From Halosimplex halophilum (GTDB lineage: Archaea; Halobacteriota; Halobacteria; Halobacteriales; Haloarculaceae), in the NCBI RefSeq assembly GCF_004698125.1, contig NZ_SRHV01000006.1, positions 124,001 through 188,000 on the forward strand: a stretch of 64,000 nt of DNA, written 5' to 3'. The position numbers and the translations under genes were made by a program. Shown piece by piece: positions 1 through 64,000 of this stretch (within the stretch, counting starts at the first letter, position 1; the number at the start of each line of letters is the position of its first letter). The notes under the pieces are model-generated. The model was not told where the DNA came from. It worked only from the letters and a program-made list of their open reading frames with translations, and did no database searches.

Positions 1-2
1 GC

Positions 3-1082
3 ATCTACCAGACGGTCGGCGACACCGTCGGGCCGGGCGGCACCTTCCGTGCCCTGCGGTCGATCCCGCAGTACCGGGAGATCGCCGCGGCCGTCCGCGA
101 GCAGTGTCCCGACGCGTGGGTGTTCAACTTCACCAACCCGATGACCGTCTGCACGCGCACGCTCTACGAGGAGTACCCCGACATCAACGCCGTCGGGGTC
201 TGCCACGAGGTGTACCACGTCCAGGACTGGCTGACCGACCTCGCCGAGCGACACCTCGGGGTCGAGGGCGCGACCTACGACGAGGTGGACGTGACGGTCA
301 AGGGCATCAACCACTTCACCTGGATCGACGAGGCGCGCCTGCGGGGGACGGACCTCTTCGAGGCCGTCGACGCCGAACTCGCGGCGCGGGACCCGCCCGA
401 ATACGAGCCCGGGGACCCCGAGGTAGCCGACCAGAGCGTCTTCGCGACCAACCACGAGGTCACCTTCGACCTCTACCGCCGGTACGGGATCCTGCCGGCC
501 GCGGGGGACCGGCACCTCGCGGAGTTCGTCCCGTGGTATCTCGACCCCGTCGAGGCGCCCGAGGACATCCACCGCTGGGGGATCAGGCTCACGCCCAGCG
601 AGTACCGCGTCGAGTCCTGGCCCGAGGCCGAGCGCGAGCGCGAGGCGCTGCTGTCCGGCGACGAGCCCATCGACGTGGCCGCGCCGAACGAGGAGATGGT
701 CGACCTGATGGCCGCGCTGCTGGGCGGCGAGGCCGTCAAGTCCAACGTCAACGTCCCGAACCGCGGGCAGATCCCCGACCTCCGGGAGGGATGCGTCGTC
801 GAGACGAACGTTCTGTTCACCGAGGACTCGGTGACGCCGCTGACGGCCGGACCGCTCCCCGACCAGGTCCGCAGCCTCGTCGAGACCCACGTCACCAACC
901 AGGAGACGCTGATCGAGGCCGGCTTCGCCGGCGACCTGGACCTGGCGTTCCGGGCGTTCCGCAACGAGCCGCTCGTCACGCTGGACCCCGCCGAGATCGA
1001 GGCACTGTTCGCGGACCTCGTCGAGGCCGAACGGGAGTACCTCGACGCCTACGACATCGCGGGCGCCGACGTGCTCTCCTGA
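3..1082 (+). CDS. GH4-family glycosidase, 5' end outside window
   Basis: The reading frame is open from base 3, so the start and the N-terminal Rossmann motif lie before the window; 359 residues are visible. GH4 hallmarks are visible: GDTVGPGG, RALRSIP and NFTNPM near the beginning, then GVCHEV (the Cys that ligates Mn in this family) and GINHFTW (the family His). GH4 enzymes are cytoplasmic NAD- and Mn-dependent glycosidases acting by redox elimination; members cleave alpha-galactosides, alpha-glucosides, alpha-glucuronides or alpha-galacturonides. In this pectin-rich neighbourhood an alpha-galacturonidase or alpha-galactosidase is plausible, but substrate cannot be read from the sequence. 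No signal peptide can be judged because the N-terminus is missing. The esterase gene follows 117 bp downstream on the same strand. Confidence 0.88.
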   Translation: MYQTVGDTVGPGGTFRALRSIPQYREIAAAVREQCPDAWVFNFTNPMTVCTRTLYEEYPDINAVGVCHEVYHVQDWLTDLAERHLGVEGATYDEVDVTVKGINHFTWIDEARLRGTDLFEAVDAELAARDPPEYEPGDPEVADQSVFATNHEVTFDLYRRYGILPAAGDRHLAEFVPWYLDPVEAPEDIHRWGIRLTPSEYRVESWPEAEREREALLSGDEPIDVAAPNEEMVDLMAALLGGEAVKSNVNVPNRGQIPDLREGCVVETNVLFTEDSVTPLTAGPLPDQVRSLVETHVTNQETLIEAGFAGDLDLAFRAFRNEPLVTLDPAEIEALFADLVEAEREYLDAYDIAGADVLS

Positions 1083-1199
1083 TCCGGCCGTCCCGGTCGT
1101 CGGCGCTGGCCCGATTGTCGGTCCGGCCGGTCCCCGGTCGTTCCCGGCCGCACGCGCCGCGGTCAGTACATTGATGGCGACGCGCCGCGGGGTCGACGT

Positions 1200-2228
1200 A
1201 TGCAGGTCGACGGCATGCAGTTCCACAACGTCGGAGAGCTCCGGCCCCCGGACGACGACGGCGGGCGGCTGATCCAGCGCGTCCCCGAGTCGGTCAGGAC
1301 CGACCTCAACGAGGGGGCCCAGTCGCGGATGCGCCACCCCGCGGGCGTCGAACTCCGGTTCGTCCCCGACGGGCCGGTCGAGCTGACCCTCTCGATGGAG
1401 TCCGGCGGGAGCGCCGACAGCGGGACCGTCCGCGTGTTCTGGGGCCCGATCCAGGGCTACGACGAGTTCGAGATCGGGACGGAACCCACGACGATCGAGG
1501 TGGAGACGCCCGAGAAACTGACGCGGCTGAAACCGTCCGCGACCGAAGACCTCGCCCTCGACCCGCGGGTCTGTCGGGTCTGTCTCCCCGGTGAGCACCG
1601 CGGCGGCTACACGCTGTACCACGGGGCCAGCGGCGAATATCGGCCGCCGAACGACGACGAGCTGCCCGACCGCCGGTATCTCGCCTACGGCACGTCGATC
1701 ACCGAAGGGGAGGCGCCGCTGGGCGAGCACCTGACGTACGTGAACCGGACAGCGCGGCGACTCGGCGCCGACCTGGTCAACCTCGGCTCCTGCGGGACGG
1801 CCTACTGCGACGAGGCCATCGCCGACCACATCGCCGAGCGCGACGACTGGGACGTGGCGACGCTCTCGGTCTCGGTCAACATGGTCGGCACGTTCTCCCC
1901 GGAAGAGTTCCGCGAGCGCGCGGCGAACCTCGTCGACACCGTCGCGAGCGCCCACCCGGGCAAGCCGGTCGCGTGCATCACGATCTTCCGCTGCTCCCGG
2001 GACGTGGTCGAGGGCCACGAGGAGGCCGAGACGGTCGAGCGCTTCCGCGCGGAGCTCCGCGAGGTCGTCGCCGAGTCGCCACACGACAACGTCCACCTGC
2101 TGGAGGGGCCCGAGTTGCTCCCGAGCATCGACGGGCTCACGACGGACCTGGTCCACCCCGGCGACGGCGCGATGACGACGATGGCCGAACGCCTCGCGGC
2201 CGAACTCCGACCCCTGCTTGCGAACTGA
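1200..2228 (+). CDS. SGNH/GDSL hydrolase, probable carbohydrate esterase
   Basis: 342 residues without a signal peptide, so cytoplasmic. The N-terminal ~140 residues look like the beta-sandwich that precedes the catalytic domain in the Lipase_GDSL_3 group. The SGNH blocks are present: YGTSITEG with nucleophile Ser166, Gly196 in NLGSCG, Asn227 in SVNMVG, and the terminal D-x-x-H pair Asp316/His319 in DLVHPGD. Family members remove acetyl or other acyl groups from sugars. Sitting between a GH4 glycosidase and an IclR regulator, the likely task is deacetylation of imported pectin or hemicellulose fragments; the substrate is inferred. The ATG follows a short spacer after the GH4 gene. Confidence 0.85.
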   Translation: MQVDGMQFHNVGELRPPDDDGGRLIQRVPESVRTDLNEGAQSRMRHPAGVELRFVPDGPVELTLSMESGGSADSGTVRVFWGPIQGYDEFEIGTEPTTIEVETPEKLTRLKPSATEDLALDPRVCRVCLPGEHRGGYTLYHGASGEYRPPNDDELPDRRYLAYGTSITEGEAPLGEHLTYVNRTARRLGADLVNLGSCGTAYCDEAIADHIAERDDWDVATLSVSVNMVGTFSPEEFRERAANLVDTVASAHPGKPVACITIFRCSRDVVEGHEEAETVERFRAELREVVAESPHDNVHLLEGPELLPSIDGLTTDLVHPGDGAMTTMAERLAAELRPLLAN

Positions 2229-2253
2229 GCGAACGGTTCCCCAGAGCCGAACA

Positions 2254-2261
2254 CCTTAAGT
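2254..2261 (+). promoter_or_regulatory. TATA-like box of the IclR gene
   Basis: CCTTAAGT is centred about 27 nt before the ATG at 2285, the spacing expected for a leaderless haloarchaeal transcript. Confidence 0.6.
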
Positions 2262-2284
2262 AGTCGTCCTCCATATGGGAACGT

Positions 2285-3058
2285 ATGGCAAACGCCGCGC
2301 GGAACGGGCCCGGACGCACGATCCGGTCGGTGGAGATAGCGTTCAATATCATCGACGTCCTCCAGGAGAAGGGCGGTGCGGGGGTGACGGAGCTGGCCGA
2401 CGAGCTCGACCACTCCAAGAGCACGATCCACAGCCACCTGCGGACGCTCGAGGACCGCGAGATCCTCGTCCGCGAGGGCGACGGCTACCGGCTGAGCCTC
2501 CGCATCCTCGACATGGCGACCCACGTCCGCGACCAGGTCGGGAACTACGACGTCATCAAGAGCGAGGTGGACACGCTCGCCGAGGAGACCGGCGAGATCG
2601 CCCAGTTCGGGATCGAGGAACACGGCAAGGTCTCGTACCTCTACAAGACGACCGGCGAGCGCGGGGTCGAGACGGCCTCGCGGGTCGGCACCCAGCAGCC
2701 GATGTACTCCACGTCGCTCGGCAAGACGATCCTCGCCTACCTCCCCGAGGAGCGCACCGAGGAGATCGTCCAGGCCCAGAGCTACGAGGAGCTGACGCCG
2801 ACGACCGTCACGAGCGCCGAGGAGCTGTACGAGGAGCTCGCGGAGATCCGCGAGCGCGGCTACGGCATCGACGACGAGGAGAACTTCGAGGGGCTGCGCT
2901 GCGTCGCCGCGCCGGTCAAAAACGAGGAGACCGTCCTGGGCGCCGTGAGCATCACCGGCCCGTCCAGCCGGTTCACCGTCGACCGCATCCACGACGAACT
3001 CTCCGACCAGGTGCAACGGGCCGCCAACGTCATCGAACTCAACACGAAGTTCGCGTAG
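2285..3058 (+). CDS. IclR-family transcriptional regulator
   Basis: 257 residues. Residues ~15-75 form the winged helix-turn-helix (AFNIIDVLQEKGGAGVTELA followed by HSKSTIHSHLRTLEDREIL), and residues ~85-255 form the IclR effector-binding domain (GERGVETASRVG, STSLGKTILAYLPE, GIDDEENFEGLRCVAAPV). IclR proteins bind a small metabolite and repress or activate nearby catabolic genes; the haloarchaeal pentose regulator XacR belongs to this family. It is the only classical DNA-binding regulator in the window, so it is the first candidate for controlling the pectin genes on either side. That role is inference. A longer overlapping frame beginning at 2275 is a shadow: the residues match the family only from this ATG. 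Confidence 0.93.
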   Translation: MANAARNGPGRTIRSVEIAFNIIDVLQEKGGAGVTELADELDHSKSTIHSHLRTLEDREILVREGDGYRLSLRILDMATHVRDQVGNYDVIKSEVDTLAEETGEIAQFGIEEHGKVSYLYKTTGERGVETASRVGTQQPMYSTSLGKTILAYLPEERTEEIVQAQSYEELTPTTVTSAEELYEELAEIRERGYGIDDEENFEGLRCVAAPVKNEETVLGAVSITGPSSRFTVDRIHDELSDQVQRAANVIELNTKFA

Positions 3059-3076
3059 ACCGCCGTTCGGCCGTCT

Positions 3077-5026
3077 CTACGCCCGGTCCCACGGGGCGGC
3101 GTACGTCGGGTCGTCGACGAACCGGTCCATCGCCGCCGAGACCGAGACGCGCGTCCCGCTCGGCAGCGCGACCCGGAGCGCGTCCGCTCCCGCACCGGTC
3201 CCCGGATCCGCGTCGCCCTCGGTGTCCGCGCCGCCCTCTGCTCCCGTCCCTGCGTCGGGTGCCTCGCCGTCCACTTCGACGGCGGTGAACTCGTGTTCGC
3301 CGTACGCGCCGGCCTGCGTGACCACTTCCTGGTCCCGGGGCCCGGTGTTGACGAGCGTCAGGTCGATCCCCTCCGAGTCGATCCGTTCGACGAGCGCGGC
3401 GACGCCCGCCGGGAGCCCGGGGCGCTCGCGGCCCGGGTCGAAGTGGCGGACCTGCGCCATCACCAGCCCGCCGTAGTAGACGGGCTGTGGCGCGCCCATC
3501 GTGAGGTTGAGCAGGCCGCGGTGGAAGACGGGGTTGCGGTCCCGCAGGTAGTCCTCGTTCAGCGTGTCGGGCTCGCGGCCCTCCTCGCGCATCCCGTCGA
3601 GTAGCTCCTGGGCGTGCGTGCGGTTCGCCTCCAGCACCCGCTCGGGGAACTCGGGGAACTCCCCCTCCAGGTAGGCGAGCCAGGGCCACTCGTTGCCGGC
3701 GCCGTGTTTCGACGAGGGGCGCACGTCGACCTGCTTCCACTCGCGGGAACCCCAGTCCCGGAGCCGTTCGACCCGCTCGCGGTCGGCCTCGTCCAGCGAC
3801 ATGTACCAGAGGTGGAACAGGTACGGGTCGTCGCGGTGGGGCTTGAACTCGTACCAGCCGTCGCGCCACAGGATCTCCCCGTCGTCCTCGCGCAGGCCCG
3901 AGCCGTTGTAGTGGTAGTCGCCCTCGCCGCCGTACTTGTGGGGGATGTAGAGCGTGTCGCCCCGCTCGATCCCCTCGTCGACGAGGTGGTCGAGCTGCCG
4001 GCGGTGGAAGTCGAGGTGGTCGCGGTCGCCCGTCAGGAGCGTGGCGTTCTCGGCGGCGGTCGTGGTGCCGACGCCGACGTAGTGCCAGCCGCCCCACGAC
4101 CAGCCGTACATGCCGCCCCACCACTTCCCGTCGGTGTACTCGCCGATCTCGTCGGAGAGGCCGACGTTGTCGGGGATGATCCCGTCGTTGCGGTCGACGC
4201 GGTCGCGCCAGGCCTCCAGGTACTCCGTGACCCACTCCCGGTAGTCGTCGTCGCCGGTGTGGAGGTAGGCGTTGGTCATCAGGCTGGAGATGGCGAGATT
4301 GAGGGGGACGTCCCCCTTCGAACAGCGCTCCTCGTAGACCTCGAACAGCCGCCCTTCGTTGTCCGGGTCCAGCAGTTCGGTCGCGTTGTCGAACTCCAGG
4401 TCCCGCCAGGGGAGGCCGTGGCTCGCCCAGCGGTAGTCGGCGCCGTAGCCGCCGAACGTCGACTGCGCGCCGAACGCCGAGAGGTCGCTGTACTCCGGGC
4501 CTGCGCTGCCGTTCATCGGCGCGCGGACGAGCCGTTGCTCGGCGTCGTAGTTGTCCAGGTCGCTGTCGGCGAGGTACATGTCGGCGAAGCGGGTCGCGCG
4601 CTCGACGACGAGGTCGTCGCCGGGCGCGGCCAGCCCCATGTTGTAGGTGAAGAGGTTGCCCTCGCCGAGGTGGAACCAGTCCCGACACTGCTCGAACTCG
4701 TCGACGACCATCGGGTGGCCGTGGGGCGTGTCCGTCCGCTCGAAGCGGGCCAGCGCCCCCTCGTAGGCGTCGCGGGCGCGGGTCAGCAGCGACTCGTCGC
4801 CGCCCATCGCGTAGACGAGCGGCCAGTTGTAGAAGCCCTCGATCACGTCGTCGTAGCCGTCGACGCCGACGTGGTCGTCGGGCGGCCAGTACGGTTCCCC
4901 GTTCTCGTCGAGGTAGTCGTCGACGAAGTCGTCGACCGCGCGCTCGAAGCAGTCGAACAGCGCCCGCTGGCGCGTCGCCCACTCGGGCGGCTGGGCGACC
5001 GAGCGACGCGCCGCTAGCTCGTACAT
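3077..5026 (-). CDS. Unknown-family protein, probable helical-toroid carbohydrate enzyme
   Basis: 649 residues, no signal peptide. I do not recognise the family. The sequence is rich in Trp, Tyr, His and acidic residues arranged in helical stretches, e.g. GFYNWPLVYAMGG, DWFHLGEGNLFTYNMG, KWWGGMYGWSWGGWHYVGVG and LYIPHKYGGEGDYHYNGSG, as seen in (alpha/alpha)6-7 toroid glycosidases and polysaccharide lyases. Residues ~560-630 hold a short beta-rich tail with an acidic Gly/Asp-rich insert. The chosen start is MYELAARR: the frame is open further upstream, but an AT-rich TATA-like TTCAATTG lies 25-30 nt before this ATG. It lies between the IclR gene and a secreted pectate lyase, so it is probably a cytoplasmic enzyme acting on pectin-derived oligomers. 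A role in uronic-acid oligomer cleavage is speculation. Confidence 0.75.
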   Translation of the reverse strand: MYELAARRSVAQPPEWATRQRALFDCFERAVDDFVDDYLDENGEPYWPPDDHVGVDGYDDVIEGFYNWPLVYAMGGDESLLTRARDAYEGALARFERTDTPHGHPMVVDEFEQCRDWFHLGEGNLFTYNMGLAAPGDDLVVERATRFADMYLADSDLDNYDAEQRLVRAPMNGSAGPEYSDLSAFGAQSTFGGYGADYRWASHGLPWRDLEFDNATELLDPDNEGRLFEVYEERCSKGDVPLNLAISSLMTNAYLHTGDDDYREWVTEYLEAWRDRVDRNDGIIPDNVGLSDEIGEYTDGKWWGGMYGWSWGGWHYVGVGTTTAAENATLLTGDRDHLDFHRRQLDHLVDEGIERGDTLYIPHKYGGEGDYHYNGSGLREDDGEILWRDGWYEFKPHRDDPYLFHLWYMSLDEADRERVERLRDWGSREWKQVDVRPSSKHGAGNEWPWLAYLEGEFPEFPERVLEANRTHAQELLDGMREEGREPDTLNEDYLRDRNPVFHRGLLNLTMGAPQPVYYGGLVMAQVRHFDPGRERPGLPAGVAALVERIDSEGIDLTLVNTGPRDQEVVTQAGAYGEHEFTAVEVDGEAPDAGTGAEGGADTEGDADPGTGAGADALRVALPSGTRVSVSAAMDRFVDDPTYAAPWDRA

Positions 5027-5210
5027 ACCCCACACAGCGGGACACACGCAATTGAACGTTTGGGTGGGGGCACGGGCGACCGGGTTCGGTCCGGGAGCCC
5101 GTCCGGTCCGGCGACCGGGCCGGTCGGGCAACCGGTTCCGTCGATCGATAGTCGAGCGCCCGGCGTCGACGCGACCGCCGCCCGCACGGCGGGAGGGGTC
5201 CCCCGGTCGC

Positions 5211-7367
5211 TCAGGGCGGACTGGCGTCCGGGTCCTCGACCGCCAGCGCCCACTGGTCGACCCACTCGCGCAGGCCGCTGTCCGGCACCGACAGCGAGCG
5301 GGTGTTCTCGGGCAGTTGCGGGTAGCCGCCGACCTCCTCGTGGTCGGCGATCCAGTAGTCGTACGGCGAGTCGGTGTACGGGTCGCCGGCGCGGTTCTCG
5401 ATCTCCGAGACGATCCGCGAGTCGTTGCTCGTCCGGTCCGCCGGGCGGGCGCCGGCGTAGCTCAGGTTGTGGCTCTCCACGTCGCCCGCGGGCATCGCGG
5501 AGAACCCGCTCGGCCACAGCGGCCGCGAGGACAGCTCCGAGGTGCCGCCGGTCAGCGGCGTCGACTCGGGGTCGGTCACGTTGTCCGCGAGGTAGGCGTT
5601 GCCGCCCTCGATGACGGTGTCGCCGAGGTCCTGCGGGGCGTAGACGTTGCCGACGATGGACGCCTCCGTGTCGTCGTCCATGTTCGTCGCCTCGTTGAAG
5701 AAGTACATCACGTTGTTGGCGACGGCGCTGCGCGTGCCGGACTTCAGTCGCGGGACGCGGCCGCGCGTCTTCGCCCAGACGTTGCCCAGCAGCGCGACGT
5801 TGTCGGCGCCGTCGCCGACCAGCGTCGCGTAGTTGTGGTCCGAGCCGTCGCCGTAGGGGTCGTACAGCCCCTCGTAGACCAGGCAGTTCGAGAGGGTCGT
5901 GTCGGTCGTGTCGTAGCCGACGGACATGCACTCGTCGACGCCCCACGACGCCGTGCAGTGGTCGAAGATGTTGTTCGTCGTCCCGTCGGCGCTGTTGATC
6001 GAGTCGTTGCCCTGAATCGACCCGCTGTCACCGGGCCCGACCCGCGAGCGGACGTGCTGGACGACGCAGTCGTTCGCGCTGACCTGGAACAGCCCCTGCG
6101 TGAGCGTGATCCCCGGCGAGGGCGCCGTCTGGCCGGCGATCCAGCAGCGGTCGTTCGTCACTTCGAGCGGGTCCCCGCCGAGGTCGATCGTCCCGCTGGT
6201 CTCGAAGACGACCAGCCGCGGGCCGCTCGCCTGCACGGCGTCTTCGAGCGCGCTCCGGGTCGCCTCCGTCACCCGGTGGACGGTGACGCCGTCGTCGAAC
6301 CACGAGGCGTCGGCGAAGCCGTCCTCGTAGTGGACGTACGACCCCTCCCCGGACGGGGTGGTGTCCCCGCCGTCGTCGCTCCCGGTCGTGAAGGTGTTCG
6401 TCGACCCGGTCGCGGTGTCGCCGTCGCTGGCAGCGGCGGTCGCGCGGAACTCGTAGTCCGTCCCGCCCGCGAGCCCTGAGACGGGCTCGCTGTAGCTCCC
6501 CGGCGACGACAGCGACTGTCCGGGCGTCGCCGTCCAGTCGCCGCCCGACTCGCGGTACTCGAAGGCCGCCTCGGCCGACGCGGCGCCGCCCAGGTCGTCC
6601 ACGCTCCCCGCGAGCGTCGCCGACGACGTGTCGACCTCGGACGCCGAGCCCGTCGAGACGACCGGGTCGGTGTCGCCGCCGGTGCCGCCGTCTCCCGAAT
6701 CCGTGGCGACGCTGCCCGCGACCTCCACGTCGCCGATGTCCCCGTTGCTGTCGGGGGAGAGCCCGGCGAGGTTCGAGAACTGCGCGGTCGTCAGCGTCCC
6801 CTGGTCGTGGCTACAGACGGCCAGCCCGACGTAGGCGCTCCCGGCGAAGTCGATCTCCCCCGGCGAGATGTCGGCGATGAGCGTCCAGTCGCTCCCGTCG
6901 GTCGACCCGTAGGCCTCGATGGTCTCGCCCGACCGGACGAGCCGCTGCCAGTCCGCCGCCAGCGTCCCGCCGGCGACCTCCGCCTCGTCGGTCCCGCCCG
7001 ACGTGGTGCTCTGTGCGTCCACGCCGTCGTCCGACCGCCACTGGACGGAGGTCTCGTGGCCGGGCGTCTTCCGGATCATCGCGTGCTCGGCGTCGTCGTT
7101 CAGCGTCTGCCTGACCATCAGGCCCGCGCGCGCCCAGTCGTCGGTGTCCGCCAGGCTGTCGACCCGGACGGTCACGTCGAAGTCGCCCTCGACCTCCGTG
7201 TAGTAGTAGTGGAACTCGTCGGTCGCCGACCAGATGTCGTAGCCCGCGCCCTCGACCGTTATCGTCGTCGCCCCCGCGACGCTGCCGGCCGCGCAGGTCG
7301 ACGCCAGTGCGCCTGTCGTCCCGAGCCCGAGGGCCCGGAGGAACGTGCGTCTATCGTGGTCTGTCAT
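5211..7367 (-). CDS. Secreted pectate lyase with beta-sandwich and FN3-like modules
   Basis: 718 residues. The N-terminus DRRTFLRALGLG is a Tat signal; no clear lipobox follows. Residues ~33-185 form a DUF1349-like beta-sandwich (YDIWSATDEFHYYYTEVEGD, RAGLMVRQ, GLAVCSHD), probably carbohydrate-binding. Residues ~205-320 resemble a fibronectin type III fold, and ~330-715 are a right-handed beta-helix pectate lyase. Lyase signatures include WIAGQTAPSPGITLTQG, FDHCTASWGVDE and GRVPRLKSG, whose Arg-x-Pro-Arg matches the catalytic Arg region of PL1-type lyases. The enzyme should cleave de-esterified homogalacturonan outside the cell by beta-elimination. The ATG of MTDHDRRT is preferred over one eight codons upstream because it begins the Tat signal. 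The gene at 32813 has the same three-part layout. Confidence 0.88.
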   Translation of the reverse strand: MTDHDRRTFLRALGLGTTGALASTCAAGSVAGATTITVEGAGYDIWSATDEFHYYYTEVEGDFDVTVRVDSLADTDDWARAGLMVRQTLNDDAEHAMIRKTPGHETSVQWRSDDGVDAQSTTSGGTDEAEVAGGTLAADWQRLVRSGETIEAYGSTDGSDWTLIADISPGEIDFAGSAYVGLAVCSHDQGTLTTAQFSNLAGLSPDSNGDIGDVEVAGSVATDSGDGGTGGDTDPVVSTGSASEVDTSSATLAGSVDDLGGAASAEAAFEYRESGGDWTATPGQSLSSPGSYSEPVSGLAGGTDYEFRATAAASDGDTATGSTNTFTTGSDDGGDTTPSGEGSYVHYEDGFADASWFDDGVTVHRVTEATRSALEDAVQASGPRLVVFETSGTIDLGGDPLEVTNDRCWIAGQTAPSPGITLTQGLFQVSANDCVVQHVRSRVGPGDSGSIQGNDSINSADGTTNNIFDHCTASWGVDECMSVGYDTTDTTLSNCLVYEGLYDPYGDGSDHNYATLVGDGADNVALLGNVWAKTRGRVPRLKSGTRSAVANNVMYFFNEATNMDDDTEASIVGNVYAPQDLGDTVIEGGNAYLADNVTDPESTPLTGGTSELSSRPLWPSGFSAMPAGDVESHNLSYAGARPADRTSNDSRIVSEIENRAGDPYTDSPYDYWIADHEEVGGYPQLPENTRSLSVPDSGLREWVDQWALAVEDPDASPP

Positions 7368-7400
7368 CGTGTACCACAACAGACCGCACAAATGGACGTT

Positions 7401-7408
7401 GGATAAAC
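7401..7408 (-). promoter_or_regulatory. TATA-like box of the 7367 pectate lyase gene
   Basis: GTTTATCC on the minus strand lies about 37 nt before the ATG. The region upstream is unusually AT-rich for this genome. Confidence 0.45.
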
Positions 7409-7413
7409 ATTTT

Positions 7414-7427
7414 CTAGTATATGCTAG
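7414..7427. promoter_or_regulatory. CTAG-flanked imperfect palindrome upstream of pectate lyase
   Basis: CTAGTATATGCTAG has matching CTAG ends and an ATAT core (12 of 14 positions symmetric). It lies just upstream of the TATA-like box of the pectate lyase gene, a typical place for an activator or repressor site. CTAG is rare in this GC-rich DNA. Confidence 0.35.
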
Positions 7428-7558
7428 ATACGTGTTCGTTACAACCGAAGTTAAAATGGTTTACGTCTGATTGGTCGTCGATATCTAGCGTCGGGAACTG
7501 ACCCGCGGTCGCGTCCGAGGGTCGGTCGGGGTCGAGAGTCCAGGCGACGGTCGGGAGC

Positions 7559-8278
7559 TCAGTCCTCGCGGTTCGCGGGTTCGACCTCGCCCCAGACGGC
7601 GTCGCTGCCCTCGGTGGGCGCCGCCCACCCGACGGCGTTGGCGATGACCCGCTGGACCTCGTCCTGGTAGAGGATCGGGTACTCCTCGTGACCGGGACGG
7701 AACGCGAAGATCCGGCCGCGACCGCGCCGGTAGCACAGCCCCGACCGGAACACCTCGCCGCCCTCGAACCACGAGATGAACACCGTCCGGTCGGGTTCGG
7801 GCACGTCGTAGGGCTCGCCGTACATCTCCGTCGCGGGGATCTCGAACGACTCGGGGAGGCCGTCGGCGATGGGATGGCCGGGGTCGGCGACCCAGACCCG
7901 CTCGGTCTCGCCGCCGTGGCGGTACTTGATGTTACACGTGGTCCCCATCAGCCGTTTAAATGGCTTGGAGTTCTTCCCGGAGTGCAGCGGGACGAAGCCC
8001 ATGCCCTCGTGGACGCGGTCGACCACGCGGTCCGCGACCTCGTCGCTCAGCTCGTCGTTGGCGCAGTGGGACCACCAGACCAGCACGTCCGTCTCCGCGA
8101 GCACGGTCTCGGGGAGCCCGTGTTCGGGTTCGTCGAGCGTGGCCGTGCGCGTCTCGAAGCCGCGCTCGGAGAGCGCGTCGGCGACGGCCCCGTGGATGCC
8201 GTCCGGGTACCGCTCGGCGACCGCCGGCTCCTCGCGCTCGTGGACGTTCTCGTTCCAGACGGTGACCTGTAGCGTCAT
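7559..8278 (-). CDS. ThuA-like domain protein
   Basis: 239 residues, no signal peptide. It matches the ThuA family (class-I glutamine-amidotransferase-like flavodoxin fold): [10 protein letters not shown] at the start, [34 protein letters not shown], then [19 protein letters not shown] at the end. ThuA was named for trehalose utilisation in rhizobia, and members recur in bacterial and archaeal sugar-degradation clusters, often near Gfo/Idh oxidoreductases; their biochemical role is not well established. Three Gfo/Idh genes occur elsewhere in this window. It lies on the same strand as the pectate lyase gene that follows, 191 bp on. Function here is undetermined beyond sugar catabolism by association. 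Confidence 0.88.
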
Positions 8279-8378
8279 ACCGGCCCCTCGCAGCGGTCGG
8301 AATAAGTCCTTTCGACACGACGCCGCCGGGGTCGACCCGTGTCACGCGCTCCCCCTCTCGTTCGACCGGTCCCACCTG

Positions 8379-8693
8379 TCACTCGACCAGTGGTTCGTCC
8401 GCCCGCACGCCCGCCTGCCGAGCGGCGTCGGTGTCGGACGGGCGGTCGACGGCCGACGCTCGCGGCGGGTCCACGACGACACCGCCGTCCCGGCGGACGG
8501 TGACTGTCCGACCGGCGTAGTCGAAGGTCACGCGCTTCGGGGCGCTCGCGTTCCCGCTGGGGTCGAGCAGGGCGTTGAGCGCCTCCGGGTCCACCGCCGC
8601 GGACAGCGGCGGCAGGTCGAGCGCTTCGGTTCGGTCGGCGGCCGCGACGGCTTCGAGGATCGAGATTACTGGCGTGGCTGGTTCGGTGCCCAT
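8379..8693 (-). CDS. HalOD1 (haloarchaeal output domain) protein
   Basis: 104 residues. The pattern VISILEAVAAADRT, LDLPPLSAAVDPEALNALL, then VTFDYAGRTVTVRRDGGVVV matches the HalOD1 domain, a haloarchaeal-specific module of unknown biochemical function found alone or attached to signalling proteins. The ATG of MGTEPATPV is chosen because a TATA-like TTTACG lies about 27 nt before it; the open frame extends 19 codons further upstream without family similarity. A decayed HalOD1 gene occurs at ~62.8 kb. Confidence 0.75.
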   Translation of the reverse strand: MGTEPATPVISILEAVAAADRTEALDLPPLSAAVDPEALNALLDPSGNASAPKRVTFDYAGRTVTVRRDGGVVVDPPRASAVDRPSDTDAARQAGVRADEPLVE

Positions 8694-9369
8694 CACCAGT
8701 CCCCACCACCGCACCGCGTAAATCGGTGTTTGCCGTTCCGTCGCACTCACCCACGGTTAGATGCCACCGACTCGCGTTCGGACGACCCCGGGCGACCGCC
8801 GATGCCCGCTTCCGCGCGCCTCTGGTTCCCGCCTCACGAACCCTTACATCACTACTGATGTAATCTATCCGCCCTTCACCGGCGTTCAGCCGCGCGAGCC
8901 GTTCCTGTCGGCGTTCCGATGGACGCGAATTTCCGTCGAAAAGTCGACCCTCGGCGCTTCGAAGGCCGAATTCGCACCTACCGAACGGCCGGCGACCGCC
9001 CTCGTCGGCGAGGGCGACGACTCCAGCGACCGCGAACCGGCCGTACGTGCCCGAAAGCGGCCGGCGTTCGCCGCGACGGGGCTCCCGACGGTCCGATCCA
9101 GCGGCACCGGGAACGGCCGAAACCAGTTTCCCGCAGCCGGTATCGGCACATATCGTTCCCCAGGAGAGAACGACATCCGAATCCCCAGTTCCGGTATTCT
9201 CGGCCGGTATTGGTGCTTTATCCGGATCATTCCGGATTCCGAGGCGGGCGTTCCGACAGTCGTGTCAGGAAAGTTTCGGTAAATCACCGATTTTCGTTCC
9301 CCACTACGGAACGCAGGGGGACGGCGCCGGTCTCACATGATTTAAGCGGCGACGCGAGAGTGGACGTGT
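8694..9369. other. Long intergenic region before the 9370 gene
   Basis: No convincing gene; the open frames here are shadows with no family resemblance. It contains an exact 8-bp inverted repeat at 8844-8863 and, at 9195-9245, a cluster of CCGGTATT and ATCCGGAT/ATTCCGGAT motifs in AT-richer DNA. It probably holds control sites for the divergent HalOD1 gene and the enolase-superfamily gene. Confidence 0.5.
8844..8863. promoter_or_regulatory. Perfect inverted repeat TTACATCA-N4-TGATGTAA
   Basis: Eight-base arms match exactly around a 4-nt spacer, giving a 20-bp dyad of the size a dimeric HTH regulator binds. It lies 150 bp upstream of the HalOD1 start and about 510 bp upstream of the 9370 gene. 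Confidence 0.5.
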
Positions 9370-10617
9370 ATGGACATCGCCAGCGTCGACAGCTACGCGC
9401 TCTCGTCACCGATCGACCCGCCGCAGGACCGGCGGTTCCACGGCGGGACCCGCCGGCTGCTGAAGCGGGACGTGGTCCTCGTCGTCGTCGAGACGGCCGA
9501 CGGCCGACAGGGGTTCGCGACCGCCGGCGCGAGCAGCTCCGCGATGACGGAGTACTTCGAGGGCGACTCGCAGGGCACCTTCGCCGACATCGTGACGGGA
9601 CCGGTCGCCGACGCGCTCGAAGGCGAGCGGATCGAGGCGATCCCCGAGGCCCACGATCTGATCCGCGAGGGGTCGGTCCCGGCGGGCGACGTGACCGAGG
9701 CCATCTCGGCGGTCGACGTGGCGCTGTGGGACCTCCGCGGGAAGGAACACGGCGTCCCGGTCTACGAGCTGCTCGCTGAGGAGTACGGCACCGACCCGAC
9801 GCTCGAACTCCCCCTCTACGCCAGCGCCGGGATGTACATGGAACCGGAGGGCTTCGCCGACCAGGCGGAGCTCATCGAGGATCTGGGCTTCTTCGGCTAC
9901 AAGTACCGCCCCGGGATCGGTCCCGACGGCGACCGCCGGACGGTCGAGTTGCTCGCCGACCGGCTGACCGAGACCGAGTTCATGCTCGACGTGCACACGT
10001 GGTGGAAACTCGGCGAAGCGTACGGACGGGAGACGGTGCGCGACCTGATCGCCCACGCCGGCGAGCGCGGCGCCTGCTGGGTCGAGGAGCCGGTCGAACC
10101 GGACGACCACGAGGGGTACGTGGAACTGGCCGAGACGGGCGCGCCGCTGGCCGGCGGCGAGAGCGAGGAGACGCCCGAGGGCCTCGTCGAACTCGGGGAG
10201 ACCGGCGCCGTCTCGTTCCTCCAGGGCGACGTGCGCCACCACGAGGGGTTCACCGGCTGTCGGGCCGCCGTCGAGTTCTGCGCCGGTCGTGACGACGTCG
10301 AGTTCGTCCCGCACAACTTCGGGACGTGGATCGGCCTCGCCGCCAACGCCCACCTCGTCGCCGCCGCCCCGGACACCCGGCTGCTGGAGTATCCCGTCTT
10401 CGAGGACGACCCCGCGCTGGCCGACGTGGACGGCGACCCCGGGATGTACCCCTTCGACCTCGCGTTCGACCTGATCGAGGGCCAGCCCGACATCGACGAC
10501 GGCGTCCTCTCGGTGCCCGAGGGTCCCGGCCTGGGTATCGAGGTCGACCTCGACGTCGTCGAGGAGTACCCGTTCGTCGACGGGCCGTGGACCGAGTTCC
10601 ACTACGACGACGAGTAG
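9370..10617 (+). CDS. Enolase-superfamily (MR/MLE) sugar-acid dehydratase
   Basis: 415 residues, cytoplasmic. Family signatures: AVDVALWDLRGKEHGVPVYE in the capping/barrel junction, the general-base segment YKYRPG (Lys178), and metal ligands Asp207 (MLDVHTWW), a Glu in WVEEPVEPDD (239/240) and Glu264 (AGGESEE), followed by PHNFGTWIG near the end of the barrel. Enzymes of this group abstract the proton alpha to a carboxylate, most often dehydrating aldonates or aldarates to 2-keto-3-deoxy acids. It stands opposite a DHDPS-family gene that would use such a product. The exact acid (galactarate, glucarate, xylonate, rhamnonate) is not determinable from sequence. The start follows AT-rich DNA with a TTTAAG box about 28 nt upstream. 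Confidence 0.88.
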   Translation: MDIASVDSYALSSPIDPPQDRRFHGGTRRLLKRDVVLVVVETADGRQGFATAGASSSAMTEYFEGDSQGTFADIVTGPVADALEGERIEAIPEAHDLIREGSVPAGDVTEAISAVDVALWDLRGKEHGVPVYELLAEEYGTDPTLELPLYASAGMYMEPEGFADQAELIEDLGFFGYKYRPGIGPDGDRRTVELLADRLTETEFMLDVHTWWKLGEAYGRETVRDLIAHAGERGACWVEEPVEPDDHEGYVELAETGAPLAGGESEETPEGLVELGETGAVSFLQGDVRHHEGFTGCRAAVEFCAGRDDVEFVPHNFGTWIGLAANAHLVAAAPDTRLLEYPVFEDDPALADVDGDPGMYPFDLAFDLIEGQPDIDDGVLSVPEGPGLGIEVDLDVVEEYPFVDGPWTEFHYDDE

Positions 10618-10658
10618 CGACGACGCCGGGCGGCCGAGTTCGGCGGTCGTGACCCGGC

Positions 10659-10697
10659 GGAGAACTACGTCAGAGAACTACGTCGGAGAACTGCACG
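10659..10697. repeat. 13-bp tandem repeat, three copies
   Basis: Units GGAGAACTACGTC, AGAGAACTACGTC and GGAGAACTGCACG sit head to tail between the convergent genes ending at 10617 and 10776. The third copy has diverged. No function is evident; it may be replication slippage or part of a 3' regulatory element. Confidence 0.7.
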
Positions 10698-10775
10698 AGG
10701 ACTGTCCCGCCTGAGGGATGCGTGGAGAGAGAGAACGAGGAGCGGCGGTGCTGTGCGGCCGGGTCCGTGCCGGCG

Positions 10776-11714
10776 CTACTCGATGAGTCGGTTGATGTCG
10801 TCGTCGAGCCGGTCGTAGAGTTCGGCGGCCCGCTCCTCCTGGTCGGGCGTCAGCGGTCGGATGGGCTCGCGCACGTCGCCGCCGTTGAGGCCGGCGAGTT
10901 CCAGGCCCTCCTTGACCGCGGCGACGCTGGAGGCGCCGGGGATGGTGTTTTGCTGCCCGGTCTCGTCGCGGAACCGCTGGTAGGGGAGACAGATGTTGCG
11001 TAGCTCGCGGGCCCGTTCCCAGTCTTCGGCCTGCAGGGCGTCGAACAGCGCGAGGCCGACCTCCGGGCGGAAGTTGCTGACCCCGGCGGAGAACCCCTCG
11101 ACGCCCTCGGCCCAGAACGCGACCGCGTACGGTTCGGCGAGGCCGTCGACCCAGACCACGTCGTCGGCGCCCGCCGCGATCCCCGCGCCGAGTTTCACGG
11201 CGTCCTCCAGCGCGTACTTGACGCCGACGACGCCGTCGACGCGGGTCAGGTCGGCGAGGTAGTCGACCGACGGGTCGAACCCGCGGACGTACGGGACCAG
11301 CGGGCGGTCGCTCGCGGCGTCGAGCGCCTCGTAGTACTCGATCAGGCCCTGCTCGTGGAGGTAGGTGTGGTCCGGGGGCATGACCATCATCGCGTCGACC
11401 CCGTGGCGGTCGTAGGCCCGGATCAGCTCCGTCGCGTCCGCGGTGCTCCCGCCGACGCCGGCCAGGACGCAGGCGTCCTCGGGCAGCGCCTCGACGCTCG
11501 CCTTCGCGATGTCGACGCGCTCGTCCTGGGAGAGGGAGTGATACTCGCTGATGTTCGCAGTGGCGAGAAACGTCCGTATCCCCTCGTCGTAGAGCGCTCC
11601 CGCGTTCTCCGCGAGTTCGTCGTAGTCGATTTCCGAGGAGTCGTCGAACGGGGTCAGAAGACCGACGGCAACCCCTCTGAGACGCTCCCGTATCTGGTCG
11701 TCAGACATACGCAT
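10776..11714 (-). CDS. DHDPS/KDG-aldolase family enzyme, copy 1
   Basis: 312 residues. Class-I aldolase TIM barrel of the DapA superfamily: Schiff-base Lys166 in VVGVKYALED and Tyr142 in PYVRGFDP. Relatives include dihydrodipicolinate synthase, KDG aldolase and 5-dehydro-4-deoxyglucarate dehydratase; given the uronate dehydrogenase nearby, the last is favoured but unproven. An oddity is the loop ATANISEYHS where the family normally has a GGTGE-type carboxylate-binding motif; copy 2 keeps CGNTGEYY. The ATG of MRMSDDQ is preferred because TTTATCTA lies 26 nt before it; an ATG five codons upstream would sit only 11 nt from that box. The next gene upstream is copy 2 on the same strand, but with its own promoter. 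Confidence 0.87.
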   Translation of the reverse strand: MRMSDDQIRERLRGVAVGLLTPFDDSSEIDYDELAENAGALYDEGIRTFLATANISEYHSLSQDERVDIAKASVEALPEDACVLAGVGGSTADATELIRAYDRHGVDAMMVMPPDHTYLHEQGLIEYYEALDAASDRPLVPYVRGFDPSVDYLADLTRVDGVVGVKYALEDAVKLGAGIAAGADDVVWVDGLAEPYAVAFWAEGVEGFSAGVSNFRPEVGLALFDALQAEDWERARELRNICLPYQRFRDETGQQNTIPGASSVAAVKEGLELAGLNGGDVREPIRPLTPDQEERAAELYDRLDDDINRLIE

Positions 11715-11736
11715 GATCCCAAGATCCATGTCCTGT

Positions 11737-11744
11737 TAGATAAA
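11737..11744 (-). promoter_or_regulatory. TATA box of DHDPS-family copy 1
   Basis: TTTATCTA (minus strand) is centred ~26 nt before the ATG at 11714, and it decides between the candidate starts. Confidence 0.6.
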
Positions 11745-11777
11745 CCCATCGGCTACGACGAGCCCGCAAGCGGCCGA

Positions 11778-12710
11778 TCAGGGACGGGACGGCGTCCAGG
11801 TCTCCAGCCGTTCGTAGTGGGATTCGAGTCGCTCGCGGTCGCGCTCGCTCAGCTCGACCAGCGGCCGCCTGACCGCCCCGCCCTCGTAGCCGGCGAGGTC
11901 GAGGCCCGCCTTGATCACGGGGACGTTGTTGCCGTTCGGGACCGAGCTGCCCTCGCCGGGCTCCTCCCGGAGGTCTTCGAGCGGGCGCAGCGCCTGCTGG
12001 ATCCGCCGGGCGCGGTCGTACTGCTCCTTCTCGATGGCCTCGAACAGCGCCAGCGTCACCCGCGGGACGAAGTTCCCGACGCCGGTGGTGTACCCCGAGG
12101 CGCCCTCGACGGCGAACGGGATGGCGTAGCGCTCGGCGATGCCGTTGATCCAGGTGACCGCGCCGTCGGCGTCCTGGACGGTCTGGGCGAACTCCTTGAC
12201 GTCGGCGACGGCGAACTTGACCGCGACCACCTCGTCGCGCTCCGACAGCTCGATCAGGACGTTCCGGGTGACCTCGGGACCGCGCTTGTAGATGACGACG
12301 CCCAGATCCGTCCCGTCGCAGATGGCGTGGTAGTACTCCGCCAGCCCGCGCTCGTGGACGTAGGTGTGGTCTGGGTGCATCACCATCAGCGCGTCCGCGC
12401 CGGCCGCCTCGTAGTCCGCCGCGAGGTCGAGCACCTCGCGGACGTTGCCGGCCGCGCCGCCGACCACGGTGGCCTCGTCGCCGGTCGCCTCGACGTGCGT
12501 CTCGACGACCGCGACGCGCTCCTCGTCGGTCAGGGCGTAGTACTCGCCGGTGTTCCCGCAGGGGACGAACAGCCGCGCGCCGGCCTCGTACATCCCCGAG
12601 AGGTTGTCGGCGAGCGCCTCGTGGTCGACTGCGCCGCCCGCGCGGTCGAACGGGACGGCGGTGGTGAACGCGACAGTCTCGAAGCTACTCCGCAGTCTCG
12701 TGGCGTCCAT
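11778..12710 (-). CDS. DHDPS/KDG-aldolase family enzyme, copy 2
   Basis: 310 residues. The barrel shows the carboxylate-binding loop CGNTGEYYAL (51-60), Tyr141 in VVIYKRGP and Schiff-base Lys165 in VVAVKFAVAD, as in dihydrodipicolinate synthase, KDG aldolase and 5-dehydro-4-deoxyglucarate dehydratase. The last would convert the product of an aldarate dehydratase to 2-oxoglutarate semialdehyde plus CO2 and water, consistent with the divergent MR/MLE gene at 12885 and the uronate dehydrogenase at 14116. The frame stays open far upstream, but the family starts at MDATRLRSS, preceded by a clear TATA box. It shares a 174-bp divergent promoter region with the 12885 gene, suggesting joint control. 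Confidence 0.9.
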   Translation of the reverse strand: MDATRLRSSFETVAFTTAVPFDRAGGAVDHEALADNLSGMYEAGARLFVPCGNTGEYYALTDEERVAVVETHVEATGDEATVVGGAAGNVREVLDLAADYEAAGADALMVMHPDHTYVHERGLAEYYHAICDGTDLGVVIYKRGPEVTRNVLIELSERDEVVAVKFAVADVKEFAQTVQDADGAVTWINGIAERYAIPFAVEGASGYTTGVGNFVPRVTLALFEAIEKEQYDRARRIQQALRPLEDLREEPGEGSSVPNGNNVPVIKAGLDLAGYEGGAVRRPLVELSERDRERLESHYERLETWTPSRP

Positions 12711-12730
12711 ACGACCCGTTGGACGACCGC

Positions 12731-12740
12731 GATAATAAAC
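12731..12740 (-). promoter_or_regulatory. TATA box of DHDPS-family copy 2
   Basis: GTTTATTATC on the minus strand is centred about 26 nt before the ATG at 12710. Confidence 0.65.
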
Positions 12741-12850
12741 GTTCACCGGGCTCCCGCCGCGTGGGAGCCGCGGGGCCGTCGGTACGTCGGTGTCGGCGTG
12801 GGGTGTCCCGGCCACCCGGCGGGCGACGGGGCTCCCGCCCCGCGGCCCGC

Positions 12851-12860
12851 AAGCTATATG
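12851..12860 (+). promoter_or_regulatory. TATA-like box of the 12885 MR/MLE gene
   Basis: AAGCTATATG is centred ~28 nt before the ATG at 12885, supporting that start over a longer open frame. Confidence 0.6.
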
Positions 12861-12884
12861 CGCCGCGCGGTATCGCTGTGGCAC

Positions 12885-14024
12885 ATGGACATGGAGGTCA
12901 CTGACCTGGAAGTCGTGGGGCTCTCGCACACGCTCCCGGACGGCGAGGGACTCGGCGACGCGCGCGGGTTCGGCCACGACCGGGCGACAACGCTGCTCCG
13001 GCTGGAGACCGGCGACGGCACCGTCGGCTGGGGCGAGGCGTTCGCGCCCGGGGCTATCGTCCGGTCGGTCGTCGACGAACTGTTCCGCGACGATGTCGTC
13101 GGGATGGACCCCTTCGACTCGGAGTCGCTCGCGACCCGGTCGTACACCGACCCGTACCACTTCGGCGGGAGCGTCTTCGCCCAGAGCGTCGTCAGCGCCG
13201 TCGACGTGGCCTGCTGGGACATCCGCGGGAAGGCCCTCGGCCGCCCCGTCCACCGCCTGCTCGGCGGCCGCGAGCGCGAGGAGCTGCTCCCCTACGCCTC
13301 GACGATGTACTACACCGAGCGCGACAGACCGATCGCGGAGCCGATGCGCGAGGCCGTCGACGAGGGGTTCGAGGCGGCGAAGATCAAGATCGGCGCCGAC
13401 CCCGAGACCGACGAGCAGCGGGTCCGCACGGCCCGGGAGGTCCTCGGCGACGACGCCCGCCTGATGGTCGACATGAACGGCAACTACCGGCCCGACCAGG
13501 CGATCCGGTCGATCCGGAAGATCGCGGAGTACGACCTCACCTGGGTCGAGGAGCCGGTCCCGCCGGAGAACCGCTCGGGCTACCGCGAGCTGCGCGAGCG
13601 GACGGACGTACCGCTTGCGGCCGGGGAGGCCCACTACGGTCGCTTCGAGTTCAAGCGGCTGATCGACGACCGGCTCGTCGACGTGGTCCAGCCGAACCTG
13701 GCGCGCTGCGGCGGCCTCTCGGAGGCCCGCCGGATCGCCGACCTCGCGTCGACCGAGAACGTCGGGGTGCGCCCGCACATCTGGAACAGCGCGGTCGGGC
13801 TGGCCGCGGCGGTGCAGTTCGCCGCCAGCGTCTCCGATTACCCCCACACCCGCAACGTCCCCGACCCGATGATGGTCGAGTTCGACCGCAGCCCCAACCC
13901 GCTGCGCGAGGACATCCTCGAAACCCCGCTCGACCCGAGCGGCGGGACCCTCGCCGTCCCCCAGGAGCCCGGCCTCGGCGTCTCCGTCGACGAGGACGCC
14001 GTCGAACGCTACCGCGCGGACTGA
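12885..14024 (+). CDS. Enolase-superfamily (MR/MLE) aldarate/aldonate dehydratase
   Basis: 379 residues. Clear mandelate-racemase subgroup pattern: K-x-K general base Lys166/Lys168 in AAKIKIGAD, metal ligands Asp196 (MVDMNGNY), Glu222 (WVEEPVPPEN) and Glu248 (AAGEAHYG), and His298 (VRPHIWNS) as the second catalytic base. Relatives include galactarate, glucarate, galactonate and rhamnonate dehydratases. Divergently paired with a DHDPS-family gene and followed by uronate dehydrogenase 91 bp downstream, it is the best candidate in the window for the galactarate/glucarate dehydratase of the oxidative hexuronate pathway. That substrate choice is inferred from context. The open frame extends more than 1.5 kb upstream only because the opposite strand is coding. 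Confidence 0.9.
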   Translation: MDMEVTDLEVVGLSHTLPDGEGLGDARGFGHDRATTLLRLETGDGTVGWGEAFAPGAIVRSVVDELFRDDVVGMDPFDSESLATRSYTDPYHFGGSVFAQSVVSAVDVACWDIRGKALGRPVHRLLGGREREELLPYASTMYYTERDRPIAEPMREAVDEGFEAAKIKIGADPETDEQRVRTAREVLGDDARLMVDMNGNYRPDQAIRSIRKIAEYDLTWVEEPVPPENRSGYRELRERTDVPLAAGEAHYGRFEFKRLIDDRLVDVVQPNLARCGGLSEARRIADLASTENVGVRPHIWNSAVGLAAAVQFAASVSDYPHTRNVPDPMMVEFDRSPNPLREDILETPLDPSGGTLAVPQEPGLGVSVDEDAVERYRAD

Positions 14025-14081
14025 GTTTCTAGCGGGTCGGAGGACTGTCGCCGGCGTGGAGCGAGAAGCGCTCCGGGACCG

Positions 14082-14092
14082 ATATTTTGATA
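14082..14092 (+). promoter_or_regulatory. TATA-like box of the uronate dehydrogenase gene
   Basis: ATATTTTGATA is centred about 28 nt upstream of the ATG at 14116, so this gene has its own leaderless promoter despite following another + strand gene closely. Confidence 0.55.
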
Positions 14093-14115
14093 GGCGGACG
14101 CGTCCGGGATGTGGT

Positions 14116-14955
14116 ATGGACGTGTTAGTCACCGGTGCGTACGGTCGGTGCGGGACCGCGCTGATCGACCACCTGGACGGCGACGACCGCTACGAGTTCA
14201 CCTACTACAACCGCTCCGACCGGCCCGACGACCACCCCTACGGCGGGTACGACACGATCGTCGGCAACGTCACGGAGAAGGGGAAACTCCGCGAGGCCGC
14301 CGAGGGCCGCGACGCGATGGTCCACATGGCCGCCTACCCGAGCCCGAGCGGCGACTGGACCGACGTGTTCGAGCCCAACATCGTCGGGACGTACAACGCC
14401 CTGGAGGCCGCCCGGGAGGAGGAGCTGGAAACGTTCGTCTTCCTCTCGACGAACCACGTCGTGGGGCTCTACGAGACCGAGCACGCCCCCGAGTTGTACG
14501 AACGCGACTACAGCCTCGTCGTCGACCACACCGATCCGGTCCGCCCCGATTCGTACTACGGCGCCTCCAAGAGCTTCGGCGAGGACCTGGCCCGCTACTA
14601 CGTCGAGGCGTTCGAGTACCCCAAGCGGGTGTACAACCTCCGCGTCGGCACGGTCAACATGCCAGAGTACGACCACCCCTACGGCAACGCCGAGTCCGGC
14701 GTCGACGACGGCGACTGGGAGCGCGGGAGCCCGGAGTACGAGCGGGCCGTCGCGCGGATGAAGTGCACCTGGCAGTCCCGCCGGGACTTCGCCCACGAGG
14801 TCGAGTGCTGCCTCGACGACGAGACCGTCGAGTTCGGGACCTTCTACGGCGTCAGCGACAACCAGCGCCGCTGGTTCGACCTCGAACACGCCCGGTCGCG
14901 CATCGACTACAACCCGCAGGACGACGGCGACGAGTGGGACGGGCCGCCCGCCTGA
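14116..14955 (+). CDS. udh: NAD-dependent uronate dehydrogenase-like SDR
   Basis: 279 residues, cytoplasmic. Extended short-chain dehydrogenase fold: nucleotide loop GAYGRCG (7-13), substrate loop FLSTNHVVGLYE and the catalytic pair Tyr148/Lys152 in YYGASKSFGED. The segments STNHVVG, NLRVGTVN, CTWQSRRDFAHEV and YGVSDNQRRWFD are the pattern seen in uronate dehydrogenases (EC 1.1.1.203), which oxidise galacturonate or glucuronate to the aldaro-lactone with NAD+. This is the entry step of the oxidative hexuronate route; the lactonase at 16205 and MR/MLE dehydratases on both sides would supply the next steps. A related sugar epimerase or pentose dehydrogenase is the main alternative. Confidence 0.82.
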   Translation: MDVLVTGAYGRCGTALIDHLDGDDRYEFTYYNRSDRPDDHPYGGYDTIVGNVTEKGKLREAAEGRDAMVHMAAYPSPSGDWTDVFEPNIVGTYNALEAAREEELETFVFLSTNHVVGLYETEHAPELYERDYSLVVDHTDPVRPDSYYGASKSFGEDLARYYVEAFEYPKRVYNLRVGTVNMPEYDHPYGNAESGVDDGDWERGSPEYERAVARMKCTWQSRRDFAHEVECCLDDETVEFGTFYGVSDNQRRWFDLEHARSRIDYNPQDDGDEWDGPPA

Positions 14956-15409
14956 CGCGGCCACCGTTCGACGGACCGACTGTGCTACGGACCGGTCGCT
15001 ACGCGACGGATTTTCGACGGACCGTTTCGCGGACAGCGCGGCTGCCGGGGAGCGGGTAGCGCCTCGCGAGAACGCGGGTGGGTGGTACACCCGCAACCGG
15101 TCCGGCGCCGCGCACCGCGCCAGCGAGGGACGCGTGCGGGCGCGGCGCCGTCGGTCGACCGACGGTCGGATCCTGACAGTGGTTCCGGTCCGCGACCGGC
15201 GGCATCGCGAACGTGGGGGGTCCGCGAGTGAATCCGTGCGGAGTGGGTGGGTATCGGTTGTCTGACAGTGCGTCGTCCCGGTGGGGAACGGGACGCTTCC
15301 GCCTTCGAAACCTCGATACAAAAACCTTTACTTAAATATCAGAAATAGTTACCTTTTGGCGCCGCGGTAACCCAAACCGATATATACCAGTGTGCCGGAC
15401 GTACGCGTA
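14956..15409. other. Intergenic region with AT-rich tract and inverted repeat
   Basis: No gene recognised. The 3' part (15313-15352) is strongly AT-rich. It is followed by GTTACC (15348-15353) and GGTAAC (15366-15371), an exact 6-bp inverted repeat around a 12-nt spacer containing GGCGCC, just before the TATA-like ATATATAC at 15380-15387 of the small membrane protein gene. Confidence 0.5.
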
Positions 15410-15673
15410 ATGGCGACACGTACCAACCCGAGCGGCGCGAGCGGGCTCGGCCGGCGAGCGGTGACCGAACTCAGAGAGTCGGTACTGGCGAAGGTAGCGA
15501 CGCTGGGTGCCATACTCTTCGCCCTCTCCGTCCTGCTGGAGATGGCCATCCGGGTCGGGTTCCTCGAACGCGGGATCTCCGCCGTCTGGGCGGTCATCTT
15601 CCTGGTGTGGGGGACGGCGCTCGTGGTCCTCGGCGTCGCGGGTCGCGTCCTCATCTGGTGGCGCCGGCGGTGA
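15410..15673 (+). CDS. Small two-helix membrane protein
   Basis: 87 residues. A short polar N-terminus is followed by two hydrophobic segments (LGAILFALSVLLEMAIRVG and AVWAVIFLVWGTALVVLGVA) and a basic C-terminal tail, WWRRR, giving a hairpin with both ends probably cytoplasmic. The ATG of MATRTNPS is chosen over one six codons upstream because ATATATAC lies ~27 nt before it. I do not recognise a family. It ends convergently close to the PPC-domain gene and shows no link to the sugar pathway. Confidence 0.7.
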   Translation: MATRTNPSGASGLGRRAVTELRESVLAKVATLGAILFALSVLLEMAIRVGFLERGISAVWAVIFLVWGTALVVLGVAGRVLIWWRRR

Positions 15674-15691
15674 GGAAGGGGATCGAGGCGG

Positions 15692-16126
15692 CTACCGCTC
15701 GGTCAACTGCGAGACGTTGTGCTGGCCGGGTTCCCGCGTCAGCGACAGCCCCTCGAACTTCCGGATCGTGAACTCCCCGAGGACGTTCACCTCGCAGCCC
15801 TCCTCCAGGTGGCCGCCGACGGTCCGCTCCCCGTTGAACGCCGTCACGTGGAGATGCGGTTCCCCGTCGGCGATAGCGCCGCCGATATTCGTGACCTCCC
15901 ACGACCCTTCGAGTTCGAGGTCGACGTTTCGGGCGGCCTGCTCGTCGGGCAGGTCGGTCCGGTCGACGTAGTGGATGTTGAGGTTGCTGAACGTGCCGAT
16001 CCCCGACACCACCGCGCCGGTGTCCACGTCGTGGGCCTCGCAGGCCGCCTCGATCGATTCCAGCGCCATGTCGCCGCGGTCCAGACGGACGACTACGTGT
16101 CCGTCGTCGGATTCGAACGATTCCAT
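15692..16126 (-). CDS. PPC/DUF296 (PCC) domain protein
   Basis: 144 residues. The whole protein fits the PPC domain (DUF296): VRLDRGDMALESIEAACEAH, GAVVSGIGTFSNLNIHY, HLHVTAFNGERTVGGHLEEG and the closing beta strand. In plants this domain sits beside AT-hooks; stand-alone prokaryotic versions form trimers of unknown activity and are often called DNA-binding without proof. The metal- or ligand-pocket histidines HLHV and GGHL are present. A TATA-like TTTTATTC lies about 28 nt before the ATG. It is transcribed towards the small membrane protein gene and follows the lactonase gene by 80 bp in the opposite reading order, with its own promoter. Confidence 0.85.
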   Translation of the reverse strand: MESFESDDGHVVVRLDRGDMALESIEAACEAHDVDTGAVVSGIGTFSNLNIHYVDRTDLPDEQAARNVDLELEGSWEVTNIGGAIADGEPHLHVTAFNGERTVGGHLEEGCEVNVLGEFTIRKFEGLSLTREPGQHNVSQLTER

Positions 16127-16204
16127 GCGCTCGCTAGGTCGGCGCGCCCGCGAATAAAACTGCCCCTCCCGGCGGTCCCGACCGGGACGCTCGCGGGCTC
16201 GGCC

Positions 16205-17290
16205 TCACTCCCGGGCCAGGAACCCGAGACAGGTCGGCTTGGGCACGTCGCAGCGGGCCCGCTCGGCCAGCCGGCCGTCCGCCCCGACCGCGAAGGTGAC
16301 GACCTCGTGGCCGTCCCGGTTCTCGACGAGGAGGTGGCGCCCGTCGGGCGCGACGGCGAAGTCCCGCGGGTTCGCGCCGCCCGTCGCCGCGCGGTCGAGC
16401 GGTCGGAGGTCCCCACCGGTCGCCTCGAAGACGGCGATGCTCCGGTGACCGCGATTCGAGACGTACACCCACCCGGCCGGGTGGACGTGCACGTCGGCCG
16501 GCGAGTTCTCGGCCCCTCCGGCCGTCTCCGGAAGCGTGCTCGCGCTCGCGACGGGTTCCAGCGCGCCGGTCGCCGCGTCACGCGAGAGCGCGGCGACCGT
16601 GGAGTCGAGTTCGCCGACCAGGTAGCCGTACTCGCCGGCGTCGTCGAACGCGAGGTGGCGCGGTCCCGTGCCGGGCGGCAGGGCCACGGCCGCCGGCTCG
16701 GCCGGGCGGAGCCGGTCGTCGTCGGCGTCGATCCGGTAGACCGCCACCTCGTCGGTCCCCAGGTCGGGCACGTAGAGGTACCGGCCGTCGGGCCCCGGCA
16801 CGGCCGAGTGGGGGTGCGGCTCGGCCTGGCGGTCGGCGACCGGCCCGCTCCCCTCGTGGTGAACCACGTCACAGGCCGGGCCGAGGTCGCCAGCGTCGTC
16901 GAGGGGGTACATCGCCGCAGTTCCGCCCCCGTAGTTGGCGACGAAGGCGTAGCGGCCCGCCGGGTCGACGCTCACGTAGCAGGGGCCGACGCCCTCGCTC
17001 GACCGGTCGGCGCGGCGGTCGAGCGACCCGTCGGTCCGGTCGGCGGCGAACGCCGTCACCGTCCCGCCGTCGGTCCGGTCGGCGACGTACACGCGGTCCT
17101 CCTGGGGGTGAACGGCGAGGTACATCGGGTGTTCGACGGGCGTGGTCGCCAGCGCGGAGAGGGTCCCCGACTCGGCGTCGTAGCCGTACGCGTAGACGCC
17201 CGAGTCGCCGTCGCCAGCCGTCGAGCAGACGAGCGCGAGGTGGGCGGTGTCGGGCGGGTCGTCGCGGTCGGGTCCGTCGGCGGCGCTCAT
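16205..17290 (-). CDS. Beta-propeller sugar-acid lactonase (6-phosphogluconolactonase-like)
   Basis: 361 residues. Seven-bladed propeller of the bacterial 6-phosphogluconolactonase/muconate-lactonising superfamily: HLALVCSTAGDGDSGVYAY, PMYLAVHPQEDRVYVADRT, PCYVSVDPAGRYAFVANYGG, HPHSAVPGPDGRYLYVPDLG, GPRHLAFDDAGEYGYLVGEL, and the late NPRDFAVAPDGRHLLVENRD. Members hydrolyse sugar lactones. Haloarchaea generally lack a phosphorylated pentose shunt of the Pgl type in sugar-acid catabolism, and the gene is joined to an MR/MLE dehydratase, so a galactaro- or aldono-lactone is the likely substrate. The start ATG overlaps the stop of that dehydratase gene (ATGA), implying one transcript and coupled translation. 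Confidence 0.88.
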   Translation of the reverse strand: MSAADGPDRDDPPDTAHLALVCSTAGDGDSGVYAYGYDAESGTLSALATTPVEHPMYLAVHPQEDRVYVADRTDGGTVTAFAADRTDGSLDRRADRSSEGVGPCYVSVDPAGRYAFVANYGGGTAAMYPLDDAGDLGPACDVVHHEGSGPVADRQAEPHPHSAVPGPDGRYLYVPDLGTDEVAVYRIDADDDRLRPAEPAAVALPPGTGPRHLAFDDAGEYGYLVGELDSTVAALSRDAATGALEPVASASTLPETAGGAENSPADVHVHPAGWVYVSNRGHRSIAVFEATGGDLRPLDRAATGGANPRDFAVAPDGRHLLVENRDGHEVVTFAVGADGRLAERARCDVPKPTCLGFLARE

Positions 17291-18426
17291 GGCTCCACCC
17301 GATTTGCTTCGACGAAGTCCCAGTCGAAGTCGTAGCCCAGCCCCGGCGACTGCGGGACGCGGACGCACCCGTCGTCGTCCAGCTGGTCCAGCGGCGTCGC
17401 GAGGAACGGCCGGGCGCCGTCGTAGTCGTAGTCGGGGTGCAGCAGCCCGCGCTCGTAGTACTCGCCGCACTCGGCCATCGCGGCGAGCAGGTGCAGGTTC
17501 GGCAGGTTCCCGCCGTGGAGCTCGCACTCGACGCCGAACGCCTCGTAGGCGTGAACCGCCTTCAGCGCCGGCGTGAGCCCGCCCACGTCGTGGACTCCGA
17601 CCCGGCCGATGTCCGCGGCGTCGCGCCGGAGCCACTCCGCGCGGGTCTGGGCGCCGCCCTCGGCCGTCTCGGGGCCGACCACGGGCACGTCGACCTCGTC
17701 GGTCAGCCACTCGTAGGACCCGACCGAGTGCTCGTCCATCGGCTCCTCGAACCACGCGAACGCCAGGTCGGCGAGCGCGTCGCCGATGCGCCTGGCCTCG
17801 GTCCGCGTGTAGAAGTGATGGGAGTCGAGCATCAGTTCGACCCCGGGACCGACGCGCTCGCGGACGGCGCGGCAGGCGGCGATAACCCGCTCGGGGTCGG
17901 CGTCGTACGGCGGCATCCAGGTGTGGAGTTTCACCGCGGGGTACCCGCGGTCGACGAGCGTCTCCGCGAAGTCGGCGTAGGCCTCGGGGGTCCCCAGCCC
18001 GTCGGGGTCGTCGTCGCCGACCATCGTGCTCGCGTAGGCGGGGACCCGCTCGCGGTGGCCGCCCAGCAGCCGGTACACCGGTTCGCCGTAGTGCTTCCCC
18101 GCGGCGTCCCACAGCGCGCAGTCGACCCGCGACACCGTCGTCTCGGAGAGCGTGCTCCGCCTGAGTCGCCCGGAGCGGCGGAGCCGCCGGCGGATCCGCT
18201 CGCGCTCGCGGGGGTCCTCGCCGGCCAGCGCGTCGCTCGCGAACTCGTTGGTCGCCGGGTCGCCGCCGAGGCAGTAGCCGTCCGGCCCGCCGTCGACGGC
18301 GACCCGGGTGATCCGCCGGACCCGCTCGACCGGCGGGCCGGGATGGGCGTGGCCCTTCCCGTCGCGCGCCTTCGCGGACTCGCAGGTGAACGCGACCGTC
18401 TCGATATCGCTGATCTCCATCTGCAC
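17287..18426 (-). CDS. Enolase-superfamily (MR/MLE) enzyme coupled to the lactonase
   Basis: 379 residues. MR/MLE signatures: VDCALWDAAGKHYGEPVYRL, the general-base segment VKLHTWMPP, metal ligands in MLDSHHFYTR, WFEEPMDEHS and VVGPETAEGG, and ECELHGGNLPNLH late in the barrel. The KxH-type base motif and HDVGG segment differ from the 12885 copy, so a different acid is probable. It forms a two-gene unit with the lactonase: stop and start overlap by 4 bp. The pairing suggests that the lactone product opened by one enzyme is dehydrated by the other. A TATA-like TTAACAC about 25 nt upstream supports the MQMEISD start; the ATG two codons later is also possible. Confidence 0.88.
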   Translation of the reverse strand: MQMEISDIETVAFTCESAKARDGKGHAHPGPPVERVRRITRVAVDGGPDGYCLGGDPATNEFASDALAGEDPRERERIRRRLRRSGRLRRSTLSETTVSRVDCALWDAAGKHYGEPVYRLLGGHRERVPAYASTMVGDDDPDGLGTPEAYADFAETLVDRGYPAVKLHTWMPPYDADPERVIAACRAVRERVGPGVELMLDSHHFYTRTEARRIGDALADLAFAWFEEPMDEHSVGSYEWLTDEVDVPVVGPETAEGGAQTRAEWLRRDAADIGRVGVHDVGGLTPALKAVHAYEAFGVECELHGGNLPNLHLLAAMAECGEYYERGLLHPDYDYDGARPFLATPLDQLDDDGCVRVPQSPGLGYDFDWDFVEANRVEP

Positions 18427-18504
18427 GGTGGTTCTCCCCGCCGTGTGTTAACGATTCCGTCGACCCACCGAAAGACCCTTTGTGTGACACCGTGACCCAC
18501 GGGT

Positions 18505-19380
18505 ATGGACCGGCGCGCCTTTCTCGCGACAGCAGCGGCAGTCACGGCCGGGTGCGGACAGGCCGGCAGTTCCGGGACGCCCACCGACGGGGCCGGGACG
18601 GCGACCGACACACCCGCGGAATCGCCAACCGACACACCGACCGAGACGCCGACAGCCGCGCCCCCCTCGGTCCAGGTGACCGACGTGTCGGCCCCCTCCG
18701 GGATCGAGATCGGAACGAACGGGACGCTCTCGGTGACGCTGGAGAACGCCGGCGGACGTGAGGGACAGTTCTCCGCACCCGTCGAGGCGCGGATCGGGAC
18801 CGGCGCCTGGGCGACCACCGGGAGGACGGTGTCGGCGGCCGTCCCAGCCGGCGAGTCGGTCACCGAGACCGTCGACCTCCCGCCGAACGACCACGTCGAA
18901 CCGGCCTCGTACCGGCTGGCCGAGGCCGACCCCGTCGCGCGGACCCGCTTCGTCGCCCGGGAGCTATCGCTCGGCGAGGCGCACACGCTCCCGAACGGCG
19001 TCGCCCTCTCGGTCGAGGCCGCCGAGTTCGCCGAGGCGTACACCTACGAGGGCGAGGACGGGGAGACGACCCTCGCGCCGACCGACGGCGAGAAGTGGGC
19101 CGTCGGGACGCTCCGGGCGGAGAACACCGCCGACGAGACGGCGCGGGCGCCGCTGATCTCCGACATCGCCCTCTTCCGCGGGGAGCAGGAGTTCTCACAC
19201 CACTACGCCGGCGACAACCGCGACCGCTACCGCGGCGGCGACCTCGCCGCCGGCGCGGTCAGCGAGGGCGACCTCCCGACCGACGTGCCCCTGGACGCCG
19301 ACCGGAGCGACCTCAGAGTCGAGTACAGCGAGGCGCTCGACGACGGCCGGGTGACGGTGCGCTGGTCGCTCACCGACTGA
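18505..19380 (+). CDS. Tat lipoprotein with CARDB-like and DUF4352-like domains
   Basis: 291 residues. The start MDRRAFLATAAAVTAGC has a Tat twin-Arg motif and a lipobox ending in Cys17. Residues ~20-52 are a Thr/Pro-rich, glycosylation-prone linker, ~55-140 look like a CARDB-type beta domain (VQVTDVSAPSGIEIGTNGTL, GESVTETVDL), and ~150-290 resemble the DUF4352 telokin-like fold. Such proteins are common on haloarchaeal membranes and are of unknown function. The gene is divergent from the MR/MLE-lactonase unit with only 78 bp between starts, but nothing in its sequence suggests sugar binding. Confidence 0.8.
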   Translation: MDRRAFLATAAAVTAGCGQAGSSGTPTDGAGTATDTPAESPTDTPTETPTAAPPSVQVTDVSAPSGIEIGTNGTLSVTLENAGGREGQFSAPVEARIGTGAWATTGRTVSAAVPAGESVTETVDLPPNDHVEPASYRLAEADPVARTRFVARELSLGEAHTLPNGVALSVEAAEFAEAYTYEGEDGETTLAPTDGEKWAVGTLRAENTADETARAPLISDIALFRGEQEFSHHYAGDNRDRYRGGDLAAGAVSEGDLPTDVPLDADRSDLRVEYSEALDDGRVTVRWSLTD

Positions 19381-19461
19381 GCGCGTCGCGGTCGCCGGAG
19401 CGTGTCGGCTGATCGCCGATGCTCGCGGTAGAAACGGCATTCGATGGAGGGACGAACGTCG

Positions 19462-21699
19462 TCAGTCGTCCGAGGGGGCGGTGCCGGCGGCGTCGTCGGC
19501 GCCGGCGTCGAAGCCCGTCTCGTCCTCGTCGACGATCGACTCGCTCGACCAGTACTCGTGGTCGTCGACCATCCGGAAGCAGGCCCCGCGGTGGAGGTCG
19601 CTCCCGTCCTCGGCCGCGTACGAGCCGGGGGTCTGCTCGGCGCAGACCTCGCGGGCCTCCGGGCAGCGGGTGTGGTAGCGGCAGCCGCTGGGCGGGTTCG
19701 TCGGGTCCGGGATGTCGATCTCGCGGATCGGCGACTCCTCGGCCCGCTCCTCCTCGGGGTCGAGCTCCGGCGTCGCCCAGCGCAGCGCCTGCGTGTAGGG
19801 GTGCTGGGGGTTGTTGATGACCTGCTCGGGCGGCCCGATCTCGACCAGTTCGCCGAGGTAGAGCACGCCGATGCGCCCGCCGGTCCGCTCGGCGATGTAG
19901 CGGGCGTTCGAGAGGTCGTGGCTGATGAACAGGTACGACGTGTCGAACATGTTCTGCAGCTCGATGAGCAGGTCCATCATCTCGACGCGGAGGCTCACGT
20001 CGAGCGCCGAGACGGGCTCGTCGGCGAGGATGACCTCGGGGTTCATCAGCATCGCGCGGATGAGCGCGACGCGCTGCTGTTCCCCGCCCGACAGCTGGTG
20101 GGGGTAGCGCTCGTAGTAGTCCTCGGGCGGCGTCATCCCGACGTGTTCGAGCATGCTCAGGACGCGCTGGCGGCGGTCGTTGCCGTCGAGGTCGTCGTGC
20201 CAGCGCTTCAGCGGCGCCTCCAGGATCTTGTTGTTGCGGCGGTGGGGGTTCAGCGCGCTGCCGGGGTCCTGGTGGACGATCTGCAGCGAGCGGCGGATCT
20301 CGCTCCAGGCGATCGACCCGTCGCCGTCGCCGTCGCGCACGTCCCAGATGTCGTGGCCGCGGTACTCGACGCTGCCGCCGGTCGGCCGCTGGAGGCCGAC
20401 GGCGGTCTTGCCCAGCGTCGTCTTCCCGCAGCCGGACTCGCCGACCAGCACGACCACGTCGTTCTCGTAGATGTCGAGGTCGATGCCGTCGACCGCCTTG
20501 ACCGGCGGCGCGTCGTCGAAGAAGTCGAGCATGCCCGACTCCTGGTCGAAGTGGACCTCGACGTCGTCGAGCGACAGCACCGGGTCCTCGCCGCCGCGGT
20601 CGACCGTCTCCCGGGCCGCGCGGCTCGGCGCGCCGGCGTCGGGGTCGGTGAACTCGTCCATCGGGATCTCCTCGGCGGCGTGCTCCCAGTGGTGACAGTG
20701 GACGAACCGGCCGTCGCCGGCGTCGTACGGGCCGGGATCCTGTTCGATACACTGGTCGTCGGCGAGCGGACAGCGCGGGTGGAACGAACAGCCCTCGGGG
20801 ACGTTTACCGGATCCGGCGCCGACCCCTCGACCGGCCGCATGTTCTCGATCGGCGACTCAAGGTTCGGCGTCGACTTCAGGAGTTTCCGCGTGTAGGGGT
20901 GAGCCGCGTCCTCCAGGATCTCCTCGGTCGGGCCGAGTTCGACGAACTCGAAGGCATAGAGCACGCCGACGCGGTCGGCGATGTCGGCCACCAGCGGCAG
21001 GTCGTGCGTGATGAAGACGATGGTGAGGTCGTACCGCTCCTTGAGGTTCTCCAGCAGCGAGATGATCGACCGCTGCATGAGCAGGTCCAGCGCCGCCGTC
21101 GGCTCGTCCATCACGAGCACCTCGGGTTCGAGGATCAGGCTCAGCGCGATCAGCGCGCGCTGTTTCATCCCGCCCGACAGCTCGTGGGGGTAGGAGTTCA
21201 GGATGCGTTCGGGGTCGAGATACAGGTCCGAGAGCAGCTGGCGGGCCCGGTCCATGCCCTCCGGCACGTCGTAGTCGTGGGCCTCCAGCGTCTCGACGAA
21301 GTGGGTCTCGATGTCCCGGACGGGGTTGAACGACGACATCGCGCCCTGGAACACCATCGACACCTCCTCCCAGCGGTAGGCCTTGCGTTCCTGCTTGCTC
21401 AGTTCGAGCACGTCGAGCGACTCGCCGTCGCCGGGGTTGTAGGTGATGTCGCCCCGGAGGAGGCCGGGGTCGACGACGGCGTCGAGCAGCGCCGAGGCGA
21501 ACATCGACTTGCCCGACCCCGACTCGCCGACGACGCCGAGCACCTCGTTGCGCTCGATGTCCATGTCGACGCTGTCGAGGACGCGCGACTCGCCGCGCTC
21601 CATGTCGAACGACACCGTCGTATCCCGCATCTGCAGGATCGGGTCGCTGTGCGCCACCGTCCGTTCGTAGTCGGTCTCGGATACGGTCATGTCAGACAC
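19462..21699 (-). CDS. ABC transporter ATPase, fused DppD-DppF type
   Basis: 745 residues with two complete oligopeptide-type ATPase domains. Domain 1: Walker A GESGSGKS (58-65), signature LSGGMKQR (174-181), Walker B VLVMDEP. Domain 2: Walker A GESGCGKT (420-427), signature LSGGEQQR (536-543), Walker B VILADEP. Each is followed by the oligopeptide-transporter C-terminal domain with its Cys-rich loop (GCSFHPRCPLADDQC and GCRYHTRCPEAREVC). Usually these are two genes. The start overlaps the permease stop by 8 bp, so it is translated from the same transcript. In archaea and Thermotogales many 'peptide' importers of this class carry oligosaccharides, which fits this locus; substrate is inferred. 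Confidence 0.93.
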   Translation of the reverse strand: MSDMTVSETDYERTVAHSDPILQMRDTTVSFDMERGESRVLDSVDMDIERNEVLGVVGESGSGKSMFASALLDAVVDPGLLRGDITYNPGDGESLDVLELSKQERKAYRWEEVSMVFQGAMSSFNPVRDIETHFVETLEAHDYDVPEGMDRARQLLSDLYLDPERILNSYPHELSGGMKQRALIALSLILEPEVLVMDEPTAALDLLMQRSIISLLENLKERYDLTIVFITHDLPLVADIADRVGVLYAFEFVELGPTEEILEDAAHPYTRKLLKSTPNLESPIENMRPVEGSAPDPVNVPEGCSFHPRCPLADDQCIEQDPGPYDAGDGRFVHCHHWEHAAEEIPMDEFTDPDAGAPSRAARETVDRGGEDPVLSLDDVEVHFDQESGMLDFFDDAPPVKAVDGIDLDIYENDVVVLVGESGCGKTTLGKTAVGLQRPTGGSVEYRGHDIWDVRDGDGDGSIAWSEIRRSLQIVHQDPGSALNPHRRNNKILEAPLKRWHDDLDGNDRRQRVLSMLEHVGMTPPEDYYERYPHQLSGGEQQRVALIRAMLMNPEVILADEPVSALDVSLRVEMMDLLIELQNMFDTSYLFISHDLSNARYIAERTGGRIGVLYLGELVEIGPPEQVINNPQHPYTQALRWATPELDPEEERAEESPIREIDIPDPTNPPSGCRYHTRCPEAREVCAEQTPGSYAAEDGSDLHRGACFRMVDDHEYWSSESIVDEDETGFDAGADDAAGTAPSDD

Positions 21700-22861
21700 C
21701 TCCGACCTTGCTGGTCAGTTCCTCGTCGCTCTCGCCGTCGGCCGCCGTCTCGCCGGAGCGCTTCTCGTGGCGGGCGCGGACCCGCGGGTTGAACACCCGG
21801 TCCAGCGACTGCCCGAGGAGGATCAGGCCGATCGAGAAGACGATGATGGCGATCATCGGCACCAGGAACCAGTGGAGCGCGCCCGGCCGGTAGTGGGCGC
21901 CCGACTGGTAGGCCTGGTTGAGCGTGATCCCCCAGTTGAGGTTCTCGAACGGGAGGATCCCGAGGTAGTACAGCCCGACGGCCGAGAAGATCACCCGGCG
22001 GGCGGCGTTGGTCAGGTTGATGACGACGAACGGCATCAGGTGCGGGACGATCTCCTTGAAGATGATGTCCCGCGAGGGGATGCCCATCGCCCGCGAGGCC
22101 TCGACGAACGACTCCGAGCGCAGCGTCAGCATCTGCGACCGGATCGCCCGCGCGAGCCCGCCCCACGCGGCGATGGAGAGCAGGAGCCCCACCATGTACG
22201 GGTTGCTCCCGATCGGCAACAGCAGCGCGAGCACCATCACCGTGGGGAACCCGGGCAGGTTGATGAAGATGTCCGTGATCGACGAGAGGACGGTGTCGAC
22301 CCAGCCGCCCTTGTAGCCGGCGATAGCGCCGACCATCGTCCCGACGCCGACGGTCGCCAGCGCGCCCGCGAAGACCATCTTCAGGATCTCCGTCGTCGAG
22401 AACACCACCTGCGAGAGCAGGTCCCGCCCCATCTGGTCGGTCCCGAGCGGGTAGTCCCAGTTCTCGAACGGCTTGGCGAGCGCGCCCGCCTCGCCGACCT
22501 CGGTCGGTTCGATGACGTACGGGCCGACGATCCCCATCAGCAGGTACGTGAAGACGATCGTGAAGCCGATCCTGGCGCGCCAGTCCGTCCAGACGATGAA
22601 GAAGGGCGCCCGGATGTACGAGTCGTAGAACTTCCGTAACTTGTCGAGGCGCGTCTCCTCGACCGAGGAGACGACCTCGAACGGCGATTCGACGCCGACG
22701 CTCCCGCCGTCCGGGCGGACGGTCCCGTCCGCGTCCCCGGCGGCGCCCGCCGCGGACCCGGAGGCCGTTCGCTCGGGCGCGTCGCTCCCCTCGTCGCCCG
22801 AGGGGATCGACTCCAGCGCCTCGGCGTGGTCGGTGCGGTCCGGGCGGTTGTCGTCGGTCAT
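21692..22861 (-). CDS. ABC transporter permease, DppC type
   Basis: 389 residues. A long charged N-terminal region (~90 residues) precedes six hydrophobic segments. The core shows the DppC/OppC motifs DQMGRDLLSQVVFSTTEILK and the EAA loop FVEASRAMGIPSRDIIFKEI followed by HLMPFVVINL, which docks to the ATPase. It lies between the DppB-type permease (45-bp gap) and the fused ATPase (8-bp overlap). Together they should form the membrane channel of an importer for sugar oligomers or peptides. Confidence 0.92.
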   Translation of the reverse strand: MTDDNRPDRTDHAEALESIPSGDEGSDAPERTASGSAAGAAGDADGTVRPDGGSVGVESPFEVVSSVEETRLDKLRKFYDSYIRAPFFIVWTDWRARIGFTIVFTYLLMGIVGPYVIEPTEVGEAGALAKPFENWDYPLGTDQMGRDLLSQVVFSTTEILKMVFAGALATVGVGTMVGAIAGYKGGWVDTVLSSITDIFINLPGFPTVMVLALLLPIGSNPYMVGLLLSIAAWGGLARAIRSQMLTLRSESFVEASRAMGIPSRDIIFKEIVPHLMPFVVINLTNAARRVIFSAVGLYYLGILPFENLNWGITLNQAYQSGAHYRPGALHWFLVPMIAIIVFSIGLILLGQSLDRVFNPRVRARHEKRSGETAADGESDEELTSKVGGV

Positions 22862-22906
22862 CGGTCGGTCCCTCCCGTGGTGTGTAGTTGTCGTAGCTGC
22901 ATCGTA

Positions 22907-23926
22907 TCAGTAGCTCTCACTTTCCTGTCCCTTCGCCCGCGGGTCGAGGTAGCCGTAGGTGAGGTCGGCCAGCAGCAGGGCGATGACGACCGCGAGCGTG
23001 ATGACGACGAACCCGCCCATCATCAGCGGGTAGTCCCGCTGGTAGGTCGCCGACAGCATGTACCAGCCGATCCCCCGGTACTGGAACACCTGTTCGAGGA
23101 TGACCGACCCGCCGAACATCTCGCCGATGCTGATCAGCAGCGTCGTGTACATCGGCAGGATGGCGTTGCGGGCGACGTACTGCGTCGAGATGGTCACGTC
23201 CGAGAGCCCGCGCAGGCGGGCGACGCGCAGGTAGTCCTCGCCGAGCACGCGGATGGCGTTGCCACGCATCCCCAGCGAGGCGATCCCTGAGGCGACGATC
23301 ATCGACAGTATCGGCAGCGCCGCGTGCCTGACCACCCCCGAGATGTACGGCCAGGTCAGCCCCGGTTCGAGCCCCGTCGGTCGGCGGCCACCGGTCGGGA
23401 ACCACCCCCAGCGGTAGGCCATGAAGATGAGCAACATGATCGCGAGGACGTAGAAGGGGATCGACCCCATGAGGATCGCCCACGAGGTCAGCCCCACGTC
23501 CAGTTTCCCACCCTCCCAGTACGCCATCAGGGCGCCGACGGAGATGCCGATGAAGAAGCTGATGAACGTCGCCCAGCTCAGCACGAACAGCGTCCAGGGC
23601 AACGCCTGTGCGATGATGTCGACGACCGAGTCCTGGTAGTACACCGACTGGCCGAGGTTCCCCTGGGCCATGTTGATCATGTACTCGACGTACGCCGCCG
23701 GGATCGGTTTCGTCGGGTCGACGCTCAGCCGGAGTTCCACCAGCTCCCGCGCCCGGGCCGGGTCCAGTCCCCTGCGTTCGAGCTGCTGGATCATCGCCCC
23801 CATCGGGTTCCCCGGCATCATCCGAACGATCACGAACGAGAGCGTGATCACGGCCCACGACGTGAACACTGTCTGCCCGATTCTGCGCAGACGCCAGTCT
23901 ATGTTTACCATGTTCCTACTACTCAT
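22907..23926 (-). CDS. ABC transporter permease, DppB type
   Basis: 339 residues. Typical DppB layout: first membrane helix VFTSWAVITLSFVIVRMMPG followed by the P-G-N-P motif, the large periplasm-facing loop, then five more helices. The EAA loop reads YLRVARLRGLSDVTISTQYV with ARNAILP after it. MSSRNMVNI is taken as the start because the upstream extension is not family-like; MVNIDWRL five codons on is an alternative. It heads the permease-permease-ATPase run, and the lipoprotein binding protein gene lies upstream beyond a small membrane-protein gene. Confidence 0.92.
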   Translation of the reverse strand: MSSRNMVNIDWRLRRIGQTVFTSWAVITLSFVIVRMMPGNPMGAMIQQLERRGLDPARARELVELRLSVDPTKPIPAAYVEYMINMAQGNLGQSVYYQDSVVDIIAQALPWTLFVLSWATFISFFIGISVGALMAYWEGGKLDVGLTSWAILMGSIPFYVLAIMLLIFMAYRWGWFPTGGRRPTGLEPGLTWPYISGVVRHAALPILSMIVASGIASLGMRGNAIRVLGEDYLRVARLRGLSDVTISTQYVARNAILPMYTTLLISIGEMFGGSVILEQVFQYRGIGWYMLSATYQRDYPLMMGGFVVITLAVVIALLLADLTYGYLDPRAKGQESESY

Positions 23927-24103
23927 ACGGTAGTGATTCCGAACCTCTTGAATGTATCCCTCCGCGTACGCGGCGTCGGCCGACTCGAACCCGTCTCGAC
24001 GGGTCGAACACGACGGCCATCCGACGGCTCGTCCCGGCCCTCCACTCGACGGCTCGTCCGACACTCCACCGCCGGTCGGCGCCGCCAGGTCACCGCTCGC
24101 GGG

Positions 24104-24298
24104 TCAGAACGGCTCCCAACCCGTCCGGATGACGACGGCGGCGAGGACGAACGAGAGCACGACGGGGACCAGCGTCAGCTGTGCGGTGACGTACGGTCCC
24201 GTGCCGGGTTCGAGGTAGTAGAACGAGAAGGCCAGCAGGAGGAGAAAGAGGATGTCGACACCGAGTATGACCCTCGCGGCGGAGCGCAGCAGTCCCAT
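24104..24298 (-). CDS. Small two-helix membrane protein inside the ABC cluster
   Basis: 64 residues with two hydrophobic helices (VILGVDILFLLLLAFSFYYL and LVPVVLSFVLAAVVIR) joined by a short polar turn EPGTGP. The start MGLLRSAAR has a TATA-like CTTATGTG about 25 nt upstream. It lies between the binding-protein and permease genes of the ABC importer on the same strand. A role in that importer is possible but there is no family evidence. Confidence 0.65.
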   Translation of the reverse strand: MGLLRSAARVILGVDILFLLLLAFSFYYLEPGTGPYVTAQLTLVPVVLSFVLAAVVIRTGWEPF

Positions 24299-24428
24299 AC
24301 CTCCAGGCTGGACACGAGCCCACATAAGCGTTCGCTCGCGGTGGGCGCGCTCGGCGGGGCCGAGTTGAAACGCGCGCCGGAAGGGCGCAGACAGGAAAGG
24401 TGGGTGAACCGGGGCCGCGGGCCGGGGA

Positions 24429-26360
24429 TCAGTTCCCGGTGTACTCGATGCCGTCGCCGACCTTCGTCGCGATGAACAGCGCGTCGTCGATCCCCTCGGT
24501 GATCTGGGGGTCGGCGTTGAGCGACCAGTTCGCCGTGTTGAACGCGCCCGCGTCGGGCTCGTACATGTTCTCGTGCTCCGGGACGTGCTGGTTCCACCAC
24601 CACATCAGCTCCTTGTGGTACTGGGAGTCGCCGGTGGTCTGCCAGCTCTGGATGTGGTCGGCGACGTTGATGTCCTTGGTCCCGGACGACCCCTCGGGGT
24701 CGCCGATGGGCATCGGGATGGTCTGCTCCATCGAGAACTGCGCGAGACTGGAGAGCCAGTCGACGACCAGGCCCGGCGCCCACATCGCAGTGATGCCGTT
24801 GGCCGAGGAGCCGTCGGGGATCATCTCGTACTCGCCGTTCTGTCGGCGCTCGTCGAACGTCGCCGTGTCGACGGACTCCTGGGAGACGGTGATGCCGAAC
24901 TCCTCGAGGTTCTGCTGGAGCACCTGGAAGTCGACGCGCTCGGTGGCGTTGAGGAAGTTCAGCTCGAAGCGCTCGCCGTCCGGGGTGAACCAGTTACCGT
25001 TGCTGTCCCGCTCGAAGTCCGAGCGCCGGAGGTACTCGGCCGCGCGCTCGGTGTCGTTCTGGCCGTACATCTCGAAGTCCTGGACCCACTCGGTGGCCTC
25101 GTGGTCGCCGATCTCGAGGATGCGGCCCGGGACGCGGCAGGGCGGCCACTCGAAGCGGCGCTTGACGCCCTGGAGCAGCTGGTCGACGCCCTGCCGGTTG
25201 AAGACGTGGCAGATCGCCTTCCGGACGTTCCGGTCGTTGACCGGCGTGTCGTAGTCGTTGTTGGCGCCGCAGTTGAACGTGAACAGGCTGTTGGCCGACC
25301 GCGCCTCGCGGTACAGCGAGTGCGTGTCGGGCAGCTGACCCTTGAGGTCGTCCTGCACCGGGAAGCCGCCGGCCGTCGCGTCGATCTGGTTGCTCGCGTA
25401 CGGCTGGACCGGCTGGTTGGTGTTCGGGAAGTTCCGCATGGCGAACTCCCGGAAGTTGATGTTCTCGGCGTTGGGGTGGTCCTCGTAGAGCTCGCAGACG
25501 ATGATGTTGTCGCCCACGTCGGCGATCTGGAAGGGGCCGTGCCCGATAGCCTGCTCGGAGTCCGTGATCTCCGGGTAGCTCGCCGTCGTGATCTCCTCGA
25601 TGACCGCCGTCTTGTCGTCGCCCGAGCTGTTGCGCAGGCGGTCGTGCCAGTCGCTCCACTGGTCGTCGTCGTGTTTGGTGAAGACGCCGCGCGCGAGGTT
25701 GCCGTGGTAGTCCGCGATGGTGTTCTGCATCGCGAACTTCGGCGCGTACGGCGTGTGGAGGTTGACGCGGACGAGCTGGTCGTCGACCGCCTCGATGCTC
25801 TCCATCGCGACGTGGGCGTTCTCGCCGTCCTCGGCCTGGGCCTTGAGGATCTCCAGCTCGATCTGCTGCTCCATCACGTAGTCCTGGGCGACGAACTGGT
25901 CGCCGTTGTGCCACGTGTAGTCGTCGCGGAAGGTGGCCTCCAGCGTCGTGTCGTCGGTCATCTCCCAGTCGTCGATCATGATGGGGATGATCTCGTCGGC
26001 CGACGGGCTGTAGGCCGCCGGGCGGTCCATGATCGCCGCGCCCGGCCACCAGGCGCCGGACTGGGCCGGGTTCCACGGGTTCAGGTGCCGCTCCGGCGGC
26101 GCGGTGTTGGCGTGGTCGAACAGGCGGAACCGGGCGTCGTTGACGCCGGACATCCCGTCGCCGCCGTCCCCGCCATCGCCGCCGTCCCCGCCGTCGCCAC
26201 CGTCGCCACCGTCGCCACCGTCCCCGCCGTCGCCGGAGGTCGGTGTACTGTCGCCGTTACCCGAGCACCCGGCGAGCATGAGGACGCTCCCGGCCGCGCC
26301 GGCGCGGAGGAAGTTGCGTCTCGTACTCGCTTCTGCCCGCCAGTTGTCAAAGTCTGGCAT
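24429..26360 (-). CDS. ABC transporter substrate-binding lipoprotein (SBP_bac_5 type)
   Basis: 643 residues. Tat motif TRRNFLRAGAAGS and lipobox LAGC direct it to the outer face of the membrane. A low-complexity (Gly-Gly-Asp)n linker (~residues 40-70) separates the lipid anchor from a large two-lobe family-5 binding domain (IMIDDWEMTDDTTLEATFRD, YTWHNGDQFVAQDYV, DRNVRKAICHVFNRQGVD). The same family binds oligopeptides and, in many extremophiles, oligosaccharides. The ATG of MPDFDNW is used because TATATATATG is centred 26 nt before it. It is divergent from the Tat-lipoprotein pectate lyase at 26554, whose products it may capture. Confidence 0.92.
   Translation of the reverse strand: MPDFDNWRAEASTRRNFLRAGAAGSVLMLAGCSGNGDSTPTSGDGGDGGDGGDGGDGGDGGDGGDGGDGMSGVNDARFRLFDHANTAPPERHLNPWNPAQSGAWWPGAAIMDRPAAYSPSADEIIPIMIDDWEMTDDTTLEATFRDDYTWHNGDQFVAQDYVMEQQIELEILKAQAEDGENAHVAMESIEAVDDQLVRVNLHTPYAPKFAMQNTIADYHGNLARGVFTKHDDDQWSDWHDRLRNSSGDDKTAVIEEITTASYPEITDSEQAIGHGPFQIADVGDNIIVCELYEDHPNAENINFREFAMRNFPNTNQPVQPYASNQIDATAGGFPVQDDLKGQLPDTHSLYREARSANSLFTFNCGANNDYDTPVNDRNVRKAICHVFNRQGVDQLLQGVKRRFEWPPCRVPGRILEIGDHEATEWVQDFEMYGQNDTERAAEYLRRSDFERDSNGNWFTPDGERFELNFLNATERVDFQVLQQNLEEFGITVSQESVDTATFDERRQNGEYEMIPDGSSANGITAMWAPGLVVDWLSSLAQFSMEQTIPMPIGDPEGSSGTKDINVADHIQSWQTTGDSQYHKELMWWWNQHVPEHENMYEPDAGAFNTANWSLNADPQITEGIDDALFIATKVGDGIEYTGN
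26155..26233. repeat. 9-bp coding tandem repeat (Gly-Gly-Asp linker)
   Basis: Eight to nine degenerate units such as CCGCCGTCC/CCACCGTCG encode a run of GGD in the binding-protein linker. Such slippage-prone tracts vary in length between strains. Confidence 0.8.
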
Positions 26361-26380
26361 GCACCGACCTTGCACATCGC

Positions 26381-26390
26381 CATATATATA
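26381..26390 (-). promoter_or_regulatory. TATA box of the binding-protein gene
   Basis: TATATATATG (minus strand) is centred ~26 nt before the ATG at 26360. The divergent pectate-lyase gene has its own box at 26521-26530. Confidence 0.65.
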
Positions 26391-26520
26391 ATTAACTATC
26401 TTGAAGGTTCATTTCGCGTGTTCCCGGCCCGAAATATCCGTTCGGGGGGCCGCCGACCGGCGGTGGCGGGGTCGGAACGGACGGTTCGAGTCGGGCCCGG
26501 CGGCCGCGCGCGCCTCCGGC

Positions 26521-26530
26521 AACTTTAACG
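26521..26530 (+). promoter_or_regulatory. TATA-like box of the 26554 pectate lyase gene
   Basis: AACTTTAACG is centred about 28 nt before the ATG at 26554. Confidence 0.6.
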
Positions 26531-26553
26531 GGTACGCTCCCATCGAGTGGGGT

Positions 26554-27990
26554 ATGTCCGAGGAGCGCGGTACCGACAGGAGCAGTGATCGGAGCCGCAG
26601 TACACCCGTGACGCGGCGTCGACTCCTCGCGCTCGTCGGCGCCGGCGCGGCGGCCGGCGCCGCCGGCTGCAACGCGCTCGGCGGGGATTCGACCGACCGG
26701 CCCGCGGCGTCCACCGACGCGCCCGCGGACGGCGAGACGGCGACGCCCGAACCGACCGCGACGCCGACGACGGCGCGGACCGAGACGACGACGGGGACGG
26801 CGGTCCCGTCGGGGTTCGACGCGTCGGTGCTCGACGGCTCCCCGAGTTCGCACGTCGCCCCGACGGACGGCTTCGCGGACGCGTCGTGGCTCTCGGGCGC
26901 GATGCCCGAGGTCGTGACGGTCACGAACCTCGACGCGTCGGGCGAGGGGTCGCTGCGCTGGGCGCTGAACCGCGAGGGCGCGCGGGTCGTCGTCTTCGAG
27001 GTCGGCGGCGTGGTCGACCTGGCGGGGGAGTCGCTGACCGTCTCGCGGCCCAACGCCTTCGTCGCCGGACAGACCGCGCCCTCCCCCGGGATCACGCTCG
27101 TCCGCGGCGGCCTCCACGTCGAGGCGGACAACGTGATCCTCCAGCACCTCCGGGCGCGCCCCGGCGACGAACTCTCCGGCCCCGTCGACGCCATCGGCAA
27201 CGCCGGCGGGTCGAACGTGGTGATCGACCACTGCACCGCGAGCTGGGGGACCGACGAGGGCCTCTCCACGAACTCGCCGGACGCCCCCGACGTGACGATC
27301 ACCAACAACCTCGTCGCGGAGTGTCTCGTCGACTCCATCCACCCGAAGGGCGACCACTCCATGGGCTCGCTCGTGATGAACAACAGCGACAACGTTACGC
27401 TGGCCGGCAACCTGTGGGCCCACAACGTCGGCCGCCACCCGCGGCTGAAAGGCGGGACGAGCACCGCGGTCGTCAACAACGTGATGTACGACTTCGACCG
27501 CGGGACGAACCTCGGCGGCGGCGTGCCCGACGAGACGACCGCCTCCATCGTCGGCAACTACTACCGCGCGGGCGCCATCACCGACGAGTCCGAACCGGTC
27601 GTCGGCGCGACGTTCACCGACGCCGACGGCCCCGTCCGCGCGTACGTCGCCTACAACGAGACCGACCCGTCGATGCCCGTTGTCGACCAGGGAGCGCCCA
27701 TCGAGTCACTCTCGGAACGCCCCGTGTGGCCGGACGGTATCACGACCCGTCGGGCGGGCGAGGCCTACGAGGGCGTCCTCGCGGGCGTCGGCGCGCGGCC
27801 CGCCGACCGCACCGACCACGACCGGCGGATCGTCGCGGACGTGCGCGACCGGACCGGCTCGCCCATCGACAGCCAGGACGACGTGGGCGGCTACCCCGAA
27901 CTGGAGGCGACCACGCGCGAACTCTCGGTCCCCGACGAGGGGCTCGGCGAGTGGCTCCGCGAGTTCACCGTCGCCGTCGAGTCCGTCTGA
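26554..27990 (+). CDS. Pectate lyase, Tat lipoprotein, catalytic domain only
   Basis: 478 residues. Tat/lipobox signal VTRRRLLALVGAGAAAGAAG then Cys; Thr/Pro-rich linker to ~residue 85; the remainder is a right-handed beta-helix lyase. Signatures: LDASGEGSLRWALNREGARV at the helix cap, VAGQTAPSPGITLVRGG, VIDHCTASWGTDEG, ITNNLVAECL and RHPRLKGGTS with the Arg-x-Pro-Arg active-site segment. It acts on polygalacturonate at the cell surface. Unlike the paralogues at 5211 and 32813 it lacks the beta-sandwich and FN3-like modules. It is divergent from the importer binding protein, which fits coordinated cleavage and capture. The start is set by the TATA box and the twin-Arg signal. Confidence 0.9.
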   Translation: MSEERGTDRSSDRSRSTPVTRRRLLALVGAGAAAGAAGCNALGGDSTDRPAASTDAPADGETATPEPTATPTTARTETTTGTAVPSGFDASVLDGSPSSHVAPTDGFADASWLSGAMPEVVTVTNLDASGEGSLRWALNREGARVVVFEVGGVVDLAGESLTVSRPNAFVAGQTAPSPGITLVRGGLHVEADNVILQHLRARPGDELSGPVDAIGNAGGSNVVIDHCTASWGTDEGLSTNSPDAPDVTITNNLVAECLVDSIHPKGDHSMGSLVMNNSDNVTLAGNLWAHNVGRHPRLKGGTSTAVVNNVMYDFDRGTNLGGGVPDETTASIVGNYYRAGAITDESEPVVGATFTDADGPVRAYVAYNETDPSMPVVDQGAPIESLSERPVWPDGITTRRAGEAYEGVLAGVGARPADRTDHDRRIVADVRDRTGSPIDSQDDVGGYPELEATTRELSVPDEGLGEWLREFTVAVESV

Positions 27991-28180
27991 CCGCCGCCCT
28001 CGGCGGGAGTCCGGACGCCGCCGGACGTGCCGACCGCCGTAGTTTCATTCTGTAAAACGCCGAACCCGGAGCGCGAGCGGGGTTCCGACAGTCCGAACGC
28101 GGATCGACAGGTCCCGTCGACGGGTACTGAACACCGCGCGCACCGGAGACCGTTTCGACTGGTCGCCGGTGGCGCGTCCG

Positions 28181-28187
28181 AAAAAAA
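28181..28187 (-). terminator. Poly-T tract downstream of the PGF-CTERM gene
   Basis: Seven T residues on the minus strand begin 15 nt after the stop of the 28202-30841 gene, the usual archaeal intrinsic termination signal. Confidence 0.5.
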
Positions 28188-28201
28188 TCGAGTCGCGGGA
28201 G

Positions 28202-30841
28202 TCAGTCGCGGCGGCGCGCGAGCAGGGCCGCGGCGAGCAGCGCCACGAGCGCGGCGGCGAGCCCGAAGCCGGGGCCGTCGCCGCTCGCGGTGTCGGTCGG
28301 CGTCGGGTCGTCGCCGTCACCGCCGTCCGCGGGCGCGTCGGTGGGCGTCGCGGTCGGCGTCGCCGTCGCCGTCGCGGTCGCGGTGGGCGACGGGGTCGCG
28401 GTCGGCGTCGCCGTCGACTCGACCGCGTAGTCGAGGCTGCCCGAGACCGGCTCGCCGGCCTCGGTCTGGTAAGCGCCGTCCTCGGCCGGGAAGTCGAACT
28501 CCTCGTTGTAGTTGGTGTCCTGATGGACGAGGACGTACAGCGTCGTGTCCTCGTCGACCGGCTCGGAGAGGTCGACGTCGAGCCCCTCGTGGGTGCCGGC
28601 GTCGAGGTAGCCCGTCTCGCCGATGGTCGGCCCCTGCGGGCTGCCGGTGTGGACGGAGACGAAGCCGCCGTCGCTCAGCTCGACGCTGTCGACGGTGACC
28701 GTCTCGCCCGACCCGGACTGGTCGGCCAGCGAGACGCTGCCGGTCGGCTGACCGCGGATCTCGCCGTCGATCTCCCGGACGACGAGCGGCGTCTCGTAGG
28801 CGTCGGGGAGGTCCGCGACGACCGACGCGTAGGCGGTGACCTCCGTGCCCACGGGCAGGTCGCTCGTGTCGAAGGTCGCGGAGATGGTCCCCCACGGCGC
28901 CGTCGAGGGCCCGTCACAGCAGATCTGCGGGCCGAGGCCGCTCAGACCCAGCTCGCCCGTGCGCTCGTCCATGATGACGGTACCGTTGTCCGCGGTGGCG
29001 ACCAGCCGGACGCCCATCGCCGTGCCGCGGGCCAGCGTCGAGTTGAACTGGACCTCGGCCTCCTCGGACTGCTGGAGGCGGATCTCGTCGCCGGGCGTGA
29101 CCGCGACGGCCTCGCCCTCGACGATGCGGAACCGCGTCGTCTCGGTCTTCTCGCCCTGTTCGGTGTCGATGGTCAGCGTCGCCTCGAACTCGTCACCCAC
29201 GTCGGGCTGGGTCCGTTCGCCGTCCTCGAAGAAGGCCATCTCGTTGAGCTTGAACGAGAAGAACAGGCCCGTCTCCTCGCTGGAGTTGTAGATGCGCGGG
29301 TCCGAGGAGCCGTTGTCGGGCACCACGTAGACCCCCGAGGAGTTCTCCGAGAGGTCGAGCCGCAGCGGCGTGCCGTCCTCGGCGTTGGTCTGGGTGACGT
29401 TCAGCGAGAGCGGCGAGTTCCGGAACTTCTCGACGGAGTCACGACCCGGCGAGAGGTCGATGGCCTCGAAGATCTCCGTGCTCGTCTCGTAGTGGAGCCA
29501 CATCTCGTCGTAGTAGGAGTTGTTGACGTTCGTGTTGTAGGCGATCGTCGAGTCGCCGGAGGCGTGGCCGTCGCCGATCTGGGTGCCGATCCCCTCCGGC
29601 GTGTCGTGGTCCGGGTTCGTGTACGCGATCGTCATCGTCTTCGAGTCCCGGATGGTCGCGTTCTCGATCGTGTAGTCGGGCTGGAGCACGTCGCGGACCG
29701 TCCCCGACCCGCTCGCCATCTCGATGCGGTACTCGTCCTCCAGCAGGACGGCCTGGTCGCGGAAGTCGCTCGTCATCGTCTCGTTGGTGTACCCCGGCGC
29801 GTAGAGGTGCACGTCGAACGACTCGCCGGCCATCCCGCTGAAGTCGAACTGCCCGGTCAGGAACCCGTAGGGGATCGTCCCCCTGTCGTCCTCCTGGAGG
29901 TTGATGTTGCCCTCGGTCTCGATCGACGCGGTCTGGTTGTCCCGCGTCTCGTTGTCGGGGACCATGACCATCTCGGCGCTCGACCCCGTCATCAGCGTCG
30001 TGTTCGCGGTGACGCCCTGGTTGAAGGAGTTGGCCGGGGCGTAGCTGTCGTTCATCGTCGCGCCGCCCTGGACCATCTCGAAGGAGACCGTCTCGGTCTG
30101 GCCCTCGATCTCGAAGGTGGCCTCGTACTCCTCGCCGGGCTCGAAGCTGGCGTTCTCGCCGCCGGCGTCGAGTTTCGCGCGGTTGGGGTCGACCCAGACG
30201 TAGAGGCCGGTGTCGGGCTCGTCGCCCCGGGTGATGTCACCCTCGACCTCCTCGGTGTCGGCGAAGACCATCACCGGCGGGATGTCGGCCTCGGTCGGCT
30301 GGCTGAGCTCCGGCTCGGCGTAGTCCTTCTGGTTCGCCGCGATGTCGAGGGACTTCTCGCCGCCGACCTGCTCGACGGTCAGGTCCCAGCTGTCGTTGTT
30401 GACGAACGCCTCGGTGACCAGCCCCTTGTCGCCGCCCGAGGCGGGCGGGTCCAGGGCTTCGAGCCCGTCTGTCTCGACGTGGAGCGCGAGCATGTCCCAC
30501 TTGCCGTTGGGGTTGCGCACGGTCGAGTTGTCGACGATGAGCTCGCGGTCGCCCTCGGCGTTGGTGAACATCTCGATGCCCTCCGACTCGTTGCCGTCGT
30601 ACTCGTTCGGCGGGACCGGGTACGGCCCGTTGGCCTCACCCGGGTCCCGGAACCACGAGATCGTCAGCGCCTTCGCGCTCCCGTTGTCCAGCGTCGCGGC
30701 CGCGCGGACCTCCGAGTCCACGGCCCCCGACGCGTCGGCTGTACCCTGTGCGCCCGCGACGGCTGCGGTCCCTGCGATCACCGACAGGACCATCACGGTC
30801 GCGAGAAAGACGGCTGTGAACGTCGTATGTCGTGCTGTCAT
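28202..30841 (-). CDS. PGF-CTERM surface glycoprotein, S-layer-like
   Basis: 879 residues. It starts with a Sec-type signal (FTAVFLATVMVLSVIAGTAA, likely cut near AGAQG). The body is acidic, Asn/Thr-rich and beta-repetitive, with many N-x-S/T sites. The last domain before the linker (SVSLADQSGSGETVTVDSVE to YQTEAGEPVSGSLDYAV) fits DUF7282, common in haloarchaeal surface proteins. A Thr/Pro/Ala stalk (ATPTATPSPTATATATATPT) leads to PGF plus a hydrophobic helix and RRR, the signal recognised by archaeosortase A for lipid anchoring. A structural or binding role on the envelope is expected; involvement in pectin binding is only suggested by its place between pectate lyase genes. Confidence 0.87.
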   Translation of the reverse strand: MTARHTTFTAVFLATVMVLSVIAGTAAVAGAQGTADASGAVDSEVRAAATLDNGSAKALTISWFRDPGEANGPYPVPPNEYDGNESEGIEMFTNAEGDRELIVDNSTVRNPNGKWDMLALHVETDGLEALDPPASGGDKGLVTEAFVNNDSWDLTVEQVGGEKSLDIAANQKDYAEPELSQPTEADIPPVMVFADTEEVEGDITRGDEPDTGLYVWVDPNRAKLDAGGENASFEPGEEYEATFEIEGQTETVSFEMVQGGATMNDSYAPANSFNQGVTANTTLMTGSSAEMVMVPDNETRDNQTASIETEGNINLQEDDRGTIPYGFLTGQFDFSGMAGESFDVHLYAPGYTNETMTSDFRDQAVLLEDEYRIEMASGSGTVRDVLQPDYTIENATIRDSKTMTIAYTNPDHDTPEGIGTQIGDGHASGDSTIAYNTNVNNSYYDEMWLHYETSTEIFEAIDLSPGRDSVEKFRNSPLSLNVTQTNAEDGTPLRLDLSENSSGVYVVPDNGSSDPRIYNSSEETGLFFSFKLNEMAFFEDGERTQPDVGDEFEATLTIDTEQGEKTETTRFRIVEGEAVAVTPGDEIRLQQSEEAEVQFNSTLARGTAMGVRLVATADNGTVIMDERTGELGLSGLGPQICCDGPSTAPWGTISATFDTSDLPVGTEVTAYASVVADLPDAYETPLVVREIDGEIRGQPTGSVSLADQSGSGETVTVDSVELSDGGFVSVHTGSPQGPTIGETGYLDAGTHEGLDVDLSEPVDEDTTLYVLVHQDTNYNEEFDFPAEDGAYQTEAGEPVSGSLDYAVESTATPTATPSPTATATATATPTATPTDAPADGGDGDDPTPTDTASGDGPGFGLAAALVALLAAALLARRRD

Positions 30842-30985
30842 GTCTGAACCACTGTGGATCTACGTGCGCATCGTTGACGCACCACCATAAATATCTTCGT
30901 GATCTTTCGGCCGGGTCATGGCCGGTCGCTGGCAGGAATCCGGCCGGGTCGACGACCGCGAGGCGAGTCGACGACTACTGGCCAG

Positions 30986-32032
30986 TCACTCGAAGACGCC
31001 GTCGAGGAAGGGGAACTCCTCGCCGATGGCGAGCCGCTCGTTCCGGCGGCCGGACTCGTAGGCGGCCATCGTGACGACGACGGCCTTCAGCCCGTCGAGC
31101 GCCGTCGCGGGCGGCGCCTCGCCGGTCTCGACGGCGTCGAGGAACGCCCGGCCCTTGCTCAGCCGGCGGTCGTAGCCTGAGTAGGGGTCGTGTTCCGTGC
31201 CGTCGGCGTCGATGGTCGTGCCCGTCCGGTCGTCCCACTCCCGGCCTTCGAGGTAGACGGCGCCCTCCTCGTCCCAGATGTGGACGTGCTCGCGCGTCCG
31301 GGCGACGACGCCCGTGTCCGAGACGTTCGCCATCGCGCCCTCTTCGAACTCGATGATCGTCGAGGACTGTTTGTCGAATATCTGGTCGTCGTCATGGAAG
31401 TCGACGTAGGCGTTGACGTGCGTGGGCGTCAGGCCCGTCGTCCAGAGGATGGCGTCGACGACGTGCGTGCCGACGTTGAGGAGGTGACCGCCGCCGGAAA
31501 GCTCGGGGTCCATCCGCCAGTCCTCCATGGTCTCGTAGTAGGACTGCCAGTCGTGGGTGATCTCGCCGGTGATGAACCGGGGTTCGCGGTCGCCCAGCGC
31601 CCACCGCTCGCGCGCGAGGTCGTAGGCCGGGTTGAAGTGCCGCTGGTAGCCGACCATGAACGTGCGGTCGCTCGCTTCCGCCCGCGACCAGAGGTCGTAG
31701 GCGTCCTCGACGCTCGTGGCCAGCGGCTTCTCGCAGAGCACGTGCAGGTCGCGGTCGAGCGCCGCGGTGGCCTGGCGATAGTGCAGGCCGTTCGGCGTGG
31801 CGATCCCGACCGCGTCGAGCGGTTCCTCGTCGAGCATCGCCCCGTAGTCGAGGTACTGCGACGAGGCCGGGACGGACAGCTCCGCGCCGGCCTCCGCCAG
31901 GCTGTCCTCGTCCACGTCCGCGAGCGCGACCAGTTCGCTCCCGTCCAGTTCCTCGAACTGCCGCCCGAGCCTGATGCCGAGACTCCCGACGCCCGCGAGT
32001 CCCACGGATAGCGTCTCCGATCGGTCGTCCAT
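30986..32032 (-). CDS. Gfo/Idh/MocA-family oxidoreductase 1
   Basis: 348 residues, cytoplasmic. N-terminal Rossmann fold with GLAGVGSLGIRLGRQF, then the family's VLCEKPLATSVEDAYDL, in which the Lys of EKP is catalytic, and a C-terminal alpha/beta domain (GGGHLLNVGTHVVDAILWTT). Members oxidise or reduce sugars, inositols or sugar acids with NAD(P). It lies between the surface-protein gene and the long spacer before the 32813 pectate lyase. Two more family members are at 45001 and 46322; none shows a substrate-defining motif I can recognise. Confidence 0.9.
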   Translation of the reverse strand: MDDRSETLSVGLAGVGSLGIRLGRQFEELDGSELVALADVDEDSLAEAGAELSVPASSQYLDYGAMLDEEPLDAVGIATPNGLHYRQATAALDRDLHVLCEKPLATSVEDAYDLWSRAEASDRTFMVGYQRHFNPAYDLARERWALGDREPRFITGEITHDWQSYYETMEDWRMDPELSGGGHLLNVGTHVVDAILWTTGLTPTHVNAYVDFHDDDQIFDKQSSTIIEFEEGAMANVSDTGVVARTREHVHIWDEEGAVYLEGREWDDRTGTTIDADGTEHDPYSGYDRRLSKGRAFLDAVETGEAPPATALDGLKAVVVTMAAYESGRRNERLAIGEEFPFLDGVFE

Positions 32033-32292
32033 AACGGGTCGCAGTTGACCGGATCCGCCATTAACTGTTTCCCCTCGCCGACGCGGAGTACCGGGAACCC
32101 GGTCCGTGGCCGGCCCTCGCCCGGTTCACCATCCCCCAGGGGCGAACGGACAGAGACGTAGATCGCCGAGTTCGAACACCGATATCCAGCCATACGACCG
32201 TTCTCCAGCGATATGTGTCTGGATTCTCCCCTCCCGAACGCAGTCTCGCTCGCCGTGAGGCCCGCCTGGTTGCGCTCCCGGGAGACAGCTGA

Positions 32293-32314
32293 GATTACAG
32301 AGTTATTACTGGAA
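32293..32314 (+). promoter_or_regulatory. Bipartite element GATTACAG-N7-ACTGGAA, copy 1
   Basis: The same two blocks with the same 7-nt spacing and an identical first spacer base occur at 55613-55634. This suggests a binding site for a shared regulator; the copy here lies between the Gfo/Idh gene and the 32813 pectate lyase gene. Confidence 0.45.
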
Positions 32315-32340
32315 GGGGGCCGCCGCCGCGCCGTGGTTTG

Positions 32341-32364
32341 GATTACAGTATTATGGTTGTAATC
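32341..32364. promoter_or_regulatory. Inverted repeat GATTACA-N10-TGTAATC
   Basis: Exact 7-bp arms with one helical turn between arm centres plus spacer; the left arm repeats the GATTACAG block found 48 bp upstream. A candidate operator for a dimeric regulator. Confidence 0.45.
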
Positions 32365-32812
32365 AGTCCAGTGGATCGAGCATTTTCGCCCCGGTCGTAC
32401 CTGTCGTCCGGTCGGCGATCGCCGACGGAGCCCGGCGGGAACACCCCTCGACGACCGCGGGATCGACTCCGGCAGTCCGAGACTCGTTCTCACACCGGGA
32501 ACGGGCCGAGATCGGACGAGCTCTGACGAAACGTCGCGAAATAGCCCGGACACACCCGTATTCCCCGCTCGGCGGATCGCGAGGGACGAACGACCCTGCC
32601 GATGGCGCCGGAAGCCGTTCTCCAGGCGGGAACGTGTCCCGGAAGTCGCCCGACAGCCACGTAGATGCGGGGATACCGGAGGTTTCCGCGATCATCGATC
32701 GGTCGCGGCTGGCGACGACGCGGGCGACAGGCGGGGCGGATCCGGCACGAGACCGGGGGCAACGGTCCAAAAATATTAAGCATGTGGATTCGAACGGGTT
32801 AGGACAGACGCC

Positions 32813-35035
32813 ATGAACCCTGATAGACGAACCTTTATCCGTACGCTGGGGGCCGGCTCGATCGCCGGGCTCGCGGGCTGTTCCGCGCTGTCCGGCGGGG
32901 ACGAGACGGCGACGCCCGGCGACGACGCGGAGCCGACACCGGACGAGGACGGGACGCCGACGCCGACGGCGGAACCGACGGAGACAGACACCGCGACCGA
33001 CACGGGCGGCGGTGGTGGGGGCGAGGGACCGACGATCATCACGATGGAGGCCGGCGGGGCGGACATCTGGAACACGACGGACCTGGGGCACATCTACTAC
33101 GCCGAGGTCAGCGGCGACTTCGACGCGCGAGTGCAGGTGAGCTCGCTGGAGAACACCAACCCCCACGCGAAGGCCGGGCTGATGGCCCGGGCGTCGCTCG
33201 ATCCCACGTCGCGGAACGTGATGGTCCGCAAGCGCCCCGGGTTCGGGATCTCGCCGCAGTGGCGCCCGGAGGACGGCGCCTCGACGACGAGCACGACCTC
33301 CGAACAGGGCGCGCCGCTCAGCCGCATCGAGGGGGGCATCATGGAGAACGCCAACTGGCAGCGGCTCCAGCGCGTCGGCGACACGCTCCGCGCGTTCGGC
33401 TCCGAGGACGGCGAGGAGTGGACGCTGATGGTCGAACTCACCGCCGACCAGATCGAGCTGCCCGACACGGTCGTCCTCGGGCTCGCGGCGACGAGCCACG
33501 ACAACGCCAACGCGACGACCGCGAAGTTCCGTAACCTCTCGGGCGTCGAACCGACGGACAACCAGGACCTGGGCGCCCCCATCGTCTCGGGTAGCGTCTC
33601 CGTGGCCCAGGCCGCCGTCGTCTCCGACCTCGGCGCCGACACCGCGCCGACGGAAGCGACGCTTCGGGGGACCCTGGAGAGCATGGGCGGCGCCGACAGC
33701 GTCGACGTGCGCTTCGAGTACCGCGAGGCGACCGCCGAGGAGTGGTCCGAGACCGGGTCCACCTCGCTGTCCGGGACCGGCGAGTTCGAGATCGGGGTGT
33801 CGGAGCTCACGCCGCGGCGGTACTACCGGTTCCGCGCGATAGCCGCGACCGGCGACAACGAGTTCGGCACCGTCAGTCAGCTGTTCTCGACGCCCAGCGG
33901 CTCCGACGGCAGCTCCGAGGAGGGGCCGGCCAGCAGTTCGAACTTCGACCCGTCGGACGGCTTCGCCGACCTGGCCGACTGGGTCGACGACGACACCCCG
34001 CTCGTGGTCGTCGACGAACCCACCCGCGAGTCGCTGGCCGCCGCGACGAGCGTCCCCGGGCCGCGCGTCGTCGTCTTCGAGACCAGCGGCACGATCGACC
34101 TCGGCGCGGAGAACCTCAACGTCCGCAACGACAAGTGCTGGATCGCCGGCCAGACCGCGCCCTCGCCGGGCGTCACCCTGATCCGCGGCGGGCTCTGGGT
34201 CTACGGGGACGACTGCGTCGTCCAGCACCTCCGGGTCCGGCCCGGCACCGCCGGCCAGGACGAGGGCTGGCAGCCCGACGCCATCGAGGTGGCCGACGAC
34301 ACGAGCGGCAACGTCGTCGACCACTGTACGGGCACCTGGGGCGTCGACGAGAACATCAACGTCGGCTACGACACGAGCGACTCGACGATGACCAACTGCC
34401 TGATCGCCGAGCCGCTCAACGACGCCACCCACGTCAAGGGCGAGCACGGCTACAACTCCATCATCGGCGACCGCGCGAAGAACGTGACCCTCGCGGGCAA
34501 CGTCTACGCGCTCGGCACCGACCGCAACCCCCGCCTCAAGCAGGGCACCGAGACGGTCGTCGTCAACAACTTCGTCCACCACTACAGCGACGGCATGTGG
34601 GCCGACCCCGAGACGAACCACAGCATCGTCGGCAACGTCTTCGAGGACCCCCAGACCGAGCAGCCCAACGTCTTCGGCGAGGGCAGCGTCTACGCCGAGG
34701 ACAACGTCCAGCGCGACGACGCCGACGTGCCGATGATCGGCGAGGGCATCTCGCAGCTGGACTCCGAACCGCTGTGGCCGGAGGCGCTCGAAGCCGTCTC
34801 CTCCTCGGAGGTGCGCTCGCACAACCTCGACAACGCCGGCGCCCGGCCGGCCGACCGCACCGAGACCGACCAGCGGATCGTCGAGGCCGTCCGCAACGGC
34901 GAGGGCGGCGTCATCGACCACCAGGACGACGTGGGCGGCTACCCCGAGCTCGAGGAGAACACCCGCTCGCTCGACGCCCCGACGACCGGCCTGAAGGCCT
35001 GGCTGCGCGAGCAGGCCGTCGCCGTCGAGCCCTAA
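32813..35035 (+). CDS. Pectate lyase, Tat lipoprotein with beta-sandwich and FN3-like modules
   Basis: 740 residues. Signal DRRTFIRTLGAGSIAGLAGC gives Tat export and a lipid anchor at Cys23. After a Thr/Pro/Asp linker, residues ~75-245 are a DUF1349-like beta-sandwich (YYAEVSGDFDARVQVSS, AGLMARASLD, LGLAATSHD), ~255-365 an FN3-like module, and ~380-738 the pectate-lyase beta-helix (CWIAGQTAPSPGVTLIRGG, VVDHCTGTWGVDENINVGYD, RNPRLKQGTE). The Arg-x-Pro-Arg active-site segment is intact. It is a paralogue of the 5211 enzyme with the same domain order, but is lipid-anchored. Unlike the 26554 protein, its modules could hold the enzyme against insoluble pectin. Confidence 0.9.
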   Translation: MNPDRRTFIRTLGAGSIAGLAGCSALSGGDETATPGDDAEPTPDEDGTPTPTAEPTETDTATDTGGGGGGEGPTIITMEAGGADIWNTTDLGHIYYAEVSGDFDARVQVSSLENTNPHAKAGLMARASLDPTSRNVMVRKRPGFGISPQWRPEDGASTTSTTSEQGAPLSRIEGGIMENANWQRLQRVGDTLRAFGSEDGEEWTLMVELTADQIELPDTVVLGLAATSHDNANATTAKFRNLSGVEPTDNQDLGAPIVSGSVSVAQAAVVSDLGADTAPTEATLRGTLESMGGADSVDVRFEYREATAEEWSETGSTSLSGTGEFEIGVSELTPRRYYRFRAIAATGDNEFGTVSQLFSTPSGSDGSSEEGPASSSNFDPSDGFADLADWVDDDTPLVVVDEPTRESLAAATSVPGPRVVVFETSGTIDLGAENLNVRNDKCWIAGQTAPSPGVTLIRGGLWVYGDDCVVQHLRVRPGTAGQDEGWQPDAIEVADDTSGNVVDHCTGTWGVDENINVGYDTSDSTMTNCLIAEPLNDATHVKGEHGYNSIIGDRAKNVTLAGNVYALGTDRNPRLKQGTETVVVNNFVHHYSDGMWADPETNHSIVGNVFEDPQTEQPNVFGEGSVYAEDNVQRDDADVPMIGEGISQLDSEPLWPEALEAVSSSEVRSHNLDNAGARPADRTETDQRIVEAVRNGEGGVIDHQDDVGGYPELEENTRSLDAPTTGLKAWLREQAVAVEP

Positions 35036-35136
35036 CGCTCCGTCCGTCTCTCTCCGCCCGGTTCCTCTGCCTTTCTCCCCCGTATCAGCGCCATAGCCAC
35101 CGCTCACCGTGGAGCGGGCCGAAAAAGGGCGACAGT

Positions 35137-36669
35137 TCAGACCCAGTCGCCGTCGGGCCGTTCGACGCCCTCGGCCAGGTCGCCGTGGTTGCCCGCGAGG
35201 GAGAGTCGGCCGGCGTCGTCGCCGCGGACTCGCAGGAACGGTCCCTCGCCGGCCCACTCGCAGCCGCTCACGAGCGTCTCGTCCACGTCGCGGAGTTCGA
35301 CGACGGGCGTCTCCTGGTCGGGGTCGACGTGGAGGCCGTCGATGGAGACGCGCCCGGTCTCCTCGAAGGCGAGCGCCGGCGCCTCGGCCGTCCGGATCCG
35401 GACGTTCGAGAAGGAGATGTCCTCGATGGACTTGCAGAACAGGCCGTGGCGCTGGTCGAAGCCGTCGGCCATCGCCGGCGAGAGGTCCGTCGAGTCCAGC
35501 GGGCGAGTCGCGTCGATCTCGACGTTCGAGAAGGAGACGTTCTCGAAGCGCTGCTCGGGGAGGCCGGCGAAGAAGCCCGCCGTCTCGACGTTCCGGGCGG
35601 TGATGTTCGAGTAGGCGACGTTGCGGACCATCGGCGTCGACTCGTCGACGGGGATCGGGTCGCTGTCGATGTCCATGAAGTAGTAGCCGTTGATGGTAAA
35701 GGGGCAGGCGACCCGCCGCATGACGATGGTGTCGAAGCGCAGGTCCTCGACGACGCCGCCCCGGCCGCGCTGGGTCTTGATGCGGATGCCGCGGTCGGTG
35801 TCGGTGAACGTGCAGTTGCTGACGGTCACGTCGCGCACGTCGCCGGACATCTCCGAGCCGATGACGACGCCGCCGTGGCCCGCCTCGACCGTGCAGTTCG
35901 TCACGGTGATCTGTGAGGCGGGCCGACCCACTTCTCGGCCCTCCTCGTCCTTGCCTGACTTGATGCAGATGGCGTCGTCGCCGGCGTTGAGGTAGCAGTC
36001 GCTGACCCGGACGTACCGCGAGGAGTCGATGTCCATCCCGTCGCCGTTCGGGGCATCGTGGGGATTCTCGATGTTCACGTCGTGGAACGTGACGTTGTCC
36101 GAGTAGACGACGTGGGTGTTCCAGAACGGCGAGTTCCGGAGCGTGACCCCCGAGACGGAGACGTTCTTCGAGCGGTCGATCTGGAACAGGGGCGGCCGGA
36201 GCGTGAAGCTGCTCACGTCGTCGGCCTTGTCGTTGGCCGCGTGGAACTCGTCGAGACGGGCCGCGAGCGACTCCGGCAGCTCGTCGTCGTCGACGCCGTA
36301 GAACTGCCACCAGTAGTCGCCCTGGCCGTCGACGGTGCCGCGGCCGGTGATCTCGACGTTCTCGGCCGCCTCGACGAGCAGACAGGGGTGAAAGCCGGTC
36401 TGTTCCCACCCCTCCCAGCGGCCCTCCCGGGCGGGGAACGCCTCGTGGTCGCGGACGAACCGCAGCGTCGCGCCCGCCTGCAGTTCGAGGGTCGTGTCGC
36501 CCCCGACGGTCAGCGGTCCGGTCAGGTACTCGCCGGGCGGGACGACGACGGTCCCGCCCGCGTCGGCGCAGTCGTCGAGCGCGGACTGCAGGGCGGCCGT
36601 GTCCCGCTCGTCGCCGGTGCCGGACGCACCGAAGTCTCTCACGTCGCGTGTCCCGTCGCTGTCTGTCAT
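35137..36669 (-). CDS. GH28 polygalacturonase family, cytoplasmic
   Basis: 510 residues with no signal peptide. The beta-helix carries all four GH28 motifs: NGDGMD (208-213, Asp210), GDD (230-232), GHG (264-266) and RIK (296-298), with VRDFGASGTGDERDTAALQ at the N-terminal cap. The Asp residues are the catalytic acid and bases for hydrolysis of alpha-1,4-galacturonosyl bonds; exo-acting and rhamnogalacturonan-specific members also exist. Being intracellular, it should act on imported oligogalacturonides rather than polymer. Its TATA box TTTATAG sits in the short gap after the pectinesterase gene, so it has its own promoter although the genes are 37 bp apart on the same strand. Confidence 0.92.
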   Translation of the reverse strand: MTDSDGTRDVRDFGASGTGDERDTAALQSALDDCADAGGTVVVPPGEYLTGPLTVGGDTTLELQAGATLRFVRDHEAFPAREGRWEGWEQTGFHPCLLVEAAENVEITGRGTVDGQGDYWWQFYGVDDDELPESLAARLDEFHAANDKADDVSSFTLRPPLFQIDRSKNVSVSGVTLRNSPFWNTHVVYSDNVTFHDVNIENPHDAPNGDGMDIDSSRYVRVSDCYLNAGDDAICIKSGKDEEGREVGRPASQITVTNCTVEAGHGGVVIGSEMSGDVRDVTVSNCTFTDTDRGIRIKTQRGRGGVVEDLRFDTIVMRRVACPFTINGYYFMDIDSDPIPVDESTPMVRNVAYSNITARNVETAGFFAGLPEQRFENVSFSNVEIDATRPLDSTDLSPAMADGFDQRHGLFCKSIEDISFSNVRIRTAEAPALAFEETGRVSIDGLHVDPDQETPVVELRDVDETLVSGCEWAGEGPFLRVRGDDAGRLSLAGNHGDLAEGVERPDGDWV

Positions 36670-36690
36670 ACTCTCACGATCACCGAGGCC

Positions 36691-36700
36691 AGCTATAAAT
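36691..36700 (-). promoter_or_regulatory. TATA box of the GH28 gene
   Basis: ATTTATAGCT (minus strand) is centred ~27 nt before the GH28 ATG. Confidence 0.6.
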
Positions 36701-36706
36701 CTTCCC

Positions 36707-37633
36707 TCACTCTCCGGCGGACGCGAGCCGCTCCCCGGGGTCCCAGTCGCCGAAGACGGTCGCGAGCGTGTACTCGTCGGCTTCGCTCCCGGACAGCTGG
36801 TGGGACCACGCGACCCGGTCGTCCGGCCGGTACCCCGGCCCGTCGTTGCCGTACTCGGCGTAGAACGCCGTCTCCTCCTTGTCGGGGTCGTCCCAGTTGT
36901 GCCAGCCGGCGGGTTCGACGTGGGGGCCGAGATACGAGTGCAGGAAGACCGTCCGGGCGTGAGGGCGCCACGGGCGGCCGAGGTAGAACGACTCGGCGTC
37001 GTCGTCGCCGCACACGTCGCAGTCGCGGAAGACGAGGCCGAAGTCGTCGGCGGCGGGCGTCGAGGCGGCGGTGACGTAGCCGCTCTCGCCCTTGCAGACG
37101 ACCTCGCAGCCGTCGAAGACGGCCGTCGCCCAGCCGAAGACGAAGTCGACCGTCCCCTCGACGTAGCAGTCGCGGTAGTACTGCCGGCTGTCTTCGCCGT
37201 GGACGTAGAGCGTGTCCTGATTGCCGAGGAACCGACAGTTCTCGAAGACGGCGCGGTCGCCGTCGACGCGGGTCGCGACCGCCTGCCCGACCCGTCCCGC
37301 GCTGTTCTCGAACGCGAGGTCGCGGGCGGTGAAGTCGTCGCCGAACAGGAAACAGCTCGACGACTCGGTCGTCCCCATCGGCTCGCCGAACCGGTTCTCC
37401 TTGCCGTTGTAGTCGTCGTGCGTGAGGACCGTCTCCTCGGGGCCCTCGCCGACGAGCGTCACGTTCGTCTTCGAGGTCGGGACGACGAGTTTCTCCTCGT
37501 AGCGCCCCGCCCGGACGAGTATCCGCGTCTCGGCGTCCCGGAAGTCCGGGACGGCGTCGACCGCGGCCTGTACCGTCTCGAACGTCCCGTTCCCGTCGCT
37601 GGCGACGACGAAGTCGTAGTCGTGGTCGGGCAT
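36707..37633 (-). CDS. CE8 pectinesterase, cytoplasmic
   Basis: 308 residues, beta-helix without signal peptide. CE8 catalytic motifs are present: GQAVA with Gln117, GNQDTLY with Asp140, VDFVFG with nucleophile Asp163 and YLGRPW with Arg220. The enzyme removes methyl groups from galacturonosyl residues. An intracellular location implies that methylated oligomers are imported and demethylated before or while the GH28 enzyme cleaves them. It lies 45 bp downstream of the galactonate-dehydratase-type gene; a weak TATA-like ACTTTGG ~30 nt before the ATG leaves open whether it shares that transcript. Confidence 0.92.
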   Translation of the reverse strand: MPDHDYDFVVASDGNGTFETVQAAVDAVPDFRDAETRILVRAGRYEEKLVVPTSKTNVTLVGEGPEETVLTHDDYNGKENRFGEPMGTTESSSCFLFGDDFTARDLAFENSAGRVGQAVATRVDGDRAVFENCRFLGNQDTLYVHGEDSRQYYRDCYVEGTVDFVFGWATAVFDGCEVVCKGESGYVTAASTPAADDFGLVFRDCDVCGDDDAESFYLGRPWRPHARTVFLHSYLGPHVEPAGWHNWDDPDKEETAFYAEYGNDGPGYRPDDRVAWSHQLSGSEADEYTLATVFGDWDPGERLASAGE

Positions 37634-37678
37634 GACGTACCCGCTCAGACGGTCGCCACGCCAAAGTAGTTGCGCAGG

Positions 37679-38851
37679 TCAGCGCTCGCCGACGCTCCCG
37701 TCGGCGCGGCGGCCGAGCGGGCGGGAAAAGGACAGGTCCCGGCCGTCGAACTCGGCCACGGTCGCCTCGTCGATCTCGACGCCCAGGCCCGGACCCTCCG
37801 GCACGTCGATGAACCCCTCCCGTACGTCGAAGATCCCGGGGTTGTCGACGTAGCGGAAGGCGCCGTCGGTCGAGTGGAGGATCTGCTCCTGGACCAGGGC
37901 GTTGGGGACGGCGGCGTCGACCTGGAGCGAGGCGGCCGTACAGACCGGCCCCATCGGGCAGTGGGGCGCGACGGACACGTCGTAGGTCTCGGCCATGTCG
38001 GCGATCTTCTTCGTCTCGGTGATGCCGCCGGCGTTGGACACGTCGGGCTGGACAACGTCGACGGCGTCGGCCTCCAGCAGCGGCCGGAAGTCCGAGCGGG
38101 TGTAGAGGCGCTCGCCGGTCGCGATGGGCAGCCGCGTCGACTCGGCGATCCGGGGCAGGGCGTGGTCGTGGTCGGGCGTGACGGGCTCCTCGACGAACAT
38201 CGGGTCGTGGGGCTCCAGCGCCGCGGCGAGCTGGCGCGCCATCGCCTTCGACGCGCGGCCGTGGAAGTCCACGGCGACATCCACGTCGGGGCCCACGGCC
38301 TCGCGCACGGCGCCCACGATGTCGGCGGCGGCCTCGACGCTGGCCGGCGTGTCGATGGGTTCGAGCCCGCCCGTGGGGACGAGCTTCAGCGCCCGGAACC
38401 CGGCGGCGACCTCCCGTTCGGCCGCCCGAGCGGCGGCCGCCGCGGGGTCCTCGACGTCGTCGCGGTGGGCCCGAACGTGCTGATAGGCGCGGACGCGCTC
38501 CCGGGCCGGGCCGCCGAGGAGTTCGTACACCGGCGCGCCGAACTCCTTGCCCTTGAGGTCCCACAGCGCCTGGTCGATACCGGCGATGGCGCTCATGTGG
38601 ATCGGCCCGCCGCGGTAGAAGCTGCTCCGGTACATCGCCTGCCAGCGGTCCTCGATGGGGGCCGGGTCCGCCCCGAGGACGTACTTCTCCATCATCTGGT
38701 CGACCGCGGCCGGCGTCGCGGAGGGCGCCGTCCCCTCGTAGTGCCACTTGGTGTACGGTTCGCCCCAGCCGACGCGCCCGTCCCTCGTCTCCAGTTTCAA
38801 CAGTTGCCAGCGCGGCGGCACCTCGTAGAGTTGGTAGTCGGTGATCCGCAT
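37679..38851 (-). CDS. dgoD: D-galactonate dehydratase-type MR/MLE enzyme
   Basis: 390 residues. Close to the DgoD group: YEVPPRWQLLKLET, GIDQALWDLKGKEFGAPVYE, VDFHGRASKAMARQLAAALE, PMFVEEPVTPDHD, PIATGERLYTRSDF, IVE-type ligands, DVVQPDVSNAGGITETKKIA and VAPHCPMGPVCTAASLQ (His base). D-galactonate dehydratase makes 2-keto-3-deoxygalactonate from galactonate, which could come from galactan or arabinogalactan side chains of pectin. Mannonate or gluconate activity occurs in some relatives, so substrate is moderately certain. MRITDYQ is taken as the start because a TATA-like CATAGATT lies ~30 nt upstream; the ATG five codons earlier would sit too close. Confidence 0.85.
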   Translation of the reverse strand: MRITDYQLYEVPPRWQLLKLETRDGRVGWGEPYTKWHYEGTAPSATPAAVDQMMEKYVLGADPAPIEDRWQAMYRSSFYRGGPIHMSAIAGIDQALWDLKGKEFGAPVYELLGGPARERVRAYQHVRAHRDDVEDPAAAAARAAEREVAAGFRALKLVPTGGLEPIDTPASVEAAADIVGAVREAVGPDVDVAVDFHGRASKAMARQLAAALEPHDPMFVEEPVTPDHDHALPRIAESTRLPIATGERLYTRSDFRPLLEADAVDVVQPDVSNAGGITETKKIADMAETYDVSVAPHCPMGPVCTAASLQVDAAVPNALVQEQILHSTDGAFRYVDNPGIFDVREGFIDVPEGPGLGVEIDEATVAEFDGRDLSFSRPLGRRADGSVGER

Positions 38852-38911
38852 CGTCCCCCTCTCCACGGCACAGACCCATGAATCTATGTCACGGTTCCGC
38901 GGCTCCGATGC

Positions 38912-40000
38912 TCACCCCGCGTCTCGACCGACGCCCTCGACGAACGGCCAGACCCCCTCGACGTAGTAGCGATGGCCTCCCTGACCCTCGTAGAGGGCAC
39001 AGCGGTCCGACGCGTCGGCCGCCCCGTAGATCGATTCCAGCCGATCGAACGCCCGGCGGGCGCCCTCGATCGGAAAGATGTGGTCGTCGACGCCGTTGAC
39101 CGCGACGAACGGGCGAGGCGCGACGAGGCCGGCGATATCCCACTGTTCGCCGAGGCCGACGAGGCCGGGGACGTAGTTGCACTCGCAGTGGTCGATCGAG
39201 GCGATGGACGCCTCGAACGAACAGAAGTACGACGACACCGCCGCCGCGTCGACGCGCTCGTCGACGGCCGCCGCGAACAGCGCGGTCGCGCCGCCGCCGG
39301 AGTGGCCCGTCAGCACGACGCGGTCCTCGTCGAAGCGGTCCCGGGACTCCACGAAGTCGAGGAGGCGGGTCACGTCCCAGACGCGGTCGCCGGCCAGCGA
39401 CCGCCCGAACAGCTGCGCGTGCAGTTGCAGGGTGTGACAGGTGCGATACCCCAGTTCCTCGTCCTCGCGGTTGGCGAGGTCGCCGAGTCCGCGGGTCGTC
39501 GGCGCGATCGCGGCGTACCCCCGTTCGACGGCTTGGACGGCCATGTCGCGCTCCTCCTCGCGGACCTGTCGGCGCTGTTCGGCCGTCCCCGGCCGGCCGG
39601 TGGCGACGGCGCGGCCGCCCTCGCCGTGTCCATGAAGAGTGATCGCCACGGGATACGGGGGGTCGCTGTCGTGGGGGAGGAGCACCGAGACGGGGAGTCG
39701 GAAGTTCGACTCGGTCCGCAGCCGCCACTCCTCGCGCCGGTGTGTCCCGCCGTCCGCGTGCGACTCACCGTCCACCCGCTCGACGCGTTCCGGCGAGAGC
39801 GGCGGGACGCCGGCCGCCTCGATCGTCGGAAGCCCGAGGACCGACCGCAGGTCCGCCCGGAACTCGGACTGCCAGGCCCGGAACGCGTCGCCGGTCTCGC
39901 CGTCGTACGCGTGGCGGCGCTCGTGGTCCCGGAACAGCCGCTCGGTCCACCCCTCGGGATAGAGGTGCCCGTCGCCGTCCTCGTCCTCGCTCTCGTCCAT
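38912..40000 (-). CDS. Alpha/beta-hydrolase, probable acyl-sugar esterase
   Basis: 362 residues, no signal peptide. Alpha/beta-hydrolase fold: oxyanion segment VAITLHGHGEGG, nucleophile elbow GHSGGGATALFAAA, and later PRPFVAVNGVDDHIFPIEGA (acid) and GQGGHRYYVEGVWPF (His). The arrangement resembles the large esterases related to acetyl-xylan esterase and to planctomycete or Bacteroidetes sugar-cluster hydrolases of unproven substrate. The segment FRLPVSVLLPHDSDPPYPVA is typical of them. In this locus removal of acetyl groups from pectin or xylan oligomers is likely but unproven. A TATA box TTTATC lies about 28 nt before the ATG; the frame is open further upstream without similarity. It diverges from the glycerate kinase gene. 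Confidence 0.78.
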   Translation of the reverse strand: MDESEDEDGDGHLYPEGWTERLFRDHERRHAYDGETGDAFRAWQSEFRADLRSVLGLPTIEAAGVPPLSPERVERVDGESHADGGTHRREEWRLRTESNFRLPVSVLLPHDSDPPYPVAITLHGHGEGGRAVATGRPGTAEQRRQVREEERDMAVQAVERGYAAIAPTTRGLGDLANREDEELGYRTCHTLQLHAQLFGRSLAGDRVWDVTRLLDFVESRDRFDEDRVVLTGHSGGGATALFAAAVDERVDAAAVSSYFCSFEASIASIDHCECNYVPGLVGLGEQWDIAGLVAPRPFVAVNGVDDHIFPIEGARRAFDRLESIYGAADASDRCALYEGQGGHRYYVEGVWPFVEGVGRDAG

Positions 40001-40109
40001 GATACCTCTCGATGGCCGGCGAGGGGAGATAAACCCGATCGGTGGCGCGAGGGCTCGGACGGGATCGGCGGTAGAAGATGTTTTGGGCGCCCCGGTCGAG
40101 GGTACGGGC

Positions 40110-41438
40110 ATGATCTCGAACAGGGACCGGATCGCCACCGGGCCCGACCGCGAGACGGCGCTGGACTGCATCGAGGCGGCGATCGACGCGGCCGCCCCGG
40201 AGACCGCGACGCGGTCGGCGGTCGGGCTCGACGGGGGGACGCTCACGGTCGGGGGGTCGAGCTACGATCTGGACGAGTACGACGACGTGGTCGTCGTCGG
40301 CGCCGGGAAGGCGGCCGGTGGCGTCGCTCGCGCGCTCGAATCGGTCCTGGGCGACAGGATCACCGACGGCGTCGTCGTCACGAAACACCCGGTCGAGACC
40401 GAGCGCGTCCGCGCGGCGGTCGGGGACCACCCGTATCCGAGCGAGCGGGGCGTCGAGGCGACGACCGACCTGATCGAGACCGTCCGGGCCGCCGACGAGG
40501 GGACGCTCGTCCTGTTCGTGCTGACCGGCGGGGCGAGCGCGCTGCTGGCCGCGCCGGCGGGGTCGCTGACGGTCGCGGACCTGCAGGAGACGACGGAGGC
40601 GCTGCTGTCGAGCGGCGTCCCGATCGGCGGGATCAACGCCGTCCGCAAACACCTCTCGGCAGTCAAGGGCGGTCGGCTCGCCCGCGAGGCGGCGCCGGCG
40701 ACCGTCTGCGGGCTCGTGCTCTCGGACGTGGTCGGCAACGACCTGTCGACGATCGGCAGCGGTCCCACCGTCCCCGACGAGACGACGTTCGACGACGCGC
40801 TCGGCGTCCTCGACCGGTACGACGTGACCGCCCCCGAGGCCGTCCGCGAATACCTGCAGGCGGAGACCGGGGGGGAGACCCCGGGACCGTCCGACCCGGC
40901 GTTCGACCGGGTCACCCACCACCTGATCGCCGACAACATGACCGCGCTGGAGGGCGCGGCCGAGGCCGCCGAGGCTGCGGGGTACGAGCCGCTGGTGCTC
41001 ACCTCGCGGCTGCGCGGCGAGGCGAGCGAGGTCGGGAAATCCCTCGTGTCGATAGGGGCGGAGGCGGGCGCGACGGGCACCCCCGTCGAGCCGCCGGCGG
41101 TCCTGCTGGCCGGCGGGGAGTGTACGGTCTCGATCACCGGCGACGGCGGGAGCGGCGGGCCGAACCAGGAACTCGCGCTCTCGGCGGCGCTCGAACGGGA
41201 GGACGCCGTCCTCGCGGCGGTCGACACCGACGGCGAGGACGGGAGTTCCGAAGCCGCCGGCGCGGTCGTCGACGGCTCCACGGTCGGCGACGGCGACCGC
41301 GAGCGCGCTCGGGAACACCTCTCCGTCAACGACGCCGGGACCTACCTCGCCCAGGTCGGCGCGACCATCGAGACCGGCCCGACCGGGACGAACGTCAACG
41401 ACGTGGTCGCCGTGGTGGTCGGCGAGCGGTCGTCGTGA
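40110..41438 (+). CDS. Glycerate 2-kinase (GckA/MOFRL family)
   Basis: 442 residues. DUF4147 plus MOFRL architecture: VVVGAGKAAGGVARALE, VLTGGASALLAAPAGSLT, GGINAVRKHLSAVKGGRLAR, VLSDVVGNDLSTIGSGPTVP, AGGECTVSITGDGGSGGPNQ and VDTDGEDGSSEAAGAVVDG are the conserved blocks. The enzyme phosphorylates D-glycerate to 2-phosphoglycerate with ATP. In archaea this closes semi- or non-phosphorylative sugar-acid routes in which KDG is split to pyruvate and glyceraldehyde. Here it probably recovers the three-carbon product of hexonate degradation. The ATG of MISNRDR has a TATA-like GATGTTTTGG about 28 nt upstream; the frame is open upstream only as the shadow of the esterase gene. Confidence 0.9.
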   Translation: MISNRDRIATGPDRETALDCIEAAIDAAAPETATRSAVGLDGGTLTVGGSSYDLDEYDDVVVVGAGKAAGGVARALESVLGDRITDGVVVTKHPVETERVRAAVGDHPYPSERGVEATTDLIETVRAADEGTLVLFVLTGGASALLAAPAGSLTVADLQETTEALLSSGVPIGGINAVRKHLSAVKGGRLAREAAPATVCGLVLSDVVGNDLSTIGSGPTVPDETTFDDALGVLDRYDVTAPEAVREYLQAETGGETPGPSDPAFDRVTHHLIADNMTALEGAAEAAEAAGYEPLVLTSRLRGEASEVGKSLVSIGAEAGATGTPVEPPAVLLAGGECTVSITGDGGSGGPNQELALSAALEREDAVLAAVDTDGEDGSSEAAGAVVDGSTVGDGDRERAREHLSVNDAGTYLAQVGATIETGPTGTNVNDVVAVVVGERSS

Positions 41439-41459
41439 CCTCCGAGTGAGAACCACCGT

Positions 41460-42506
41460 CTATCGGCCTTCGCTGGCGACGGTGTCGACGACGCCGCGCA
41501 GGTAGCCGACGGTGAACCCGCGGGCGCGGTGGCGCCAGTCGGTGTCGTCGACCATCTCGGGGACGTGGTCGGGGATGAGGACGCCGTCGAAACCCACGTC
41601 GACGAGCGCGCGGACGGCCTCGGCGGTCTCGAAGTTGCCCTCGTCGACGAACGTCTCGTGGAACCGCGGGACGGAGCCGACCACGTCGCGGAAGTGGACG
41701 AACACGATGTCGTCGCGCTCGCCGAACCGGCGGATGACCTCGGGTACGTCCTCGCCCATCTGCGAGAAACACCCCAGGCAGAGCTTGAGGCCGTGGTTGT
41801 CGCTCGGGACCAGCTCCATCGCCTTCTCGAAGTTCTCGACGTTGCGAAAGAGTCGAGGGATGCCGCCGAGCGACTCCAGCACGGGCGGGTCGACCGGGTG
41901 CAGCGCCAGGTCGACGCCGGCCTCCTCGGCGACCGGGAGGACGGTTTCGAGAAAGCGCTCGTAGTTGTCCCAGAACTCCGCCTCGGTGTACTCGCGGTCG
42001 ATGCCAGGCGCGAGGCCGTCCGGGTCGTCGATCTCGTCGAGGTCGAAGGCGGTCCCGGTCGCGCCGCCCCGCAGCTCGACGGGCTCTGTCCGCATCGGCA
42101 CGACGCCGCGGGGGTTCCACTGGTAGCCCAGGATCGGGATGTCGGCCTCGCCGAGGTTACGGACCAGCGTCGTGATCGAATCGAGCGCCTCGTCGCTCCC
42201 CTCGCGGTCGAACATGATGTCGCCGTACAGCGAGTACGGCAGCGACTGGATCCCGGTCAGGCGCAGGCCCGCGTCCTCGACTCGCTCGCGGGCGGCGTCG
42301 AGCTCGGCGACCGACGGAATGGAATCGGGCCCGACCGCGATGGTCTGGGCTGCCTCGCGGTCGTTGAACTCGTCGGGTTCCTCCTCGGTGTCGGCGTGGT
42401 CGACGAAGATGTCGGTCGCGCCGAGCTGGCGGAGGTACCGGAGCCGCTTCGCCGAGAGGTTCCGCGTCCGGACCCCGACACGCGGCGTCGCAGGGGTGTC
42501 GTCCAT
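41460..42506 (-). CDS. uxuA: Mannonate dehydratase (UxuA type)
   Basis: 348 residues. Xylose-isomerase-like TIM barrel of the UxuA family: GATDIFVDHAD, VEDAGLRLTGIQSLP, VAEEAGVDLALHPVDPP, GLKLCLGCFSQMGEDVPE, DIVFVHFRDV, RFHETFVDEGNF and DGVLIPDHVP. The His and Cys ligands for the metal (HPVDPP, CLGC, HFRDV, PDH) are in place. The enzyme dehydrates D-mannonate (from glucuronate or fructuronate) to KDG. It faces the glycerate kinase gene, which could act on the three-carbon product downstream. This offers a second, isomerase-type uronate branch in addition to the oxidative route. The isomerase and reductase of that branch are not in the window. Confidence 0.88.
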   Translation of the reverse strand: MDDTPATPRVGVRTRNLSAKRLRYLRQLGATDIFVDHADTEEEPDEFNDREAAQTIAVGPDSIPSVAELDAARERVEDAGLRLTGIQSLPYSLYGDIMFDREGSDEALDSITTLVRNLGEADIPILGYQWNPRGVVPMRTEPVELRGGATGTAFDLDEIDDPDGLAPGIDREYTEAEFWDNYERFLETVLPVAEEAGVDLALHPVDPPVLESLGGIPRLFRNVENFEKAMELVPSDNHGLKLCLGCFSQMGEDVPEVIRRFGERDDIVFVHFRDVVGSVPRFHETFVDEGNFETAEAVRALVDVGFDGVLIPDHVPEMVDDTDWRHRARGFTVGYLRGVVDTVASEGR

Positions 42507-42627
42507 ACCGACGGGGTCGCGCTACTGGCTCAAAAGCCCACTCACTGCGGTTCGTTCGTCCGCAACTGGAGTGGGTTCGCCCGGACGGTCAGCGGCGAGG
42601 CGGGCCGCCGCGGTCCGGGAGTCTCGC

Positions 42628-43473
42628 TTACTCCGCGACGACTGGGTTTTCGAGCGTGCCGATGCCCTCGATCTCGGCCTCGCAGGTGTCGCCGGGTTCG
42701 AGTAGTTCGGGCGGGTCGCGGAAGATGCCGACGCCGCCGGGCGTCCCGGTCGTGACCACGTCGCCGGGTTCGAGCGTCACGTCCGCGCTGATGTACGAGA
42801 CCAGCTCGTGCATGTCGAAGATGAACTGCTCGGTGTTTGAGGACTGCTTGGTCTCGCCGTTGACCCGCAGCTCAACGTCGACCGCGTTGGGGTCGAAGCC
42901 GTCGCCGGCGACGAGTGTCGGGCCCAGCGGCGCGAACGTGTCGTAGCTCTTGCCGCGGAAGAACTGCCCGTCGGACATCTGCGCGTCGCGGCCGCTCACG
43001 TCGTTGAGCACCGTGTAGCCGGCCACGTAGTCGTCGACCTCGTCCTCGTCTACGTCGGTCGCCCGACGGCCGATAACGGCGGCGAGTTCGACCTCGTAGT
43101 CGACCTGTTCGTCGCCGCCGGGGTGGACGATCGGACTGCCGGGGTTCGTGACGGCCGTCGAGGCCTTCGAGAACAGCATGGGGACCTCGGGGACCTCCTC
43201 GTCCTGCTCCTCGGCGTGGTCGTGGTAGTTGAGGCCGGCACAGACGATCTTCCCGGGCCTCGGGACCGGCGCCAGGCGGTCGACCTCCTCGGGGTCGACG
43301 ACCGGGAGCGCGCCGTCGTCGACGGCGCTCGCCAGGCGGTCGAGATAGCGCTGGTTGGTCAGGTCCTCGTACGACGGTTCGCCGGCGGGGTCCGCCGCGA
43401 GCGCGTGGATGCCCGCGCCCGTCTGGACGCCCCAGGCGGGACCGCTTCCGTCGGAATATCGAACGAATTGCAT
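42628..43473 (-). CDS. Fumarylacetoacetate hydrolase (FAH) family enzyme
   Basis: 281 residues. FAH fold: KIVCAGLNYHDHAEEQ, PMLFSKASTAVTNPGSPIVH, DYEVELAAVIGRRATDV, AGYTVLNDVSGRDAQ, GPTLVAGDGFDPN and TTGTPGGVGIFRDPPELLEP. The acidic ligands (YEVELAAVIG) for Mg/Mn are present. Family members hydrolyse or dehydrate beta-diketo and 2-keto-3-deoxy acids. In haloarchaea one acts as 2-keto-3-deoxy-pentonate dehydratase (xylose/arabinose pathway), and another hydrolyses 2,4-diketo-3-deoxy-rhamnonate to pyruvate and lactate. Either fits the arabinose and rhamnose released by the GH51 and GH78 enzymes here. The ATG of MQFVRYS has a TATA box CAATTTAAG 30 nt upstream; the longer frame is not family-like. 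Confidence 0.88.
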   Translation of the reverse strand: MQFVRYSDGSGPAWGVQTGAGIHALAADPAGEPSYEDLTNQRYLDRLASAVDDGALPVVDPEEVDRLAPVPRPGKIVCAGLNYHDHAEEQDEEVPEVPMLFSKASTAVTNPGSPIVHPGGDEQVDYEVELAAVIGRRATDVDEDEVDDYVAGYTVLNDVSGRDAQMSDGQFFRGKSYDTFAPLGPTLVAGDGFDPNAVDVELRVNGETKQSSNTEQFIFDMHELVSYISADVTLEPGDVVTTGTPGGVGIFRDPPELLEPGDTCEAEIEGIGTLENPVVAE

Positions 43474-43498
43474 CGATCGGGATAGGTCGGCACTCTCA

Positions 43499-43507
43499 CT
43501 TAAATTG
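43499..43507 (-). promoter_or_regulatory. TATA box of the FAH gene
   Basis: CAATTTAAG (minus strand) is centred ~30 nt before the ATG at 43473, in the 117-bp divergent promoter region shared with the 43591 gene. Confidence 0.6.
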
Positions 43508-43560
43508 GCCGATCGGAACGCCGAGCCCGAGCGGGACTCGCCCGCGGATGGCACGGACAT

Positions 43561-43568
43561 CTTTAAGA
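43561..43568 (+). promoter_or_regulatory. TATA box of the LarA-like gene
   Basis: CTTTAAGA is centred ~26 nt before the ATG at 43591. Confidence 0.65.
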
Positions 43569-43590
43569 TTGGACCGGGCAACGTTGCGGT

Positions 43591-44958
43591 ATGGACTCGG
43601 ATCTATCGAGGGATTCGCTCGCGGTCCCGGAGGCGGCGATCGGCGAGGCCTGCGGCGAGACACCGCTGCCGGAGCTAGGCGTGATCGAGCAGGTCTGGGA
43701 GACCGACCCGATACCGACCGACGAGATCGCCGAGCGGGCCGGCGAGGCGTTCGCGTCGCTGCCGCTCGACGAGGTCCCCGACGGCGGGGAGATCGCCATC
43801 GGCGCCGGGAGCCGCGGCATCGCGAACCTCGCGGAGATCGTGGCGGGCGTCGTCGCGGAAGCCCGGGATCGAGGCTACGAACCGTTCGTGTTCCCGGCGA
43901 TGGGCAGCCACGGCGGCGCGACTGCCGAGGGCCAGCGGGAGATGCTGGCGGAACTCGGCGTCGACGAGGAGACCGTCGGCTGCGAGATCCGGTCGAGCAT
44001 GGACGTGGTCGAGGTCGGGCGGACCGAAGACCGCGACGTTCCCGTCGTCGCCGACGCGAACGCCGTCGCGGCCGACGCGATCGTCCCGATCAACCGGGTG
44101 AAGCCCCACACCGACTTCGACGGGACCGTCGAGAGCGGGCTCTCGAAGATGCTCGTCATCGGGATGGGCAAACAGCGCGGCGCCAAGACCGCCCACGACT
44201 GGGCGGTCGACTGGTCGCTGCGGAACATGATCCCCGAGATCACCGAACGCCTGCTGGACGAGTTGCCGGTCGTCGGCGGCGTCGCGATCCTCGAAGACCA
44301 GCGCGACGACACCGCGCTGCTGGAGGGCGTCCCGCCCGAAGGCTTCCTCGACCGCGAGGCCGAACTACTGGAGCGGGCCTACGACGAGATGCCGACGCTC
44401 CCGTTCGACGACATCGACGTGCTCGTCCTCGACCGGCAGGGCAAGGACATCAGCGGCCAGGGGATGGACACGAACGTCATCGGCCGCCGGCCGTTCGCGA
44501 TCCAGGAGCCCGAGCCCGACACGCCCGAGATCAAGCGGATCTACACCCGCGGGCTGACCGAGACGACCCACGGCAACGCGATGGGGATGGGGTCGGCCGA
44601 CTTCGTCCACGCGGACCTGCTCGCGGGGATCGACATGCCGACGACGCTGATCAACGCGCTGACCGCGAGCACGACCCGCGGCGTCCGGCTCCCGCCGGCC
44701 GTCGAGACCGACCGCGCGGGGTTGATCGCGGCGCTGTCGACCATCGGCATCGTCGACCCCGAGACCGTGCGGGTGGTCCGGGCCCCCGACACGATGCACC
44801 TCCAGCGCCTCTACGCCTCGCCGGCGCTCGTCGACGAGGCGCGCGAGCGGGACGACCTCCGCGTCGTCGCCGAGCCCTCGCCCGTCGAGTTCGAGGACGG
44901 CGAGTTCGCGGCGCCGCCGGCCCACGAGGCGGTCGCCGACGGGTCGGGTGAGGACTGA
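43591..44958 (+). CDS. LarA-like (DUF2088 superfamily) hydroxy-acid racemase candidate
   Basis: 455 residues, cytoplasmic. Conserved blocks of the lactate-racemase-like superfamily are visible: GGEIAIGAGSRGIANLAEIV, PFVFPAMGSHGGATAEGQRE, INRVKPHTDFDGTVESGLSK, MLVIGMGKQRGA and a late TRGVRLPPAV. Classical LarA racemises lactate using a nickel-pincer cofactor made by LarB/C/E, whose genes are not seen here. Many LarA-like proteins act on other 2-hydroxy acids such as aldonates. It is divergent from the FAH gene with a compact two-promoter spacer, so both probably serve the same sugar-acid route. Conversion of L-lactate from rhamnose breakdown or epimerisation of an aldonate are two possibilities. 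The family call is firm, the reaction is not. Confidence 0.75.
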   Translation: MDSDLSRDSLAVPEAAIGEACGETPLPELGVIEQVWETDPIPTDEIAERAGEAFASLPLDEVPDGGEIAIGAGSRGIANLAEIVAGVVAEARDRGYEPFVFPAMGSHGGATAEGQREMLAELGVDEETVGCEIRSSMDVVEVGRTEDRDVPVVADANAVAADAIVPINRVKPHTDFDGTVESGLSKMLVIGMGKQRGAKTAHDWAVDWSLRNMIPEITERLLDELPVVGGVAILEDQRDDTALLEGVPPEGFLDREAELLERAYDEMPTLPFDDIDVLVLDRQGKDISGQGMDTNVIGRRPFAIQEPEPDTPEIKRIYTRGLTETTHGNAMGMGSADFVHADLLAGIDMPTTLINALTASTTRGVRLPPAVETDRAGLIAALSTIGIVDPETVRVVRAPDTMHLQRLYASPALVDEARERDDLRVVAEPSPVEFEDGEFAAPPAHEAVADGSGED

Positions 44959-45000
44959 AAACCGCGACAGAACAGCAGAGAACCGAAATGCGGTCGTTCT

Positions 45001-46146
45001 TCAGTCGAGTTCGGACAGTTCGACGCGGCGGCCTTCCTCGTGCGAGAGATGGGCCGCCTCGGTGAGCTGGACGCCGCGGGCGCCGGCGGTGAAGTCCCAC
45101 GGGAACGGCTCGTCGGCGACGACGTGGCGGACGAACTCCTTCCACTGGGTCTTGAACGCGTTCTCGAACTCGCGGTTGTTCGGGACAGTCTCCCAGTCTT
45201 CGGTGAAGTCGTGTTCCTTCGGCGTGTCGGGGTTCCACTCCGGTTTGGGCGTGTTGGCGTGGTGCTGGGACTTGCAGTCGCGCAGCCCGGCGACGGCGCT
45301 GCCCTCGGTGCCGTCGACCTGGATCTCGAGGAGGTCGTCGCGGTTGACCCGCGTCGTCCACGAGGAGTTGAGCTGGGCGACGACGTCGTCCTCCAGTTCC
45401 ATGATCGCGTAGGCCGCGTCGTCGGCGGTCGCCTCGTAGGGCTCGCCGTCCTCGTCGACGCGCTCGTCGATGTGGGTGACCTCGTGGCTGCGGACCGCCT
45501 CGATCTCCCCGAACAGGTTCTCGAGGACGTAGCTCCAGTGGGAGTACATGTCGTCGACGATGCCGCCGCCGTCCTCCGCGCGGTAGTTCCACGAGGGGCG
45601 CTGTGCGGGCTGGTTGTGCCCGGTGAACACCCAGTAGCCGAACTCGACCCGTACGGACAAGATGTCGCCGAAGAAGCCCTGGTCGATGAGCCGCTGGAGC
45701 TTCATCACGCCGGGCAGCCAGAGCTTGTCCTGGACGATGCCGTGTTTGGAGTCGCTGGCCTCGGCGGTCTCGGCGACCGCCCGCGCCGTCTCGAGGTCGC
45801 CGGCCAGGGGTTTCTCGCAGTAGACGTCCTTGCCGGCCTCGATGGCCCTCCGCACGCAGTCGGCCCGGCGGGAGGTGATCTGCGAGTCGAAGTAGATCTC
45901 GTCGTCGCCGTCGAGGACCGTCTCCAGGTCGGGATCGGCCGCGTAGCGGTCGACGCCGTGTTCCTCGCTCAGTCGCTGCAGTTTGCGCTCGTTGCGGCCG
46001 ACCAGGATCGGGTCCGGCAGCACCCGTTCGCCGCCGGGGAGCTCCACGCCGCCCTCCTCCCGGATCGAGCAGATCGACCGGATGAGGTGCTGGTTCGTCC
46101 CCATGCGACCGGTCACGCCGTTCATGATGATACCGATCTCTTGCAT
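45001..46146 (-). CDS. Gfo/Idh/MocA-family oxidoreductase 2
   Basis: 381 residues. Rossmann motif GIIMNGVTGRMGTNQHL (unusual for its G-x-x-G-x-M-G spacing), catalytic EKP in DVYCEKPLAGDLETA, and a C-terminal domain with WNYRAEDGGGIVDDMYSHW. The C-terminal part binds the sugar acid or sugar ring, but no known specificity motif is apparent. It is divergent from oxidoreductase 3 across a 175-bp spacer, suggesting paired expression. The end lies 42 bp after the stop of the convergent LarA-like gene. Confidence 0.9.
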   Translation of the reverse strand: MQEIGIIMNGVTGRMGTNQHLIRSICSIREEGGVELPGGERVLPDPILVGRNERKLQRLSEEHGVDRYAADPDLETVLDGDDEIYFDSQITSRRADCVRRAIEAGKDVYCEKPLAGDLETARAVAETAEASDSKHGIVQDKLWLPGVMKLQRLIDQGFFGDILSVRVEFGYWVFTGHNQPAQRPSWNYRAEDGGGIVDDMYSHWSYVLENLFGEIEAVRSHEVTHIDERVDEDGEPYEATADDAAYAIMELEDDVVAQLNSSWTTRVNRDDLLEIQVDGTEGSAVAGLRDCKSQHHANTPKPEWNPDTPKEHDFTEDWETVPNNREFENAFKTQWKEFVRHVVADEPFPWDFTAGARGVQLTEAAHLSHEEGRRVELSELD

Positions 46147-46321
46147 TGCGTCGTCACTGAATGGTTATCAGAACCTCAATAACATTTCGGTCACAGCGGG
46201 TGAGCACGTCCGCCGGGTCGGATATCGCCGGCCGACCCCCGGTCGCTCCGGACTCGCCGAGCGCTCGCGGACGGTATCCGTGACCGATACTTTGATGTGT
46301 CGTCTTAGAGCAATGCCGATC

Positions 46322-47428
46322 ATGTCCACGAAGATCGGATACGTCGGTGTCGACCACCACCATCGGGACCCGTACTTCACGGTCGCCAGCGGCCTCGACC
46401 TGGACGTGACGGCCGTCTGCGAGCCGGGCCGGCGCGTCGACCTCGACAGCCTGACCGCGATGGACGACCGCCCCGACGAGATCACGACGGAGGGCGGCGA
46501 CGTGGCGGATCTCGTCGCCGACGCGACAGTCTACGAGGACCCCCACCGGCTGGCCGCCGAAGCGGACGTCGACGTGGTCTGGATCACCTACCGAAGCGAC
46601 GAGACGCCGGCGATCATCGAGACAGCGGTCGAGCACGGCGTCCACGTCGTCAGCGAGAAACCCATCGCGCGAACGGCCGCCGACCTGGAGGGGGTCGCCG
46701 AGAAGGCCAACGAGGCCGGGGTCACCGTGTCGCCGACGCTGTACTACCGGACGAACCCGGTCGCGATGGACATCCGCGATCGGGTCGAAGACGGCTTCTT
46801 CGGCGATATCTGGACCGTCCAGGGCCGGTTCAACGCGAGCCAGCTCTCCTTCCGGGACACCGACCACTACATCTACGACGCGTCCGTGAGCCGCGGCGGC
46901 GCGCTGCAGTGGATCGGCCCCCACTGGCTCGACGCGATGCCGTGGATGCTCGACGACCCGATCACCCGGGTCAACGCCAGCTTCCACGACGCCGAGGAGG
47001 CCGACGTGGACGCCGGCGCGGTCCTCCAGTTCGGGACCGAGAGCGGCACCCTCGGGACCTACCACACGGGCTACTACCTGAGCGACCGCGGCAAGGACAC
47101 CCACTTCGGGCTCTACGGGACCGACGCACAGGCCCAGACGCCGCTGCACCACGACTCGCTGCAGCACGAGCCGACGATCCCCCTGGAGATCACCTCGGAA
47201 GACCCCGACTGGTCGGCCGCGCCCAAGCGGACCGTCCAGTACGAGTGCACCTACGACCGGTTCCCCGCCTGGGGCGACTTCGTCTACGACTACTTCGAGG
47301 CGTACTTCGATGGCTACGAGACGGGCGACGTGCCCGCGACCGTCGACGACGCCGTCCAGCTGCTCCGCGTCATGGACGCGGCCTACGACTCGGCCGACCG
47401 CGACGAGTGGGTCGCCGTCGGCGACTGA
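46322..47428 (+). CDS. Gfo/Idh/MocA-family oxidoreductase 3
   Basis: 368 residues from MSTKIGYV; an ATG three codons upstream is an equally possible leaderless start, since a TATA-like ATACTTTGATG at ~46288-46298 sits 22-31 nt from the two. The N-terminal motif is degenerate (KIGYVGVDHHHRDPYF) and lacks a normal G-x-G-x-x-G loop. HVVSEKPIARTAADLEGVAE has the catalytic EKP, and the C-terminal domain shows GGALQWIGPHWLDAMPWML. Similar HHH-type relatives occur in sugar-degradation clusters with ThuA-like proteins. Function is unknown beyond probable NAD(P)-dependent sugar oxidoreduction; the altered nucleotide loop could weaken cofactor binding. Confidence 0.86.
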   Translation: MSTKIGYVGVDHHHRDPYFTVASGLDLDVTAVCEPGRRVDLDSLTAMDDRPDEITTEGGDVADLVADATVYEDPHRLAAEADVDVVWITYRSDETPAIIETAVEHGVHVVSEKPIARTAADLEGVAEKANEAGVTVSPTLYYRTNPVAMDIRDRVEDGFFGDIWTVQGRFNASQLSFRDTDHYIYDASVSRGGALQWIGPHWLDAMPWMLDDPITRVNASFHDAEEADVDAGAVLQFGTESGTLGTYHTGYYLSDRGKDTHFGLYGTDAQAQTPLHHDSLQHEPTIPLEITSEDPDWSAAPKRTVQYECTYDRFPAWGDFVYDYFEAYFDGYETGDVPATVDDAVQLLRVMDAAYDSADRDEWVAVGD

Positions 47429-47661
47429 GACCGCCGGGCCGACGCTCACCTCCGCCGCCCGGGATACCGCACATCCCCCGGTCTCCGGCGGCTTCCGGCC
47501 CCGTTCTCCCGGAGCGCGACACCCGTCAATCCGGTTGCCACGGATTTCTCGGTAGGCGATCGGTCCCCCCACCAGCTGCTCCGGACCACGCGATCGCTGC
47601 CGGCGATCACCGAGCGCTCGCCACGTCAGCGTCGACTAACGCGCGGAGCGGATACATAATA

Positions 47662-47673
47662 TATTCTAGAATA
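47662..47673. promoter_or_regulatory. Perfect 12-bp palindrome TATTCTAGAATA
   Basis: Exact dyad in an AT-rich stretch; it contains CTAG like the element at 7414-7427 upstream of a pectate lyase gene. Candidate binding site, no direct evidence. Confidence 0.35.
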
Positions 47674-48142
47674 CAAGAGAAAAGAGGGATATCATATACT
47701 ACAGTCCGAACAGGAGTTCCGGGACCACAGCACCCCGCGAGATCGATGACGTGTGCAGCGATATAGCCCGATTAGGGCCGTATACCGCACGATTCGGGAT
47801 CCTCTCCCGAAGTATCGGTCACAGTTAGCGGCCACGAGGTGAACGACCGGCGATAGCACGAGGGTCCGGTAGGATATGGCGAATTTTCGGCGTATACCGG
47901 GATAAAGCGCCGTCTATTCCGGACGGCACTTTCGGAACCGTCCGGCCGTCGCGCTCGCAGACGCCATCGGTCGATGTCGGGGATCCCCACCTCATTACGG
48001 ATTCCAGTGATGTATGTAGATCTTATACTATTCCGTGAGCGATCCGCAGCAGGATTCCGAACACAGCAGGCAGGGTATCCGGAACTCTGTGTCAGCAGCC
48101 GGGAAGTCGATAGAAACGACCTGTGCGTGCGGGTTGCGGTAT

Positions 48143-48168
48143 AGCTTATTCGATTAGCTTAGTCGATC
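48143..48168. repeat. 13-bp direct repeat upstream of the GH51 promoter
   Basis: AGCTTATTCGATT is followed immediately by AGCTTAGTCGATC (11 of 13 identical), then AGCT begins a third partial copy. It ends about 40 bp upstream of the TATA-like box, a place where activators often bind. Confidence 0.5.
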
Positions 48169-48246
48169 AGCTACGTTACCGATCCTCGGGACGGCCACTT
48201 CACGAACTTATTTGTCGCTCACCGAAGTCGGGGACAGATATCGCCG

Positions 48247-49728
48247 ATGGCACCCGATACTATCCGCGTCCGAACCAGCGAGGAGATCGACCGCGTCAAT
48301 CCGGAGATCCACGGCCACTTCGCCGAGCACCTCGGCCGGTGCGTCTACGGCGGGCTCTGGGTCGGAGATGACGACCCGCTCCCGACGACAGACGGGATCC
48401 GGGAGGACACCGTGGAGTTGCTCTCGGAGCTCGGAGTCCACCAGCTCCGGTGGCCGGGCGGCTGTTTCGCGGACGCGTACCACTGGCGCGACGGGGTCGG
48501 CCCCCGCGAGGAGCGGCCCACCCGGCCGAACGACTTCTGGGCACAGGGCCGCGAGGACGCGTTCGTCGAGTCCAACGCCTTCGGGACCGAGGAGTTCCTG
48601 CGCCTCTGTGAACTCGTCGACGCGGAGCCGTTCCTGGCCGCGAACGTCGGCTCGGGCGACCCCCAGGAGGCCAAGGAGTGGGTCGAGTACTGCAACCGCG
48701 AGGACGACACGGCGCTGGCCCGGGAGCGGGCCGAGAACGGCTCGCCGGAGCCCCACGACGTGACCTACTGGGGCGTCGGCAACGAGAACTGGGGCTGCGG
48801 CGGGCAGTTCGACCCGGAGACGTACGCGAACGAGTTCCGCCGGTTCGCCCACTACATGCGCCTGCGCGGCGCCGAGGAGACGATCGCCTGCGGGCACGTC
48901 GACGAGGACTGGAACCGGCGGTTCCTCGCCGAGCTCACCGAGCCGGATCTCATGGATCACCTCTCGATCCACCGTTACTTCGGCCGCTGGGACGGCGACT
49001 GCGGGAGCGCCACCGAGTTCGACGAGGAACAGTACTACCTGCTGTTCGCCGAGTCGCTGAAGGTCGGCCGCCAGATCGACAGCGCGGCGGCCGCCATCGA
49101 CACCTACGCGTCGACCGACGACGTGGGGATCGCGGTCGACGAGTGGGGCGCCTGGCACCCGGAGGCGACGAGCGAGAACGGGCTCGAACAGGAGAACAGC
49201 GTGCGCGACGCCGTCGCCGCCGCCGGCGTCCTCGACGACTTCAACAGGCGCGCGGACCTGGTGTCGATGGCGAACCTCGCCCAGACCGTGAACGTCCTGC
49301 AATGTGTCGTCCAGACCGACGAGGAGGCCGCGTGGCCGACGCCGACCTACCGGGTGCTGGACCTGTACAGCCCCCACGTCGGCGCCACGGCCGTCCGGAC
49401 CCCCGTCGAGACCGACGAGGTCGAGACGGACCTGTGGGAGGTCCCCCTGGTCAGCGCCTCGGCCACCGTCGACGGCGGGGACACGTACGTCACGCTCAGC
49501 AACCGGTCGCTCGACGGGGAACGGACAGTCCGCGTCGCCGTGGGGGACGACGTCGGCGACGCCAGCGGCGAGGTCCTCTTCGCCGACCACGACCCCGCCG
49601 ACTACTCCACCCGCGAGAACGCCGCCGCGTTCGAGTCGGCCGAACTCGACGTGACGACCGAGGACGGTGACCTCGTCGTCGACCTCCCGCCGAACAGCGT
49701 CGCGGGCCTGTCGATCGCGACGGCCTGA
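48247..49728 (+). CDS. GH51 alpha-L-arabinofuranosidase, cytoplasmic
   Basis: 493 residues without signal peptide. GH51 layout: N-terminal strand EIHGHFAEHLGRCVYGGLWV, QLRWPGGCFADAYHWRDGVG, acid/base Glu180 in YWGVGNENWGCGG, LSIHRYFGRWDGD and nucleophile Glu299 in IAVDEWGAWHPE, then the C-terminal beta-sandwich. It removes terminal alpha-L-arabinofuranosyl units from arabinan, arabinoxylan or arabinogalactan oligomers in the cytoplasm. The released arabinose could feed the keto-deoxy-pentonate route in which a FAH-family enzyme takes part. It has a short untranslated leader, since the TATA-like box lies ~37 nt upstream. The GH10-type gene follows after a long spacer. Confidence 0.93.
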   Translation: MAPDTIRVRTSEEIDRVNPEIHGHFAEHLGRCVYGGLWVGDDDPLPTTDGIREDTVELLSELGVHQLRWPGGCFADAYHWRDGVGPREERPTRPNDFWAQGREDAFVESNAFGTEEFLRLCELVDAEPFLAANVGSGDPQEAKEWVEYCNREDDTALARERAENGSPEPHDVTYWGVGNENWGCGGQFDPETYANEFRRFAHYMRLRGAEETIACGHVDEDWNRRFLAELTEPDLMDHLSIHRYFGRWDGDCGSATEFDEEQYYLLFAESLKVGRQIDSAAAAIDTYASTDDVGIAVDEWGAWHPEATSENGLEQENSVRDAVAAAGVLDDFNRRADLVSMANLAQTVNVLQCVVQTDEEAAWPTPTYRVLDLYSPHVGATAVRTPVETDEVETDLWEVPLVSASATVDGGDTYVTLSNRSLDGERTVRVAVGDDVGDASGEVLFADHDPADYSTRENAAAFESAELDVTTEDGDLVVDLPPNSVAGLSIATA

Positions 49729-50694
49729 ACCGACCGGCGCCGCCGGATCCGATTCCGATATTACCGTATCACCGTCGGCTTCGTGAAACCCCGCAACTCC
49801 CGGGCTACCGCGGCGTGTCGCGGTTCGACGGCGTCGTCCCCGAGTCTGAGGTACACTGATACCGTCGTGATATTCCGTGTCATCGACTCTAATCTTACCG
49901 GTAATACCGTAAATCCCTATTTTCGGGCGCTTCGATGGATTTCTCCCGTATTTCGAGACTGGTGGGCGAGCGACGATCGATACCACGGACGGAAAGTATC
50001 ACGGTGAGAGCCGACGGAAAACCATCGTGTCCCGTTCGGGGCGCGTTCCCGACTGATCTGTCGCTTCTCCAGTCGACCGTTCGTGGGCCGAGGTGTCGAC
50101 GGGATTACCGGACGGATGATACAGAGTAGACCACCGTTCGAGCGTTCTACCGAGCGGTTTTCCGGGGAACGATAGCCCGGGAGGGCGAGCACGTCGCACT
50201 ACTGCGGACGGATCACGGTCGAATACCCCGGCGGATCCGGACCGTTCAGTCGCTGGCAGCGACTCCGCGGGGAAGACCTGACTGGACGATGTCGGGGCTG
50301 AACGGCGATCGTACGGCATACTCGTAGCGGAGAATCACCGGTAATTCGCGCTCAGCGCCCTCGTCGAACGCGGTCGTTGTTTCGTCACTCTGGAAATCCA
50401 TCCGGGATAAGCGGACGCAACTGGGTACGCCGCAGCACCCGGCGGCTTCGATGCCACGCTGTGGGCTGCGAGCTACACAGCCGCCGATGTTCCCCGCAGA
50501 CGCAAGATGACGGGGAGAACCGACCGGATCGTTTCGAGGACCGGACCCCGGGACTGTGCGACCGCCGCAGAACTCGGGGGGAGACGTGCTTCGAGTCGAC
50601 CGGGCGGGAGTGACCCCGGAACGGTGCCGGCGACCGTGGTGGCACCGAAACTGATAAGTGAGAAAGTGAAAACTGGACTGCTATACGGACCCAC
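49729..50694. other. 966-bp intergenic region upstream of the GH10-type gene
   Basis: No gene recognised. It includes the 10-bp palindrome TTACCGGTAA at 49895-49904 and a second ACCGGTAAT at 50337-50345, both in AT-richer tracts. The long spacing suggests a control region for the secreted GH10-type protein. Confidence 0.45.
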
Positions 50695-52923
50695 ATGACA
50701 AGAGACGAGATCGCCGAGCACGAGCGCAGATCGTTCCTGAAGTCGATGGCGGCGGTGTCCGCGGGGGCAGCGGTCCCGGCCGCGCCGGCCAGTGCCCGGT
50801 CGTCGCTGGACGAATACCACGAGACGCTCCGGGCCGACCTCACGGGGAGCCAGGGGCTCCCCGAGGGGGAGTTCGTGTACGCCACGACCGAGGAGGGGGC
50901 ACTGGAGGCGTTCTCGCTCCAGGGCGGCGAGAACGGGTCCGAGTCGGAGATCGACGTGACAGCCGAGGGTGTCCCGATCACGGTGGCCGACCGGGTCGAG
51001 ATCACCGAGGCGCCGGCGAACGCCTACTCCTACACGTACAAGGCGAACGTCCAGGACCGGTCGTTCGGCGAGGGGGACCTGCTCCTGGCGGTCGCGTACC
51101 TCCGGGGGGTCGACGCCGCGGGGGAAGACACCTCCCCCCGGACCCAGGCGGGGTTCAAGTGGCAGTACACGAACCCCGACGGGAGCACGGGCTACTCGGC
51201 CAACATGGTCGCCAGCTCCGCGAACGTCTCGCCGGGGTCGGACTGGGAGCGGTACTACTTTGTCGTCGACGTGGGCGCCAAGCCCGACGGGTCGGAGTTC
51301 CAGCCCTACGTGGAGTTCTGGACGGGGTTCGCCGAGCAGACGGTCGACTTCGGCGGGCTGGCGCTGGTCGACTACAGCGACACCGACGCCACGGTCGAGG
51401 ACCTCAACGAGGCGCTGGTCTCCTACGACTACGAGGGACGCGCCGAGGACGCCCAGTGGCGCCGGGAGGCCAGCGAGCGGATCGAGGAGATCCGCAAGGC
51501 CGACCTCGAAGTCGAAGTCGTCGGCCCGGACGGCGACCCGGTCGAAGGGGCGACCGTCGACGTGTCCATGCGGGAACACGCGTTCGACTTCGGGGGCGAG
51601 TTCACGCTGTCGCAGATCGGCGACCGGTGGGACTCGGAACTCGCGGAGACCTACCGTGAGAAACACCTGGAGAACTTCAACAAGGCCGCGCTCACGAACG
51701 GGCTGAAGGTCTCGCCCTGGAACGGGGAGTGGGGGGAGGCGGTCAACCGGGAGACCGCGACGCGGGCCGTCCGGTGGCTGCTGGACAACGACGTGCCGAC
51801 CCGCGGGCACGCGTTGGTCTGGGAGGAGTGGGGCTGGATGAACGTCGACCCCGACGGCTCCGACGAGGAGATCGACGAGCAGGTCACCGAGCGGATCCGG
51901 AACCGGGCCTCGGCGTTCCGGGGCGACCTCCCGGAGTGGGACATGCACAACCACCCGATCTGGCAGTCGAACATCCGCGACCAGATCGGCCCGGAGCACG
52001 CCCTCGAGTGGTGGGAGACGGCCCATGACGCCGCGCCCGACGCCCAGATGTACGTCAACGAGATGAACGTCGTCGCGGGCAGCAGCTACCGGGACCCCTA
52101 CGACGAGTACATCTCGTGGCTGATGGAAAACGACGCCGGCGTCGAGGGGATCGGGTTCATGGGTCACTTCGACATCACCGCCCTGACCCCGCCGGAGGAG
52201 CTGCTGTCGGTGTTCGACCGGTTCGGCGAGCACGGCGTCCCGCTGCAGATCACGGAGTTCGACGTGCAGATGGACACCCGGGACAACGAGGCCAAGGTCG
52301 CCGCCCAGGCTGACTACGTCCGGGACGTGCTGACGGCGGCGTTCAGCCACGAGGCCGTCGAGGGGGTCATGTCGTGGTGTCTCTGGGACGAGGACGGCGA
52401 CCCCCGGCGGTACTACGGCGAGGACTGGGAACTGCGCCCGCACGGCGAGGAGTACCAGCGGCTGGTCTTCGACGAGTGGTGGACCGAGGAGTCGGCCGAA
52501 ACCGACGGCGACGGGACGTACTCGACCCGCGCGTTCGAGGGGGCCTACGAGGTCACCGCCGCCGACGGCGACCGGTCGAAGACGGTCACGACGACGGTCG
52601 CGGCCGACGGCGAGACGGTCGAGATCGCGCTGGAGGAGCGGTCGGACGCCGGGACGGCGACCGAAACCGACTCGTCCGGTCCGGCCTCGGCCGCCGACAC
52701 GACCACGTCTCCGCCCACCGGCGCGGCTACGAGCGGCGACCGCACGGCCACGGGCGGCGACGGTGCGACCGAGGCGTCCGCGGCCGGGGACGGCGACGCC
52801 GCGACGGACACGCCCACGTCCGGGAGCGGTGCGCTGCCGGGTTCGGGCGCCGTCGCCGGCCTCGCCGGGCTGGCGGGACTCGCCGGCTACGGGCTCTCGC
52901 GGCGGACCGAAGACGACGAGTAG
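50695..52923 (+). CDS. Secreted GH10-type protein with altered acid/base residue
   Basis: 742 residues. Tat signal EHERRSFLKSMAAVSAGAA; residues ~40-230 are a beta-rich carbohydrate-binding-like domain; ~270-560 is a GH10 TIM barrel (FDFGGEFTLSQ, FNKAALTNGLKVSPWNGEW, TRGHALVWEEWGW, YVNEMNVV, PLQITEFDVQMD, GVMSWCLWDEDGDP). The nucleophile Glu521 in ITEFDV is intact, but the acid/base motif, WDxxNE in active xylanases, reads WDMHNH: His420 replaces Glu. Residues ~575-635 are a small beta module, then a Thr/Ser/Ala/Gly-rich stalk and a C-terminal helix (AVAGLAGLAGLAGYGLSRR) anchor it. It could be a xylan-binding protein, an enzyme using another acid, or one for a different beta-glycan. Confidence 0.85.
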   Translation: MTRDEIAEHERRSFLKSMAAVSAGAAVPAAPASARSSLDEYHETLRADLTGSQGLPEGEFVYATTEEGALEAFSLQGGENGSESEIDVTAEGVPITVADRVEITEAPANAYSYTYKANVQDRSFGEGDLLLAVAYLRGVDAAGEDTSPRTQAGFKWQYTNPDGSTGYSANMVASSANVSPGSDWERYYFVVDVGAKPDGSEFQPYVEFWTGFAEQTVDFGGLALVDYSDTDATVEDLNEALVSYDYEGRAEDAQWRREASERIEEIRKADLEVEVVGPDGDPVEGATVDVSMREHAFDFGGEFTLSQIGDRWDSELAETYREKHLENFNKAALTNGLKVSPWNGEWGEAVNRETATRAVRWLLDNDVPTRGHALVWEEWGWMNVDPDGSDEEIDEQVTERIRNRASAFRGDLPEWDMHNHPIWQSNIRDQIGPEHALEWWETAHDAAPDAQMYVNEMNVVAGSSYRDPYDEYISWLMENDAGVEGIGFMGHFDITALTPPEELLSVFDRFGEHGVPLQITEFDVQMDTRDNEAKVAAQADYVRDVLTAAFSHEAVEGVMSWCLWDEDGDPRRYYGEDWELRPHGEEYQRLVFDEWWTEESAETDGDGTYSTRAFEGAYEVTAADGDRSKTVTTTVAADGETVEIALEERSDAGTATETDSSGPASAADTTTSPPTGAATSGDRTATGGDGATEASAAGDGDAATDTPTSGSGALPGSGAVAGLAGLAGLAGYGLSRRTEDDE

Positions 52924-52968
52924 CGCCGGGGACCGATTCGACGCGGATGATGATCGAATATTAACATA

Positions 52969-52978
52969 ATTTTTATCA
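52969..52978 (+). promoter_or_regulatory. TATA-like box of the second binding-protein gene
   Basis: AATTTTTATC-type AT-rich box about 30 nt before the ATG at 53004, within an A/T run after the GH10-type gene. Confidence 0.5.
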
Positions 52979-53003
52979 ATCCGTCTCGAATGGAGTGTGA
53001 CGT

Positions 53004-55133
53004 ATGCGAGACAGTGACAACGGAAGCGGGCGGAGCGTATCACGTCGCCGGTACGCGCAGATACTGGCCGGAATGGGCGTCGCCGGGCTGGCGGGCTGTC
53101 CGAGCGGCGGCGGGGACGGGACGCCGACCAGCGGCGGGGGCGGGGACACCGACACGCCCGGGGGCGACGGCGAGGACGACGAAGCGACGCCCACGTCGGC
53201 CGACGAGACCGCCACGGCGCGCGAACCGGCGACGGACACGCTGTCGTACGCCGTGTTGAACTCGCCGAGCGTGTTCGACTGGAACGCCTGGACGCCCCAG
53301 GACAACGCGGCGGGCGACGAGATGATGAAGGAGCTGACGGGGCTCCGGAACGTCCACACGCGGGAAGTCCACATGAGCGGCGTGACGCTGCCGGCGCCGC
53401 ACAAGCCCGACCGGGAGGAGATCGAGGTCATGACCTGGTTCGAGAGCCAGGAGGTCGAGCCGCCGTTCGACTGGTGGCACGACCTCGACGACCGGGCGCG
53501 GTTCTGGAACGGCGACCCCTACGACGCGGTCACCCGGGAGAAACACGACCACGTGAACTTCTTCCAGGCCGGGAACAAGTTCACCGAGGGCGCGACGTTC
53601 AATTCCGAGGCCGAGTCTCAGTGGCGGTACCACGGCTGGTTCGACAAGGGCGAGGTCCCCGAACAGGATCCCAGCCCGCAGGCCCGCCAGGTCATCGCGG
53701 CCGCGGCCTACGAGCTGCAGCTCTCGGCGATGATGCACCCCGACTTCACGGACCCGTACATCGAGCGCTATCAGGACGCGGGCAACGCCGACCAGAGCCA
53801 GTCGATCACCGACGACCTGCAGAGCGACCGGATCCCGCTCCAGGAGCTCGCCGTCGAGGAGGGCAACGGCTGGGGCTCGGGGATGTACGTCCTCGAGACC
53901 ATGGACGACGTGGGGTCGGAGAGCATGATACTCCACAAGGACGAGGACCACCCCAACGCCGACAACACCAACGTCGAGAAGCTGGAGATCCTGTGGGCAT
54001 CCGGCGACCGCCTGCAGACGCTCCAGACCAACGGCGCGGTCGACTTCAACGCCGGCGCGGTCACGCCCAGCGGGTCGATGAACCGCGAGACGCTCCCGGA
54101 CCACATGCAGGAGGTGACCCGCTTCCTCGACGCGGTCGCGGGCCACGTCTGGAAGCTCAACATGCGCGACGAACACCTCCAGAACCTCTGGGTGCGCCGC
54201 GCGCTGGTCGAGGCCATCGACTGGGAAGCCGTCGCCGCCAACGGCTGGGGCGAGGAGTCGTCGATCGTCACCGAACACGACACGTTCCTGCTGGACGCCC
54301 AGTCCGAGAGCACGTTCTCCGACGAGTTCCTCGACCAGCTGCACACCTACTCCCGCGAGCAGAACCTCGAAAACGCCAACGAGTACATGCGGCGGGCGGG
54401 CTACAGCAAGGAGGGCGACCAGTGGGTCGACCCGTCGGGCAACCCCGCCGAGATCGACCTGATGCAACACTCCGGCGGGACGGGCTACGTCCAGGGCTGT
54501 CAGACGGTCCGGGCGAACCTCGCCAACTGGGGCTTCGGCGTCAACTTCAGCACGGTGAACTACTCGACGTGGTCGAACAACATGGACCCCAACAGCGGGC
54601 TCAACTACGACTCGACCATCTTCTGGGCCGGGACGAACAACGTCTTCGGCTACTACACCGACCGCGGCGCGTGGTGGGGCGAGACGCTGCTGGGCGGCAG
54701 TCCCACCGCCGAGTCGCCCTACCGGCTCACCGAGGACGACGACTACGACACCCAGGGCCGGCCCGTCCACTGCGAGATCCCCAGCGAGGTCGGCTCCATC
54801 GAGGCGCCCGACCAGGCCGGGCTCGAACCGGACCTGGAGAACGGCGAGGAGGTCGACATGTTCGAGGTCGTCCAGAAGATCCAGCAGCCGGGCAACTCCG
54901 AGGAGGAACTCATGGAGCTGTACCGCACCTGCGCCCGGTGGTACAACTTCTACCTCCCGAACTTCGTGTTCCGCCAGGGGCTCTCCGGCGCCTGGGGCAA
55001 CGTCCGGGACTTCGACTGGCCCCCCGCTGACAACAGGGCGCTGGACTTCAAGCGCGCCGGGGTCGTCGACGCCTCCGTCCTCGGCGGCGTGACCCAGGCC
55101 AGCTACGACACCGAGTTCCAGCCGCCGGAGTGA
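53004..55133 (+). CDS. Orphan ABC substrate-binding lipoprotein (SBP_bac_5 type)
   Basis: 709 residues. Tat motif SRRRYAQILAG and lipobox LAGC, then a Gly/Asp/Thr linker to ~residue 70 and a family-5 binding domain (RNVHTREVHMSGVTLPAPHK, FWNGDPYDAVTREKHDHVNF, LWVRRALVEAIDWEAVAANG, GYVQGCQTVRANLANWGFGV). It is distantly like the binding protein at 24429. No permease or ATPase gene follows; it lies 80 bp after the GH10-type gene on the same strand, so it probably captures the products of that protein and may share the permeases of the 19.5-23.9 kb importer. Substrate is inferred only. Confidence 0.87.
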   Translation: MRDSDNGSGRSVSRRRYAQILAGMGVAGLAGCPSGGGDGTPTSGGGGDTDTPGGDGEDDEATPTSADETATAREPATDTLSYAVLNSPSVFDWNAWTPQDNAAGDEMMKELTGLRNVHTREVHMSGVTLPAPHKPDREEIEVMTWFESQEVEPPFDWWHDLDDRARFWNGDPYDAVTREKHDHVNFFQAGNKFTEGATFNSEAESQWRYHGWFDKGEVPEQDPSPQARQVIAAAAYELQLSAMMHPDFTDPYIERYQDAGNADQSQSITDDLQSDRIPLQELAVEEGNGWGSGMYVLETMDDVGSESMILHKDEDHPNADNTNVEKLEILWASGDRLQTLQTNGAVDFNAGAVTPSGSMNRETLPDHMQEVTRFLDAVAGHVWKLNMRDEHLQNLWVRRALVEAIDWEAVAANGWGEESSIVTEHDTFLLDAQSESTFSDEFLDQLHTYSREQNLENANEYMRRAGYSKEGDQWVDPSGNPAEIDLMQHSGGTGYVQGCQTVRANLANWGFGVNFSTVNYSTWSNNMDPNSGLNYDSTIFWAGTNNVFGYYTDRGAWWGETLLGGSPTAESPYRLTEDDDYDTQGRPVHCEIPSEVGSIEAPDQAGLEPDLENGEEVDMFEVVQKIQQPGNSEEELMELYRTCARWYNFYLPNFVFRQGLSGAWGNVRDFDWPPADNRALDFKRAGVVDASVLGGVTQASYDTEFQPPE

Positions 55134-56448
55134 GCCCGTCGCGAGCCGCCGCGAATCGACGCTGAGCCGATCGAATTTTCGCTGTGTCACCTCGCCGCCG
55201 AGGCGTCACCTGCCGGTCCCCGACCCATCGGAACCGTCGAGACGCCGACACGGCCGCGTTCCGGCGCGGACAGCAGTCGCGAGCGAACCGCGCGACGCCT
55301 CGATAGCCCTCCCGCGGGGCAGCGATACAGACCGGAGGCCACGTCCGGTCGCCGCCCCTGATTCGCCCCGAAACGTCTGATTCGGCGATCGGGACCGTTC
55401 GGCGATCGACGCCTCGCTTCCCGAGTCCGACTGTCCGCCTAGACCGAACCGCCCTCCACAGCGTCCCCCACGTCAACGAGTAACACAAGCTTTCCACTAT
55501 CGCTGGAATGCGCTCATAGCGGGAACGTCCGTTGTGATCCTCCGACAGCGTCGAGGTCGAGCACAGCGACAGTTCATACCGGTACCTCTCCACACAGATC
55601 CCGGCGGGAATAGATTACAGACATAATACTGGAATTTCGGGAGAGAATCCAGTAATGATGGAACCACGCAGGCGGCTCGTCCCGCCACTCCGGGAGCCCA
55701 ACCGCCGTGAACCCTCGACCCGCGTTGTCCACAGAGTTACCAAATCGACAGTATATATTTGATTCCTATCTTTCTGGGTCTGTCGAGGCGGGCCGAACGC
55801 CCGTAATCGAGTCGGGAACGGCGCACGAGGGGCGACGGCGAGGTCGAGACCAGAACGCCACTCAAAGCGGCCTGCACCCGTCGGATATCCGTTCCCCGAT
55901 CTCGGCCGACCGGGTGGCGCTGACCGTCCATCGAACGGTCGAAGCCGTGGACACTCGTCCGTCGAAAACGGACATAGTTCGGGAGAGGTGGAAAATATCG
56001 ACATTTCCCCGAGATCAACAGGAGATCGGATTTTCCCGGAGGGACCAGTTCCACCGACCGAAGAGGACGAACACGGTCAGTAAAGACGTTTATTCTGACT
56101 ATAATAGAGAATCAAAATGTATCGTATGTTTCGTCGATCCCCGTGAATTCGAATCCGAGCGAAGAGTCGGGGGCGCCGACTGGGGCGGGAGATGCGTCTC
56201 CCGGCTGGCGCCGTAACGCGCGATAGCGGACGGTTCGACTCCCGGGCGAACGTCAGTCCGGTCTCACCGTGAAGGGGCGGGAACTCGCCCCTCACGTCAG
56301 TCCTGTGGCCGGGATACTCTCCCCGTGTCTGCCCCGATCGCGAGCGCGGATCGATCCCCCGGTGTCAAACTCCACGGGACGACCGACGAGCCTCCCGGCT
56401 CGCCACTCGTTGCGGGGGAGTCACCGACCGCCTCGTCGAGTCGCGCCG
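55134..56448. other. 1.3-kb intergenic region with no recognisable gene
   Basis: Open frames in this stretch are short, mutually overlapping and match no family I know. It contains the second bipartite element at 55613-55634, an inverted ATCCAGTAAT at 55648-55657, and AT-rich tracts near 55755 and 56085-56125 that could be promoters or decayed sequence. A remnant of a lost gene cannot be excluded. Confidence 0.5.
55613..55634 (+). promoter_or_regulatory. Bipartite element GATTACAG-N7-ACTGGAA, copy 2
   Basis: Same blocks and spacing as the element at 32293-32314. About 14 nt further on lies ATCCAGTAAT, the ACTGGA block inverted, so the site may extend into a dyad. Confidence 0.45.
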
Positions 56449-56586
56449 TCAGGCCGTCGGTGATCCGGCCGACTCGTAGCCTGCGGTGGCGGTCAGCGAC
56501 CGGGAGCCGCACTTGCTGCACTCCGGAGCTTCGAGGTCGGTGACCTGCTGTACGTGCTGGCAGTCCTCACAGACGACTTCGCGCAT
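56449..56586 (-). CDS. 45-residue zinc-ribbon microprotein
   Basis: Too short for ordinary gene calling. The frame reads MREVVCEDCQHVQQVTDLEA, then PECSKCGSRSLTATAGYESA and GSPTA. Two C-x-x-C knuckles (CEDC and CSKC) separated by 14 residues make a compact zinc ribbon of the kind common among haloarchaeal small proteins, several of which affect motility or stress in genetic screens. Support comes from the four ordered Cys residues and the palindrome CCCCCTTGAAGGGGG centred 28 nt before the ATG, where the TATA element should be. Its partner or target is unknown. Confidence 0.72.
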   Translation of the reverse strand: MREVVCEDCQHVQQVTDLEAPECSKCGSRSLTATAGYESAGSPTA

Positions 56587-56606
56587 GGCTACACCACTGT
56601 CTCAGA

Positions 56607-56621
56607 CCCCCTTGAAGGGGG
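56607..56621. promoter_or_regulatory. Perfect palindrome CCCCCTTGAAGGGGG at a promoter
   Basis: Exact 7-bp arms around one central G. It is centred ~28 nt before the ATG of the zinc-ribbon gene, so it overlaps the expected TBP/TFB site and could act as a repressor operator. Confidence 0.5.
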
Positions 56622-57021
56622 AACGACGTTGCCCGGATTCCGGACAGTTCGAACCGTCCCACCCGGCGATGGGGACCTCATAATCCGGCGAGAGACGCGC
56701 GGAAGGTGCCGTTGCGGGACCGCGCCTGTTTCGACGAGGAGGAGCGCTCTACGGTTCGATATCGGTGCCATAGGAAGTGATTTTCCGCCGGTAATTTCCG
56801 GTTTCGAGGGTCGGGGCGCAGGCTAGCGGGACACCGTCTGAGCGCGGTGATCGCGACAGCGCCGGCCCGGGAGCGAACGGGAGTAAGATCGTGCTTCGGT
56901 CGACGGAGCGGTCGGGACGGCGGTCGTTCACCGGAAACGCGGTGTGGGGCCGGGCCGAGATCCGGACGAGGATCTCCAGGGGAACGTATTTGTGGACCGA
57001 TGCGCAGTAGTCGGTAATCAG

Positions 57022-58383
57022 ATGGCAGTGCTGGACGACCTCTCGGGGTTCGAGTTCGAGGACCTGATGGAGGACGTGTTCCGGAACCTCGGGTACGAGC
57101 GGGTGCGCCAGGCGTCGAAGACCGCCGACGAGGGGCGGGACATCCTGATGGAGGAGGTCGTGGACGGGCGTCGCCGGGCCGTCATCGTCGAGTGCAAGCA
57201 CACGGAGTCGGTCGGGCGCCCGGTCGTCCAGAAGCTCCACTCGGCGATCGCGACGTTCGAGTTCGACGGGCCGAAACGCGGGATGGTCGTCACGACGGGC
57301 CGGTTCACCGGGCCCGCCGAGGCGTACGCGGCCGACCTCCGGGAGCGGGACGACCCCTATCCCATCGAACTCGTCGACGGCACCGACCTGCGTGAGATCG
57401 CCGAGGAGGTCGGACTCGACCTGTACAACGGGCGGATCGAGATCCTCTGCGACGAGACGCTGCGGCCGTTCGACCCCGCGGGCGGCGTGCACCGGCCGGT
57501 CGAGACCGCGCTGCGGGACGTCGAGAACCTCGACCCGGCGACGCTGCCGCGGCCCCACGCCGAGGTGACCTTCCGGCCGGTGGTGTCGGTCACCGCCGAC
57601 GCCGACGCCGTGTTCGAAACGTCGGTCGGGGTGATCCACCGCGTCGACGACCGGACGACGCTCGTCGTCCACGCCGACCGCGGGCACCCGGAGGTCGCGG
57701 GCGGGACCGTCGCCCGACTCGTCGAGAACAACTCCCACGCGCGGGTCGACCTGGACGACGAGTTAGTCGAAGCGTTCGACGCCGTGACCGAGCGTCGGTT
57801 CGGCCAGACGGAGACGGAGTACAGGGAGTGGGCCGTCGAGCGCCTGTGCGAGCGGTACGCGACGACGGTCACCTACACCGGCGACAACAACGTGACCTAC
57901 GAGAAGACCTGCGAGCCCAACCAGTCGGACATCTCCGTCCGCGCCATCGACCCGGTGTACCTCCCGCAGGTCCGCCAGACCGTCGAGTCGGGCGAGTACA
58001 CGTACCCGCTGGAGTACTACGCGGCCGGGCCTTCCCGGGCCACGATCGAAGACGGGATCCATCGCTGCGTCCACTGCGAGACGGCGGGCGACGACGAGAC
58101 CTACACCTACTGCGAGAACTGCGGGAGCATCAGCTGTCCGAGCCACGTCAGGACCGAACGCCTGGAGGGCGAGCCGGTGTGTACGGGCTGTGCCGTCACC
58201 GGGCGGTTCGCGCTGAAGACGAAGTACTTCTACGACGAGGCAAACCGCGAGGCCTTCCGCGAGGAGTACGAGGCCATGCCGGTCCACGAGAAGGCACAGG
58301 AGAACGTGCCCCTGGTCGTCGGCGCCGTGGCGACGGCGCTGCTGGCGTTCGTGGCACTCGTCGTCTCGACCGGGCTGGTCTGA
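57022..58383 (+). CDS. Mrr-like endonuclease-fold protein with zinc fingers and C-terminal helix
   Basis: 453 residues. Residues ~8-120 show the Mrr_cat PD-(D/E)xK nuclease core: EFEDLMEDVFRNLGYERVRQ, EGRDILMEE (Asp40), VIVECKH (Glu57, Lys59) and VVQKLHSAI (Gln70). Mrr-type nucleases cut modified or foreign DNA. The middle region (~130-330) is unassigned. Residues ~355-410 contain paired Cys/His knuckles (CVHCETAGDDETYTYCENCG, SCPSHV, CTGCAV), and the last ~30 residues are a hydrophobic helix (LVVGAVATALLAFVALVVST). A membrane-tethered nuclease is unusual. MAVLDDLSG is the start; the open frame upstream lacks similarity. It is probably a defence or DNA-processing gene unrelated to pectin. Confidence 0.85.
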   Translation: MAVLDDLSGFEFEDLMEDVFRNLGYERVRQASKTADEGRDILMEEVVDGRRRAVIVECKHTESVGRPVVQKLHSAIATFEFDGPKRGMVVTTGRFTGPAEAYAADLRERDDPYPIELVDGTDLREIAEEVGLDLYNGRIEILCDETLRPFDPAGGVHRPVETALRDVENLDPATLPRPHAEVTFRPVVSVTADADAVFETSVGVIHRVDDRTTLVVHADRGHPEVAGGTVARLVENNSHARVDLDDELVEAFDAVTERRFGQTETEYREWAVERLCERYATTVTYTGDNNVTYEKTCEPNQSDISVRAIDPVYLPQVRQTVESGEYTYPLEYYAAGPSRATIEDGIHRCVHCETAGDDETYTYCENCGSISCPSHVRTERLEGEPVCTGCAVTGRFALKTKYFYDEANREAFREEYEAMPVHEKAQENVPLVVGAVATALLAFVALVVSTGLV

Positions 58384-58575
58384 GCGAACCGTCCGTCGCG
58401 ATACGCGGTTCCGAACGAACGACGGAGGCGCCTGCGCTGGCGCGCCCCTCGGAGCCGTATGTAACAAACGCGTTCGCTCTCCCGAGTATCGTTACAGAAG
58501 ACAGTACGGAAGCAGTCCTCCAGTCGGCGGATCTCGGGGATAGCCGCTGCGAGGGCGCCGCCGAAACGACGGCGG

Positions 58576-61500
58576 TCAGACCACCGTGAACTCGTAGGTC
58601 CCGGCGCCGACCTCGACCAGGAGGTCGCCGTCGTCGCGGGCGGTTTCGGTCACGCCCTCGGGAAGCGATCCGTCCACGGGCGAGCCCGACTCGCGAACGG
58701 TCGCGTCGGCGGCGTCGGGGAGTCGAACCGTCGCCGTCCCGTTCCAGGGGACGGTCACCGACAGCGAGTAGCCGTCGTCGGTGCGCTCCCACGCGCTCGC
58801 GAGATCGCCGTTAGGCGTCTCGACGCTGGCCTCCGCCCAGTCGAGGTCGTCGACGAGCGCCGGGGCGATCTCGACGTGGGCGGTCACGGGCTCGTCGCCG
58901 ATCCGGATCCCCGCGAGCACCTCGTAGAAGAACTCCGAGACGTGGGTGAACGGCGAGTGGTTGAGCGAGTTCATCCCGGAGCCGACGGCTTCGTCGGAGT
59001 CCCACCGCTCCCACATCGTCGTCGCGCCCTGCCGGGCCATGTACACCCAGCCCGGCCGCTCGGGCTGGCTGACGACCTCGTAGGCCACGTCGGCGTAGCC
59101 GTGAGCGGCGAGCGTGTGGATCAGCGGCCGCGTGCCGAGGAACCCAGTCCGGAGTTTGCCACCGTCCGAGCGTACTTTTTCGGCGAGGTTGGCGGCGACG
59201 CGGTCGACCTCCTCGTCGGGGACCAGCCCCAGAAAGAGCGGGACGGCAAAGGACGACTGCGTGCCGGGGCCGAACTCGCCCGCGTCGGCGTCGAAGAAGC
59301 GGTCGCGGAACGCCGCCGCGACATCGTCGGCCCGGTCGCGGTAGCGCTCGGCGTCCGCGTCGTTGCCGAGGACGCCGGCGACCTTCGCGAACGTCTCGGT
59401 CACCTGGTAGAGGAACGCGGTGTTGAACAGGTCGTGAGGGAGGCCGCGCCGGGGTTCCTCGGGGTCGGTGTTCTCGAAGGCGAGCCAGTCGCCGTACTTG
59501 CCGTACTCGCCGGGGAGGACCCCGTCCTCGGCGACCGAGAGCCAGTAGTCGACGTAGTCGCCCATTCCCTCGTAGTGCTCGCGCAGGATCCCCAGATCGC
59601 CGTCGTGGCGGTAGCAGTACCACGGGAGCATCACGCGGGTGACCGACCACGTCGGGTCGGCGGGGTCCTCCGGCGACTTGTCCGGGATCACGTCGGGGAC
59701 GTAGCCCATCTCGGAGGCGGCGTCGGCGTGGTCGCGCTGCCACTTCTCCTCGAAGCGGACGGCGTCGAAGTTGAAGAGGAGCGCCCGCGTGGATATCTGG
59801 GCGTCGCCCGTCCAGCCGAACCGCTCGTCGCGCTGGGGGCAGTCCTCCGGGATCCCGTGGGTGTTGCCCCGCAGGCCCCAGACGGCGTTGTGCTGGACCG
59901 CCGAGAGGTCGTCGTTCGAGCAGTCGAAGCTCCCGCGGCGGTCCATCGCCGTGTGGACGACCTTCGCGGTCACGTCCTCGGGGCTCAGTTCGCCCGGGTA
60001 CCCGGATATCTGCGCGTAGCGGAACCCGTGGTAGGTAAACCGGGGTTCGTAGGTCTCGCGGTCGTCGCCACGGGCGAGGTAGGTGTCGGTCGCGTCGGCG
60101 CTGCGGAGGTCGGTCGTCGAGAGGTCGCCCGCGTCGGTCAGCGCCTCGGCGTGGCGGACCGTGACCTCGTCGCCGGCGTCGGCGCCCTCGACCGCGAATT
60201 CGACCCAGCCGGTGAGGTTCTGCCCGAAGTCGAGGATCGGTCCCTCGGGGTGGTCGCGGACGGCCTCGGGCTCGAACGTCTCGACGACGCGCATCGACTC
60301 GACGCGCTGGGGGCGCAGCGTGCCGCCCGCCGCGTCGACGACGGCCGCGGAGTCCCAGTCTGCGTCGGGGTCCCCGGCGCTGGAGTCGCCGTCTCCGTCG
60401 TCGCCGTCCGCCCCCGGGGCGGCCCAGCCTGGTCGTTCGCGCCGGGCATCGTAGACCTCCCCGTCGTAGATGTCGTTTTCGACGATCGGGCTCTCCGCCG
60501 CCGCCCAGTCCGGTCCGGTCGCGATCCGGCGGGTCCGTCCGTCAGCGAACTCGACGGTGAGCACCGCGCGGGCGCGGGGCGACCCGTCGGCCAGCCAGTG
60601 GGCGCTGCGCTTGGCGAACCAGCCGCGGCCGAGCCAGATCCCGAGCGCGTTTTTCCCCGCTTTCAGCCGGTCGGTCAGGTCGTGAGTCGCGTAGGTGACG
60701 CGGGACTCGTAGTCGGTCCAGACGGGGTCGAGCCGGCGGTCGCCGACGCGGTCGCCGTTGCAGTACAGCTCGCCGTAGCCGACGGCGGCGACGTGGACCC
60801 GCGCCGCGCCGACCTCGCCGTCGAGGTCGAACTCCCGGCGGAGCAGCGGCGACGCCGCGGCCATCCGCGACTCGGTGACGCCGTTCACGAGGTGCTCGCG
60901 TCCCCAGGTATCGGTCTCGACGCTCGACGAGGCGGCCACGTCGCCGCCGCGGGCGAGGTCGGTCCCGTCGAACCCCTCGACGGTGAGCCCGGCCAGGGCG
61001 AAACAGGCCCACTCGTCGTGGGACTCGACGCGTCGGTCGGGCCCGTCGGCGGAGGACGGGTCCCCGGAGGCGGGCGTCACGGTGGGAAGGTCGGTCGCGG
61101 TGACGCGGACGTACCGGCCGCGGGCGTCACCGGCGTCGTGGGTCCGTGTGCGGACCGCCCGCTCCGGCTGGCCGTCGGTCGACCCGGCGTCGGCGACCGA
61201 GTCGGTCGATACCTCGGCGACCGTCGTCGCCGCGTCGAAGTCGGGGTCGTCGGCGACTTCGACGCGATAGCCCTCAGGGAAGCCGAACGCGGCGAGCGGG
61301 TCGTCGTCCCACGATGTCGTGACCGCGTAGTCGTCGGGCGTCCGGACGACCGTGACCGGGTCGGCCGGGTGGAGTTCGATCTCGGCGATGTCCCGTCGCT
61401 CCCCGAGGTCGACCCGGACCCACGGGTCGTCACGGTCGCCCACATCGTCGGCGTCGCCGGCCGCGCTCGGGTCGGCAGTCGCGTCCGGATCCCGCCACCG

Positions 61501-61935
61501 GCTGCGCCAGCCGTCCGTGTCGCCCTCGCCGGGCTGGTGGGTGATCCACTCGCCGCGCCAGTCCTCGGGGGCCAGCGCCGTCGCGAACTCCGCGGGGTCG
61601 GCCCACGGCGTCTCGCCCGCGTCGGTCCACAGCCTCACCGACCAGTAGTAGGTCGCGTCCGCGGCGAGGTCGGGACCGCCGTAGGCGACGCTCGTCGCGC
61701 GCTCCGAGTCGACCCGCCCGGAGTCCCACAGGTCGCCGCGACCGGCCGCGACCCGCTCGCGGTCGCGCCCGACCACGACCCGGTAGGCGGTCTGGTGCGC
61801 GCCGCGCCGTTCGGTCGCGATACGCCAGCCGAATCGGGGTGTGTCCGTCGGGTCGACGTTGCCCGGCGCCCGTTCGTACTCGACGGCCAGGGCCGTCGGC
61901 GCCGGCGAGCTCCGGTCGTCCGCTGTGTCGTTCAT
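58576..61935 (-). CDS. GH78 alpha-L-rhamnosidase, cytoplasmic
   Basis: 1119 residues, no signal peptide. Domain order of bacterial GH78: N-terminal FN3-like (TPRFGWRIATERRGAHQTAY, TYYWSVRLWTDAGETPWADP), a beta-sandwich (AAVGYGELYCNGDRVGDRRL, WTDYESRVTYATHDL), the Bac_rhamnosid segment (GFRYAQISGYPGEL), then the (alpha/alpha)6 catalytic domain. The signature GIPEDCPQRDERFGWTGDAQ is near residue 700 and holds the catalytic Glu and Asp; the C-terminal beta domain follows. An extra discoidin-like stretch with acidic insertions interrupts the N-terminal half (~residues 125-300), lengthening the protein beyond usual members. It should release L-rhamnose from rhamnogalacturonan oligomers. A TATA box CTTTACG lies ~28 nt before the ATG, which rejects the longer open frame. 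Confidence 0.92.
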   Translation of the reverse strand: MNDTADDRSSPAPTALAVEYERAPGNVDPTDTPRFGWRIATERRGAHQTAYRVVVGRDRERVAAGRGDLWDSGRVDSERATSVAYGGPDLAADATYYWSVRLWTDAGETPWADPAEFATALAPEDWRGEWITHQPGEGDTDGWRSRWRDPDATADPSAAGDADDVGDRDDPWVRVDLGERRDIAEIELHPADPVTVVRTPDDYAVTTSWDDDPLAAFGFPEGYRVEVADDPDFDAATTVAEVSTDSVADAGSTDGQPERAVRTRTHDAGDARGRYVRVTATDLPTVTPASGDPSSADGPDRRVESHDEWACFALAGLTVEGFDGTDLARGGDVAASSSVETDTWGREHLVNGVTESRMAAASPLLRREFDLDGEVGAARVHVAAVGYGELYCNGDRVGDRRLDPVWTDYESRVTYATHDLTDRLKAGKNALGIWLGRGWFAKRSAHWLADGSPRARAVLTVEFADGRTRRIATGPDWAAAESPIVENDIYDGEVYDARRERPGWAAPGADGDDGDGDSSAGDPDADWDSAAVVDAAGGTLRPQRVESMRVVETFEPEAVRDHPEGPILDFGQNLTGWVEFAVEGADAGDEVTVRHAEALTDAGDLSTTDLRSADATDTYLARGDDRETYEPRFTYHGFRYAQISGYPGELSPEDVTAKVVHTAMDRRGSFDCSNDDLSAVQHNAVWGLRGNTHGIPEDCPQRDERFGWTGDAQISTRALLFNFDAVRFEEKWQRDHADAASEMGYVPDVIPDKSPEDPADPTWSVTRVMLPWYCYRHDGDLGILREHYEGMGDYVDYWLSVAEDGVLPGEYGKYGDWLAFENTDPEEPRRGLPHDLFNTAFLYQVTETFAKVAGVLGNDADAERYRDRADDVAAAFRDRFFDADAGEFGPGTQSSFAVPLFLGLVPDEEVDRVAANLAEKVRSDGGKLRTGFLGTRPLIHTLAAHGYADVAYEVVSQPERPGWVYMARQGATTMWERWDSDEAVGSGMNSLNHSPFTHVSEFFYEVLAGIRIGDEPVTAHVEIAPALVDDLDWAEASVETPNGDLASAWERTDDGYSLSVTVPWNGTATVRLPDAADATVRESGSPVDGSLPEGVTETARDDGDLLVEVGAGTYEFTVV

Positions 61936-62078
61936 GGACTGTGGCGCGCGGCCAGTCACGTAAAGCGTCGGGACCCGGCACCCGTCGCCGGCTGCCGACT
62001 GTGTCGCCGCGGGAGCGCGGCTTCTCCACTCCCCGCCGGATCGAGGGATTGAACCGCTCCGGGCCCGTGGAACCGGCA

Positions 62079-62815
<737 letters not shown>

Positions 62816-62818
62816 CCG

Positions 62819-63039
62819 ATGAACGAACTCGAAGGCCGGTTCCCCACGTCGTCGATGCCGTCGCGGAGGCAGAGGGCGTCGAGCCAGCGACACTCGACCC
62901 GCCGCTAGCAGAGATCGTTGACCCGGACGCGCTCGAAACGTTGATCGAGGATTCCACGGCGTCTGACCTCGAGGTTCGGTCCGCGTATCGTGGTCACGAC
63001 ATCGTCGTCGACGACAGCGGTCGCGTACAGGTCGACTGA
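62819..63039 (+). pseudogene. HalOD1 gene with probable frameshift
   Basis: From about base 62844 one frame reads VPHVVDAVAEAEGVEPATLD PPLAEIVDPDALETLIED (two parts) and ends VRSAYRGHDIVVDDSGRVQVD at a stop, a complete HalOD1 core. No ATG or GTG start lies in that frame near it. The ATG at 62819 gives MNELEGR in another frame, and inserting one base near 62840 would join the two into a normal HalOD1 protein of ~73 residues. Either a one-base deletion killed it or the assembly lost a base. It directly follows the thioredoxin reductase relic, marking a decaying segment. Confidence 0.65.
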
Positions 63040-63161
63040 AGCGGACGGAACTTCTCTCCGATAGCGGATCCACCGACGGCCACTCCAGCAGCGCCGTCCG
63101 ATTTCAACGAGTCGTCTCCGAGAAACTATCGTAGCAGGGGCAGCGGAGAACGGTGGTCGCG

Positions 63162-64000
63162 TCAGGACCACTCCGATTCGAGGGCGTCCAGTAGCTTCTC
63201 GATCTCGGCGTGCGTGTTGACCGCGTGGACAGACGCGCGGACGGCATCGGGCGTCGGCAAGGCACGAACGACGATTCCCTCCGACGCGAGTCGGTCGACC
63301 GTCGCTTCGGGGTCGTCCACGTCGATTGTCACGAGTCCTGACTCGGGATCCGAGGGACTGAGAAGGCGGTCCTCGGGGACGCCATCGGCCAGCTGGCCGG
63401 CCAATTGCTGGCTCCGGTCGGCGATACGGTCGACGCCGACCTCGTTGATCGCGTCGATGGCCTCGCCCAGAGCGACGTGCGGAGCCGGGTTCGACGACCC
63501 GACCTCGAATCGACGGGCCCCGGCCGCGAACTCGTAGGGGTCCGCAGTCGGCGTTTCGACGCTCCGGTAGCCGACTGTGGCGGGCCGGAGCGCTTCAGCA
63601 GCGTTGCGGTCGACGTAGAGGAAGCCGCCGCCCCACAGCCCCAGCAGCCACTTGTGTCCGGCCGCCGCGACTGCGTCCGCGCCCCACTCGCCGACATCCA
63701 TCGGGAGCTGTCCCGGCACCTGCACGGCGTCGACGAGGGCGAACGCGCCGGCCTGGTGAGCGATGTCGACGAGGTCGCCGACGGGCAACCGGGTACCGTG
63801 CGTCCAGGTCACGGCGCTGAAACACGCCAGCTTCGCGCCGTCGACGGCCTCGGCGAAGGCGTCGCGGTCGACGCGGCCGCGCTCGGTTTCGACGACGCGA
63901 ACGTCGACGCCCTCCTGTTCCAGGCGTTGCCACGGGAGCGTTCCGGCCGGGTGTTCGAGGTCGGTTCGAACGACGGTATCGCCGGGCTCCCAGTCGATGG
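63162..64000 (-). CDS. Class-V aminotransferase / cysteine-desulfurase-like, N-terminus outside window
   Basis: About 279 residues are visible; the frame stays open to the window end, so the N-terminal part is missing. PLP-enzyme features: ALVDAVQVPGQLPMDVGEWG (the Asp that pairs with the PLP pyridine), the PLP lysine in AAAGHKWLLGLWGGGFLYVD, and RRFEVGSSNPAPHVALGEAI, followed by the small C-terminal domain. The CsdA/isopenicillin-N-epimerase-like subgroup includes desulfurases, epimerases and selenocysteine lyases; the substrate is unknown. In the visible part I see no catalytic Cys loop typical of NifS. No link to the sugar genes is apparent. Confidence 0.87.
   Translation of the reverse strand, partial: IDWEPGDTVVRTDLEHPAGTLPWQRLEQEGVDVRVVETERGRVDRDAFAEAVDGAKLACFSAVTWTHGTRLPVGDLVDIAHQAGAFALVDAVQVPGQLPMDVGEWGADAVAAAGHKWLLGLWGGGFLYVDRNAAEALRPATVGYRSVETPTADPYEFAAGARRFEVGSSNPAPHVALGEAIDAINEVGVDRIADRSQQLAGQLADGVPEDRLLSPSDPESGLVTIDVDDPEATVDRLASEGIVVRALPTPDAVRASVHAVNTHAEIEKLLDALESEWS

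Follow-up and report, generated by a model that had tools for sequence, protein, structure and literature searches.

Haloarchaea repeatedly carry pectin-type genes, yet, as far as the consulted parts of PMC9726719 and PMC12343721 go, attempts at growth on pectin failed or were marginal. A stretch of 64,000 nucleotides from Halosimplex halophilum (the window) carries genes of this type. A first-pass annotation had read it as a complete-looking pectin utilisation island of about 60 kb; the gene families and their recurrence across genera uphold a galacturonate/pectin gene set, but not one complete 60-kb unit. By sequence comparison the recurrent set is the left ~47 kb, which is likely to be a haloarchaeal gene set for homogalacturonan use. 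Loci of this kind are already known, the window being homologous to the pectin cluster of Haloterrigena turkmenica described in PMC3102087. Its most interesting members are an unclassified 649-residue protein (the orphan) and a nickel-pincer isomerase of LarA superfamily group 22, neither listed in the earlier annotation.

Gene content of the window

Pfam/NCBIfam profile matches recover every gene family named before (Table 1): GH4, GDSL esterase, IclR, GH28, CE8, GH51, GH10 (105.7 bits) and GH78 all agree, the two esterases are of the GDSL and abhydrolase/AXE1-like types, and the ABC importer comprises two permeases and a double ATPase, with two family-5 solute-binding proteins in the window. 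The earlier list is corrected by four enolase-superfamily genes, two DHDPS-family genes and a uronate-dehydrogenase-like SDR, and by the LarA-superfamily isomerase and the 649-residue gene without a family, both missing from it. Scans for tRNA genes and Rfam families found nothing in the window.

A twin-arginine-like stretch is seen by eye at the start of all three proteins proposed to be Tat-exported pectate lyases. The proteins at 5211-7367, 26608-27990 and 32813-35035 match NCBIfam PelZ (NF041900) with E values of 2e-51, 3e-83 and 7e-64 and scores of 175, 280 and 216 bits, all far below the cut-off of 840. The solved pectate lyase 9buj, compared with two of the three, is matched by 5211-7367 (E 7e-14) and 26608-27990 (E 1e-22). 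A lipobox-like cysteine is clear in the proteins starting at 26608 and 32813, but not in 5211-7367. No export signal is visible in GH4, which we take to be a candidate alpha-galacturonidase. The pectate-lyase-like, GH28 and CE8 genes are clustered, as in the haloarchaeal pectin-use locus of the H. turkmenica type.

A scan of 35 upstream regions for an IclR operator palindrome gave top counts of 10, 5 and 3 for half-sites of 5, 6 and 7, above the maxima of 8, 4 and 2 in 30 base-shuffles. A shared operator is not convincing and is not claimed, because the top motifs are rich in G+C, each region shared by a divergent pair is counted twice, and base-shuffles ignore dinucleotides.

Table 1. Features of the window, with positions counted from its first nucleotide.
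Feature	Position	Strand	Remark
GH4 glycosidase	3..1082	+	PF11975 5.6e-44, PF02056 4.6e-27; 5' end cut by window, start at L002:19658
GDSL-type esterase	1200..2228	+	profile match
IclR-family regulator	2285..3058	+	PF01614 1.2e-40
Unclassified 649-aa protein (orphan), no visible signal sequence	3077..5026	-	no family match
Tat-type secreted pectate-lyase-like protein, N-terminal DUF1349-like region	5211..7367	-	DUF1349 below Pfam cut-off
ThuA-family protein	7559..8278	-	recurrent in island, 14/23 loci
Enolase-superfamily protein EnoA	9370..10617	+	
KdgD-like DHDPS-family protein 1	10776..11708	-	125 bits vs KdgD cut-off
KdgD-like DHDPS-family protein 2	11778..12710	-	140 bits vs KdgD cut-off
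Enolase-superfamily protein EnoD	12885..14024	+	start estimated
Uronate-dehydrogenase-like SDR	14116..14955	+	solved uronate dehydrogenases among nearest structures
PCC-domain protein	15692..16126	-	
7-bladed lactonase	16205..17290	-	candidate aldarolactone lactonase
Enolase-superfamily protein EnoB	17287..18420	-	
Oligosaccharide/dipeptide-type ABC importer	19462..26360	-	ATPase pair 19462-21690, permeases 21692-22861 and 22907-23911, binding protein 24429-26360
Lipoprotein-like pectate-lyase-like protein	26608..27990	+	PelZ match below cut-off; 9buj match
DUF7282 protein with PGF-CTERM motif	28202..30793	-	counterpart in G376, 51%
Gfo/Idh/MocA oxidoreductase 1	30986..32032	-	in 12/23 loci
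Lipoprotein-like pectate-lyase-like protein, DUF1349-like region	32813..35035	+	DUF1349 below Pfam cut-off
GH28, no visible signal sequence	35137..36669	-	PF00295 3.4e-47
CE8 pectinesterase, no visible signal sequence	36707..37633	-	PF01095 3.4e-78
Galactonate dehydratase (EnoC)	37679..38851	-	NF010624 485.5 vs cut-off 311
Abhydrolase/AXE1-like esterase	38912..40000	-	profile match
Glycerate 2-kinase-like protein	40110..41438	+	DUF4147/MOFRL over Pfam cut-offs; NCBIfam 263 vs 550 bits
Mannonate-dehydratase (UxuA)-like protein	41460..42506	-	
FAH-family relative of 2,4-didehydro-3-deoxy-L-rhamnonate hydrolase	42628..43473	-	210 vs cut-off 500 bits
Nickel-pincer-nucleotide isomerase, LarA superfamily group 22	43591..44958	+	NF052515 498.4 vs cut-off 400
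Gfo/Idh/MocA oxidoreductase 2	45001..46146	-	adjoins nickel isomerase elsewhere
Gfo/Idh/MocA oxidoreductase 3	46313..47428	+	
GH51 arabinofuranosidase	48247..49728	+	not seen with core elsewhere
GH10 protein	50695..52923	+	not seen with core elsewhere
Second family-5 binding protein	53004..55133	+	
GH78 rhamnosidase	58576..61935	-	in one of six island places, 66%

Recurrence across haloarchaea

Comparison of gene order around CE8 bears out the linkage in part. Six of 17 CE8-centred haloarchaeal neighbourhoods (the island places G376, G118, G231, G359, G342 and G121) contain 6-17 further distinct window genes within 40 kb, whereas 11 contain at most two, and CE8 is thus often unlinked from the island. 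The clustering exceeds chance, since 20 control stretches of 20 kb from the same genomes hold no window-like gene (16 stretches) or one (four), against 2-9 in each of 12 stretches from the six island places. GH28, CE8 and a pectate-lyase-like gene occur together in G376, G121, G118 and G231.

Completeness in the sense first proposed is unsupported: across the six island places, GH51 and GH10 have no match within about 20 kb of CE8 and GH78 has one, and within the genome GH88/105 and KduI give no match and PL22 none over cut-off in profile searches. GH51, GH10 and GH78 lie 11, 13 and 21 kb from CE8 in the window; CE8-centred places were used for these three because they lie more than 40 kb from the orphan, which makes their absence within 10 kb of the orphan an unfair test.

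Centred instead on the orphan, 23 haloarchaeal loci (within 10 kb, identity at least 45%) include ThuA in 14, DHDPS1 and GH4 in 13 each, IclR, EnoA and Gfo1 in 12 each, EnoD in 10, GH28 in eight, PLc in seven, PLa in four and CE8 in two. The uronate-dehydrogenase-like gene is near the orphan in four of the 23 and is present in four of the six CE8 islands. In G183, G242, G287 and G040 the orphan and GH28 are on a different contig from the listed CE8.

Uronate catabolism and a proposed route

The uronate branch had been described as wholly oxidative, which is unsupported because the window also encodes a galactonate dehydratase and relatives of mannonate dehydratase, diketo-acid hydrolase and glycerate kinase. 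On the oxidative side, rows 2-4 of the structures nearest to the SDR are named uronate dehydrogenases (6mfh, 7.8e-20; 3rft; 3rfx), row 1 being 3ay3, named an NAD-dependent epimerase/dehydratase; against the Azf model the SDR scores 175 bits, below the cut-off of 400. Both DHDPS-family proteins are below the KdgD cut-off of 373.95, and below that of a subfamily model (148 and 168 bits against 278). No 2-oxoglutarate-semialdehyde dehydrogenase was identified within the window.

In the route that we propose, the lyases would cut pectate at the cell surface, the oligomers would be imported, and CE8 would de-esterify them. Monomers or unsaturated uronate would be released by GH28 and GH4 together with the orphan, and galacturonate would be oxidised to an aldarolactone, whose dehydration would lead towards 2-oxoglutarate semialdehyde. 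A second branch (galactonate dehydratase, UxuA-like, FAH-like and glycerate-kinase-like proteins, nickel isomerase and Gfo/Idh) probably handles other pectic sugar acids. Going by the chemistry of the LarA superfamily, the substrate that the nickel enzyme inverts would be a 2-hydroxy acid: an aldonate, or else L-glycerate or L-lactate set free by the diketo-acid hydrolase.

The orphan protein and the nickel-pincer isomerase

Four members of the orphan family have no Pfam match at E 1, PF07470 and PF06917 included, and none was found among the PDB sequences searched. Nearly full-length copies of the orphan occur in 29 of 391 Halobacteria genomes, belonging to 14 genera. All 29 genomes also encode GH28 of the window's type, within 50 kb of the orphan in 25 of 26 same-contig cases. 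The GH28 cut-off of 100 bits was chosen after noticing a gap from 129.6 to 90.8 bits (51 genomes match at E 0.001), and the count leaves out fragmentary orphan genes (G144, G164, G271) as well as matches of lower score to GH28, CE8 and GH88. Homologues occur in five bacterial records, with a DHDPS-family gene nearby in three. The Asticcacaulis homologue adjoins MFS and kdgD genes and has a Tat-like start, that of Sphingobium adjoins an MFS gene with a DHDPS-family gene 2.5 kb away, and that of Nonomuraea has DHDPS-family and enolase-superfamily genes 5-6 kb away; fucose-type genes are present in two of the five contexts, both actinobacterial. A cupin in Asticcacaulis was considered as KdgF, and gave generic cupin matches only.

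In the nickel isomerase, R75, H107, H173, K186 and H202 are invariant across 22 sequences, and those other than the putative counterparts of the catalytic histidines may be LarA equivalents as well. PF01969 and TIGR00268, presumably LarC and LarE, are over cut-off in the genome. The catalytic pair in LarA is H108/H174 (PMC12611868), the putative counterparts here being read off positions. The isomerase has no match among PDB sequences, alone or as a profile. Group 22 is absent from the assay table (Table 1) in the part of PMC7583248 consulted and a term search of the accessible portion of PMC11770544 gave no mention of it.

Alternative readings

Tentatively, and at somewhat under even chances, we regard the orphan as a member of a cross-domain family of sugar-acid enzymes lacking a Pfam entry, which in haloarchaea would perform a homogalacturonan step beside GH28 (release or conversion of oligogalacturonides) on an archaeal route unlike the bacterial GH105/PL22/KduI one. 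That it is an (alpha/alpha)-barrel glycoside hydrolase or lyase acting on (unsaturated) oligogalacturonides, replacing or beside PL2/GH105, has close to an even chance: besides the constant company of GH28, PL2 is found in four of five genomes that have this GH28 without the orphan but in six of 29 with it (Fisher 0.019), being interrupted or split in two of those six, and the Tat-like start and adjoining transporter gene in Asticcacaulis point the same way. Matches of the predicted structure include GH127 and GH76 enzymes as well as AGE epimerases and unsaturated glucuronyl hydrolases (best 4mu9, Z 10.9, rmsd 5.9, 284 residues aligned), but the model is of low confidence (full length pLDDT 54.9, pTM 0.53; domain-only pLDDT 47.3), and the lack of PL2 structures among the 50 matches listed is uninformative. 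Profile similarity was not found, with hhalign probabilities of 4.2 and 1.7% for GH88/GH105 and 3.0 and 2.4% for PL2. The idea that the orphan replaces GH105 and excludes GH88/105 is rejected as a general rule because strong GH88/105 matches accompany it in 18 of the 29 genomes. An isomerase or epimerase of the uronate or aldarate pool, rather than a glycosidase, is an unlikely role: AGE-family rows are level with GH76 in the structure search, the Asticcacaulis homologue has a sub-threshold Pfam match over 28 residues (E 0.072) to the C-terminus of D-glucuronyl C5-epimerase and the genomic ties to DHDPS- and enolase-superfamily genes would suit it, but the model is the same weak one, the epimerase match is at chance level, and an exported homologue, as in Asticcacaulis, would fit a monomer isomerase less well.

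For the nickel enzyme, a racemase acting on the 2-hydroxy acid released by FAH (lactate, or L-glycerate, which it would turn into D-glycerate to feed the glycerate kinase) is conceivable but rather doubtful. In the window, 5 kb suffice to take in the glycerate-kinase-like, FAH and isomerase genes, and LarA homologues racemise glycerate according to the available part of PMC11770544. A DUF4147 gene is at most 1.5 kb away in all four plasmid contexts examined by hand from 25 matches listed (FAH in two of the four). The 60 matches with the highest scores, not counting the window's own, include 22 window-type isomerases; one of these 22 has GlyK and three have FAH within 4 kb, the commonest neighbours being Gfo/Idh (12) and GH28 (eight, seven in one genus), so the reading remains a rival. 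As to the polymer, it is improbable that the genes act on a different polymer, galacturonate-bearing or of uronic acids (rhamnogalacturonan, plant gums or microbial exopolysaccharide), with pectin incidental, given that GH28, CE8 and a pectate-lyase-like gene recur jointly in four of the six islands and that CE8 enzymes act on methyl-galacturonate. In its favour are the GH10, GH51 and GH78 genes near by, the fucose-type genes beside two actinobacterial orphan homologues and, in the parts of PMC9726719 and PMC12343721 consulted, the failure on pectin of isolates with such genes and, in the latter, an isolate from rhamnogalacturonan plates.

Relation to known systems

An archaeal locus of this kind, the H. 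turkmenica pectin cluster Htur_4783-4790, was reported in 2011 (PMC3102087, which in the part consulted does not mention the orphan). Its plasmid pHTUR02 shares with the window pectate lyases, GH28, GH4, IclR, a PGF-CTERM protein, a DUF1349 protein and an orphan homologue (70%) in about 18 kb. The window differs in having CE8, the uronate-dehydrogenase-like and KdgD-like proteins, the ABC importer and the nickel isomerase in one stretch too; on pHTUR02 a CE8 match (18838-19728) is separated from GH28 by about 19 kb, counted through the start of the record.

Haloarchaeal glycosaminoglycan loci are likewise PUL-like islands with a lyase, an ABC importer and downstream uronate enzymes, but concern another polymer and name GH88/GH154, whereas the window's genome has no GH88/105 match; growth of those isolates on the polymer is reported (PMC13260240, in part). 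The window resembles the bacterial oxidative galacturonate pathway in its SDR and KdgD-like genes, but differs in their sub-cut-off KdgD scores and in that the aldarate dehydratase step would fall to a divergent member of the enolase superfamily. The isomerase fits LarA superfamily group 22 in its score and in the accompanying PF01969 and TIGR00268 families.

Isolates AArc-m2/3/4 have a 22-kb locus (L123) with the orphan, GH28, a binding protein and ABC genes, and these lyase-bearing isolates did not grow on pectin or polygalacturonate, according to part of PMC9726719. The portion of PMC12343721 consulted reports marginal or absent growth on pectin in haloarchaea with such genes and calls the evidence lacking.

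Implications

The recurrent set with its marker protein points to strains and deletions by which the question of haloarchaeal growth on pectin could be settled. The activity of the orphan would add a step of carbohydrate metabolism in two domains, because bacteria carry the family beside sugar-acid genes, and the context of the nickel isomerase offers candidate substrates for LarA superfamily group 22.

Gene content and extent of the gene set

The window corresponds to bases 124001-188000 of contig 4 (268,102 bases) in a 4.47 Mb Halobacteria genome of seven contigs that is 99.87% complete; the closest named loci are those of Halosimplex, with 83-86% identity for the orphan (an unclassified protein) and 94-95% for the IclR regulator. 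The gene table was built from a codon-usage gene call, and tRNA and Rfam scans of the window found nothing. The CAZyme families named in the first-pass annotation are present as family matches, and four enolase-superfamily genes are an addition to that annotation. Other additions or corrections are two DHDPS-family genes (nearest family KdgD, with scores under the KdgD cut-off), an SDR for which named uronate dehydrogenases occupy rows 2-4 among solved structures, a glycerate-kinase-like gene, and a galactonate dehydratase and a group-22 nickel-pincer isomerase that both score over their cut-offs, together with the orphan.

Positions of features in the window
Feature	Position	Strand	Remarks
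Orphan	3077-5026	-	unclassified, 649 residues
PLa	5211-7367		pectate-lyase-like protein
ThuA-family gene	7559-8278		
DUF7282/PGF-CTERM protein	28202-30793		also in the island of genome G376 (51%); a PGF-CTERM protein also sits in the H. turkmenica cluster
Nickel isomerase	43591-44958	+	LarA superfamily, group 22
Interval	55134-57021		codon usage gives no convincing gene in these ~1.9 kb, which the genes for the second binding protein and Mrr flank
Mrr-type nuclease gene	57022-58383		lies between parts of the island; PADLOC models for candidate defence and for type IV restriction match weakly

CE8 matched in 45 of 391 Halobacteria genomes at E 0.001, in 30 of them above 200 bits. For 17 of these 30, CE8-centred neighbourhoods spanning 40 kb, or 27 kb in G342, were taken, and a further three places were centred on the isomerase. 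At a criterion of at least 45% identity and at least 50% coverage, six CE8 places (the islands) carry further window genes (14 in G376, 8 in G342, 6 in G121, 16 in G118, 17 in G231 and 11 in G359), whilst the remaining places carry two (two places), one (one place) or none (eight places). As controls, 20 stretches of 20 kb were drawn from these genomes; 16 contain no window gene and four contain one. The gene set, found in three families (f1, f3 and f4), is real. Gene order is rearranged between islands, so the unit is a group of genes rather than an operon of set order. CE8 belongs to it loosely; in G183, G242, G287 and G040 the orphan and GH28 lie on a contig other than that of the listed CE8.

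On the left flank, the four genes scanned (one isopropylmalate-dehydrogenase type, two metallo-beta-lactamase type and one HpcH/HpaI) belong to families foreign to the set, and another ABC system adjoins them. In the right part of the window, GH51 and GH10 have no match in the six islands, and GH78 (66%) and the second binding protein (29%) have one each. On this basis the gene set is taken to span ~1-47.4 kb, and one complete island of ~60 kb, as originally proposed, is not supported.

Distribution and context of the orphan protein

The orphan has no Pfam or NCBIfam match and no meaningful match to PDB sequences. It is near full length in 29 of the 391 genomes, covering 14 genera (32 genomes match at E 0.001, three with fragments only). 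Copies broken by stop codons in G144 (C4) and G164 (C63) suggest that some lineages have lost the gene set. GH28 above 100 bits is present in 29/29 orphan genomes versus 5/362 others (Fisher 5e-39, shared ancestry ignored); the two share a contig in 26 genomes and lie within 50 kb of each other in 25 of these. CE8 occurs in 22 of the 29. PL2, looked for in the 29, in the five genomes with GH28 alone and in G144 (35 in all), is over cut-off in 6/29 orphan genomes, with an internal stop in G376 and two pieces in G357, versus 4/5 GH28-only genomes, and has no match over cut-off in G144.

A contig scan with four orphan sequences gave 23 loci, every one from haloarchaea and two of them in MAGs; the scan relies on conserved short peptides and overlooks remote homologues, as the plasmid search described below showed. 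Within 10 kb of the orphan, these loci contain the ThuA-family gene (14, the commonest neighbour), the KdgD-like DHDPS1 and GH4 (13 each), IclR, the enolase-superfamily EnoA and the Gfo/Idh/MocA oxidoreductase Gfo1 (12 each), the enolase-superfamily EnoD (10), GH28 (8), the lyase-like PLc (7), PLa and the uronate-dehydrogenase-like SDR (4 each) and CE8 (2). Three Halosimplex loci (L103, L104 and L121) have several PLa matches beside the orphan; the window has one PLa gene.

A plasmid search returned 12 haloarchaeal and five bacterial records, the latter with 27-37% identity. In Asticcacaulis, an MFS gene precedes the homologue and is adjoined by kdgD and a cupin gene; a galactonate dehydratase lies 5.5 kb away. 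The Sphingobium homologue likewise comes after an MFS gene, with a DHDPS-family gene 2.5 kb further. The Nonomuraea homologue has DHDPS-family and enolase-superfamily genes at 5-6 kb and a GH29 fucosidase at 2 kb. Of two Streptomyces records, one has genes related to fuconolactonase and rhamnose mutarotase that score under the cut-offs, and the other RraA-type and aldo/keto-reductase genes. These contexts place the family in sugar-acid loci of bacteria as well as archaea, and galacturonate need not be its substrate everywhere.

Should the lyase-like proteins produce unsaturated ends, GH88/105, KduI and PL22 do not account for the fate of these ends, the first two having no match anywhere in the genome and PL22 a sub-threshold match only. 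The orphan is one candidate for this processing step. It is not a simple GH88/105 substitute, since both co-occur in other genomes (GH88/105 above 140 bits in 18/29 orphan genomes).

Sequence conservation and predicted fold of the orphan

Residues invariant in 14 family sequences include D56, D59, D60, E63, D116, H119, E122, D239, N243, R527, D530, E577 and H578, and nine members scanned against Pfam gave no match over cut-off. The Asticcacaulis homologue has a Tat-like start (Pfam TAT_signal E 0.054), which is absent from the nine archaeal rows of the same alignment. Two AlphaFold runs gave low confidence. Foldseek placed GH127, GH76 and related barrels on top, none at E below 0.001, and VIA-align put a putative glycosyl hydrolase and a GH76 first (Z 10.9), closely followed by AGE epimerases, a Z that a common helical arrangement can reach. 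An (alpha/alpha) barrel followed by a beta-sandwich at the C-terminus is likely.

The nickel isomerase

Matches to NF052515 occur in 179 of the 391 Halobacteria genomes; of 14 controls, Haloferax volcanii alone has one. R75, H107, H173, K186 and H202 do not vary across 22 isomerase sequences. PF01969 and TIGR00268, which we take to be LarC and LarE, are present in the genome. Contexts were read up to 13 kb around the best 60 matches, the window's own excluded, and 22 of these are window-type (at least 65%). Within 4 kb of the 22 are Gfo/Idh (12), GH28 (8, seven in genus g34), the diketo-acid-hydrolase relative FAH (3) and the glycerate-kinase-like GlyK (1), with no window genes for eight; the other 38 neighbour enolase-superfamily (19), FAH (16) and IclR (10) genes. 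In four plasmid contexts examined, a DUF4147 gene is nearby in all, FAH in two and GH88 in one. At L215 (Halomicrobium urmianum), GH88 and DUF4147 genes directly adjoin a window-type isomerase.

From stereochemistry, a diketo-acid route from L-galactonate would yield pyruvate and L-glycerate, and the latter would be usable by a D-glycerate kinase only once inverted. Glycerate racemisation and aldonate epimerisation are activities of LarA homologues (PMC11770544), and PMC7583248 suggested a uronate link for another LarA-superfamily group.

Comparison with published haloarchaea

The kind of gene set is already known. Pectate-lyase, polygalacturonase-type and pectin-methylesterase genes were reported in H. 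turkmenica in 2011 (PMC3102087), and its plasmid pHTUR02 carries an orphan homologue amid such genes. A full-text literature search for Htur_4783/4784/4785 and the protein accession matched PMC3102087 only, in which neither 4784 nor the accession occurs.

It is still unproved that the set is complete, oxidative throughout its uronate branch or functional on pectin, and among the open-licence literature matches listed, with long lists cut at 8-15 rows, no paper came up that demonstrates haloarchaeal growth on pectin as a carbon source. PMC9726719 describes lyase-bearing isolates, including AArc-m2/3/4, for which pectin, polygalacturonate and rhamnogalacturonan supported no growth; the AArc-m2/3/4 locus (L123) has the orphan, GH28, a binding protein and ABC genes. 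Strain A-rgal3, isolated from rhamnogalacturonan plates, showed marginal or no liquid growth on pectin and galacturonate, and evidence is still lacking according to the same paper (PMC12343721). Isolates with comparable islands grew on glycosaminoglycans in PMC13260240; on pectin they did not. Pectinase was found in none of 22 archaeal isolates in PMC7760675, whereas screens finding haloarchaea that produce pectinase are cited in a review (PMC10102575). Within a gene set of known kind, the orphan and the nickel isomerase are the points for specialist follow-up.

Follow-up and report, generated by a model that had tools for sequence, protein, structure and literature searches.

A predicted alpha/alpha-toroid protein family of haloarchaea and bacteria in the company of pectin and hexuronate genes

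A 649-residue protein encoded in a 64,000-nucleotide stretch of Halosimplex halophilum DNA (contig NZ_SRHV01000006.1, positions 124,001–188,000; hereafter the window) is best read, on the strength of structural models, as a member of a new alpha/alpha-toroid CAZyme family with a C-terminal beta-sandwich, new with respect to Pfam, NCBIfam, PHROGs and the PDB. Its fold class and gene context are of already known kinds; judged by sequence, its family appears to be undescribed in these libraries and in the papers searched. We put it slightly above even odds that these proteins, common to haloarchaea, Actinomycetes and Alphaproteobacteria, represent the first members of a new glycoside hydrolase (or lyase) family that would free uronic or related acid sugars and fill the oligogalacturonide step in haloarchaea where GH88/105 and PL22 are missing. 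The narrower reading, that the protein is an exo-acting galacturonide hydrolase, is given a probability of just under one half (about 0.48).

A conserved gene without counterpart in family libraries

The coding sequence occupies window positions 3077–5026 on the minus strand, with an ATG at 5026 and a stop after residue 649; the product begins MYELAARRS and carries KWWGGMYGWSWGGWHYVG as residues 301–318. A longer frame with an upstream TTG (3077–5131) is also open, and the ATG at 5026 was taken as the start because full-length relatives begin at the same methionine. GC content at third positions is 0.95 and the encoded composition is acidic, in a source genome of 4.47 Mb with 69% GC in the window. 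The nearest named relatives come from Halosimplex (83–88% identity), and relatives of 60–88% identity contain no internal stops. Third-position differences prevail and dN/dS against four relatives is 0.23–0.34, by which measures the gene is under purifying selection. Open frame, shared start, homologues and dN/dS thus support the ORF as a real gene, as had been assumed from the letters alone.

Pfam and NCBIfam gave no match to the protein up to E 10, PHROGs gave none, and PDB sequences, compared with the protein alone or as a profile, gave no meaningful one. A Pfam scan of 32 family members returned chance-level matches only, sets of 25 or 32 members, searched against Pfam and the PDB, gave nothing above chance, and the model found no match among BFVD viral structures at E ≤ 0.001. 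The protein had originally been placed in no known family, a view borne out by these results; a contradicting match to a characterised non-carbohydrate family was also looked for, and searches of Pfam, NCBIfam and PDB sequences matched the protein to no characterised family of any kind. Nor is the family described in the papers searched, which deal with pectin use by haloarchaea, with galacturonidases and with newly defined hydrolase families.

Homologues were identified in 22 of 292 haloarchaeal genomes of the class, 19 of them intact and three decayed. In the class to which a Propionibacteriaceae relative belongs, 16 of 297 genomes, its own included, carry a homologue, and further ones are encoded by replicons of Nonomuraea, Streptomyces, Asticcacaulis and Sphingobium. 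Haloarchaeal members form one group in a maximum-likelihood tree (support 100/98; root drawn at midpoint only). Annotated haloarchaeal plasmid records and Asticcacaulis list the homologues as "hypothetical protein". One genome, G046, harbors two divergent copies (L006 and L008, 50% and 41% identity), which take basal positions within the archaeal group. The decayed copies (L054–L058, L060, L062 and L063 in G177, G195 and G298) are fragments or bear stops. L007 and L009, which had looked like potential remote relatives, were dropped because the family profile did not confirm them.

The gene lies within a locus of pectin and uronate genes

The original prediction had placed the gene between an IclR gene and a pectate lyase gene, and this arrangement is confirmed by profile scans. 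The IclR-family regulator gene (2285–3058, plus strand), with a sub-threshold match to KdgR (E 3.2e-42), lies downstream in tail-to-tail orientation; upstream and on the same strand, 5211–7391 encodes a DUF1349 plus PL1-type pectate lyase protein with a sub-threshold match to PelZ (E 1.8e-51), to which a second DUF1349 protein in the window is 47% identical. Profile scans further assigned the 3' part of a GH4 glycosidase gene that begins outside the window (120–1082, plus), an enolase-superfamily (MR_MLE) protein (9370–10617, plus), a DHDPS-family protein with a sub-threshold match to KdgD (10776–11729, minus), an Azf-like NAD-dependent epimerase-type protein as candidate uronate dehydrogenase (14056–14955, plus), a GH28 polygalacturonase (35137–36669, minus) and a pectin methylesterase (36707–37633, minus). 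A ThuA-like protein is encoded at 7559–8278 (minus). By Pfam, the window also encodes an SGNH esterase, a 7-bladed lactonase, an ABC transporter, UxuA, glycerate kinase, GH51, GH10 and GH78, and holds four enolase-superfamily proteins together with DHDPS/KdgD-like proteins. The description of the region as a locus of carbohydrate enzymes agrees with the GH4, GH28, PL1, pectin methylesterase, enolase-superfamily and KdgD-like proteins of the window.

Pectin use followed by the oxidative hexuronate route has been reviewed for bacteria, and the gene set of the window fits this scheme (PMC6353982). We infer that the archaeal window genes would carry out the oxidative steps, their matches to route enzymes falling below the NCBIfam equivalog cut-offs. 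As read from its gene content, the locus fits a role in homogalacturonan and hexuronate use.

Elsewhere in the window, a 455-residue ORF (43591–44958, plus), flanked by a FAH-family gene on one side and Gfo/Idh/MocA genes on the other, matches nothing in Pfam at E ≤ 0.001, in PDB sequences or in PHROGs, and an 80%-identical gene occurs in a Haladaptatus (L026) in the same gene company. A 291-residue ORF without Pfam match (18505–19380, plus) adjoins the ABC transporter genes.

Structural models predict an alpha/alpha toroid followed by a beta-sandwich

AlphaFold2 models were computed from a 25-sequence alignment (model 1; pLDDT 79.6, pTM 0.87) and from a 27-sequence alignment that includes bacterial members and leaves out plasmid-derived rows (model 2; pLDDT 85.5, pTM 0.91). 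Both consist of about a dozen alternating helices (residues 15–510) and seven subsequent strands (526–634). Together with structure searches, the models delineate a predicted alpha/alpha-toroid domain of about residues 14–520 (window 3467–4987, minus) and, by DSSP, a predicted seven-stranded C-terminal beta-sandwich of about residues 526–634 (3125–3451, minus), within which residues 592–609 are of low confidence.

Foldseek searches against the PDB retrieved almost exclusively toroid glycosidases and sugar epimerases (GH127, GH76, GH47, GH88/105, AGE), with best E values of 2.2e-5 for model 1 and 2.1e-4 for model 2, query TM scores of 0.2–0.34 and identities of 10–16%. Among these neighbors, GH127, GH88 and GH105 had been proposed as folds to compare, and GH76 and GH47 are equally among the best. 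VIA-align reached top Z scores of 14.9 (model 1) and 12.5 (model 2) with many rows tied, and a Z of 10–12.5 lies, by the tool's own warning, within the range for common helical arrangements. DSSP and both models are in line with a helix ring whose candidate inner helices begin at or just after invariant residues; judging from the models, the alpha/alpha-toroid class is likely.

GH127, GH76, GH47, GH88/105 and AGE toroids resemble the model about equally, and by sequence the protein belongs to none of them. Because Z scores tie among families and ranks change between models, no nearest family was singled out, and GH76, considered for that place, was rejected on these grounds. The tied scores span families of different chemistry, isomerases and epimerases included, and PL15/PL17-type lyases are not among the structural rows listed for the models. 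The supposed resemblance to a toroid glycosidase or lyase thus stands with respect to the predicted toroid and its glycosidase and epimerase neighbors; the scores do not narrow it to one family.

Invariant residues at or just before candidate inner helices

Across 32 archaeal and bacterial sequences, 31 alignment columns are invariant. They include R276 and also D59, E63, W117, H119, E122, D239, W302, Y307 and W309; these last nine lie just before or open candidate inner helices, the inner ring being assigned from helix alternation. D59 and E63 (4838–4852, this and the following on the minus strand) are invariant in 32/32 sequences and occupy the loop leading into candidate inner helix 68–74; W117, H119 and E122 (4661–4678) mark the start of candidate inner helix 121–133, and D239 (4310–4312) stands two residues before candidate inner helix 241–257. 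W302 and the Y307-G308-W309 loop (4100–4123) precede helix 314–332. This last motif had been taken for a helical repeat resembling an active site. Its helical nature is contradicted by both models, which put a loop there; its active-site-like character is retained, in that W302..Y307-G-W309 is invariant and invariant acids open candidate inner helices. Cysteines are neither invariant nor nearly so among the 32 members.

Pectin and uronate genes accompany the family across genomes

At least one of eight core neighbor families was found within 8 kb (less at contig ends) in 22 of 24 haloarchaeal loci: ThuA, the commonest, in 15, MR_MLE in 13, DapA in 12, PL1, IclR and GH4 in 11 each, GH28 in seven and uronate-dehydrogenase-like proteins in three. 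Company of pectin and uronate genes is kept in many genera and reaches into bacteria.

In a co-occurrence analysis of the 292 genomes, the GH28 subtype of the window (E < 1e-30) is present in 19/19 genomes with an intact homologue (target genomes) versus 3/273 others (Fisher p = 5e-27, a value inflated by relatedness, the 19 genomes representing 10 genera in three families); this cut-off was set afterwards at a natural gap from 1.8e-37 to 1.5e-19. The three genomes with a decayed homologue are devoid of that subtype, consistent with joint loss. PL1 relatives at E < 1e-40 and GH4 likewise occur in 19/19 intact-target genomes, GH4 also in several genomes without the family. GH88/105 is present in fifteen target genomes. 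Neither GH88/105 nor PL22 was found above cut-off in the window genome (G000), which has one sub-threshold PL22 match, or in G154, G215 and G258, so that these four miss a common oligogalacturonide-processing enzyme. KduI was detected in 0/25 genomes by a search that found it in controls.

Bacterial relatives extend this picture. In Asticcacaulis, the start of the homologous gene and the stop of an MFS transporter gene overlap, and kdgD adjoins the transporter gene; in Sphingobium, an MFS gene immediately precedes the homologue, with a KdgD-like (DHDPS-family) gene in the vicinity. Both proteins open with twin-arginine-type signals (MNRRHFLL..., MRVDRRSFLA...), of which none is evident by eye in haloarchaeal members. 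Signals and MFS/KdgD company in Alphaproteobacteria suggest an enzyme that supplies both the transporter and KdgD with an acid sugar. The neighbors in Actinomycetes comprise beta-helix proteins, sugar ABC transporters, aldo-keto reductases, amidohydrolase_2, RraA and MR_MLE proteins; since the aldo-keto reductase, amidohydrolase_2, RraA and beta-helix protein are not galacturonate-specific, the substrate may differ there. Proteins of 1357–1621 residues with a right-handed beta-helix are encoded near actinobacterial homologues (L108, L109, L110, L111, L116, L121), and both scanned members contain Ig-like domains.

Discussion

Starting from the computed family, models, conservation, gene company and co-occurrence, we infer a route in which hydrolysis and not elimination, exo action, a galacturonide substrate, the catalytic acids and the pathway direction are all putative. 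GH28, PL1 and pectin methylesterase would cut homogalacturonan outside the cell, and galacturonides would then be imported. The 649-residue protein, most likely cytoplasmic in Halosimplex, would act on them as an exo-acting glycoside hydrolase, and the freed D-galacturonate would pass through uronate dehydrogenase, lactonase, an enolase-superfamily dehydratase and a KdgD-like step. Catalysis may be carried out by acids at one toroid mouth, with D59, E63, E122 and D239 as candidates, and an aromatic wall of W302, Y307 and W309 together with H119 might bind the sugar. Hydrolysis is preferred because invariant acids are numerous and glycosidases abound among the structural neighbors, a saturated substrate because KduI is missing and the gene set is oxidative. 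GH4 and GH28 of the same locus could already free galacturonate, so the family may act otherwise, and Pfam scans of 32 members and profile comparisons with GH127 and GH88/105 revealed no sequence link to known glycosidases. Taken as a statement about the models and their context, the "new activity" of the original prediction is a well-founded candidate.

The nearby presence of PL1 raises an alternative on the substrate side, namely that the family processes PL1-made unsaturated oligogalacturonides, replacing GH88/GH105 hydrolases in genomes that miss them. PL1 relatives in all 19 target genomes, the four target genomes, that of the window included, with neither GH88/105 nor PL22 above cut-off, and a predicted toroid fold similar to GH88/105 speak for it. 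We regard it as unlikely, however, since KduI, which usually acts next on unsaturated uronate and was the enzyme searched for, was found in none of 25 genomes, since GH88/105 coexists with the family in fifteen target genomes, and since profile similarity to GH88/105 was not found. The chemistry could also differ: a toroid with a beta-domain is a layout shared by one kind of poly- and oligosaccharide lyase, and beta-elimination of uronides would agree with the uronate gene context and with invariant His, Tyr and Arg residues (H119, Y307 and R276 would suit a lyase). Several invariant acids suit a hydrolase better, and the listed structural rows are glycosidases and epimerases with no toroid/beta-sandwich lyase among them; we rate elimination as improbable.

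AGE-family scores equal to those of glycosidases, and neighbors that are mostly enzymes of free acid sugars, would also be expected of an AGE-like isomerase or epimerase with a free uronate or aldonate as substrate. This is very improbable in our estimation, as AGE enzymes lack the C-terminal beta-sandwich and the twin-arginine-type signals of homologues from Alphaproteobacteria hint at a role ahead of uptake. A different objection concerns novelty and overlaps with the other readings: some CAZy families may be without a Pfam model, and the protein could belong to one that is already catalogued. We consider this rather improbable given that no PDB chain matches in sequence and that homologues are annotated as hypothetical in haloarchaeal plasmid records and Asticcacaulis.

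A family without a model in Pfam, NCBIfam or PHROGs, present in both archaea and bacteria and linked to hexuronate catabolism, likely founds a new enzyme family. If the proposed galacturonide hydrolase is real, it would help to explain the end of pectin breakdown in haloarchaea that have pectinase genes and neither GH88/105 nor PL22. The haloarchaeal isolates tested carry pectinase genes, and growth on pectin or polygalacturonate has so far not been shown for them (PMC9726719). This counts against the pectin-use reading, and the 649-residue family bears on the puzzle that it poses.

Comparison with known toroid families

GH127/GH146 beta-L-arabinofuranosidases (HypBA1, 3wrg) gave the best Foldseek E value in both models with protein-long alignments, at a TM score of about 0.3 and an identity of 10–11%. 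GH127 relatives keep C404, C406 and C407 as alignment-invariant residues, in that family's cysteine cluster with the catalytic Cys, whereas the 649-residue family has no invariant cysteine, which disfavors a GH127-type mechanism. The GH127 profile (PF07944) matched neither the protein nor any of 32 members, and hhalign assigned 0.5% probability against a shallow template alignment. GH88/GH105 unsaturated uronyl hydrolases have the toroid fold that is predicted for the protein and share its pectin/uronate context, with Z scores for model 1 (14.7 for GH105, 14.1 for GH88) and model 2 (10.5–10.7) that tie with other toroid families. PF07470 matched the protein at no E up to 10 and the 32 members at no E up to 1; profile-profile comparison with haloarchaeal GH88/105 gave 2.2% probability, again with a shallow template alignment. 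The 649-residue protein is longer than these hydrolases and has a predicted C-terminal beta-sandwich.

GH76 and GH47 alpha-mannanases/mannosidases hold the top Z scores (GH76 14.9 in model 1, GH47 12.5 in model 2, all tied) at identities of about 14–16% and 7–12%, respectively, and differ in gene context; GH76 (PF03663) matched none of the 32 members, and GH47 (PF01532) matched one of 32 at E 0.19, as expected by chance. AGE-type sugar 2-epimerases and YihS isomerases, which have no sequence match to the protein, have the toroid fold that is predicted for it, with Foldseek scores similar to those of the glycosidases; they are single-domain enzymes of about 400 residues, to which plan the 649-residue protein adds a predicted C-terminal beta-sandwich.
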